From a virus, in IMG/VR virus record IMGVR_UViG_3300023284_001390, positions 1 through 30,310 of that record: a stretch of 30,310 nt of DNA. One strand, given 5' to 3'. This document shows, piece after piece, positions 1-30,310 of this stretch. The position numbers and the translations under genes were made by a program. Numbering within the stretch: the stretch's first letter is position 1; every line of letters begins with the position of its first letter. Below the pieces are notes generated by a model. It had not been told where the DNA came from and made no database searches. It saw nothing but the letters and a program-made list of their open reading frames with translations.

Positions 1-305
1 GGGTCTCCATGCAACCTGGAATACCGGTCACATAACTTGAAGACATTAGCGTGCATTACTTCTTCAAAGGTGATGTTATTGGTGTTGAGCATTAGAGCAT
101 AGTACCAGAGCACGTCACCTAGTTCCTTGATTAGTGCGTCCCTGTCCATGTCCTTGCCATGGAAAGCTACCTTCTTGGCGTGGTCACAAACCTCCCCAGC
201 CTCGCCTCCTAGACCCATTCCCGCCAACATGAGACGCTCGCGATAGGTGTCATCTTGCAGGCTCACACCCGCGTTGACAAACTTCTGATAGTGTTCAAAC
301 GTCAT
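1..305 (-). CDS. MazG-like NTP pyrophosphohydrolase (3' end cut by window)
   Basis: All-alpha MazG-family protein that hydrolyses (d)NTPs to (d)NMP and pyrophosphate in the cytoplasm. Seen: after MTFEHYQKFVNAG comes GLGGEAGEVCDHAKKVAFHG and then KELGDVLWYYALM, the family's EAGE...ELGD metal-binding signature, all within the first 80 or so residues. The start at 305-303 overlaps the last codons of the next gene upstream (295-993), so the two are probably translationally coupled. The reading frame is open to the left edge, so about 101 residues are visible and the C-terminus is missing. The neighbour is another purine dNTP diphosphohydrolase-like gene, so this pair probably tunes dNTP pools during infection. 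The fold assignment is confident; the substrate is not known. Confidence 0.85.
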   Translation of the reverse strand, partial: MTFEHYQKFVNAGVSLQDDTYRERLMLAGMGLGGEAGEVCDHAKKVAFHGKDMDRDALIKELGDVLWYYALMLNTNNITFEEVMHANVFKLCDRYSRLHGD

Positions 306-993
306 AAATTTCATTCCCCATATCGGAAGTAGCCGCGTTCAGTCGATTGAGAAGCTTCAACGTGACCGCTTTAGGTAAGTCGTTGTTGCCGAGTTCACGA
401 GTGTCGTAGGTCATAAGGGCTAGAACATTCCAGGCGACCATGGCGAGGTGGTGGCACCCTGTAGTGCCTTTCTCCAGGTCGAACTCCTTACCGTCATAGC
501 GCTCGCCGGCAAGGAACTTGGTTAGGTGACGCTCGATGCAACCGATCATAGAAGACCAGTCCATGCCCTTCTCCCAGTTGCGAGCATCATACTTCTTCGC
601 ACCTTGAGTCATGACATCGGCGAGAGCTTGTTTCCACTCGGGTGGGAGGAGATCAAATTTAATTTTGCCGCCGTCCATGCGGAGCCCCCCACCGTCAGCG
701 CCTTGGCCTAGTATTTCTTTCGCAAGTCTATGCGCTGGGTCAAGAGGCGGCCGATCCTCTGGCGTGCCCCCTATGGTACGGTAGTGTTCCGGTTCAGAAG
801 ACTTTCTTGGTACTCTACGTACATCACGTTCTCCCTTATGATTTGGCATCATACCCTGTGCCGGCACCACTTGGCCCACCACCATGGTCTGATTCGTCTT
901 CGGCGGACATGTGCAAGGTTTTGACGAGCATATATTGCAATGTGGACATATGCATTTATCATGCCCACAAACTGAACAATTCCAATGACCCAT
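295..993 (-). CDS. dATP/dGTP diphosphohydrolase-domain protein (DUF5664-like) with Cys-rich N-terminus
   Basis: 232 aa. Residues about 106-198 match the DUF5664 / dATP-dGTP diphosphohydrolase N-terminal family: RMDGGKIKFDLLPP, then QGAKKYDARNWEKGMDWSS, then ERHLTKFLAGERYDG and a GCHHLAMVAWNVLALM helix with the HL..H/N metal-site pattern. Family members act on purine dNTPs; a relative (MazZ) supports diaminopurine synthesis in Z-genome phages, but most carriers are ordinary phages. The first 30 residues are unusual: eight cysteines (C6, C9, C14, C16, C19, C22, C27, C29) could hold one or two zinc ions, followed by a 60-residue linker rich in Pro, Arg and Ser. The gene overlaps mazG by 11 bp and follows the deoxyribosyltransferase gene by 2 bp. 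Enzymatic role is inferred from family only. Confidence 0.75.
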   Translation of the reverse strand: MGHWNCSVCGHDKCICPHCNICSSKPCTCPPKTNQTMVVGQVVPAQGMMPNHKGERDVRRVPRKSSEPEHYRTIGGTPEDRPPLDPAHRLAKEILGQGADGGGLRMDGGKIKFDLLPPEWKQALADVMTQGAKKYDARNWEKGMDWSSMIGCIERHLTKFLAGERYDGKEFDLEKGTTGCHHLAMVAWNVLALMTYDTRELGNNDLPKAVTLKLLNRLNAATSDMGNEIYDV

Positions 994-995
994 GA

Positions 996-1493
996 TCAGA
1001 GCCCTGGCGTTAGGAGATGGCCGACTAGAAAGACCCCCTCCTCTATAGTGTCTACCCGATAGCCAGCAACCCGCTCAGCCATTACATGACGAACGTTCAC
1101 GTCATTTTCAGGACCGATGACAATGATAGGTTTCTGTAAAGCCCAGGCAAACCCGAATTCCATGAAAGTGCCCGCTGAAATACCGCTGCTCTCTAAGAAA
1201 CAGGCGACCATAGCATCACAGGTTTTCACATCATTGTAGTCACGGGTGGTAATTCCAGCAGCAGTAGCCATAGCATCCTTTGGGTAATCTCGTTCGCTGC
1301 TCCCCAAAGGACCGTCAACCTGCATCAAGAATTCTTTGCCTCGCATCGGACTGTGGCAAAAGATGTGATCCAGGCCCGAACGTGTCAATTCTGTAACGAA
1401 AGTTTCACGCCACCCACAACGTGCTTCTGTGTACGTAAGCCCACTGATCGGGCCGGCAAGGTAGATAGTCTTCTTCGGAGGGGTTAGGTACAT
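996..1493 (-). CDS. Nucleoside 2-deoxyribosyltransferase-like protein
   Basis: 165 aa from the third of three consecutive ATGs; AAGGAG lies 6 nt before it, so this start is preferred over 1499. The N-terminus TIYLAGPISGLTYTEA with a following WR is the hallmark of the nucleoside 2-deoxyribosyltransferase / DUF4406 Rossmann-like family. The later SAGTFMEFGFAWALQKPIIVI matches the conserved Glu-containing helix and strand that form the active site. Known members exchange the base on a deoxyribonucleoside or hydrolyse N-glycosidic bonds of (d)NMPs. It opens the mazG/DUF5664 operon and has its own promoter at 1518-1546, consistent with a nucleotide-pool or modified-base role. The exact substrate cannot be read from sequence. 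Confidence 0.8.
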   Translation of the reverse strand: MYLTPPKKTIYLAGPISGLTYTEARCGWRETFVTELTRSGLDHIFCHSPMRGKEFLMQVDGPLGSSERDYPKDAMATAAGITTRDYNDVKTCDAMVACFLESSGISAGTFMEFGFAWALQKPIIVIGPENDVNVRHVMAERVAGYRVDTIEEGVFLVGHLLTPGL

Positions 1494-1517
1494 CATCATC
1501 TCCTTATTGAGTGAGGC

Positions 1518-1546
1518 AGCTTACTACAAAAGGCCGCAATTGTCAA
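1518..1546 (-). promoter_or_regulatory. sigma70-type promoter, GGCC-spacer family
   Basis: On the minus strand CTTGACA (-35 at 1541-1546) is followed by a 17-nt spacer with GGCC at spacer positions 6-9 and a weak TAAGCT -10 (1518-1523). The upstream side is A/T-rich. It lies immediately downstream of the stop of the 1552-3288 gene and about 20 nt upstream of the deoxyribosyltransferase start. It belongs to a family of near-identical promoters in this window, though its -10 is the poorest of the set. Confidence 0.6.
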
Positions 1547-1551
1547 GAGTT

Positions 1552-3288
1552 TTATGCAATGTGATTGCTTGGTTGTGGCTTGGAATCAAATGCAGTATCC
1601 ATGTAAGCACCCACCGGCCTCATTCCAGCGCACCACTTCCCGCGCCACATGGTGTATATCGCTCGCTTGCCGTTCTCATAGGTGACAATGTGGGAGTGAG
1701 ACCAGCTTCCCGGCCCCCTGTTGTATCCCATGTCGAGGTTGCTGGACGTGCCAGCCGTATAGATACCATCGTAAATACCGGCCTGGTGGGTGTGCCCTAC
1801 GTTGGCACGACGCCCCATCTTAGCGAAGGCTGCGGCACCACCCCGAGACCCGTTCGGACCAAGATGTCCGTGCATACCACATTCAATACCCCCGTTGGCA
1901 TCCTCACATATGACGTAGCTCTGATCTTCGTCCATGAACCAGACATTCTTGAATAGGCGAACATCTTTTTTGGTGTAATCGTAAAACCAGTGTCGCACCA
2001 TGTGAAAACCTTCACGGTTTTTGATCGCCCGCACCTTGGCCAGAGCGGCTTCCATGTAAAACTCCATGTTGACTGGATCATCCCGCCAGTCACTCTCACG
2101 AAGCCAGCGCTCTAAGGCTCTGTCATGGTTGCTATCGACTACGACGTGCTCAGTGTCAGAATGGATAACGGCCTTGACGGCTATGAAATGCATGGCGTTG
2201 TTTACTTCACGTCGCACATCTTCCTGATCAAGCACGTGTCTCTCTAGTTTCTTGAACGGGTCTTTGCGCTCATGATGATTACGGCTACCAAAGTTCAATA
2301 GATCGTGGTAAAACACTTTGTGAGGCCGCAACTCTGTCATCATATCGGCGCCGATTTCATTGACTACCAGATCTTTGTCTTGTTCGTGTATGTCCCCCCA
2401 GTTAATAGCTTCGACACGATGACCGTGAGTGATTTCCCCATCCTTAACACATAGATCTTTGTCATAGACTGTGCCATCGCTATCAGCATTGAGCTGACGT
2501 ACGAACCAGTCACCCTCGGAGTCTACCTCGACTAAGAGAGCCCCGTACCCATGATGGAACGTGGCTTGGAGGCCGGCACCCTTCACGATGTAGTTCCTCA
2601 TGGTAACAGTGCCGGTAGTGTAATTGAATTTGGTGGGTTCGAACTTGGAACTGACCACTGAAGTCATCTCAAACTTGGCATGTGGGAAGATCCCCGACTT
2701 GCGGCCGGTGTACGCTTCGTAACCGCTGAGTGGTCGTTTCACTGTCGGCAACCTTTGCCACTCCCCGCACCATACGAGGCCAGGGGCTAACTCTGCTCGT
2801 TCGTCCAAGAGGTATCGTCCAATTTCCGACGCCCATGCTAGGGTGTTTGCTCCGTACAGGGTTTCAGTCTTAGCCCCCGTAAACTTGGCCTTGTCCCCAA
2901 GCTCACCGAGCCCTGATTTCATGTACGTATATCGTGCAACTAGTACCTTGGCGTCAATATATTTTGCAAGCGTTAATAGATTGTGCCAGAGTTGCTGATG
3001 CAGTTTCGTGTTGTTCTGTGCAGATGTGCAGATGTATGTGGCGACCCCCTTCTCGGGTACGGGAAAGGACATAGTTTTTGGGGCCAACTCGTGGCCGGTG
3101 AAGATAGGTTCGGGTCGCTTGTTTTGATCCCTACTTTTAGCCCCCACCGGTTGCGGGTCCATGAGGCCGTCACTGACTGCGCGCAAGTATAGTTTCCGCG
3201 CCTGTCTATACGCAATATTTTGGTTGCGCGCAACAGCCTTTATAGATCCATGCTTAATATAAAAATTTACAAATTGCAAAGGTGTCAT
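1552..3288 (-). CDS. HTH plus metallophosphatase-like protein, resembles T5 A1 nuclease
   Basis: 578 aa. N-terminal residues about 9-40 form a helix-turn-helix (GSIKAVARNQNIAYRQARKL). The middle and C-terminal parts carry a calcineurin-like metallophosphatase pattern in order: GDIH (298-301), HDLLNFGSRNHHE (328-340), SNHDR (386-390), HGHLGPNG (473-480), GHTH (498-501) and HSH (531-533). The HGHLGPNG...GHTH tail with a following GSWSH is, from memory, very like the pre-early protein A1 of phage T5, which is involved in host DNA degradation and is of similar length. I infer a metal-dependent DNase or a regulator with phosphoesterase activity. The start overlaps the ruvC-like stop by 4 bp and has an AGGA ribosome site. 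It sits among replication genes rather than in a pre-early segment. Confidence 0.65.
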   Translation of the reverse strand: MTPLQFVNFYIKHGSIKAVARNQNIAYRQARKLYLRAVSDGLMDPQPVGAKSRDQNKRPEPIFTGHELAPKTMSFPVPEKGVATYICTSAQNNTKLHQQLWHNLLTLAKYIDAKVLVARYTYMKSGLGELGDKAKFTGAKTETLYGANTLAWASEIGRYLLDERAELAPGLVWCGEWQRLPTVKRPLSGYEAYTGRKSGIFPHAKFEMTSVVSSKFEPTKFNYTTGTVTMRNYIVKGAGLQATFHHGYGALLVEVDSEGDWFVRQLNADSDGTVYDKDLCVKDGEITHGHRVEAINWGDIHEQDKDLVVNEIGADMMTELRPHKVFYHDLLNFGSRNHHERKDPFKKLERHVLDQEDVRREVNNAMHFIAVKAVIHSDTEHVVVDSNHDRALERWLRESDWRDDPVNMEFYMEAALAKVRAIKNREGFHMVRHWFYDYTKKDVRLFKNVWFMDEDQSYVICEDANGGIECGMHGHLGPNGSRGGAAAFAKMGRRANVGHTHQAGIYDGIYTAGTSSNLDMGYNRGPGSWSHSHIVTYENGKRAIYTMWRGKWCAGMRPVGAYMDTAFDSKPQPSNHIA

Positions 3289-3767
3289 GATTCGTTTCCT
3301 ATTTGATCATAGCCATAGCGTGCAATGAGAGCGGCTTCGGCTATTCCATCCAACATACCGCCCCGTGGCCCTCGAAACAGACTGGCAGAGGCTGGGAACA
3401 GCTCTATCGCTCGTGCTACAGCAGCTTCTTTTTCTGCGGATAGGCTGTAAGACTTCTTCCACTTGCTGGCTAGGACTAAGGTGGAAGGGACAAGTTTGGA
3501 TGCAGCCATAGATCTCAGTCCACCATATACCATGCCAAATTTGAACATACTTGCTACCCCTTGGCCTGGTCGAGAGGCTACCCGTTCTATGAAAGCGTGA
3601 TCAGCCCAAAAAAAGTGTTCGTCCCATATATGGTTTAACGTTCCCCAATCTACGTCACGACCACGTGTTGTTACCTTGACCGTAGGAATTGGCTGGATTG
3701 TAAGGTTGTGTCCATCCCACATAGCGATAGCTCCAGTGAGGCCGGGATCAATTCCTAGAATGTTCAT
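3285..3767 (-). CDS. RuvC-like Holliday junction resolvase
   Basis: 160 aa, the usual RuvC length. The RNase H-fold catalytic acids are visible: D7 in LGIDPGLTGA, E61 in FIERV, and D140 and E144 in GMLDGIAEA. FIERVASRPGQG followed by a GMVYGGLR helix also matches phage RuvC proteins. It would cut four-way junctions and branched replication intermediates before packaging. The ribosome site GGAG lies 7 nt before the ATG. The start lies inside the end of the gene at 3748-3990 (20-bp overlap) and the stop overlaps the start of the A1-like gene by 4 bp, so the genes are tightly coupled. Confidence 0.9.
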   Translation of the reverse strand: MNILGIDPGLTGAIAMWDGHNLTIQPIPTVKVTTRGRDVDWGTLNHIWDEHFFWADHAFIERVASRPGQGVASMFKFGMVYGGLRSMAASKLVPSTLVLASKWKKSYSLSAEKEAAVARAIELFPASASLFRGPRGGMLDGIAEAALIARYGYDQIGNES

Positions 3768-3990
3768 GAATTTGCTCCATCCATAGCATAACAGCGAATG
3801 AGGGGTATAGCATGAACCTTTGTTTTGTAGTTGGCATTAAGGTAGGACCAAAAACCCGCTCACGTACATACCCCCGTATTATATTTATAGCCAAAAGATC
3901 CAGCGTCTTCTTAACTGGCTCTGATAGCTTCTTGCCGCCCAGCTCCAGAGCAGCCACTTGTTCCGGGGTTAGTATGATAGTGCCGTCCAT
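3748..3990 (-). CDS. Small hypothetical protein
   Basis: 80 aa, not recognised. Starts MDGTIILTPEQVAALELG, a mostly alpha-helical, soluble-looking protein with a Lys/Glu-rich first half and an aromatic, Met-rich C-terminus (FAVMLWMEQIHEH). The start is joined to the stop of the upstream gene as TGATG, and the end overlaps the ruvC-like start by 20 bp, carrying that gene's GGAG ribosome site. This junction structure supports its being a real gene. The 'LTPEQVAALE' opening occurs in many unrelated phage proteins and gives no function. Confidence 0.6.
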   Translation of the reverse strand: MDGTIILTPEQVAALELGGKKLSEPVKKTLDLLAINIIRGYVRERVFGPTLMPTTKQRFMLYPSFAVMLWMEQIHEHSRN

Positions 3991-4256
3991 CAGCCACTAA
4001 CTCCTGAGTATTTTTTCTTTTCTTGAAGCCCACGTAGGGAAGCCAGTAGAGGGTTAAAGTCCGTAATAACTTCGATCGTTGTCCACGGGGTAAAGTTATC
4101 GATCTTCCTCGGAGTTCCGTCCCGTCCCAGCCACTCTATTTTACAGAGCACACCCCCGTCCACAATTTGAATGGTAACATCCTCCTCCATGAAGATGTCG
4201 GCGGCTATCGCGGCAGCGTTCAATGTGTTGACGATGTGGTGAGCGCTCGCTTCCAT
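3990..4256 (-). CDS. Small hypothetical protein
   Basis: 88 aa, not recognised. GGAG lies 7 nt before the ATG. An N-terminal helix (HHIVNTLNAAAIAADIFM) is followed by a beta-rich part (EEDVTIQIVDGGVLCKIEWLG) and a short basic tail. Acidic overall in the first half. The stop overlaps the next start as TGATG. It overlaps the 3' end of the upstream gene (4220-4561) by 37 bp. No catalytic motif seen. Confidence 0.6.
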   Translation of the reverse strand: MEASAHHIVNTLNAAAIAADIFMEEDVTIQIVDGGVLCKIEWLGRDGTPRKIDNFTPWTTIEVITDFNPLLASLRGLQEKKKYSGVSG

Positions 4257-4561
4257 TCTTTATCTCCAATCCAAAATAGTCGTTTCGTATGCCAAAAGCA
4301 TATCATACCAAAGGGGCGGGTGCTTAAGTCCAGAACGAACTGGGATTCCGGAGTAGTCTCACCATGCACTTTAACTTTCGGCCGACCTATATCCAGAACG
4401 AATCCCCGCCAGTTAGTGAAAAAACTCCAAGAGAAAGGCCACTTACCGTTAGCCCACATCATCCGCCTGCTACAAAAGAACTTTCTCTCGGGTACTAACT
4501 TGGCTTTGCGCACCGCCGCGTCCTGGAGGAGCATCTCTGGTGAACGCTGTTTCTTGGTCAT
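4220..4561 (-). CDS. Hypothetical protein, basic and Trp-rich
   Basis: 113 aa, not recognised. Rich in Lys, Arg, Trp and Phe (MMWANGKWPFSWSFFTNW), which would suit nucleic-acid binding, but no family motif is visible. Its start uses the same cassette as its neighbour: GAGATAAGGAT then AAGGACG and ATG, lying inside the coding sequence of the gene at 4470-4826, so the two overlap by 92 bp in different frames. It also overlaps the next gene by 37 bp. These double overlaps make the annotated ends less certain than usual. Confidence 0.45.
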   Translation of the reverse strand: MTKKQRSPEMLLQDAAVRKAKLVPERKFFCSRRMMWANGKWPFSWSFFTNWRGFVLDIGRPKVKVHGETTPESQFVLDLSTRPFGMICFWHTKRLFWIGDKEWKRALTTSSTH

Positions 4562-4826
4562 CGTCCTTTATCCTTATCTCTATTTCAAGCACCTCGCCGT
4601 GCCAACTACTTTGCCATGTTGATTCAGCAGCCTTCATACTATTCGTAGCAGCCGCCTTAGTATTGAAGACCCTGGCCAGACGGATGAATTCGCCGAACCC
4701 TGTACGAGCCATGTATGACCCTGGATAGTCCGTGCTGAGTGGTCGGCGAGAATACTGATAAAGTGTTCTGAACCCATCTCGTCGTCTTCCGTCCTTGTCA
4801 ATCACTTTTACTATGTAATGTGCCAT
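4470..4826 (-). CDS. Hypothetical protein, paralogue of 4798-5022
   Basis: 118 aa. Not a known family to me, but clearly related to the next gene upstream: both begin with a short Met-x-x-Tyr strand (MAHYIVKVIDKDG here), have an (I/L)ARVF or LARIF core followed by a basic helix, and share an EIEIRIKDD segment. This copy extends about 27 residues beyond that segment, overlapping the start of 4220-4561. AAGGA lies 9 nt before the ATG within the upstream copy. A small alpha/beta protein from tandem duplication is the best description. Confidence 0.6.
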   Translation of the reverse strand: MAHYIVKVIDKDGRRRDGFRTLYQYSRRPLSTDYPGSYMARTGFGEFIRLARVFNTKAAATNSMKAAESTWQSSWHGEVLEIEIRIKDDDQETAFTRDAPPGRGGAQSQVSTREKVLL

Positions 4827-5022
4827 CGTCCTTAATCCTTATCTCGATTTCGATCAACCTACCCCTAGCCATACTCATCTCTCGCTTAGCACCAATTTCA
4901 CTGGTGAATATTCTGGCTAGCTGTAGGTTCGGACCCTTTGGTGCCTGTTTTGCATTGAACCTGGAGCCATAGAGATAATGATATACATAATCACCCTCCA
5001 CTCCGATTACATAATTAACCAT
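4798..5022 (-). CDS. Hypothetical protein, tandem paralogue of 4470-4826
   Basis: 74 aa from the ATG at 5022, which has AGAAGG 9 nt upstream and gives MVNYVIGVEGDYVYHY, aligning with the MAHYIVKVID start of its paralogue. A longer in-frame start at 5064 would intrude into the polymerase gene and is not preferred. The core QLARIFTSEIGAKREMS and the terminal LIEIEIRIKDD mirror the neighbour. The stop lies 29 bp inside the next gene. Function unknown. Confidence 0.6.
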   Translation of the reverse strand: MVNYVIGVEGDYVYHYLYGSRFNAKQAPKGPNLQLARIFTSEIGAKREMSMARGRLIEIEIRIKDDGTLHSKSD

Positions 5023-5026
5023 ATTC

Positions 5027-7075
5027 TTATACCTTCTGATAACGGGTGATCTCTCCACCTTCAACTGCTATGGGACAGCCTTGAGCCCATGGTGGCACGA
5101 TAGACATCTCACTCTCGAACTCTGCCATGCTACCATGCTTCGGATCGTCTTCGCTGATGATCTCGTCATGCACTGTCAATACAATACTATATCCCTTGTT
5201 CTCCACCCGGATCATGGCTTCAGCCATCAGGTCGCGAGCGATAGCTTGTACCACGTTCTCTGTGAGCATCCCCCCGTAGGTCGTGACCCGTCCCCAAGCA
5301 CCACCACGCTTATTGTCACGACCCATATAACTGAGCTGATCCTTTTCTGCCCAGTCCCCTGAAGGCCATTGGAAACTGACCTTATTAACCATGGGGTTAA
5401 AGTACCATAAACGCCTGCCATTTGGCAGTACACAGGCCAGCCACCGACCAGCTTTATCATCAATCAGTTCGTAACTTATGTCGCGGTACCCGTAAGATTT
5501 GCCAGTCTTCACGGTTTCGATCGCAGCTTCCTCTAGTCCGTACCAAAGCCACTTTACTTGCTCATACTTCTTCCGGTAAACGTTGACCATCTTCTGAGCT
5601 TCTTTATCGGTCAAAGTGATGTTGAAGTCCATATCGGCTTGTTCTTGGAGTCGACGCCAACCCATCTGATATCCGCAACCGAGCACCGTGATCTTCCCGA
5701 GCTGACGTTCATGGTTGTGGAGCTTCTTCATAACTTTAAAGCCAACTAGATCACTAGCTGTCACACAATAGATGTCTTCGCTTTCACCCCGGTCAGAAGC
5801 ATGAAAGACATCAAGCCCATCCATGCAATGAGCCACCCAGAACACCACACGAGCTTCAATGGCGCTGAAATCACAGACACGGAGCACCTTACCAGGAGCA
5901 GAGATAAACATCCCCCGCAGGCTATTAGAAATGGCGTTCATAGCATTGCCAAACAGGAAGTCTAGTAAGTCCGGATCTCCTTCTCTTATGATCCCATGTA
6001 GGTCTTCCATCTTAACTTTTAAGGTGGCGCGTGGAAAGTTGTGTGGTTGAACTAAACGGCCAGCCCATCGACCGGTGCCCGCGCCGTGATACTGTAACAA
6101 CCCTCGTATACGACCGTCTTGGTTGACGGTATCAAGCATCTTTATAAGCTTCTTGGTGCTGGCTCTAGCTAGGGTTTGTCGGATCTCTAGTGCTTTTATA
6201 ACCTGGTCAGGAAATCTCCAATTGTTAAGTTGTTTACCGTCTGACCCAACTTTCAATATATCTTCTAGTGTCTCCTTTTTCAAGTTCTCTAGCATGACAC
6301 CTTGATCCGTAACCCATTTCAATAGCCTATCACGTTGGGTAGCAGCAGTAACCGCATTGTCAGTAATATCAGCCAGCTCTGCATTGAGTTTGATTTCTAT
6401 CTCACCGGTCATTCTCAAAGCCGTTTCTACAGCCTCTACATCAAGCTGTACACCACGCTGATTAATACGCTGATCTAGCTTCCACAGTCCATATTCAGAT
6501 GGAGGTAAATCTCCTATAGTAAACCCTAAACACTCCTCTGAATCTACATCTGTATCACAATAATTGTAGAGACGTTCCATAAGATCGGGGTCTTCACGAT
6601 AGATCCTGTCAGGCTCTTTCTTGGTCCCGAACTTAGGCATACAGAGGGTGTTTAATAGATACTTACCGTCCGCAGATTTTTGAATCGGTAAAGCCAGAGC
6701 TGATCCGACATCATCCAATGCAAGGGGCAAGCCCCGGTATGCACAAACCGATAAAGTGCATTGCCAAAATTTGGGCACTGGGATCTTATACCTACGGGCC
6801 AGGATCATTATCCAGATGGCACGTTCGAATTGTACATTGTGTGCTTCAAATACGCCCCCCACCTCTATATGGTCCAAAAGTTCTTGGGGGAAAGGTTGCC
6901 CAGGATGCCAGCGTCCACGGATAGTAGTGCCCATCATCTTCCATGAAAGGATAAAGATCTCCGTGGTCCAGTCTTCAGCATAGCGCCAAGCCCCGACGAG
7001 CTTCACGTTAAGGAAAGATCGGGTCTCGAAATCAACTAAACAGACTGGAAGCTTTTGTGTAGAGGGGGCCGCCAC
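5027..7075 (-). CDS. Family A DNA polymerase with 3'-5' exonuclease
   Basis: 682 aa, the main replicative polymerase candidate. The exonuclease domain keeps its acids: D15 and E17 in LVDFETRS, the AHNVQFERA motif near 78-86, and D174/D176 in YNYCDTD. The polymerase palm keeps motif A (RVCDFSAIEARV, D402 and E407), motif B (RQLGKITVLGCGYQMG, R457, K461, Y469) and motif C (TVHDEI, H636 D637 E638). The position matching E. coli F762 is Leu465. No 5'-nuclease domain. Starts with GTG directly after the TAA of the upstream gene, with no strong ribosome site, so translation is probably coupled. The same polymerase type (DFETRS... opening) occurs in ordinary phages and in the DpoZ group of Z-genome phages; sequence reading alone does not separate them. 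Confidence 0.93.
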   Translation of the reverse strand: MAAPSTQKLPVCLVDFETRSFLNVKLVGAWRYAEDWTTEIFILSWKMMGTTIRGRWHPGQPFPQELLDHIEVGGVFEAHNVQFERAIWIMILARRYKIPVPKFWQCTLSVCAYRGLPLALDDVGSALALPIQKSADGKYLLNTLCMPKFGTKKEPDRIYREDPDLMERLYNYCDTDVDSEECLGFTIGDLPPSEYGLWKLDQRINQRGVQLDVEAVETALRMTGEIEIKLNAELADITDNAVTAATQRDRLLKWVTDQGVMLENLKKETLEDILKVGSDGKQLNNWRFPDQVIKALEIRQTLARASTKKLIKMLDTVNQDGRIRGLLQYHGAGTGRWAGRLVQPHNFPRATLKVKMEDLHGIIREGDPDLLDFLFGNAMNAISNSLRGMFISAPGKVLRVCDFSAIEARVVFWVAHCMDGLDVFHASDRGESEDIYCVTASDLVGFKVMKKLHNHERQLGKITVLGCGYQMGWRRLQEQADMDFNITLTDKEAQKMVNVYRKKYEQVKWLWYGLEEAAIETVKTGKSYGYRDISYELIDDKAGRWLACVLPNGRRLWYFNPMVNKVSFQWPSGDWAEKDQLSYMGRDNKRGGAWGRVTTYGGMLTENVVQAIARDLMAEAMIRVENKGYSIVLTVHDEIISEDDPKHGSMAEFESEMSIVPPWAQGCPIAVEGGEITRYQKV

Positions 7076-7354
7076 TTAAACCCATTTCTCATCTTCAGGG
7101 GCCAATGGTTGGTAGCTGGTAACTTCTTGGGCGTCCAGAATGTTCGTGACTTTACCTTCAAGCAAAGCCTTGATAATGAATTGTTTGCAGCTATCGGGTA
7201 AGGCATCAAAGTTTGGCGCCTTCGCTGTGTAGCCCTCTGGAGCGCCCGCGAGAGGCATCATGTCATTGAATAGACACGTTGCCATACGCCGTACCTCACC
7301 AGTAGTAAGCTGACCGGCTATCATCATATCTTTAAGTGTTTTGAACTTGGCCAT
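7076..7354 (-). CDS. Hypothetical protein between SSB and polymerase genes
   Basis: 92 aa, not recognised. Mostly helical, acidic C-terminus (QPLAPEDEKWV), starts MAKFKTLKDMMIAGQLTTGE. AGGAG lies 6 nt before the ATG. It is followed at once by the GTG of the polymerase gene, so it probably acts as the coupling partner or an accessory factor. Its own upstream region contains a possible short leader peptide (7364-7399). Confidence 0.65.
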   Translation of the reverse strand: MAKFKTLKDMMIAGQLTTGEVRRMATCLFNDMMPLAGAPEGYTAKAPNFDALPDSCKQFIIKALLEGKVTNILDAQEVTSYQPLAPEDEKWV

Positions 7355-7363
7355 GGTAATCTC

Positions 7364-7399
7364 CTATGGAGGATGGGGGAGGGTTCGGGAAAGTTTCAT
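7364..7399 (-). CDS. Possible 11-aa leader peptide
   Basis: A good ribosome site GAGGAG (7404-7409) lies 4 nt before an ATG that opens MKLSRTLPHPP and then stops. The TAG stop is part of the TAGGAG ribosome site of the next gene at 7354. The stretch also lies in an imperfect inverted repeat of G- and C-runs (about 7371-7430). A leader that couples or attenuates the downstream gene is possible; chance is also possible for so short a frame. Confidence 0.25.
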   Translation of the reverse strand: MKLSRTLPHPP

Positions 7400-7430
7400 A
7401 ATTCTCCTCGGCTAACCTCACCCACCCCCT
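7371..7430 (-). repeat. Imperfect G/C-rich inverted repeat in intergenic leader
   Basis: Plus-strand GGATGGGGGAGGGTT (7371-7385) faces AACCTCACCCACCCCCT (7414-7430), giving a bulged stem of GGTT/AACC plus G-run/C-run pairs around a loop of 28 nt. It fills most of the gap between the DUF2815 stop and the next start. It could slow or attenuate transcription, or mask the leader ribosome site. There is no U-tract, so it is not a standard terminator. Confidence 0.35.
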
Positions 7431-7442
7431 GGTCGAGCGATC

Positions 7443-8177
7443 CTAGTAAGGAACTTCGCTGTCCAGGTCGTTGCCACTCATGCCAGCAGTCGGATCGTAA
7501 TCAGTCTGACCACCTCTGGTACCACGGAACTTCTCCATCAGAGAGCCGGTACCGAAACGTTCACCATGCTGCTCGAATACGACGCCATTGATATAGATGG
7601 TGATGTATTTCTTGGCGCCGAAGTCGGAAGCAACGATAGACAGCTCAGCCGTGCAGTAAGCGCCACCATAGAACATGGCAGTCGCCATTTCACGAGCAGC
7701 ATCACTGCCGCGAACAATCTGTTGAAAGTTGCCATCCTCGACGTAGTAGAGGCGCGGTCCCTCGACAGGCTTCTCATTGATTTTGGTCAGCGCCTTAGCA
7801 CGAACCAGGATCTTACCTTTTAGGTGGTCAGCCTTGTCACCCTTTTGTTCGGCGCGCTCATCGCCATTCTTGAACGGCCAACCGAGACCACCGTGCCGTA
7901 CAGCTTCAGCGGGATTAAAGTCAGCACCCCAACGGGCCTTGGCCAAACGGGCACCGAGCTTGCGAAGGTCGATCTCATCCCATCCACCCGACTCAGGATT
8001 TTCGACCTTGAATGTTTCGAGGTCGACGGGATCGTAGATCATTTCCATGTTGTAGATGGGATCACCCTTGGCCTGTTTGGTAACCGGGTCTTTGAACTGT
8101 TCAGGCGTGATAAGAGTGGGATAAGAAAGACGGAAGATAGGAGAAAGAACGGTCTTTGCGTGTGGATTTGCAGCCAT
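7443..8177 (-). CDS. DUF2815-family protein, probable ssDNA-binding protein
   Basis: 244 aa. The SPIFRLSYPTLITPEQF opening, central GGLGWPFKNGDE region, FQQIVRGSDAAREMATAMFYGGAYCTAELSI core and late KYITIYINGV strand followed by ERFG match phage DUF2815 proteins. These are OB-fold-like and found next to family A polymerases and DUF2800 nucleases, where they are thought to act as ssDNA-binding proteins. The C-terminus ends DLDSEVPY, an acidic tail with a terminal aromatic residue like that of true SSBs, which recruit partners through it. AAAGGAG lies 9 nt upstream of ATG. It has its own promoter (8248-8276) and a repeat-rich leader (8193-8237), pointing to strong and possibly autoregulated expression. 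Confidence 0.8.
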   Translation of the reverse strand: MAANPHAKTVLSPIFRLSYPTLITPEQFKDPVTKQAKGDPIYNMEMIYDPVDLETFKVENPESGGWDEIDLRKLGARLAKARWGADFNPAEAVRHGGLGWPFKNGDERAEQKGDKADHLKGKILVRAKALTKINEKPVEGPRLYYVEDGNFQQIVRGSDAAREMATAMFYGGAYCTAELSIVASDFGAKKYITIYINGVVFEQHGERFGTGSLMEKFRGTRGGQTDYDPTAGMSGNDLDSEVPY

Positions 8178-8192
8178 AGTATGTGCTCCTTT

Positions 8193-8237
8193 GCATTGTC
8201 AGGCATTGTCAGGCATGAATCCCGTTACGATGTAACG
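8193..8237 (-). promoter_or_regulatory. Leader of DUF2815 gene: tandem 10-bp repeat and short hairpin
   Basis: Between promoter and start codon the leader holds a perfect hairpin, CGTTAC-atc-GTAACG (8223-8237, transcript sense), and then a direct repeat TGCCTGACAATGCCTGACAA (8193-8216 area, unit 10 bp and a partial third copy). Neither is coding. A single-strand-binding protein that represses its own mRNA would use such a site; this is inference from position. Confidence 0.5.
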
Positions 8238-8247
8238 AGTATCATCC

Positions 8248-8276
8248 CTTATAACATATTAAGGTGCTTGTGTCAA
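8248..8276 (-). promoter_or_regulatory. sigma70-type promoter for the DUF2815 gene
   Basis: CTTGACA (-35 at 8271-8276), 17-nt spacer, extended TGT and TATAAG (-10 at 8248-8253). It overlaps the stop of the DUF2800 gene. The spacer has AGCACC in place of the GGCC element found in the sister promoters, so it may escape the regulator of that family. Confidence 0.75.
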
Positions 8277-9505
8277 GATCTTTGTGCTCTAAATCGTTCT
8301 ATTGCGGGCATTATTTCAGCCCGCTTGTCAGTAAGAGGGGCCAGTGTGGTGCCCTTGAACGGTTTGTGAGACCACAGCTTGGTGAACGTCTTGCCACCCT
8401 CTAGTTTGTCGATTTGAGCCGGCGACTTAAGCTCGGGTTCGGTGTAAGCATCTGGCCCAAAATGAATCTCTACGGCTTGCTTCAATGTAACTACCACCAT
8501 CTCACCGTCACCTCTATCGATCGGCAGCTCCTCTTGGAAGACCCTGTTCGATCGCTTGTTGACATGTTTCTTGCCTGGGATTTTCTCCCCACCCTTAGCA
8601 CGCTTGTAGGCCTCAGCCTCGACCACTGGCTTCAAGACCACGATAGCCTCTAGCTTGGCCAGCATCTCTCCCAGTTCTTGGGTAGTCAGGAACGTCGGGT
8701 CGATGTCGATCGGGAAGTCCATAGTCTCTTGCTTAAGAGCAGGACAGTGGCCCCGAGCAGGACAAAACCGACACCATGAGCCGATGGTAAGCATTGCATC
8801 ATCTTCACGTGACGCTCGGATAGACGGCAGCATGGTACCGAACCACCACTTGGTCAGCTCGTCAACGTTTGTGATGTGTCGCCGGATGGTGCCAGCGGGA
8901 TGAGGTATGCGGGGTTGGCCTATCCAGCTCTCCACCACCTTGATGTCATCCGGCGCCGCCAGGTAAGTCTCGCAAGCCAGAGCACCGTAGTATTTGTTCT
9001 GATTGCTCGTGGGCTCGCAGGTGATGCCCCTACCATACTTGAAATCGAACACGATCATACGATCGGTGATGATGTGGATCAGTACGTCGCCCGTACCATA
9101 GGCGTCGTCATCCGTGAAGGATTCGAGCATCTTCTCGACGTAGAGGTTGACTTCGAAGCCGTCGCTCCTGGCCTTAGCTATTCGAGCCCTGACCCAATCA
9201 AGTGATTCCTGCACCCCCTCGATCATCTCCTTGTCAACCGGGAACACCCAATTGGCAACCTCGATCTCCATGCCGGCCATATCTTGGGCGTCAGTGCCGT
9301 CTTCAAGACAGGTGGACAGTATGAGGTGCGCAGCCGTACCTTCGGCCGCTGCTGGATTGGTCTTAGGGGTGATGGTGCCGGCTTTGGACAGCTTCTCAAT
9401 GAGGTTGACTGAGCCAGCGCAGCCTATGACACGATCGGAGGAGGAGGCGCCCCTGTTGGAATGCCTCCCCTCCCCTAGTACGATCCTGTTGCCGACAGTG
9501 GTCAC
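8273..9505 (-). CDS. DUF2800 family PD-(D/E)XK nuclease, Cas4/RecB-like with Fe-S cysteines
   Basis: 410 aa. RecB-type nuclease core: H60 in AEGTAAHLIL, D140 in DAYGTGDVLI, and D154-x-K156 in IVFDFKYGRG. Four cysteines fit an Fe-S cluster as in Cas4 and AddB: C29 near the N-terminus, then C245, C248 and C254 in WCRFCPARGHCPAL. A 5'-3' or end-processing DNA exonuclease for phage recombination is likely. It uses a GTG start inside the stop of the upstream gene (GTGA overlap), so it is translated by coupling. Partnership with DUF2815 next door is a common phage arrangement. It is not part of a CRISPR locus: no repeats or other cas genes are present. Confidence 0.85.
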   Translation of the reverse strand: MTTVGNRIVLGEGRHSNRGASSSDRVIGCAGSVNLIEKLSKAGTITPKTNPAAAEGTAAHLILSTCLEDGTDAQDMAGMEIEVANWVFPVDKEMIEGVQESLDWVRARIAKARSDGFEVNLYVEKMLESFTDDDAYGTGDVLIHIITDRMIVFDFKYGRGITCEPTSNQNKYYGALACETYLAAPDDIKVVESWIGQPRIPHPAGTIRRHITNVDELTKWWFGTMLPSIRASREDDAMLTIGSWCRFCPARGHCPALKQETMDFPIDIDPTFLTTQELGEMLAKLEAIVVLKPVVEAEAYKRAKGGEKIPGKKHVNKRSNRVFQEELPIDRGDGEMVVVTLKQAVEIHFGPDAYTEPELKSPAQIDKLEGGKTFTKLWSHKPFKGTTLAPLTDKRAEIMPAIERFRAQRS

Positions 9506-10347
9506 TTCGTCTTCGCCGCGATCATGTCGTCAAGCATTTTCTTGGCTTGCTTTACCTGCTCTGGAGTTAGATCACGGGTACGGGTAACCTTAAATGCAGC
9601 CATAATCTGCCGACCTTGTTGCACGGTTATGGTCCCGGAATCGTTATCTGATGGACACGCTTTCCGAAGATCGTTTTGCAAATCAAGGGCCGTGTACAAT
9701 TTATGGACGTTGTTCTTGGTCTCACCTTCCCAAGGCGCCAAATCTTCAGCATTGTCAGTAGCCTCGGGTGGCATTTCAGCACCATGATCAGCAGCGTCAT
9801 CGTCCGGACCTACCCGAGCTTCCCCTGTGCTGATGTTCGGAACCTCATCGTCAGCCGGCATGGATGGATCGGGTGGCTCGGACGGATCATGAGTTGGCTC
9901 AGTCGGGGTTTCGTCAGCCGGCAGAGATGCGTCAGCAACCGGAACTTTCTCGTCAGCCGCGTTACCCGCCAAATGTGCATCGGCAGCAGGCGTACCAGCC
10001 TTTGGACGAGTGTTTGTAGAACCCTTCGGCCGACCACGCTTCTTCGGCTCGGTAGCCGGCGGCGCCTCGGGAATCGCGTCAGTCTCTACCGTGACAGCGA
10101 CAAGATCATCAGCCGTATCGCGGGCAGCCATTTCAGCGAGCGCTGTCTTAGCAGCTTCCGGCAACTTCATACCCAGGTTCTCGTATACCAGGGCACGGGT
10201 CTGATTCAACATGTCGCGCGCGGCGTCCATCGGGTTCTCGCCCTCACGAACGGTGGCGAACATCTCGACCTCAGCGCCGGCACTGCCGAACTGTTCAGGC
10301 TGCACCTTGCGCATACGCATGACACGGATTGTGGTGATATCTGGCAT
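9502..10347 (-). CDS. AT-hook protein with long acidic disordered linker
   Basis: 281 aa. Start chosen at 10347 (MPDITTIRV), 9 nt after AAGGAG; an ATG two codons earlier is only 3 nt from it. Three parts: a folded N-terminal domain of about 90 residues (VQPEQFGSAGAEVEMFATV), an AT-hook-like KKRGRPKGS near residue 105, then about 100 residues of Pro/Asp/Glu/Ala-rich sequence with recurring PADE or PADD units, and a helical C-terminal domain of about 70 residues (LTPEQVKQAKKMLDDMIAAK). It opens the DUF2800/nuclease transcript. A DNA-bridging or recombination accessory role fits, but I do not recognise a named family. Confidence 0.65.
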   Translation of the reverse strand: MPDITTIRVMRMRKVQPEQFGSAGAEVEMFATVREGENPMDAARDMLNQTRALVYENLGMKLPEAAKTALAEMAARDTADDLVAVTVETDAIPEAPPATEPKKRGRPKGSTNTRPKAGTPAADAHLAGNAADEKVPVADASLPADETPTEPTHDPSEPPDPSMPADDEVPNISTGEARVGPDDDAADHGAEMPPEATDNAEDLAPWEGETKNNVHKLYTALDLQNDLRKACPSDNDSGTITVQQGRQIMAAFKVTRTRDLTPEQVKQAKKMLDDMIAAKTK

Positions 10348-10374
10348 CGTCATTTGCTCCTTAGTTGATGGCGC

Positions 10375-10403
10375 ATTATACCAAAAATGGCCGGCAATGT
10401 CAA
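10375..10403 (-). promoter_or_regulatory. Strong sigma70-type promoter, GGCC-spacer family
   Basis: CTTGACA (-35 at 10398-10403), a 17-nt spacer with GGCC at positions 6-9, extended TGG, and a perfect TATAAT (10375-10380) followed by GCGCCA. The predicted first base is A10369, leaving a leader of about 22 nt before the AT-hook gene. The -35 overlaps the stop codon region of the exonuclease gene upstream. Confidence 0.85.
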
Positions 10404-11017
10404 GAACTATTTCTACGCCGTAGCCGTTCCCGAGCCGCTGTGAGCAGACTGATCTGCCACTCACAATCATAGATAGGCATGTGGGGTATACCCTTAACCT
10501 CTGGTGCAACATGACTCTTGACTGATAGGTTAGCCGTTTGCACCACAGTACGAACATCGCGAAACTGATTGTAACGCCACGGCACTGGAGCTGCTAGATT
10601 AGCGGCTAGGCTATCCCATATAGGAAAGTCAAATGTTGAAGGGTTCGCCCAGAACCGAGTGATAGAATAATTGTGTGTTCCTGAACTAGGATCGGTGAAC
10701 TGGGAAGCAAAGTCATTCAACCCGTTGAGTACTGCCCAACAGTCACGGCGTTCGGTCACAGGAGCCAGAGCTTCTTCCCGAGCCGTGAGATCCTGCTGCA
10801 TCCACCACAGCAAAGTGGCTTCGCTCATGCTACGACCGAGATCGATTTGAGTTTGAATATTAAGCCGACGATAATAGCGGCCGATGGGGTTCCACGTCAA
10901 TTTCTCTAGCCCTGTGGCAGGATTAAGAAAAGTTTCAAAGATTACCGCCCCCACCGATAGCACAATGGCATTTGGAACTGTATCCAGGGTTTCAAGATCG
11001 AACATCATCTCGTACAT
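10400..11017 (-). CDS. DexA-like 3'-5' exonuclease
   Basis: 205 aa from ATG 11017 (GGAG 7 nt upstream); a longer frame to 11050 lacks a ribosome site. The start MYEMMFDLETLDTVPNAIVL places D8 and E10 as the DEDD-family first motif, with VLSVGAVIF next, as in T4 DexA and the Rv2179c-like RNase H-fold exonucleases. Other visible family features are YYRRLNIQTQIDLGRSMS followed by a TLLWW segment, and FWANPSTFDFPIWDSL, where the Asp is the second motif. The last Asp lies in MPIYDCEWQ. It would trim 3' ends of DNA or RNA during replication or host nucleic-acid breakdown. The GGAG ribosome site lies in the last codons of the small gene upstream. Confidence 0.8.
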   Translation of the reverse strand: MYEMMFDLETLDTVPNAIVLSVGAVIFETFLNPATGLEKLTWNPIGRYYRRLNIQTQIDLGRSMSEATLLWWMQQDLTAREEALAPVTERRDCWAVLNGLNDFASQFTDPSSGTHNYSITRFWANPSTFDFPIWDSLAANLAAPVPWRYNQFRDVRTVVQTANLSVKSHVAPEVKGIPHMPIYDCEWQISLLTAARERLRRRNSS

Positions 11018-11021
11018 CGTA

Positions 11022-11201
11022 TTACTCCCTAACGTATCTAGTGAACACACAAGCCGGAGCTAGTTCATTAACTAACTCAAATTCCTCGGGCGTTAATTTT
11101 TGATTGCCTGATAACGTAACCTCTCTGTCATTCTCATCTTTAATAATGACTTCAAAGTCACCACTTGAGTAGGTGCAGACAGAAATTTTCATCTCATGCA
11201 T
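11022..11201 (-). CDS. Small hypothetical protein (59 aa)
   Basis: 59 codons, MHEMKISVCTYSSGD to FTRYVRE. Start at 11201 has GGA 9 nt upstream; ATG 11192 is an alternative. Its stop region supplies the GGAG site of the DexA-like gene 5 nt downstream, and its start overlaps the end of the C39-like gene, which is the normal packing here. The sequence looks like a small beta-rich domain followed by a helix (KLTPEEFELVNEL). Not recognised. Confidence 0.55.
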   Translation of the reverse strand: MHEMKISVCTYSSGDFEVIIKDENDREVTLSGNQKLTPEEFELVNELAPACVFTRYVRE

Positions 11202-11538
11202 ACTACAAATTCCATGTAACTAGAGGGTTGATAATGATAGTCATCTGATTTAAACACACCGCGAGCTGGGTCATATATTTTATAGTTTCTCCACACCACC
11301 CAATGCCAGTTTCGACTATCAGGATCAGGGACTCTAACCAAACTATTATCAGGGATGCCTACCCATATTCTAAACGGAGGCTCATCATCCTAGTAGTGGT
11401 GCCCTTGCGGATAGTATAACCTTTCTTGTTGACATACCAAGGGATGGCTTCACGTGCTTCTTCGTAATTAACATTGCAAAGCATGGCTAAAGCGGCCACA
11501 CCACAGTCACGTTTCCGTCTTTGTCTCACGAACACCAT
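11189..11538 (-). pseudogene. C39-like cysteine protease broken by a single frameshift
   Basis: Two abutting frames make one papain-like protein of about 116 residues. The first (ATG 11538 to TAG 11359) reads MVFVRQRRKRDCGVAALAML with catalytic Cys12, as in C39 and related peptidases. The second, shifted by one base, resumes with DEPPFRIWVGIPDNSLVRVP and ends at 11189; it holds HWVVWRNYKIYDPARG, the catalytic His and the following Asp. The shift must lie between 11362 and 11389, bounded by stops in both frames, and no start codon opens the second half. The whole span is not divisible by three. It may be a decayed gene, a sequencing error, or less likely a programmed frameshift. If intact, it could act as a phage protease. 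Confidence 0.7.
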
Positions 11539-11582
11539 CGGCCTTGTCTTTCTTACGATTATAATTTTTCTTAGAACGGACT

Positions 11583-11876
11583 TTACGCTGCCGGAACCTT
11601 GGATCTTCCAGGCTGTGCGCCGGCGAATTCCGGTTCTTGGGAGGGGTTTTCTTCTTCATCTTCTTTCGCTCTTACCTCCTCTTGCATCATTTCAAACCCG
11701 CCGACATCTTCAATCGATTGGCATAGATCGAACCCCGACTTAAAGGCAGTCGCATGTGCGATACTATAGAAGCCTGTGTTGGAGACCAACTTTGAACCAT
11801 CAGTGGCAACGATCGTGGGATAAAACTGGTCCCCCTGAGCACTTTTTCGAATGTCAAAAAACAATTCATAATCCAT
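11583..11876 (-). CDS. DUF1508/YegP-like small protein
   Basis: 97 aa from the third ATG (11876), which has GGAG 6 nt upstream. The N-terminal 55 residues YELFFDIRKSAQGDQFYPTI then DGSKLVSNTGFYSIAHATAF resemble the DUF1508 (YegP) repeat, in which a strand pair is followed by 'S..Y.s...a..gi'. The C-terminal 40 residues are acidic and disordered (EEVRAKEDEEENPSQEPEF). The match is partial, and no function is established for such phage proteins. Its own promoter lies at 11904-11932. Confidence 0.5.
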   Translation of the reverse strand: MDYELFFDIRKSAQGDQFYPTIVATDGSKLVSNTGFYSIAHATAFKSGFDLCQSIEDVGGFEMMQEEVRAKEDEEENPSQEPEFAGAQPGRSKVPAA

Positions 11877-11903
11877 CGTCATCTCCATTTTTTTTCAGGG
11901 TGT

Positions 11904-11932
11904 ATCATATCAGATTTTGACAGTGGTGGCAA
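11904..11932 (-). promoter_or_regulatory. sigma70-type promoter, variant
   Basis: TTGCCA (-35 at 11927-11932), 17-nt spacer, extended TGA and TATGAT (-10 at 11904-11909). The -35 and -10 each differ from consensus at one position. The GGCC spacer element is absent. It lies about 28 nt upstream of the DUF1508-like gene. Confidence 0.55.
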
Positions 11933-11942
11933 GCAAAAAGTT

Positions 11943-12518
11943 TCACCGCTGCCCAATCACGTCCTCAATGATCTGCCAGAGAAGTTCCTCGTCCGCATCG
12001 TAGCGACTGAATTCGTTGTCGGGTTTCTGGTTTACCCCAACCAAAACTCGTGGTGTAGAACCCCCTTGCGCCATAGTCGGACCATCTTTGAAGATCATCG
12101 TAGCCGTAGGCCCCTCGACTTTACTCTCATGGTATACAAAGGGTTCCATCCTATACTCTCCACCGGCCAGTATGATATCCGTACTAAACGCTCTGATCTT
12201 GCCGATAATACCCGTTGGCTCTAACCTACTAGAATCTTCACCTTCAGGGGTGCTCACGGCCCGATAAACTCGGAAATCTCCATGAACATGAGGGGAAAAC
12301 TTATATAGGGTATTAGTCATACTTCCCTTGAGCACCCGGCTGGTGAACCCAAACCCATGATCATGAATAGGCGTCGCCACCTTCTGTTTAGGGATACGGG
12401 GATCGCCCCAAACATGCAGGCGTATGCGGTCGTCTATATCATACTGGATGAACCCATTGCCATGGACTCGGGGGCGTACCCCACTTATCCGCATAAGATT
12501 AACGGTCAAGCCTTTCAT
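11943..12518 (-). CDS. Cupin-like protein
   Basis: 191 aa. A double-stranded beta-helix is suggested by TPIHDHGFGFTSRVLKGSMT, where the two His and the Gly-rich turn form the first cupin motif, and by GGEYRMEPFVYHESKVEGPT with a second His. The layout resembles cysteine-dioxygenase-type cupins but the similarity is only to the motif. A metal-binding or small-molecule role is possible. AGGAG lies 9 nt before the ATG, and the start overlaps the SNF2 stop as ATGA. I cannot name a substrate. Confidence 0.6.
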   Translation of the reverse strand: MKGLTVNLMRISGVRPRVHGNGFIQYDIDDRIRLHVWGDPRIPKQKVATPIHDHGFGFTSRVLKGSMTNTLYKFSPHVHGDFRVYRAVSTPEGEDSSRLEPTGIIGKIRAFSTDIILAGGEYRMEPFVYHESKVEGPTATMIFKDGPTMAQGGSTPRVLVGVNQKPDNEFSRYDADEELLWQIIEDVIGQR

Positions 12519-14152
12519 GTTATAAGTCTCCTATCTAACGTCTCATGAATATCAGGCACCTTGGACATCACTGTGTGCAACACCTTCTCGTTAAAGCTAC
12601 CTTCAATCAGTAGGAAGCGAGCGATCACATCCCCCCGCTGCCCCATCCGATGTGCCCTGTCCACACACTGCTCGTTACCCCGTGGGGTCCAAGCTGCCTC
12701 AGGGAAGAACACGTGCTCTGTCACAGTCTGAAGACCGTCAACCCCCTCCATGGTATCAAGCTGGCCAAGGAACACGCCCACCCTTGGGTCATTGACAAAT
12801 CTGTGTATGGATTCCGCTTTTTTCTTGGGGCTCATACCCCCGACATGCAGAACCACCCCGTGACGTGCCAGCCCTTCAGCTATTGCAGCGATGACTACTT
12901 TATGGTGAGCGAAAACTATGATTTTGGGTAACTCTACGATATTGATCTGATATTTCAAGTACTCCAATACCTCCGGCACCATAGCCTCGCCCATCTCCCG
13001 GCGTAACGTACTGATCGGCGTACCACCCAGCTTGAAGTCAGGATTGAATAGCACTTTCGGATCGAAGTCAATTAGTGCTTCTTCCTTCAGAATTCTCTGG
13101 ACGTTGCCATTGGGTTCCAGATACGTCATCTCATAACGTTTAGGTGGAAGTTGAGGAAGAACATCAGCCTTCAAACGCCTGATCATAGGCACGCTGCATC
13201 GTAATCTAGCATTCAATTCTGGCAACCGGCCTTTCTTTTCTATGTTCCTACCTGTAATTTCGGAACGTACTGACGGATTATATCTATACATAAAAGCATC
13301 TTTAGACAGGTAATCGATCGCTGGCCAGTTCATTCCCCGAGCCAAGACATATGATTCCCGTGGTCTATTGGGGAGCGGAGTACCGGTTAAAGATACGTGA
13401 TGATCGCAATGCTTAGCTATCCATTTATCATGAAAGTAGCCATCACCCCCACCGAATATAGCACGAGTACGTAGAGCATCATTAGTTTTAAGATAGTGCC
13501 CTTCATCAGTGATGAGTAAATCCCAATCACGAGAACAAATCGCTGCATGGATTCCATGATTACGAGCCAGGTCATAGGAACAGACAAGATAGTTTGGGCT
13601 ATTCCAGGTGCTTTGTGAACCCGCAAATATGGTTTCAACCGTAACTTTAGGAATGACACTCCATAACAATATTTCTCTCTTCCACTGTAATCTCACGGCT
13701 GCGGGTACTATGACTAAAACACTTTTAGCCCCCAAGGCATTGGCGTAAGCGATGGCTTGGATAGTTTTGCCCAATCCAGGTTCATCTGCAATAATCCCCC
13801 CGCCATGATCCAGTAGGTTATACACCGCAGCCGTCTGAAATGGCATGTATTCACGGCCATCGGGAACAGGATAGGATGGATATGTACCGACAGTGCCATC
13901 AGCCCATGAGGCACGATAATCTTTCGCAAGTCCGTGAAGAAAATCAGCAGCTTTATCATCTGCCTCATCATAGAAATCGAGCACGGCGTACGGATTGAAT
14001 ACTGGCTTCATGTTATGGTCAGCAGTAAAATACACTCGATCACCGGCCGGTCCCCGGATGTTATTCGAAAGGGTAAGGCCAGCGTTCTCAGCTTTCTTTT
14101 CGTCTTTAGTGTAAAGGATGAAGCTATCAGTGCTCTCATTAAACTTCAGCAC
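12515..14152 (-). CDS. SNF2-family DNA helicase/translocase
   Basis: 545 aa from GTG 14152, chosen because GCAGGAGG lies 5 nt upstream and because the strong promoter at 14179-14207 would start transcription just before it; a longer frame to 14176 would begin before the transcript. Motifs in order: Q-like MPFQTAAV, Walker A IIADEPGLGKT (about 123-130), DEGH (about 216-219, in place of DEAH), VSLTGTPLPNRP (motif III), KIIVFAHH, and the late NEQCVDRAHRMGQ with the QxxR-type arginine finger. This is the SMARCAL1-like phage SNF2 type, which remodels forks or displaces proteins from DNA. It sits with the other replication genes. Confidence 0.92.
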   Translation of the reverse strand: MLKFNESTDSFILYTKDEKKAENAGLTLSNNIRGPAGDRVYFTADHNMKPVFNPYAVLDFYDEADDKAADFLHGLAKDYRASWADGTVGTYPSYPVPDGREYMPFQTAAVYNLLDHGGGIIADEPGLGKTIQAIAYANALGAKSVLVIVPAAVRLQWKREILLWSVIPKVTVETIFAGSQSTWNSPNYLVCSYDLARNHGIHAAICSRDWDLLITDEGHYLKTNDALRTRAIFGGGDGYFHDKWIAKHCDHHVSLTGTPLPNRPRESYVLARGMNWPAIDYLSKDAFMYRYNPSVRSEITGRNIEKKGRLPELNARLRCSVPMIRRLKADVLPQLPPKRYEMTYLEPNGNVQRILKEEALIDFDPKVLFNPDFKLGGTPISTLRREMGEAMVPEVLEYLKYQINIVELPKIIVFAHHKVVIAAIAEGLARHGVVLHVGGMSPKKKAESIHRFVNDPRVGVFLGQLDTMEGVDGLQTVTEHVFFPEAAWTPRGNEQCVDRAHRMGQRGDVIARFLLIEGSFNEKVLHTVMSKVPDIHETLDRRLIT

Positions 14153-14178
14153 AGAGACCTCCTGCGATGTGAACACGC

Positions 14179-14207
14179 ATTATATCCTATGTGGCCATCA
14201 TTGTCAA
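14179..14207 (-). promoter_or_regulatory. Strong sigma70-type promoter, GGCC-spacer family
   Basis: CTTGACA (-35 at 14202-14207), 17-nt spacer with GGCC at positions 6-9, and perfect TATAAT (14179-14184) followed by GCG. This copy lacks the extended TG. Predicted start of transcription is near 14170-14172, giving the SNF2 mRNA a leader of only about 20 nt. The -35 overlaps the stop of the dCTP deaminase gene. Confidence 0.85.
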
Positions 14208-14695
14208 GAGATTTCTTCGATAGCCTCTTGCGGTCCCGGCGCTTGGTCCTGATACTTGCCGTCATAGGGTTGTACGGTGGCCATATCAAGACGGTGGAAT
14301 ACGATTTGTGCTATAGGATCGCCTTGATGCAATGCAATATCAGCGTCCCCATGGTACGTAAGTTCTAGGGTGAGGAATCCACGCCACCCTGGTTCAATGA
14401 CCGTGTTCTGAACTGTCAACCCTCGGCGAGCCCAGCTTGATTTGTCGTGGACCACCCCCAGAATATCATCAGGCATAAGGAAATGTTCCATGGTGCTAAT
14501 CAAGGCAAAAGTACGGCCATGCCCACCACGCCAGCTATGGGGAGACCAGAACAGTATGGTGTCCCCGACCCCCAGGTCAGCCCGAACATCATAGCCGGCC
14601 GAGCTAAGGCCGAAAGTCTTACCATTGATGATAGATCTATGGTGGAATGGTGTTATGAAATCGGCTTGTTTGATTGATTGAGCTGAGAGTATCAA
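14204..14695 (-). CDS. dcd: dCTP deaminase (Dcd/Dut superfamily), TTG start
   Basis: 163 aa. Converts dCTP to dUTP, which feeds thymidylate synthesis by the ThyX encoded at 22976. Seen: FGLSSAGYDVRAD, HDKSSWARRGLTVQNTVIEP then GWRGFLTLELTYHG, where the Glu in LTLEL matches the catalytic Glu of Dcd, and a late DPIAQIVFHRL. Dcd and dUTPase share this fold; the Glu position favours deaminase, and a bifunctional enzyme is possible. The start is a TTG that overlaps the upstream stop (TTGA) with AAGGGG 8 nt upstream; no ATG is available before the conserved SAQSIKQ opening. Non-ATG start and coupling suggest modest, dosed expression. Confidence 0.88.
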   Translation of the reverse strand: MILSAQSIKQADFITPFHHRSIINGKTFGLSSAGYDVRADLGVGDTILFWSPHSWRGGHGRTFALISTMEHFLMPDDILGVVHDKSSWARRGLTVQNTVIEPGWRGFLTLELTYHGDADIALHQGDPIAQIVFHRLDMATVQPYDGKYQDQAPGPQEAIEEIS

Positions 14696-15027
14696 CTTAA
14701 GTTCCCCTTTGCGGTCTCATTGGCTGTCTCATAGGAGAAAGCAATAACATCTTGTAACATCTCAACAGACTCTCTACGTGTTTGCACCCCTATTTCATAG
14801 TCTATAGGAGCTGGATTATATTTGAGTAAACATACGTTTTGAGCAAAGACAAGACAGGCCCTGACCCCAGCGTTATTTATTATAAAAGCAACACGATCTT
14901 TATCCGTACTGGTGTTGTTTAGATCATGATAACCCTGATGCAGCAATGTGGCGATAGCATCTACTAGATGCTCCATGACCTTGGCCTCATGGTCATTTAA
15001 CTTTAATTTAGCATAGGGATCAGCCAT
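14692..15027 (-). CDS. Hypothetical protein between RNA ligase and dCTP deaminase
   Basis: 111 aa from ATG 15027, which overlaps the RNA ligase stop as TGATG and has GAGG 6 nt upstream; a GTG at 15042 is less likely. Helical protein (HEAKVMEHLVDAIATLLHQG, then RRESVEMLQDVIAFSYETAN) with no motif that I recognise. Its last codons carry the start site of the deaminase gene. Confidence 0.6.
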   Translation of the reverse strand: MADPYAKLKLNDHEAKVMEHLVDAIATLLHQGYHDLNNTSTDKDRVAFIINNAGVRACLVFAQNVCLLKYNPAPIDYEIGVQTRRESVEMLQDVIAFSYETANETAKGNLS

Positions 15028-16121
15028 CACTGACCTCGCCACTGGACAGGCATATCTTCATAACCCCCTCGCTCAACAGCTTTCAACATCATCATCCTGG
15101 CATCTTTTCCGTCCATGACACCAAAGCATACTCCCGCTAACCATTGAGGCTTGATCATGGGTGCGTAGTGTAGAGCCCAGTCCTTGCGACTAATCTCTCC
15201 CCTAGTCACACACCATGCATGACCCTCAGCCACTTTTGTTAGCTTTGCGATCTCATGCTGAAGTTCGTCGTGAAAAGCTATCAGTTCTGAAGCGTCAGCC
15301 TCCGAAAGGATAGGTAATACATCATCCATAAAGCCTTGAGTGCATAGGGCCACCACCTTCTTCTTGCTGCCAAGGTCGTCAAGGGCACGGTGCTTGAGCA
15401 CGTAATCTTCAGCCTTAATCTTAACCATGTAGCCGTCATCGAAGTAGACAACGAAACCTTCAGCATCTTGTAGCTCTCGGGTGTGTTTAACGAAGCCGGC
15501 CAGATCGCCGGTCAAATCCCATTGATAGGTGCGAGCCACGGGAATCTGGTATGCCTCGGCGATAGCACGCATGTCTGCTTGGGTCCGGTGCTCGCCTGTC
15601 ATGGTATTGCGCATGGCTAGCAGACGCATGTCATCCTCCTCATAGCGGAGAACAATACGATTATTCGGGCTGGTGTATTCAAAGATTGGGGTCCAGCCCG
15701 AGAGCAGGCACATCTTGCAGAATTGTCGATAGTCCACGTTGGCAGACAAGACGAATCGTTCAGCCTTACGCGACACATCAGTGAGACCCTTTCGGGTATG
15801 CAGGTAAAAGAATTTTCGGTGCGTCAGCAATACCGGGTGGATCATCGAGCCGTCAAGCTTCTCGGTAATGACGTGCGGTCGATGCGCTGGCATGTCGGCG
15901 CCGCGCTCACCATAGTTGAAGAACTTACGAAAAGGACGGGCTAGAATGAAACCATCAGCATCGAACTTGATACCCCGGCACTCCATTAGGTCAGGGTTGT
16001 CGAAAGTATGCTGGTCCTGGTACACGTAGTCAATCACCTGGTAGTCACCTTTGTCGATGACTACGAACTCAGGCATGGTCTCAACTAAAGGCAAGAGCTG
16101 GCTGATATGCGTGATCTTCAT
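15027..16121 (-). CDS. T4 RNA ligase 1-like ATP-dependent RNA ligase
   Basis: 364 aa from ATG 16121 (GGAGG 5 nt upstream). Nucleotidyltransferase motifs: I, VITEKLDGSM with Lys88 as adenylated residue; III, WTPIFEYTSP; IIIa, MRLLAMRN; IV, AEGFVVYF; V, MVKIKAEDYV. The C-terminal half is helical like the Rnl1 tRNA-recognition domain. Rnl1 rejoins tRNAs cut in the anticodon loop by host nucleases such as PrrC, after a kinase/phosphatase has healed the ends; that partner is encoded at 16977-17913. A structured leader (16141-16190) precedes the ribosome site. Confidence 0.88.
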   Translation of the reverse strand: MKITHISQLLPLVETMPEFVVIDKGDYQVIDYVYQDQHTFDNPDLMECRGIKFDADGFILARPFRKFFNYGERGADMPAHRPHVITEKLDGSMIHPVLLTHRKFFYLHTRKGLTDVSRKAERFVLSANVDYRQFCKMCLLSGWTPIFEYTSPNNRIVLRYEEDDMRLLAMRNTMTGEHRTQADMRAIAEAYQIPVARTYQWDLTGDLAGFVKHTRELQDAEGFVVYFDDGYMVKIKAEDYVLKHRALDDLGSKKKVVALCTQGFMDDVLPILSEADASELIAFHDELQHEIAKLTKVAEGHAWCVTRGEISRKDWALHYAPMIKPQWLAGVCFGVMDGKDARMMMLKAVERGGYEDMPVQWRGQ

Positions 16122-16140
16122 TGTTACCTCCAAAAGCTTA

Positions 16141-16190
16141 GGGGCTTGCACGGTCATCGGATTGCCCCCATCACCCTATCATCGCCGTGC
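16141..16190 (-). other. Structured leader before RNA ligase: interleaved complementary pairs
   Basis: In transcript sense the order is GCACGG (16190-16185), GGGGGC (16169-16164), CCGTGC (16153-16148), GCCCC (16145-16141). The first pairs with the third and the second with the fourth, so the two stems interleave: either a pseudoknot or two mutually exclusive hairpins, ending 10 nt before GGAGG. The surrounding gap (16122-16281) holds no gene that I can support. Confidence 0.35.
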
Positions 16191-16281
16191 TCGATCCTCT
16201 GCATTTCCCAGGCTCACCCGAAGGTCTTCAGTATGCAGTAGGTAGGACGAATTGTCTAAGCCTGCGCCCTAAGCTCTGTAC

Positions 16282-16530
16282 CTAGTTAGTGGTGACACTT
16301 GTCTTCAAGAAGGCGCCGACGAAACCCAAGAAAGCACCGATCTGCCACATGGCAAACCCCTCGACGCCTAGAGCTGCGAAAATGCCAAGGATGGTCGGAG
16401 TGAAAAACCAGCCGACAACCCAGCCGATCACGATCCCCATCAACGTACTAAGCAGCACCCCGAGCATGACCAAACCTGCTGTACCCATAGCTAGGATAAT
16501 TCCACCAATAATTTTCTCACTAACGTTCAT
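16282..16530 (-). CDS. Small multi-pass membrane protein
   Basis: 82 aa, nearly all hydrophobic. Two or three helices: about 8-26 (IIGGIILAMGTAGLVMLGVL), 28-55 (MGIVIGWVVGWFFTPTILGI) and 60-76 (MWQIGAFLGFVGAFL). AGGAG lies 6 nt upstream of the ATG. Similar glycine-rich inner-membrane proteins ending in a GAFLGFVGAFLK-like segment are common in phages, with no established function. It need not be a holin, as the lysis gene is far away at 26410. Confidence 0.65.
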   Translation of the reverse strand: MNVSEKIIGGIILAMGTAGLVMLGVLLSTLMGIVIGWVVGWFFTPTILGIFAALGVEGFAMWQIGAFLGFVGAFLKTSVTTN

Positions 16531-16543
16531 TGTCTTCTCCTGT

Positions 16544-16969
16544 TCAATAGTTTTTAGCCGCTAAATCGGCCGCAAGCTTACGCATCTCTCGTTTGAATTT
16601 CCCTGCGTTAGTCGCATAGTGTGTAATGTTTCTGTCAAACTCAAGTCCTTTAGTGTAACTACGTCCTAAGATTTCAAACGCATCACCGACCTCACCCATT
16701 CTAAAGAACTCCAAAGACTCCAACTTGCTATGGGTTGCGTTTGAAAAATCCGTAGGATCGACATCTTCAGATGCATCTATCTTAAGGGTTTTAGCCATAA
16801 TCGCGCCCGCAAAACAGACTAGACATTTATCATTAAAAGATGAACGTGGGGTGTGCCATTCACCCATATCAATCTCGTAACTCTTAGAACATTCAACCAA
16901 TATGAGATCCTTTAGAGCTAGAAGAATAAGTTCAGAAGGTTTATTGGGGAGAGTTTTAGACCCAGTCAT
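16544..16969 (-). CDS. Conserved phage hypothetical protein
   Basis: 141 aa. Pattern LALKDLILVECSKSYEIDMG, then EWHTPRSSFNDKCLVCFAGA and IMAKTLKI resembles, from memory, a small phage family with 'WH.....C.VCLAGA.MA.TL'. CLVC may bind metal. C-terminus is helical and basic (NAGKFKREMRKLAADLAAK). Its AGGA ribosome site is formed by the end of the kinase/phosphatase gene. No function known. Confidence 0.6.
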   Translation of the reverse strand: MTGSKTLPNKPSELILLALKDLILVECSKSYEIDMGEWHTPRSSFNDKCLVCFAGAIMAKTLKIDASEDVDPTDFSNATHSKLESLEFFRMGEVGDAFEILGRSYTKGLEFDRNITHYATNAGKFKREMRKLAADLAAKNY

Positions 16970-16976
16970 TTCTTTT

Positions 16977-17913
16977 TCATCCTATCCTATGATCAATAAC
17001 TGTTACGCGGGGATCATCGTCACCCCGCAAGATATATTTCAAACCAGACTTAAACGATTGATGATGTTTGTCAATAAGTTTGGTCCCTTTAATGACCACG
17101 CTATCCCGCCATCCACCATCCCGATGCTTGTGAGCTAGTGGTCGATCGATGACGTGATAGAAAATTTTAGTGTTCTTGCCGCATCTATCCCGTAACGCTC
17201 GACGGTCTCTAGCATGAAGGTTAGTGGCATCCACGAAGGTCGTAAGCCCGCTCTTAACACGAGCCTCAACCAAAGCATGGATCGCTGCAAATACTTGGGT
17301 GTTGGCGCCCTGATTCTTGATATCTCCAGTGATCTCTGTTCGAAGTGCGTCAGAAGATAATACTACACCTGGACAGCGTACTATTAGGCTGGGTACCTTA
17401 AGAAGGAAATGGCTTTTGCCCGCACCTGAAGGGCCAACCATAATATGCAGCGCGCCGTCATCCCAATCCCGATTCTGATCTTCCCATTCACCGCTGTCAT
17501 GTGCGAGAACAGTCAGCCCCTCGTCTTTCCACATCTGGACCACGGATGGTCGGTCATCTACTACAAGGCGTACCTCATACCCTTGGCCTTGAATGCCCCG
17601 AAGCATCTCACGTTTCACTTCAGTGTCCGGTCGGTAGTCTCCCTCCCCTCGCATGAGTAATGCTTCGGCTTTCTGGATGTAAGATCGAGCATAAATCATG
17701 AGCTGTTGCTCGGTCTGCTTTCTATAGGTTTCAGGGCGCCCGCTAAAAAGGAATAATTTGATGGCGCCTTGATTGACCAGTATCACGGAAGGGAGGGTCG
17801 TTCACCATTTCATCGAAAAACTTTCCCCAGTCCGTGTTCCCGCCCGTCACATAATGCCGGCGATGAGATACGTCAGTCAGGGTTCCGTCGACATCAAAGA
17901 TTATGGTGTCCAT
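16977..17913 (-). pseudogene. Polynucleotide 5'-kinase/3'-phosphatase with frame break
   Basis: N-terminal HAD phosphatase and C-terminal P-loop kinase, about 311 residues if joined. Frame 1 (ATG 17913 to TAG 17743) has IIFDVDGTLTD, the HAD nucleophile motif, and ends after FFDEMVNDPPFRD. Frame 2 resumes with ILVNQGAIKLFLFSGRPETY, then YRPDTEVKREM, LVVDDRPSVV, the kinase Walker A IMVGPSGAGKSHF, LSSDALRTEI and VDATNLHARDRRALRDR. The break lies between 17746 and 17801, bounded by stops in both frames. Domain order is phosphatase first, opposite to T4 PseT. Function: heals 2',3'-cyclic or 3'-phosphate and 5'-OH RNA ends for the ligase downstream. All motifs are intact, so a sequencing error or recent mutation is more likely than old decay. 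The kinase part alone could be translated from GTG 17786. Confidence 0.8.
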
Positions 17914-17930
17914 TGTCATCGTCCTTATCT

Positions 17931-17947
17931 TTACATGACAGCCTCCT
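17931..17947 (-). promoter_or_regulatory. Start-stop mini-ORF (ATG-TAA) with perfect ribosome site
   Basis: AGGAGG (17942-17947) lies 5 nt before ATG TAA (17936-17931). The best ribosome site in this leader thus serves a one-codon frame, while the true start of the kinase/phosphatase, 12-18 nt further on, has the weaker AAGGA. This would load ribosomes and force termination and reinitiation. Confidence 0.45.
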
Positions 17948-17977
17948 GAGTTTGGGGCCGTTGTCTAATTGGTACGC

Positions 17978-18006
17978 ATTATACCATTAAAGGCCGCTAT
18001 TGTCAA
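17978..18006 (-). promoter_or_regulatory. Strong sigma70-type promoter, GGCC-spacer family
   Basis: GTTCTTGACA (-35 at 18001-18006), 17-nt spacer with GGCC at positions 6-9, extended TGG and perfect TATAAT (17978-17983) followed by GCG. A run of A lies upstream of -35. It drives the kinase/phosphatase-RNA ligase-deaminase group. The -35 overlaps the stop of the 59-aa gene upstream. Confidence 0.87.
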
Positions 18007-18182
18007 GAACTTTTTTCGTGGCCAGGGTAACCGTCGCCCCACATAATGAACTGTTCGTCCCATCCACCGGGGTCGAGGTTCGCCGGATAATCCAAAGGCG
18101 CGTCCCGATTTTTCCTGAGCCACGATTGGCGAAATTTAAACAGCGCTATCCGTTGCTCTTTAATAAACTCATCTATGTGCAT
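18003..18182 (-). CDS. Small hypothetical protein (59 aa)
   Basis: 59 codons, MHIDEFIKEQRIALFKFRQ to a terminal HEKSS. The ATG overlaps the upstream stop as TAATG. A basic N-terminal helix is followed by DPGGWDEQFIMWGDGYPGH, a Trp/Gly/Asp-rich stretch that looks conserved rather than random. Ends in the -35 of the next promoter. Not recognised. Confidence 0.6.
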   Translation of the reverse strand: MHIDEFIKEQRIALFKFRQSWLRKNRDAPLDYPANLDPGGWDEQFIMWGDGYPGHEKSS

Positions 18183-18367
18183 TAGTTATACCCCGCTTCT
18201 GCAATCGAAACTATACGTTCACCTTCTCTTAAGCCGGCTGTAGCCGTGTCTATTGCTTCATGCCAGCCCAAGGCAGCTATACTTCGCTCAAGCTTGACCG
18301 TGTGTCGGCGAAGGTATTCTCTATCATCATGCGCCGATCTTCGGGCGTACCTTACGACGATTACCAT
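18182..18367 (-). CDS. Small hypothetical protein (61 aa)
   Basis: Starts MVIVVRYARRSAHDDREYLR with GAGGAA 4 nt before the ATG. Highly basic N-terminal half and a helical C-terminal half (EAIDTATAGLREGERIVSIA). Overlaps the end of the gene upstream by 41 bp in another frame and joins the next gene as TAATG. Not recognised. Confidence 0.5.
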   Translation of the reverse strand: MVIVVRYARRSAHDDREYLRRHTVKLERSIAALGWHEAIDTATAGLREGERIVSIAEAGYN

Positions 18368-18548
18368 CAGATTCCTCTATGTTAACACCGGCATCCTGCA
18401 AGCGACCCAGTATCAAGCTGTGATCGCTTAATAAAAGCCGTAGGTGTTTCTTTTCAACTTCAGCTAGCCTACCCCGTCCATCTGCCAGCGTGTGCAGCTT
18501 TTCAAAGGCCGAGAGCTGCAAGTGCAGTGTTAATGGTTTCATCGTCAT
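18327..18548 (-). CDS. Small hypothetical protein (73 aa)
   Basis: MTMKPLTLHLQLSAFEKL opening, then a charged helix (GRLAEVEKKHLRLLLSDHSL), then a basic tail (NRRKVRPKIGA). Could be a helical DNA- or protein-binding miniprotein. It overlaps the upstream gene by 47 bp and the downstream gene by 41 bp. The AGG ribosome site 8 nt from the first ATG supports this start. Function unknown. Confidence 0.5.
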   Translation of the reverse strand: MTMKPLTLHLQLSAFEKLHTLADGRGRLAEVEKKHLRLLLSDHSLILGRLQDAGVNIEESDGNRRKVRPKIGA

Positions 18549-18675
18549 CGATCGGACCTAATGTAACTGCCATGGTGATACCGAAAATGCTGTTCGCTAA
18601 GGCTAGACGATTGCCGCTTTCATCAGCCATAGACTGAAGGGTAACCTCTTTCTCGCCTTGGATCTCATCTTCCAT
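18502..18675 (-). CDS. Small acidic hypothetical protein (57 aa)
   Basis: Start at 18675 (MEDEIQGEKEV) is set by GAGGAGAATTCTG directly upstream; a TTG 15 nt earlier is not needed. Acidic N-terminus and a helical LANSIFGITMAVTLG segment. The same 14-base ribosome-site block (GGAGAATTCTGATG) also precedes the gene at 18687-18878. Not recognised. Confidence 0.5.
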   Translation of the reverse strand: MEDEIQGEKEVTLQSMADESGNRLALANSIFGITMAVTLGPIDDDETINTALAALGL

Positions 18676-18686
18676 CAGAATTCTCC

Positions 18687-18878
18687 TCAAGTGAAATAGT
18701 AAAAGCCGCAGTATTCTTTGTCAACATGAAATCCAAGTCTATCCAATATCTCTATGTCCGAGGTTGAAACAATTCTTGAATTAGGGCCTAGGTAAATTAT
18801 ATCGTGTTCAGCCGACATCTGGGCAGTTTCATCGTAATCCCTCAAGATACACAGCCCCGTGATAAAGTCTTTCAGCAT
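18687..18878 (-). CDS. Small conserved phage protein (63 aa)
   Basis: MLKDFITGLCILRDYDET followed by AEHDIIYLGPNSRIVSTSDI and LDRLGFHVDKEYCGFYYF. The 'AEHD.IYLG...L..LG...D....C..YF' layout is, from memory, a recurrent phage and prophage miniprotein of unknown function. Start joined to the upstream stop as TGATG with GGAG 7 nt upstream. Confidence 0.6.
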   Translation of the reverse strand: MLKDFITGLCILRDYDETAQMSAEHDIIYLGPNSRIVSTSDIEILDRLGFHVDKEYCGFYYFT

Positions 18879-19222
18879 CAGAATTCTCCACTGTCTATAG
18901 CCTCGGATATGGATTGTTCGATCATTTCGTCAGCCGTATCGACGCCTACAAGGGCAATAAATTGTTGATATGTTAATTCTAAAAAATAATAATTATTATC
19001 CGGTCCAGGAGAACGTGTCTTGACATGAGGCACTGGGATATGTATGCTGACCAGTTCAAATTCAGCGTCATATGGGGGATCACCACCGCTCGGACCAAAC
19101 GATCCGCCAAAGGACCGTGCGGTACACTTCAATCCGATAGTGAACACCACCTCGTGAGCGTCACCGGGATTAAATTCTTGACCGGTCAGGATGATCTGCT
19201 CGCTGTCAAAATCTGAATGCAT
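18878..19222 (-). CDS. Hypothetical protein, first gene of leftward early operon
   Basis: 114 aa. AAGGAG lies 7 nt before the ATG and the promoter at 19249-19277 just upstream makes this the first gene of the leftward transcript. Beta-rich, with a Gly-rich turn (RSFGGSFGPSGGDPPYDAEF), then two helices and an acidic tail (ADEMIEQSISEAIDSGEF). Not recognised. Confidence 0.6.
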   Translation of the reverse strand: MHSDFDSEQIILTGQEFNPGDAHEVVFTIGLKCTARSFGGSFGPSGGDPPYDAEFELVSIHIPVPHVKTRSPGPDNNYYFLELTYQQFIALVGVDTADEMIEQSISEAIDSGEF

Positions 19223-19248
19223 AGTTTGTCTCCTTAAATCTTGAGCGC

Positions 19249-19277
19249 ATTATCTCATATGAGGCCAACTCTGTCAA
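19249..19277 (-). promoter_or_regulatory. Leftward early promoter, GGCC-spacer family
   Basis: CTTGACA (-35 at 19272-19277), 17-nt spacer with GGCC at positions 6-9, extended TGA and GATAAT (-10 at 19249-19254), then GCGC. Predicted first base A19242. It faces the rightward promoter at 19322, with the two -35 boxes about 45 nt apart. Confidence 0.87.
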
Positions 19278-19321
19278 GAAAAATCTTCACCTCTTTTTTT
19301 TGGAAGTATGTGAAAAAGGCT

Positions 19322-19350
19322 TTGACACTGGTGGCCATCTATGATAGTAT
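19322..19350 (+). promoter_or_regulatory. Rightward promoter for HTH protein and primase-helicase
   Basis: TTTGACA (-35 at 19322-19327), 17-nt spacer with GGCC at positions 6-9, extended TGA and TAGTAT (-10 at 19345-19350) followed by GCGCCA. It is the only rightward promoter I find. Its spacer closely matches its leftward partner (both have GGTGGCC- or GTTGGCC-like cores and an ATGA end). Confidence 0.85.
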
Positions 19351-19379
19351 GCGCCATAACTCGAAAAGGGAGTTCTTCA

Positions 19380-19796
19380 ATGACGAAATATAAACCCCTC
19401 ATAGGTGTGGGGATTGACGACAAGCTTTCATTAAATCACATAGCTGAGCTTTTCCAGGTTCATCCTCGGACCATCCTGAGAGCAGTTGAACAAGATGTCA
19501 ACGCCTACTGGGCAGATGACCATAATCCGGCCGTATCCATTAAAGAATTGGCCGATGCATACGGTTGCAAGCCTCAAATCATTATTCGACTAGCGGAAAA
19601 CAGAGATAGTCTATTGAATGCCTCAGAGGCTGCCAAAATGATGAAAATCCGGCCCCGTACGTTTCGCCGCAACCGCCCCCGATGTTTGCGAAGTGGAGGG
19701 ATTGTTCGATTCGAACGGTCAATTATTGTGGGCCAAGCCATGCTTCGTGGTGTTGACTTCGATGTCGTGGCCATTGAAGCAGCCCTTCTTCAGTAA
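19380..19796 (+). CDS. Multi-HTH DNA-binding protein, candidate regulator or replication factor
   Basis: 138 aa from ATG 19380 (GGGAG 7 nt upstream); an earlier ATG at 19341 lies before the predicted transcript start. Three successive helix-turn-helix-like units: LSLNHIAELFQVHPRTILRA (about 18-37), VSIKELADAYGCKPQIIIRL (about 55-74) and LNASEAAKMMKIRPRTFRRN (about 83-102), the last followed by a basic RCLRSGGIVRFERS wing as in excisionase/MerR-type proteins. The three units look like internal repeats. It is encoded 6 bp before the primase-helicase and next to the divergent promoters, so it may regulate the GGCC-spacer promoters or load the replication complex. Both roles are inference. Confidence 0.7.
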   Translation: MTKYKPLIGVGIDDKLSLNHIAELFQVHPRTILRAVEQDVNAYWADDHNPAVSIKELADAYGCKPQIIIRLAENRDSLLNASEAAKMMKIRPRTFRRNRPRCLRSGGIVRFERSIIVGQAMLRGVDFDVVAIEAALLQ

Positions 19797-19801
19797 CCAT
19801 T

Positions 19802-22051
19802 ATGGACCGCACAGGACGGGAATGGGCGCTTGAATACGCCCAACAAGGGTTCTTTGTCATTCAGCTCAGTGATGGCGCCAAAGAGCCCCTAGCCGGTCAG
19901 GGATGGCTACACCATGCCACCAACAACCCCGAGATTGTTGAGGAACTATTCAGACGTAATCCAAATATGAACTGGGGCGCCTGTTCTGGTCCTCACTTTG
20001 TAATCCTCGATCTAGATGTCGGCACTGGCAAGAATGGTGAAGCCGCATTATTTGCATTGGAGATGGAGCACGGCGAATTACCAGATACCTTCAAAGTTCG
20101 TACACCATCCGGAGGCATCCATATTCTACTTCATGTGCCACATGCCGTCACCAACGCCAATACCTTCCCTCCTGGTATCGATGTCAGGGGTGGACACGGT
20201 TATGTGGTCGGGCCAGGCTCAAAGCTCGTGGAAGGGCTCTGCAAATCAAAAGACACCCCAGGCGAATACACTCACATTGAAGGTTTACTAGATAATATCG
20301 CCCACGCCCCTGACTGGGTGATCGAGCGACTAAAGACCCCTGGCGCCGATGATGTGAACCATGATGTCTCTTTGTGTGATTGGGATCTGGAACAAAATCT
20401 CAACTTAGCTCGCAACTTCCTAGAGACCCGTGATCCGGCAATCGAAGGGCATGGTGGTGATGGTTGGACTGTCAACACCGCTGCCTTCATGCGTGACTAT
20501 GGTCTCTCCGAGGAAATGGCCCTCAAAATATTCGTGGAAACTGGATGGAATGATCGGTGTGAGCCCCCTTGGCCGTTGAATGAACTAGCGCTCAAGATCC
20601 GGAACGGCTACCGATATTCTGAGAACCGTCCCGGCTGCAAGCGTGACCGCATTTATGAGCTGATGGAGATGAGGGGCATCCCCCCAACCCCTGAGGAGCT
20701 GCATGAGAAATTCGAAGCCAGTCCCTTGGAGAGATTGACGCTACAGCGCGCCCGTGAAATTGCCGAACAAGAGCCCGAGAAAGAGAGACCCGAGCGCGGG
20801 TACTACTACAGTGGTGGTTTCATGGATCGAGGTGAGCGGCGGGAATATGTCATACCAGGCTGGTTGCCGGCGCATGGTATAACGGCGCTACTAGCCCGTC
20901 GTGGAGTTGGCAAAAGCACTATCCTACTCGACCTAGCCTGCCGTATTGCTCATGGCATGGATTGGCATGGCCTGGATACCACGGCACAGGAGAAATATGA
21001 GAAGGATGATTGGAAAGTCGTCTACCTTTGCGGCGAGGATGATGAGGGGCTTGAGCTAAATATGATTGGCTGGCACATTTATCACGGCAAGTTGCCTACC
21101 AACAATCTGATCATCCGAGACGGCATCACCAATCTCATGAGCGAAGACGATGTAAAAAAGGAGATCGAGAAAATCGCCGAGATGGTCGGTACAAGCCGTG
21201 TAATCATCATCATTGATACCTGGCAGCGTGCGACGGCGGCTGGCCGACAGAATGCTGACGATGAGATGAATCTGGCTATCCGTACAGCGGAAACCATGGC
21301 TGAATCATTCAATGGACCCACTATCATTGCGGTCCACCCCCCTAAAGCTAAAGAGAGCCGGCAAACTATCTTGGGTCACAGCTTCATCGAGAATGCCACT
21401 AGTGCTATATGGTTCCTAGAGGAGGTTGATGGTGGTTTGAAGCTATCCGTCACCCGTATCAAAGGGCCTGGCCACGGTAACTGGTTCAAGTTCGAGAAAA
21501 AGCTGGTAGAACTTCAAACCAATGATAAATTCGGAAAGAAAGAAATCGGACTGATCCCTCTAAAGTTCGCTGGTGTTGAAGACGAAGGTAGCGAACAAGC
21601 CCTAAGTGCAGAGGAAACGAAACGAATGGCCATAGCCTGGGCTATCCGTGGGTGTTATGATTTCCCACGTAGAGACAACATCTATGAACCATTTCAGTTG
21701 AACCCAACGGCTTGTGCTGATTTCATCTTAGACATGCACATCAATAGAAATACACAGACAAAAGAAAAAAAGGCTCATCCAGCCGCAGCGTTCTGTACGG
21801 ATTATCTATACAAATACCATATGGATATAGGCAAGGATTTAACCGTTGATGCAGTATCACACACTCTACGTGGTTTCTTGAAATATTTAGAAACAGACAA
21901 TGACATCGACTTCAACGACATGGCTGAAACCAAAATTCAATCGGTATTAAAGAAGAAGGGTTCTGAGAAGTGTATCTTTGCCGTGACCGACAAAACCGGT
22001 AGAGCGGCAAACCTAGCGCGGGAAGAAGTGAATAAAAAGAAGGGAGGCTAA
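19802..22051 (+). CDS. Primase-polymerase/helicase fusion protein
   Basis: 749 aa. N-terminal prim-pol (AEP) domain, about 1-190: HFVILDLDVGTGKNG with the D-x-D metal pair, PSGGIHILLHVP with the catalytic His, and GIDVRGGHGYVVGPGS. A linker with helical primase C-terminal features follows. The RepA-like AAA/RecA ATPase runs about 340-600: Walker A LLARRGVGKSTILLDL, GEDDEG, Walker B RVIIIIDTWQRA, and GHSFIENATSAIWFLEE. This primes and unwinds DNA for the family A polymerase encoded at 5027. It starts 6 bp after the HTH gene with no clear ribosome site, so it is probably coupled. The C-terminal 150 residues are less conserved and end in a Lys-rich tail. Confidence 0.9.
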   Translation: MDRTGREWALEYAQQGFFVIQLSDGAKEPLAGQGWLHHATNNPEIVEELFRRNPNMNWGACSGPHFVILDLDVGTGKNGEAALFALEMEHGELPDTFKVRTPSGGIHILLHVPHAVTNANTFPPGIDVRGGHGYVVGPGSKLVEGLCKSKDTPGEYTHIEGLLDNIAHAPDWVIERLKTPGADDVNHDVSLCDWDLEQNLNLARNFLETRDPAIEGHGGDGWTVNTAAFMRDYGLSEEMALKIFVETGWNDRCEPPWPLNELALKIRNGYRYSENRPGCKRDRIYELMEMRGIPPTPEELHEKFEASPLERLTLQRAREIAEQEPEKERPERGYYYSGGFMDRGERREYVIPGWLPAHGITALLARRGVGKSTILLDLACRIAHGMDWHGLDTTAQEKYEKDDWKVVYLCGEDDEGLELNMIGWHIYHGKLPTNNLIIRDGITNLMSEDDVKKEIEKIAEMVGTSRVIIIIDTWQRATAAGRQNADDEMNLAIRTAETMAESFNGPTIIAVHPPKAKESRQTILGHSFIENATSAIWFLEEVDGGLKLSVTRIKGPGHGNWFKFEKKLVELQTNDKFGKKEIGLIPLKFAGVEDEGSEQALSAEETKRMAIAWAIRGCYDFPRRDNIYEPFQLNPTACADFILDMHINRNTQTKEKKAHPAAAFCTDYLYKYHMDIGKDLTVDAVSHTLRGFLKYLETDNDIDFNDMAETKIQSVLKKKGSEKCIFAVTDKTGRAANLAREEVNKKKGG

Positions 22052-22060
22052 ACCCTCCCT
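22031..22060 (-). terminator. Intrinsic terminator between convergent operons
   Basis: AGGGAGG (22041-22047) and CCTCCCT (22054-22060) make a 7-bp stem with a 6-nt loop. In leftward transcripts it is followed by TCTTTTTATT, a proper U-tract. Rightward there is no U-tract, so it mainly stops the leftward operon. It overlaps the stop codons of both the primase-helicase and the phosphoribosyltransferase genes. Confidence 0.75.
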
Positions 22061-22616
22061 ATTGGTCTCCCCAAAGCTGCCAGAGCGCTCCTATCCATGG
22101 AGGCGGTGATATACGAGCGAACAACACGACACCAATCCTTGGCACCTCTTTATGGCGTGCACGTAACCCCTTCTTAGCCTTTTCCATGCTGGTGCCGGTG
22201 GTCAACACATCGTCAACGATCAGGAAAAAGTCACCATCGCTCTTAATGTAGGGTCGTAGAGCTTTCTCAAATGGAATACCCCCACCAGGAATCCCATGGA
22301 CCTCACGAAATGTAAATCTTTCGGCTACCCGAGCTGCCGCCCACAGCCATTCAGCTTCACTTATGGCGTCACATTCGACTTTCCATAGCAACTCTTGACC
22401 GCTATGTGAAATGAACCTCCGGTCTACGAACAGTTGCGATTTTTTGGCTGTAGTATCCGTCACCTTCTTGTCCTTTTGCTGCTGAGCTGCTTTGATCAAA
22501 CGACTTATATTGAATCCTTTCGGTAATCCCGTTTGTAATTGTAACGGTGGTAATCCCAATGAGATATCCCGATATTCGAAACCGTCATGATATCTATTTT
22601 TGTGCTTCAATGTCAT
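22059..22616 (-). CDS. Phosphoribosyltransferase-like protein
   Basis: 185 aa. The PRPP-binding loop of type I phosphoribosyltransferases is clear at 132-143 (LIVDDVLTTGTS), followed by a basic KAKKGLRARHKE helix. Upstream, EVHGIPGGGIPFEKALRPY resembles the flexible-loop region of orotate/purine PRTases. The N-terminal 60 residues are basic and Gln/Lys-rich and probably not part of the core. It would attach or remove ribose-5-phosphate on a base; the base is unknown. AAGGAG lies 7 nt upstream. Last gene of the operon before the terminator. Unusual company for a phage replication block. Confidence 0.75.
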   Translation of the reverse strand: MTLKHKNRYHDGFEYRDISLGLPPLQLQTGLPKGFNISRLIKAAQQQKDKKVTDTTAKKSQLFVDRRFISHSGQELLWKVECDAISEAEWLWAAARVAERFTFREVHGIPGGGIPFEKALRPYIKSDGDFFLIVDDVLTTGTSMEKAKKGLRARHKEVPRIGVVLFARISPPPWIGALWQLWGDQ

Positions 22617-23007
22617 GCAACAACTCCTTAGCCGCCTCTACAGCTTGCTTTGCAACATAATCACAGTCCCAGTTGGCGCCACGGTTCACATTATCAGCCT
22701 CAGCCACGGCGCCACCACACGTATGTACGTGCTTCAGGAACTCCCGCTCGGTGTTGTACCTGTCCAGGTCGATCTCACATCGTGAGATGATATTCGGCTT
22801 CATGATAGAACGCAGGCTAACTCGTAAGAAGTAGGTGCCAGCATCAGGTCCAACCCGACGCCGGAACACATCAACCACTACTTCCCGTGAGTGTCCTACG
22901 GTACGTTCTCTAAGGCTTTCGCCCTCGTTACGATCGCCAACAAGCATCTCATCTGCCCATTGGCGCATAATATCTTTACGGACTATCGGGTCCGATGGGT
23001 TCTCCAT
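22594..23007 (-). CDS. Hypothetical protein between ThyX and PRTase
   Basis: 137 aa. Starts MENPSDPIVRKDIMRQWADE with GAGAGG 7 nt upstream. Central beta strands (GTYFLRVSLRSIM, CEIDLDRYNTE) and a helical end (AAKELLHDIEAQK). A CGG and C pair is present but no zinc motif. Overlaps thyX by 32 bp and the PRTase gene by 23 bp. Not recognised. Confidence 0.55.
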   Translation of the reverse strand: MENPSDPIVRKDIMRQWADEMLVGDRNEGESLRERTVGHSREVVVDVFRRRVGPDAGTYFLRVSLRSIMKPNIISRCEIDLDRYNTEREFLKHVHTCGGAVAEADNVNRGANWDCDYVAKQAVEAAKELLHDIEAQK

Positions 23008-23863
23008 GGATAAACCTCTCCCTAAATTCAGTACATTCTCGTTTACTCATTATATCACCGGCCCAAGCATCTATGGCCTCAAACTGTTCGCCAGCCTGCT
23101 CCCGTGTGATAACGTCGGAGGTCAAAAGCCGATAAGTTGTTAGCATACTCTGAAGGACTCTTACCTCCATCCTAGAACACGTGTAGGCATCCCGTACATA
23201 GTCAACGAACGCCTCATGAGACAACGGGAACTTATCCTTCGCCATTGTCTCTATAGCGCTGGCATAATCCCGGATCTCCTCCTGGGCATGGGCGTCTAAC
23301 CGTAAGTCTAGGAAATGCATGAGGTTGTGAAGACTCATCAACCATACGAACTTGGTGTAAATGTTCAGAGGCAAAACCCCTCGCGCCAGCTCCCGAGATA
23401 TCCCCGCCTCCAACATGTCTCCATAAAGGTCATAGCTGGCTTTGTGTTGAGATCGAACCTCAAAGGACCATGCTTCTGAATCGGCACTCATCACTAGATC
23501 ATCTCGACCCTGTTTGTTGTCCGTAGACTGTATAGCGTAGACCTCCGGAATAAACATCTCAGCGGGTAGCTGTGTGTACCGGGCACTAACCTCGTTCATT
23601 GCACATGTACGATGTCGCACCCATTGCCGGGCAACGAAGATCGGCATCTTGACCTCGAACTTCATCATCCCCATTTCAAATGGGCTGGTGTGTCGGTGCC
23701 GTAGTAGGTAACGGATCAACACCCTATCCTTGGTCTTACCTTGCCGATCATATGAGATGCGTGCAGCATCTACGATATCCTGATCGGAGCCCATGTGGTC
23801 AACCAGACGAACGTATCCGTGATTGTGGACAGCTACTTCAATAAAGTTTGCAGGATCATACAT
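22976..23863 (-). CDS. thyX: FAD-dependent thymidylate synthase ThyX
   Basis: 295 aa from ATG 23863 (MYDPANFIEV), which overlaps the micro-protein region upstream; a longer frame to 23908 is not needed. The ThyX signature RHRTCAMNEVSARYTQLP lies at 83-100: the RHR-x7-S frame is kept, though the first Ser of the usual RHRxxSxNE is Ala88. Other family features: DAARISYD, RYLLRHRHTSPFEM. Makes dTMP from dUMP using methylene-THF, NADPH and FAD, supplied by the phage dCTP deaminase through dUTP. Length is at the upper end for ThyX. Confidence 0.93.
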   Translation of the reverse strand: MYDPANFIEVAVHNHGYVRLVDHMGSDQDIVDAARISYDRQGKTKDRVLIRYLLRHRHTSPFEMGMMKFEVKMPIFVARQWVRHRTCAMNEVSARYTQLPAEMFIPEVYAIQSTDNKQGRDDLVMSADSEAWSFEVRSQHKASYDLYGDMLEAGISRELARGVLPLNIYTKFVWLMSLHNLMHFLDLRLDAHAQEEIRDYASAIETMAKDKFPLSHEAFVDYVRDAYTCSRMEVRVLQSMLTTYRLLTSDVITREQAGEQFEAIDAWAGDIMSKRECTEFRERFIHGEPIGPDSP

Positions 23864-23867
23864 CAGT

Positions 23868-23960
23868 TCACTCGATTCCCATCTTCCATAAGACAAAGAT
23901 AAGCACAACCATCATAATAACAATGGTCTCAGTTGTTAAGGCCACCACCAGCAATTCCAT
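23868..23960 (-). CDS. Single-helix membrane micro-protein (30 aa)
   Basis: MELLVVALTTETIVIMMVVL then IFVLWKMGIE: one hydrophobic helix with a charged end. ATG overlaps the stop of the upstream gene as TGATG, and its own stop lies 4 bp before thyX; both junctions contain GAGT-A/G-AACTGATG. Two other micro-proteins here start the same way (27916 and 24984). Might regulate a membrane complex or be a small holin-like peptide. Supported by packing and composition only. Confidence 0.45.
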   Translation of the reverse strand: MELLVVALTTETIVIMMVVLIFVLWKMGIE

Positions 23961-24115
23961 CAGTTTACTCGTCTCCAACCTTTAGGCATGAGTTGTTTCG
24001 CCTTATCTATAGGTATAGTTTCCCTACGACCATCAGGAGCGATCATAATGGCATACTTCTCAGCCAAATACTTTTCCATCCTCTTAGGCTTCTGAGGCCC
24101 GCTATTCTGTCCCAT
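23960..24115 (-). CDS. Small basic hypothetical protein (51 aa)
   Basis: MGQNSGPQKPKRMEKYLAEK, then APDGRRETIPIDKAKQLMPK, ends GWRRVN. AAGGA lies 8 nt before ATG. Highly basic, with a 'MPKGWRRV' end that resembles the recurrent 'PKGW.v..' close of small phage proteins. Not recognised otherwise. Its stop overlaps the micro-protein start. Confidence 0.55.
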   Translation of the reverse strand: MGQNSGPQKPKRMEKYLAEKYAIMIAPDGRRETIPIDKAKQLMPKGWRRVN

Positions 24116-24117
24116 AA

Positions 24118-24423
24118 TTATGTCCTTACAATTATGTCTTTGATTTTGGTCATAAGCGACTTCTCAGCCTGCTTACGCTTCATGCGTTTCCATTGCCCCC
24201 GAGCATGTCGAAAGTCTTCAGCCGTAGCGCCACGATAGATCGGGAACTTGAGTTTTGTCTTAACCGGCTTGCCTCTTACCCAGCGGGTGTCGACCGTTTC
24301 CAGATAGCCAATAGGCTCTGGCATATCCCACAAAGGACGCCCCTTTTTATCCTTGAGCTGATTGATACCAAGGGAGTCCATGCGGCGTCGAGCACCAGGT
24401 ACTATAGTATGCGGGTAGAGCAT
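24118..24423 (-). CDS. Small basic hypothetical protein (101 aa)
   Basis: Start at 24423 (MLYPHTIVPGARRRMDSLG), 7 nt after AAGGT; ATG 24429 is too close. Rich in Lys and Arg, with a KPVKTKLKFPIYRGATAEDF segment and RHARGQWKRMKRKQAEKSLM helix. Could bind nucleic acid; no motif seen. Two bp separate it from the next gene. Confidence 0.55.
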   Translation of the reverse strand: MLYPHTIVPGARRRMDSLGINQLKDKKGRPLWDMPEPIGYLETVDTRWVRGKPVKTKLKFPIYRGATAEDFRHARGQWKRMKRKQAEKSLMTKIKDIIVRT

Positions 24424-24425
24424 TT

Positions 24426-24776
24426 TCATACCTTTAACTCTACGCCGACGCCAGCCTGCCCTGAATCGGTGTACATTTTCTCGATGATCTTGTACTCCAC
24501 GACCGGTACCTTCAGCCGGAACTCCCCAGTCACGATGGCTGTAGTGGCCCGGTCCAAGAGATCTAGCAATACGCCAAAGTCGTGAGCACGAAAGGCAGAA
24601 GCCATATGCACAGGGAGATCGGTATCAGGTATAATATCTCCTAACATCTTAAGCTTATTAGCACGCTGCTGGTTCAACTCATTCAGACTGAACCGCGCTG
24701 CGCTCATTGTCGCTTGAGGGTCCAGTATCAGATCCTTGGCATTTACTGCATCCATGAAGTTGACCAGGTTGTTCAT
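24426..24776 (-). CDS. Hypothetical protein (116 aa)
   Basis: MNNLVNFMDAVNAKDLILDP, then a helical body (RFSLNELNQQRANKLKMLGD) and a beta-rich end (FRLKVPVVEYKIIEKMYT, VGVELKV). GAGGTG lies 7 nt before ATG. Met24 (24707) is an alternative start if the overlapping zinc-ribbon frame at 24679-24858 is real. Not recognised. Confidence 0.55.
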   Translation of the reverse strand: MNNLVNFMDAVNAKDLILDPQATMSAARFSLNELNQQRANKLKMLGDIIPDTDLPVHMASAFRAHDFGVLLDLLDRATTAIVTGEFRLKVPVVEYKIIEKMYTDSGQAGVGVELKV

Positions 24777-24858
24777 CTCGTTTCACCTCAAGTTTGGCGC
24801 CGCAAATTCGGCACAAGTCAAAGAGAAGCCACGACGGTAAGGCATTATTTAGGCTCAT
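24679..24858 (-). CDS. Possible zinc-ribbon protein overlapping neighbour (59 aa)
   Basis: Frame opening MSLNNALPSWLLFDLCRICG, with CRICGAKL and, 15 residues later, GCSKC: a CxxC...CxxC ribbon layout. It starts within the end of 24845-24997 and runs into 24426-24776 for about 98 bp in another frame. It explains the 70-nt stretch 24777-24844 otherwise without a gene. The Ser/Asp-rich tail is in the overlap. Either this is a real nested gene or the Cys spacing is chance. Confidence 0.4.
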   Translation of the reverse strand: MSLNNALPSWLLFDLCRICGAKLEVKRDEQPGQLHGCSKCQGSDTGPSSDNERSAVQSE

Positions 24859-24997
24859 CTCTATGTAACTCCGCTATCTCTAGCGCATGTGTTGCACAAA
24901 CTTGTATACGGTTCGTATCACTAGATACCTCATATGCGCCGACGTTTATGCAATCCTTGATCTGACAAGGCATTAACTCAACACTACTTTCTCTCAT
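24845..24997 (-). CDS. Small Cys-rich protein, possible zinc finger (50 aa)
   Basis: MRESSVELMPCQIKDCINVG then VCATHALEIAELH: Cys-x5-Cys and a later Cys-x2-His pair could bind zinc. AGGTG lies 7 nt before ATG 24997, inside the end of the micro-protein gene. Likely a real mini-gene; role unknown. Confidence 0.5.
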   Translation of the reverse strand: MRESSVELMPCQIKDCINVGAYEVSSDTNRIQVCATHALEIAELHRDEPK

Positions 24998-25088
24998 TGA
25001 ATTCACCTCGACGGTAACCCCATATAGCAAGGCCGATTCCCACCGCTATCACAATAAACCCACCGTAAGCAAGGAAAACTTCCATCAT
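24984..25088 (-). CDS. Single-helix membrane micro-protein (34 aa)
   Basis: MMEVFLAYGGFIVIAVGIGL, then AIWGYRRGEFNERK: one Gly-rich transmembrane helix and a basic tail, predicted inside by the positive-inside rule. AAGGGG lies 8 nt before ATG 25088, which overlaps the methyltransferase stop (ATGATGG). Its end holds the ribosome site of the next gene. Similar in shape to the micro-proteins at 23868 and 27916. Confidence 0.5.
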   Translation of the reverse strand: MMEVFLAYGGFIVIAVGIGLAIWGYRRGEFNERK

Positions 25089-25771
25089 GGTTTGAACCCC
25101 TTAGGCATGTAGGAAAAACGTTGTTGAGGATATCTTGTTGGTTCACCCGCACTAAGTGCATAATCTTTCTGCCAAATGAACCACGAGAAGTTGTGTCGCG
25201 GTGATGCCTTCTCTGGGGCATCTGGGTCGCCGTAGTCCCATCGGGGTCGTGTCGTCAACACCAACTCCCCCCAATAGTGTTCGCATTCCCCAAATATATC
25301 CTTCCGCGTTTTTGCACTCTTGTATTCCGAGCGCATTAGCATGGCCATGAACTCTACCCCGGTGTCGAAGAAGGTTAGTCCGTGGCGTATAAAATCGTCG
25401 GCAATACCCCTCCAGGGTTCACTATAAGGTGGGTTGGTGATGATCGACTTGACAGCCACTCCATCAACCTCAGGCATCTCAATCTCGTGTAAGAAGCTGC
25501 GCTCATGTCCCGGTCCGATAGATGTGTCGAATTCGCTCATATCTACGTCAGACGAATAGACTTCATAAGAGCCATCGACCTTCAAGTCCTTCCAGTGGCT
25601 CAAAGCTTTCGACATATCCCCCCGGCCAGCAGCAGGCTCCCAAATAGGCCCTTTAATATCCTTGGCCATGGTTTCCATCAGCACGTCGGTCATCCAGGGG
25701 TGGGTCCAGTAACGATCGAGCCTATTGCGCTCATATCCGCTTTTGTAAAGTTGGGGATCTTTGTCTGTCAT
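25085..25771 (-). CDS. Orphan adenine-type DNA methyltransferase
   Basis: 228 aa. S-adenosylmethionine motif I IWEPAAGRGDMSKAL (about 43-57) and catalytic motif IV SIITNPPYSEPW (NPPY at 113-116) are both present, in the order expected for N6-adenine or N4-cytosine enzymes; NPPY favours adenine. No restriction endonuclease is visible next to it. Many phages use such an enzyme to hide from host restriction or to mark their DNA. A late NFSWFIWQK motif is common in phage members. Target site unknown. Overlaps the upstream gene by 41 bp. Confidence 0.82.
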   Translation of the reverse strand: MTDKDPQLYKSGYERNRLDRYWTHPWMTDVLMETMAKDIKGPIWEPAAGRGDMSKALSHWKDLKVDGSYEVYSSDVDMSEFDTSIGPGHERSFLHEIEMPEVDGVAVKSIITNPPYSEPWRGIADDFIRHGLTFFDTGVEFMAMLMRSEYKSAKTRKDIFGECEHYWGELVLTTRPRWDYGDPDAPEKASPRHNFSWFIWQKDYALSAGEPTRYPQQRFSYMPKGFKP

Positions 25772-26126
25772 TGTCTTCTCTCATAAGGATAGGCTTAGCA
25801 GCCAGTACAGCATTTCTCACTTCGATAAACAGAACGTTGGCAAAATCAAATGTCGCTTCAGCGTTATCAACTAAGGCAGGGTCTTCCAATCCGCTGTATA
25901 GACCTCGGAACCACCTCCTGGCATATTTAACTATCACGTTATGTTCGGCAGATAATTTTTCTCTTTTTCCGACTTTATTAGTATATCCAAGAGCATCTAA
26001 TGTCATACGAGCAGCCCGTTCACGCCACAACTTTTCTTCTTGTGATACGATCTCATTTGCCCCTCGGAAAGCACGTTGTATGGGAGGCGGCACACCTTGT
26101 ATCATGGATAGTCTACGAGTAGACAT
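25731..26126 (-). CDS. Hypothetical helical protein (131 aa)
   Basis: MSTRRLSMIQGVPPPIQRAF, then NEIVSQEEKLWRERAARMTL, AEHNVIVKYARRWFRGLYSG, and an ADDRESS-like acidic/hydrophobic helix FANVLFIEVRNAVLA. Basic and helical throughout. Start has only a weak GAG site 7 nt upstream. No family recognised. Its 3' end extends 41 bp into the methyltransferase gene. Confidence 0.5.
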   Translation of the reverse strand: MSTRRLSMIQGVPPPIQRAFRGANEIVSQEEKLWRERAARMTLDALGYTNKVGKREKLSAEHNVIVKYARRWFRGLYSGLEDPALVDNAEATFDFANVLFIEVRNAVLAAKPILMREDNDRQRSPTLQKRI

Positions 26127-26129
26127 AAG

Positions 26130-26363
26130 TTAGCTCATTGGCATTCCCGTAGGTTTTTCAGAATCTGGCTCGTCTTGATTTTCTTCTTCCATGTATATCT
26201 GATCGAACACACAAAACGCTTTCACGGTCCCAGTCCCAAATTGGCCCACGGTTACAATGGTTTCACAAGTATGCAAACGCCAACCTTTATCCCCCAGTTC
26301 ATTCAACCGAACTTGTAGGTCTTCTAAGTCACACACCAGTACGTCATACAGAAATTTATGCAT
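26130..26363 (-). CDS. DUF4177-like small protein, putatively leaderless mRNA
   Basis: 77 aa from ATG 26363. MHKFLYDVLVCDLEDLQVRL followed by NELGDKGWRLHTC matches the DUF4177 pattern of a strand, a helix ending 'LN.LG..GW.L', and further strands. The C-terminal 25 residues are acidic and disordered. No ribosome site precedes the ATG: the promoter at 26370-26398 places the first transcribed base at this A. Longer in-frame starts up to 26441 lie upstream of the promoter. Function unknown. Confidence 0.65.
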   Translation of the reverse strand: MHKFLYDVLVCDLEDLQVRLNELGDKGWRLHTCETIVTVGQFGTGTVKAFCVFDQIYMEEENQDEPDSEKPTGMPMS

Positions 26364-26369
26364 GGGGTA

Positions 26370-26398
26370 GTTATACCATATGAGTCCGCTTTTGTCAA
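26370..26398 (-). promoter_or_regulatory. sigma70-type promoter, GGCC-spacer family variant
   Basis: CTTGACA (-35 at 26393-26398), 17-nt spacer with GCGGAC where the family has GCGGCC, extended TGG and TATAAC (-10 at 26370-26375). Seven nt after the -10 comes the A of the next ATG. An A-run lies upstream of -35. Confidence 0.8.
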
Positions 26399-26409
26399 GA
26401 AGTTTTTCG

Positions 26410-26859
26410 TCATTCATCTCCATAGAAAAGGTGGACTCCAAGCTGGCATTTCAGAACTAATCGATCTCGCCATTTCGGCGACACGTCGATCCGGTGGTAC
26501 CAGAGGACGGTTCCGCATGGTCTTTGGCCCCCTCTCGCCTTCTGTACCGCGCGACGCGCACGACCAATTTGACGGTGAGAGTATCGATGTAAGCGGTAAC
26601 CCATACCCGAAAATTGGCGAGGTTGATATATGACCCCGTGATCAGTTGAAGGCCAGCGGTTATCACTGACACGATCAAATGCAACACCAGCAATAGCGAC
26701 CAATGCATTAAACGGCTCATTTGCAGCCTCCTGTAATACCATGCGAACCACGGGCTCAGCTCTGGTAAGTGGTTTGAACTCAGCCCCGTTAGCTTGTTGG
26801 CCTAAAAAAGCACCAATTAAAGATCCTACTAAAATAAGAACCCAATCGCGTCGGGTCAT
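26410..26859 (-). CDS. SleB-type cell wall hydrolase (endolysin) with signal sequence
   Basis: 149 aa. N-terminal hydrophobic segment (WVLILVGSLIGAFLGQQANG) with a possible ANGA cleavage site or signal-anchor, then the hydrolase_2/SleB domain: MVLQEAANEPFNALVAIAGV (catalytic Glu in the EAANEP loop), FDRVSDNRWP, IYQPRQFSGM, and the late PKWRDR...GVHLFYGDE. This family cleaves peptidoglycan glycan strands as lytic transglycosylases or amidase-like enzymes. The exported layout suggests Sec-dependent delivery, as for SAR endolysins, so a large holin may not be needed. Starts inside the upstream stop (ATGA). Confidence 0.8.
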   Translation of the reverse strand: MTRRDWVLILVGSLIGAFLGQQANGAEFKPLTRAEPVVRMVLQEAANEPFNALVAIAGVAFDRVSDNRWPSTDHGVIYQPRQFSGMGYRLHRYSHRQIGRARRAVQKARGGQRPCGTVLWYHRIDVSPKWRDRLVLKCQLGVHLFYGDE

Positions 26860-27053
26860 GTCAAACTGTCGATCGAAGTCTTGATCATAGCTAGAGTAGT
26901 TTGCTGGGTGATGCGATCTTCGTATACCCTTACGGCAACCTCCAAGATAGCCCGCTTGGCAGAATCATCATCGCTGGGATCAGTCGGGTTGCTGATTGAT
27001 TCCAGATAGGTGACAAGTTCGCCCGCCCGTTTCATCATTATTGCTACATCCAT
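26856..27053 (-). CDS. Small helical hypothetical protein (65 aa)
   Basis: MDVAIMMKRAGELVTYLESI, then DDDSAKRAILEVAVRVYEDR and a helical end. AGGTAA-type ribosome site 5 nt upstream. Acidic. Directly precedes the endolysin with a 4-bp overlap, so it might be a lysis accessory, but it has no membrane segment. Confidence 0.55.
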   Translation of the reverse strand: MDVAIMMKRAGELVTYLESISNPTDPSDDDSAKRAILEVAVRVYEDRITQQTTLAMIKTSIDSLT

Positions 27054-27057
27054 GATA

Positions 27058-27513
27058 TTACCTCATATCCTCTAAAATTTTGCCATCACCGATTCGAATG
27101 GTCAAGAAACGGTTTTGCGGCAGCAGTCGACATCTTAAATAGTCCCGGCCACCATCTATCCATACGCTGCCATCAGGGCTCGTGCGATAATCATGGCGGT
27201 TGTGGGAGTATATCATGTCCCCGTTGTCCGCTATGATCGCGCTGAACGGTTCGCAAGCGCTGATAGCGTTCGTGATGAGCAATTCGCTCTGTGGCATATA
27301 GATCTCACGATGGAACCGGAGGCCGAAGTACCTCGATCCCCCCTCGGGTACGTTCGTCTCGTCCCGATGATAGAAAACTGCGAAGGGTAGCTCAGTCCAT
27401 CTATCCCCCTTCCCCCGGAGGCAAGTTTCCAAAATATAGGAAGCATTATAGTGTTCCCGTATCTTGAATATCCCCTCGGCACTAAACAGCTCGCTCTCTG
27501 TTAAAAGTTTCAT
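27058..27513 (-). CDS. Hypothetical protein (151 aa)
   Basis: Start at 27513 (MKLLTESELFSAEGIFKIRE) is set by GGAG 8 nt upstream; a longer frame to 27582 enters the neighbouring gene. Beta-rich with many aromatic and Arg residues (YFGLRFHREIYMPQSELLI, DYRTSPDGSVWIDGGRDYL). Not recognised. Overlaps the Pth2-like gene by 4 bp. Confidence 0.55.
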   Translation of the reverse strand: MKLLTESELFSAEGIFKIREHYNASYILETCLRGKGDRWTELPFAVFYHRDETNVPEGGSRYFGLRFHREIYMPQSELLITNAISACEPFSAIIADNGDMIYSHNRHDYRTSPDGSVWIDGGRDYLRCRLLPQNRFLTIRIGDGKILEDMR

Positions 27514-27911
27514 GGGTGCAGCTCCAAAGTAAGGGTTACATCGTTCTGGATATAGCCCCGGTCGCCGAAAATGAAAGCGCATGTCATTAGGGGTACAAAG
27601 TGAGTGATAGCGCCATCCTTCACTGGGTAAGTAGGATCTGTAACCCAGCCATAGACTAGCTTAGTTCTATAAAAGTTGTTAGCCCGGTCGATTGCTTGGC
27701 CTATTTGCCTGTAAGTACCCCCCAGGACGATTGTAGTGCCGAACTCCTGCTCAGTTTGACCCATCCACTCCAGATAACCCGCCTGTAGGTCATACTTGGG
27801 CCGTACAGCGGCCTTGAGAGCCCCGTAGGCATGACTGGCCTGTGCCATAGCCTTGCCTGGCGTGAGGCTGTCCAGGTCAGTTCTCATGAGGATGTAAAGT
27901 GCCAGGGTCAT
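27510..27911 (-). CDS. Peptidyl-tRNA hydrolase 2-like protein
   Basis: 133 aa from ATG 27911. The opening TLALYILMRTDLDSLTPGKA and MAQASHAYGAL match the Pth2 family start 'RtDL....GK.aAQ..HA'. A later VLGGTYRQIGQAIDRA and DPTYPVKDG segment fit the family's catalytic and substrate-channel parts. Pth2 frees tRNA from prematurely released peptidyl-tRNA; archaeal-type Pth2 is rare in bacteria but found in some phages. GGTGG lies 8 nt upstream. Could recycle tRNA during infection alongside the RNA-repair genes. Confidence 0.7.
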   Translation of the reverse strand: MTLALYILMRTDLDSLTPGKAMAQASHAYGALKAAVRPKYDLQAGYLEWMGQTEQEFGTTIVLGGTYRQIGQAIDRANNFYRTKLVYGWVTDPTYPVKDGAITHFVPLMTCAFIFGDRGYIQNDVTLTLELHP

Positions 27912-27915
27912 GATG

Positions 27916-27993
27916 TCAACCACCCCGCCCTATTACAAACATAACAATCATCCAAACCACAAGAATAATGACAATACCTAACAAAAGTTCCAT
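27916..27993 (-). CDS. Single-helix membrane micro-protein (25 aa)
   Basis: MELLLGIVIILVVWMIVMFV then IGRGG: a single transmembrane helix and a basic end. ATG overlaps the upstream stop as TAATG and the stop is 5 bp before the Pth2-like start. Same N-terminus and size class as the micro-protein at 23868. Supported by packing and composition only. Confidence 0.45.
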   Translation of the reverse strand: MELLLGIVIILVVWMIVMFVIGRGG

Positions 27994-28253
27994 TACTTGA
28001 TACCCTTTATAATCCGTCGCCGGGTATCGGTGATCTTTCCGTCCGCTCGGATGTAACCAATGATGCGGCGATGCTTGTCACGAATCTGAATACGCCGGCC
28101 GTGGCCTGGGTCGTACAGATCTCCGATAATCTGCCGATGCTTGTTGGTGATCTTGGTGGGCTCGGCAGAATCCGCTGCATTGTAAGCCGCTAATATAGTA
28201 AGCACCAACAACACCACTATAAACGCGAACACGGGCCAGATACGCCAGATCAT
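27993..28253 (-). CDS. Membrane-anchored protein with HRxIIG repeats
   Basis: 86 aa. An N-terminal helix (WPVFAFIVVLLVLTILAA) is followed by three short repeats: ITNKHRQIIGDLYDP, IRDKHRRIIGYIRADG and ITDTRRRIIKGIK, each a strand-turn unit with Arg-rich ends. It may be an exported or periplasm-facing small beta domain. Stop overlaps the micro-protein start; start overlaps the upstream stop by 4 bp. Family not known to me by name. Confidence 0.6.
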   Translation of the reverse strand: MIWRIWPVFAFIVVLLVLTILAAYNAADSAEPTKITNKHRQIIGDLYDPGHGRRIQIRDKHRRIIGYIRADGKITDTRRRIIKGIK

Positions 28254-28645
28254 TTCGTGTACTCCTTGAGTGAAACATACACCACGTTGGAAGCTGCCGG
28301 CTCTATGATAAGACTGGTCGACCCATGGATTGCCAAACGGTCCCCCGTAGGGTCATGCTCGATCCCCACTTCGATCGCATTTTCCCACTTGGTACGCGAC
28401 CCAGGACCGAAGTAGAACCGCACCCGTTGCCGCTTGAGTAAAGGCTGATCATCTTCGTCACGACCCCGAGTCCCGTGGAAATGTGACAACACTACGTCAC
28501 GCTGCCCAACAGGCACATCACCAAAGAGCGTAGCCCGTTCCTCGGCGAGTATATCCAAATTATCATATAGCATCTCTATGTGGAACCGAGCCCACCTAGG
28601 CAGACGATCCATCTGAATTTCTGGCAGAGTATGATAGTCACGCAT
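28250..28645 (-). CDS. Conserved phage hypothetical protein (131 aa)
   Basis: MRDYHTLPEIQMDRLPRWAR then FHIEMLYDNLDILAEE: a 'LPRWAR.HIE.L' opening shared, from memory, with small phage proteins of unknown function. The rest is beta-rich (RVRFYFGPGSRTKWE, NVVYVSLKEYTK). AAAGG lies 7 nt before ATG. Role unknown. Confidence 0.55.
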   Translation of the reverse strand: MRDYHTLPEIQMDRLPRWARFHIEMLYDNLDILAEERATLFGDVPVGQRDVVLSHFHGTRGRDEDDQPLLKRQRVRFYFGPGSRTKWENAIEVGIEHDPTGDRLAIHGSTSLIIEPAASNVVYVSLKEYTK

Positions 28646-28646
28646 T

Positions 28647-28838
28647 TCAAACCTTTATGTCTATAGTAGATCCGCTAAGTAGTAAGGGATCAGGAATTTT
28701 TGATGCCATCTCAGTTGTAGCTTTACACGGCCGGCAGAAAAACAGCCACTCCATCTCAGCCGTTGAAAAGCTCCGACCCGTAGGATCAAAATATGTACCA
28801 CATCCGCGACACTGTAACAGATTGAGAGCATCAGTCAT
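28647..28838 (-). CDS. Small zinc-ribbon protein (63 aa)
   Basis: Starts at 28838 (MTDALNLLQCRGCG), overlapping the upstream stop as TAATG. Cys pairs CRGC and, 20 residues later, CRPC form a CxxC...CxxC zinc ribbon with aromatic core residues between (YFDPTGRSFSTAEMEWLFF). Such ribbons bind nucleic acid or protein partners; no target is known. Confidence 0.65.
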   Translation of the reverse strand: MTDALNLLQCRGCGTYFDPTGRSFSTAEMEWLFFCRPCKATTEMASKIPDPLLLSGSTIDIKV

Positions 28839-29086
28839 TAGTCCATTATTCCCCAAAACCGTTTCTCTGCCCGGTCACGCCAGTCAGGCACACTTAGAAT
28901 CGGCCGAAGCTTGGTGGTCCGAAGGTCACGTTCCCTTTGCCTTTTATCCTGTTCCATATCGCGCACAGCCCAAACCGCATCAAACCAGGTACATGTCTCA
29001 GCAGCTCCCCTACCACGTAGTATACCGATGTATCTCATACCAAGCTCCACCATACTATCATGCGATCGTCTGGTACCCGCATTCAT
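28838..29086 (-). CDS. Small basic hypothetical protein (82 aa)
   Basis: MNAGTRRSHDSMVELGMRYI followed by CTWFDAVWAVRDMEQDKRQR and a basic end (DWRDRAEKRFW). Start overlaps the upstream stop as ATGA. 'TWFDAVWAVRDMEQDK' resembles the helix of many short phage proteins of unknown role. Not identified. Confidence 0.55.
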   Translation of the reverse strand: MNAGTRRSHDSMVELGMRYIGILRGRGAAETCTWFDAVWAVRDMEQDKRQRERDLRTTKLRPILSVPDWRDRAEKRFWGIMD

Positions 29087-29235
29087 CGATTTTCAATCCT
29101 TTCAACTACTTCCATCAGTAGGCGCGGAGCTTCATTACCTAGTAAGGCAATAGCTACAATCCCACCGACTACACCCATAGCTGCTTGACCTAAGTAGATG
29201 TACAGGATTACCCTGGCCGTATTTTTAACGATCAC
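29083..29235 (-). CDS. Small membrane protein, GTG start (50 aa)
   Basis: Frame from GTG 29235, which overlaps the stop of the upstream gene as GTGA. ARVILYIYLGQAAMGVVGGI then VAIALLG is a single transmembrane helix, followed by a charged helix (EVVERIENR). Coupled to both neighbours by 4-bp overlaps, which supports a real gene. Not recognised. Confidence 0.55.
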   Translation of the reverse strand: MIVKNTARVILYIYLGQAAMGVVGGIVAIALLGNEAPRLLMEVVERIENR

Positions 29236-29450
29236 TTTTCATCCTCTACATAATGCATAAGGGCGAGACCAACCCGTTGATCCCCAACACACAGATCAAA
29301 GTGGTTTATCGACCACTTATCAGCCTCGTGAGGTGTCTTAAAGGGGCCATAGAACGTGAAACCCCCACCAACGCTGCCAATGGTTATCATGTACCATGTC
29401 GGGTAAACTTCGTGATCAGTGCGACCTGGTAAGGTTTCAGTTTTAACCAT
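29232..29450 (-). CDS. Small hypothetical protein (72 aa)
   Basis: Starts at ATG 29450 (MVKTETLPGRTDHEV), which lies in the last codons of the upstream gene; a GTG at 29486 is an alternative. YPTWYMITIGSVGGGFTFYG is a beta hairpin with many aromatics, then FKTPHEADKWS, a helix. Similar beta-hairpin plus 'F.t..eA..w' proteins are common in phages. Function unknown. Confidence 0.5.
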   Translation of the reverse strand: MVKTETLPGRTDHEVYPTWYMITIGSVGGGFTFYGPFKTPHEADKWSINHFDLCVGDQRVGLALMHYVEDEK

Positions 29451-29625
29451 AGCCAAAGGTTTCCCCTTTAGGATGATCGGGACCACGATGAACTATTGCC
29501 CGGTATTTCCCGTCCACCTCCGGACCACGTGCCTTTTTGGCGTCTAGCTTATTACGAAAGTAACTGAGACCGATTTCAGTCTTAACTTTCCAAAACCGCT
29601 CGCCGATGACCGCTGATTTGGTCAT
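29443..29625 (-). CDS. Small basic hypothetical protein (60 aa)
   Basis: MTKSAVIGERFWKVKTEIGL followed by SYFRNKLDAKKARGPEVDG and a YRAIVHRGPDHPKG end. GAGG lies 8 nt before ATG. Basic, probably a small soluble fold; not recognised. Overlaps the next start by 8 bp. Confidence 0.5.
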   Translation of the reverse strand: MTKSAVIGERFWKVKTEIGLSYFRNKLDAKKARGPEVDGKYRAIVHRGPDHPKGETFGYG

Positions 29626-29888
29626 ATAATTAACCTCGCTTCTAAACGTTTCAAATATGATCCAAGCAACCGGTGCTCTTGCCAGTCGTCAGGGTGATCA
29701 TGTGCCAAATGATCGAGCGCGTTTTTCAATATACCCCAGTTTTTAGCCGGTCGATCAGTCTCCAAGGCCACGGACTGAAGGACAGTATAGTCGATCCGCT
29801 TGGCAGTACGTATAGCATCACGTACAGATCTTAACAAAGGAACACGCCACCGATAATCAGACATTAGTTTCCGCGTTGCGCCACTCAT
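29622..29888 (-). CDS. Small helical hypothetical protein (88 aa)
   Basis: MSGATRKLMSDYRWRVPLLR, then RTAKRIDYTVLQSVALETDR, HLAHDHPDDWQEHRLLGSYL and a basic end. Start joined to the upstream stop as TAATG; MSDYRWR at 29864 with GGA upstream is an alternative. Charged and helical; no motif recognised. Confidence 0.5.
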   Translation of the reverse strand: MSGATRKLMSDYRWRVPLLRSVRDAIRTAKRIDYTVLQSVALETDRPAKNWGILKNALDHLAHDHPDDWQEHRLLGSYLKRLEARLII

Positions 29889-30103
29889 TATCTACTACCC
29901 TCCGGCCACTCTACCATCGGGCGCCATGCCCATATATGCGGAAGATCACTAGAAATATAACTTGCAATCGTAATCATAAATCCATTAACACACTTTCTTT
30001 TAACACCCGCATGAATCCGAGAGCCGCAATGATCATATGCCAAGAAAAACAACACAGGCTCATTAATCGGTATATTTGCTAAGTCATAATTCCAATCTCT
30101 CAC
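29888..30103 (-). CDS. Small hypothetical protein, DUF551-like end (71 aa)
   Basis: GTG start at 30103 overlapping the upstream stop (GTGA). NEPVLFFLAYDHCGSRIHAG, then a strand and HIWAWRPMVEWPEGS, which resembles the 'tHW.PlP.pP' close of the DUF551 family. The match is limited to the last 15 residues and the general layout. Confidence 0.45.
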   Translation of the reverse strand: MRDWNYDLANIPINEPVLFFLAYDHCGSRIHAGVKRKCVNGFMITIASYISSDLPHIWAWRPMVEWPEGSR

Positions 30104-30309
30104 GGGAACACAATCTGAAGTGCGTCATGAACGCCACGGCTATTAGCGCCGGCTTCAATCAAGGCTAGAGCTATGAGCTTCCCGATCGCGCGATCGCCGT
30201 TCGCTGTTCCGCTGATGATCGTCATATAAGAGCCGTAATGACCGCGAGTAATTTCGGGCTTATCTTCTACCCCAATCACATAGTCTCGGAAGTCGGCGGC
30301 AAGTTCAGA
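30100..30309 (-). CDS. Hypothetical protein, 5' end cut by window
   Basis: C-terminal 69 residues, in a frame open to the right edge: FRDYVIGVEDKPEITRGHYG, then SYMTIISGTANGDRAIGKLI, ALALIEAGANSRGVHDAL and a terminal VFP. Gly- and Ala-rich helix-turn pattern; not recognised. The stop is shared with the next start as GTGA. Confidence 0.55.
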   Translation of the reverse strand, partial: SELAADFRDYVIGVEDKPEITRGHYGSYMTIISGTANGDRAIGKLIALALIEAGANSRGVHDALQIVFP

Positions 30310-30310
30310 C

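Follow-up and report, generated by a model that had tools for sequence, protein, structure and literature searches.

Promoters with a shared spacer element

The window, a phage contig of 30.3 kb taken at its whole length, contains six promoters with the exact sequence TTGACA-N5-GGCC and a 17-bp spacer, and a seventh in which GGAC replaces GGCC at spacer positions 6–9 (Table 1); a sequence-only reading of this DNA had described all seven in the same places. At each site the start codon lies approximately 53–93 nt downstream of TTGACA, and sigma70-type promoter criteria are satisfied by the TTGACA −35 hexamer, the ~17-bp spacer, and a TATAAT-like −10 box upstream of a start codon. The description of the −10 region was accurate only in part: an exact TATAAT occurs in three promoters, the others carrying TAAGCT, GATAAT, TAGTAT, or TATAAC, and the TGn motif and the GCG after the −10 box are each found in five of seven promoters. 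The A-rich stretch upstream, which had been suggested as a possible UP element, does match the proximal UP subsite, but the assignment draws on base composition and is best regarded as putative.

Table 1. Promoters and associated genes in the window
Feature	Position	Strand	Description
Element promoter	1518–1546	−	TTGACA-attgc-GGCC-ttttgtag-TAAGCT; GGCC at 1532–1535
Nucleoside deoxyribosyltransferase-like gene	996–1499		Driven by the 1518–1546 promoter
Element-less promoter	8248–8276	−	TTGACA-caagc-ACCT-taatatgt-TATAAG; Gp2.5-like ssDNA-binding gene downstream
Element promoter	10375–10403	−	TTGACA-ttgcc-GGCC-atttttgg-TATAAT-GCG
281-aa gene	within ORF 9502–10557		Driven by the 10375–10403 promoter
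Element-less promoter	11904–11932	−	TTGCCA-N17-TATGAT
Element promoter	14179–14207	−	TTGACA-atgat-GGCC-acatagga-TATAAT-GCG
SNF2-type helicase gene	12515–14176		GTG start; driven by the 14179–14207 promoter
Element promoter	17978–18006	−	TTGACA-atagc-GGCC-tttaatgg-TATAAT-GCG; PNK/RNA ligase genes downstream
Element promoter	19249–19277	−	TTGACA-gagtt-GGCC-tcatatga-GATAAT-GCG; divergent from the 19322 promoter
114-aa ORF	18878–19222		Driven by the 19249–19277 promoter
Element promoter	19322–19350	+	TTGACA-ctggt-GGCC-atctatga-TAGTAT-GCG; drives HTH gene and prim-pol
Triple-HTH gene	19380–19796	+	138 aa; three predicted MerR/excisionase-like HTH units (residues 15–37, 51–72, 76–112); candidate regulator
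Prim-pol/helicase gene	19802–22051	+	Prim-Pol + AAA_25; directly 3′ of the HTH gene
Variant element promoter	26370–26398	−	TTGACA-aaagc-GGAC-tcatatgg-TATAAC
Small gene	within ORF 26130–26441		Driven by the 26370–26398 promoter

The element is not explained by composition or chance

With at most one mismatch allowed, the element pattern occurs nine times where 2.2 would be expected, a count that 100 shuffles never attained. Among all 29 TTGACA hexamers of the window, GGCC at offset 6 (six copies) is the most widely shared tetramer at any offset; in 20,000 random draws of a look-elsewhere-corrected resampling, the maximum was five, obtained 14 times, and six was never seen. A weight matrix scored the seven sites at 21–28 bits, and the next best match at 14.5 bits, the null level; within this 30 kb fragment, all seven strong sites lie in promoter cores. 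Base composition, which the sequence-only reading had named as a possible refutation, and chance were rejected by the shuffles, the resampling, and the weight matrix alike. Duplication can spread intergenic promoters in phages, so recent copying of one promoter cassette is conceivable; however, the N5, upstream, and leader sequences vary among the copies. The null tests are decisive against coincidence, no such peak appears at 274 noncoding TTGACA sites of other contigs, and relatives at ~50% protein identity retain the register with other letters. We therefore treat coincidence, composition, or cassette copying as already refuted, with a negligible probability.

Read in their own orientation, the promoters at approximately 8248 and 11904 are without the element, as had been claimed. 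For the Gp2.5-like gene behind the first, the G004 and G001 orthologues have GGCA/GGTA. On the opposite strand of the second, TTGACAGTGGTGGCA spans the −35 hexamer and spacer (11917–11931, +) and reads TTGACA-gtggt-GGCA; it is possibly an inverted operator, with a score at chance level.

Relatives keep the register and change the letters

Noncoding TTGACA sites were counted in relatives from the same phage clade, a set of six contigs that does not include the window. Of 60 such sites, 21 have GG[C/A] beginning exactly at spacer position 6, against a mean of 1.7 at other offsets (p = 7e-18), and the 244 other contigs show no such peak (12/274 noncoding TTGACA sites), a result by which a general sigma70 spacer preference was rejected. 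The expectation that relatives would keep the spacer element was thus borne out, with the register exact and the surrounding spacer diverged. The same is seen at promoters of homologous genes: homologues of gene 9502 have GGCC in the window and GGCA/GGAA at the G010 and G008 promoters and the G004 operon promoter, the PNK promoter has GGCC in the window and GGCA at the same place in G004, and the HTH gene promoter has GGCC, GGCA, or GGAA across contigs. In G010, the HTH promoter has GACA at the element position and the divergent promoter has TGCA. The −10 boxes of relatives are often weak (TAGGGT, TAGATA, TAACGT, TTAAGG).

The last two letters of the element are contig specific (permutation p = 1e-4): GGCC in the window, GGCA in G004, GGAA in G008, G/TGCA in G010, and GGCG/GGCC in G003. 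This pattern fits a phage-encoded regulator drifting together with its operators and, as far as sequence comparison goes, points to a phage-made switch protein rather than ordinary promoter sequence. GGCC methylation was rejected by reasoning because the GGCA and GGAA used by relatives are non-palindromic. The motif family was not found in the isolate relatives (R5C, R26L, Pan1, Rhodobacter phages, Donnerlittchen, and AAT-1).

Beyond the clade, the full promoter pattern has only six scattered exact matches in 257 Gb of bacterial genomes, and a bacterial host promoter class was rejected on this basis. Viral contigs gave no match to the TATAAT-GCG form and, for the form without GCG, singletons plus one contig with two among the matches listed; on these results a widespread phage motif was rejected. 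No RNA families or tRNAs were found.

These searches also bear on whether RNA polymerase itself reads the element, through a host-specific sigma or beta-prime contact or as a phage-modified polymerase, in which case the sites would be a strong promoter class without a dedicated regulator. T4 early promoters are a phage sigma70 set with extended conserved positions attributed to RNA polymerase contacts; they resemble the present set in sharing extra conserved bases but are not known to have a phage-specific spacer tetramer like GGCC. A polymerase contact would explain the fixed register with the −35 hexamer, and hosts that differ between relatives could yield contig-specific letters. Beta-prime contacts to spacer DNA are known from the Z element, which (Yuzenkova 2011, described in PMC10911233) is placed at −22 to −18 with a loose AACCT consensus. 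Both are sequence-specific elements within the −35/−10 spacer, but the element here is GGCC-like, clade specific, and located at approximately −24 to −21; position and sequence are both wrong, and identity with the Z element was rejected. A polymerase reader is also difficult to reconcile with the absent peak in the 244 other phage contigs, with good promoters lacking the element in the same window (8276, 11932), and with the failure of the full promoter to recur as a class in bacterial genomes. We consider it quite unlikely.

A triple-HTH protein is a candidate regulator

The sequence-only reading had pointed to an HTH protein to be tested for binding, and the 138-aa triple-HTH protein is a good candidate: its gene lies behind an element promoter, its linkage to prim-pol is conserved in those element-bearing relatives that extend this far, and no orthologue was found in five relatives without the motif family (R5C, R26L, Pan1, RcSimone-Hastad, and RcRudolph). 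Orthologues adjoin prim-pol in G004, G008, and G010, as in the window, and in three of these four contigs the gene lies behind an element promoter. Similarity of its units to MerR-type HTHs is nearly all below family cut-offs or at weak E-values: the profile matches were to NCBIfam HTH_BldC (E = 0.0026) and, in G004, to excise (E = 1e-5), both below cut-off, and Foldseek placed an HTH unit against BldC 6ama with probability 0.80. Fold searches with the whole chain yielded nothing significant, a PDB sequence search with the candidate profile matched no solved structure, and tblastn against known phages found nothing.

The operator could instead be read by a different protein, either a host repressor or a phage protein missed by profile searches. 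Numerous small genes of the window match no family, and the HTH gene was found in four of the seven element-bearing contigs; G001 and G003 have element sites without it, but both contigs appear to end before its region. A scan of ~30 window proteins revealed no further HTH regulator, and contig-specific letters are better explained by a phage-encoded partner than by one host factor. We judge a different reader distinctly improbable. A phage-encoded sigma factor regulon was rejected, as neither the window nor the relatives yielded a sigma region 4 protein.

A proposed operator within the promoter core

We propose that these sigma70 promoters contain a phage operator recognised by the triple-HTH protein, probably as a repressor, a reading in which our belief and doubt are about equal. 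The core of seven host sigma70-type promoters (−35 to approximately −21) would also serve as an operator of asymmetric sequence, approximately TCTTGACA-N5-GGCC, bound by a phage-encoded regulator, most likely the product of 19380–19796. TTGAC and GGCC, on the same DNA face and one helical turn apart, would be recognised by HTH units arranged in tandem. As its gene lies behind one element site, the protein would regulate itself. The idea of a phage regulon defined by a second, spacer-reading protein agrees with the exact register in relatives and the exclusion of composition, but recognition may extend to TTGACA and not be limited to the spacer face. Repression is the most probable outcome since these promoters already combine a −35 close to consensus with a spacer of 17 bp and, for the most part, good −10 boxes; the protein would block sigma/RNA polymerase and give early/middle shut-off or lysis-lysogeny type control.

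Some points count against this reading. The register with the −35 hexamer, strict and always on the same strand, exceeds what a repressor needs unless TTGACA is in the site, and an activator or a polymerase contact would likewise impose it; also counted are GACA at the G010 HTH promoter and the G001 and G003 elements without an HTH gene.

The same operator and phage protein could serve activation, with the protein recruiting or remodelling sigma70 RNA polymerase from the spacer/−35 face, as in middle-promoter activation. Action from the spacer is known for some MerR-type proteins, orientation and register are strict relative to the −35, and the weak −10 boxes common in relatives may need help. 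However, the window promoters are near consensus with a 17-bp spacer, unlike the long spacer of MerR-activated promoters, and a regulator gene behind such a promoter fits negative feedback more simply; repression is more likely, and we regard activation as unlikely but deserving of serious consideration.

Comparison with known repressor systems

In site organisation there is a close likeness to the operator/stoperator system of Cluster A mycobacteriophages such as L5, Bxb1, and TipsytheTRex; in TipsytheTRex, the repressor is a monomer that recognises its site through two DNA-binding domains (PMC9283540, PMC6550527). Both have an asymmetric, phage-specific site that includes promoter operators, here judged from site features only, and motif letters that differ among related phages, in Cluster A along with the cognate repressor. 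Cluster A phages have at least 20 sites, and many of these occupy short gaps between genes rather than promoters, whereas this 30 kb fragment has seven, in promoter cores only, with none recognised scattered through genes. The candidate lacks sequence similarity to solved structures, and the L5/TipsytheTRex repressor was not among the structural matches listed. Cluster A phages are temperate, with integrase or partition genes; here G008 has one integrase, and searches of the window, G004, and G010, which are fragments, gave none.

BldC has a single domain, binds asymmetrically in a head-to-tail arrangement, and oligomerises on direct repeats (PMC5859096). The candidate's units resemble the winged HTH of BldC and excisionases, with profile scores below cut-off, but there are three predicted units in one chain, and the TTGAC and GGCC halves are not repeats; neither BldC direct repeats nor the long-spacer palindromes of MerR match this 17-bp spacer with non-repeated, asymmetric halves. 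Tentatively, and with somewhat more doubt than belief, we suggest that three tandem MerR/BldC-like units in one small protein read a −35 hexamer and a spacer tetramer one turn away, like a covalent head-to-tail BldC filament, and control a replication/repair regulon across an uncultured phage clade, with phage-specific letters making the switches orthogonal.

For a phage group in which no member has been studied, the analysis offers a concrete, testable regulon together with a candidate for its regulator. It also shows that, where phage promoters share spacer sequence, this conservation can be examined as a mark of regulation. The variants GGCC, GGCA, and GGAA, each phage specific, are natural experiments on joint change of regulator and operator, and the element sites could become orthogonal repressible promoters.

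A spacer element shared by seven promoters

The window, a virus record of 30,310 bases, covers a tailed-phage region devoted to replication and nucleotide metabolism, with genes for DNA polymerase A, a Gp2.5-like ssDNA-binding protein, a DUF2800 exonuclease, an SNF2 helicase, RNA ligase, PNK, prim-pol, ThyX and a DNA transfer protein. The sequence-only reading had described seven promoters with a GGCC-like tetramer at spacer positions 6–9 after TTGACA (the element), and all seven were located in the sequence, including the GGAC variant. A start codon lies ~53–93 nt downstream of each.

Element promoters located in the window
Feature	Position	Strand
Element promoter	1518–1546	−
Element promoter	10375–10403	−
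Element promoter	14179–14207	−
Element promoter	17978–18006	−
Element promoter	19249–19277	−
Element promoter	19322–19350	+
Variant element promoter (GGAC)	26370–26398	−

The shared GGCC exceeds what base composition or chance would supply. TTGACAN5GGCC with ≤1 mismatch was found nine times in the window versus 2.2 expected. GGCC at offset 6 (six copies) was the commonest shared tetramer after the 29 window TTGACA hexamers across the 26 offsets tested, and six shared copies of any tetramer at any offset were reached in 0 of 20,000 random draws. A weight matrix scored the seven sites at 21–28 bits and all others at ≤14.5 bits, inside the null.

Relatives retain the element in register

Known phages are distant: the window polymerase is 38% identical to those of Mesyanzhinovviridae phages, and the DNA transfer protein 47–51% identical to those of Rhodobacter and Nanhaivirus phages. 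Polymerase alignment gave six closer IMG/VR relatives (G004, G001, G003, G010, G008 and G002); G004 has a 56% identical polymerase and the same gene order. The noncoding TTGAC sites of these incomplete contigs were tabulated irrespective of spacer sequence, with noncoding labels approximate because genes were called with a simple ORF caller. GG[C/A] occurred at spacer position 6 in 21 of 60 noncoding TTGACA sites (window excluded), compared with a mean of 1.7 and a maximum of 7 at other offsets (p = 7e-18), in line with the idea of a shared regulator. Pooling all seven contigs (70 sites) gave G.51 G.69 C.51 A.49 A.57 at positions 6–10. An A-rich stretch lies upstream of the −35 and matches the proximal UP subsite in position.

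The main remaining alternative is that host RNA polymerase itself favours the element, with no regulator. Against this, no excess at position 6 emerged from the 274 noncoding TTGACA sites of a further 244 contigs totalling 3.75 Mb: 12 sites matched there, compared with 7–16 at neighbouring offsets, and the −10 signal at offset 18 was clear. These contigs carry polymerase, prim-pol or SNF2 homologues or are isolate phages, not a random phage sample. Element-free promoters also occur within the window, and the full promoter is nearly absent from bacterial genomes.

Letters at positions 8–9 vary by contig

When sites were chosen by GG at positions 6–7 alone, the next two letters differed by contig (permutation p = 1e-4): CC in the window, CA/AA in G004, AA in G008, CA/TA in G001, CA in G010 and CG/CC in G003; G010 also uses TGCA. 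Between homologous genes, the promoters retain the element, each in the dialect of its contig, and the other spacer bases differ. The promoter of the 281-aa gene within ORF 9502–10557 has GGCC in the window, GGCA in G010 and G004 (operon head) and GGAA in G008; PNK promoters have GGCC or GGCA, and HTH gene promoters GGCC, GGCA or GGAA. The ssDNA-binding gene promoter, with the element in G004 and G001 and without it in the window, is an example of gain or loss.

In G008 (IMGVR_UViG_3300043640_000137; 70704, 64373 and 84562, −), the element sits inside an inverted repeat, GCTAC-GGAA-(A/T)-GTAGC, whose copy at 84562 is imperfect; this suggests an extended or dyad operator. At the TTGACATAGAC[G/T]GCAA sites of G010 (IMGVR_UViG_3300025018_001404), the N5 before the element is conserved too (TAGA[C/G]), so the putative operator there is longer.

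A predicted tandem-HTH protein is the candidate reader

The candidate is a 138-aa protein (19380–19796, +) encoded immediately 5′ of prim-pol, behind the 19322 promoter. Its orthologues adjoin prim-pol in G004, G008 and G010; no prim-pol match was found in the G001 and G003 contigs, which, from gene order, appear to stop short of this locus. Five isolate relatives (R5C, R26L, Pan1, RcSimone-Hastad and RcRudolph) yielded neither an orthologue nor the motif family. The AlphaFold2 model has three HTH units, the third winged (mean pLDDT 80, pTM 0.71), and a second model, of the G008 orthologue, has the same topology at lower confidence (pLDDT 69). Sequence and fold comparisons gave weak resemblance to excisionase/BldC/MerR HTH units.

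The intergenic region at the HTH gene is bidirectional, with two back-to-back element promoters in the window and divergent promoters with TGCA/TGCC in G010 and G004. In G003 (IMGVR_UViG_3300018059_000011), a divergent pair at 1602–1666 has exact TTGACAN5GGCC and poor −10 boxes, and resembles that of the window.

The fixed register suggests that the −35 belongs to the recognised site. Because the TTGAC and GGCC centres lie about one helical turn apart, tandem HTH units could contact both from a single face. Since the window promoters look strong unaided, the simplest effect of a regulator occupying −35 to −21 would be repression, and autoregulation would be expected. The bound protein could instead activate, given the strict register and the weak −10 boxes of relatives. 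A −10-like TAnnnT match was present at about half of element sites and about a quarter of other sites, so in relatives the −10 is weaker at many of the element sites.

If the proposed model is right, its mode of action would resemble that of the cluster A mycobacteriophage repressor, a monomeric two-domain protein reading asymmetric sites that vary among related phages (PMC9283540, PMC6550527), which by analogy is the nearest precedent. The window system is nevertheless not a member: its HTH protein is not recognisably homologous to that repressor, and scattered stoperators were not seen in the window. For asymmetric binding of a MerR-like kind, the closest structural parallel is BldC (PMC5859096).

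Other occurrences and gene content

Nanhaivirus isolate R26L (PP882867.1), where no HTH orthologue was found, has a single TTGACA-gacgc-GGCC-tctgcgcg-TATAAC promoter at 79483 (+). L348 (IMGVR_UViG_3300042888_000112) carries two TTGACAN5GGCC-N8-TATAAT promoters at 10919–11565 (−), which are separated by 618 bp and share similar leaders (ACAGACACAAAAGGAGC), and is the only viral contig with two full matches among the matches listed.

RNA ligase and PNK/phosphatase are grouped behind one element promoter (15027–18006, −), which suggests a phage tRNA-repair operon within this regulon. The window PNK (16977–17919, −) is split between frames (N terminus 17743–17919, remainder 16977–17786), and G004 has a single 330-aa ORF; a frameshift, an error in sequencing or a genuine break could each account for the split. 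A dATP/dGTP diphosphohydrolase-like N-terminal domain, a nucleoside deoxyribosyltransferase, a phosphoribosyltransferase-like protein and ThyX (295–1499 and 22059–23908) possibly mean that the nucleotide pool is altered or the DNA modified.
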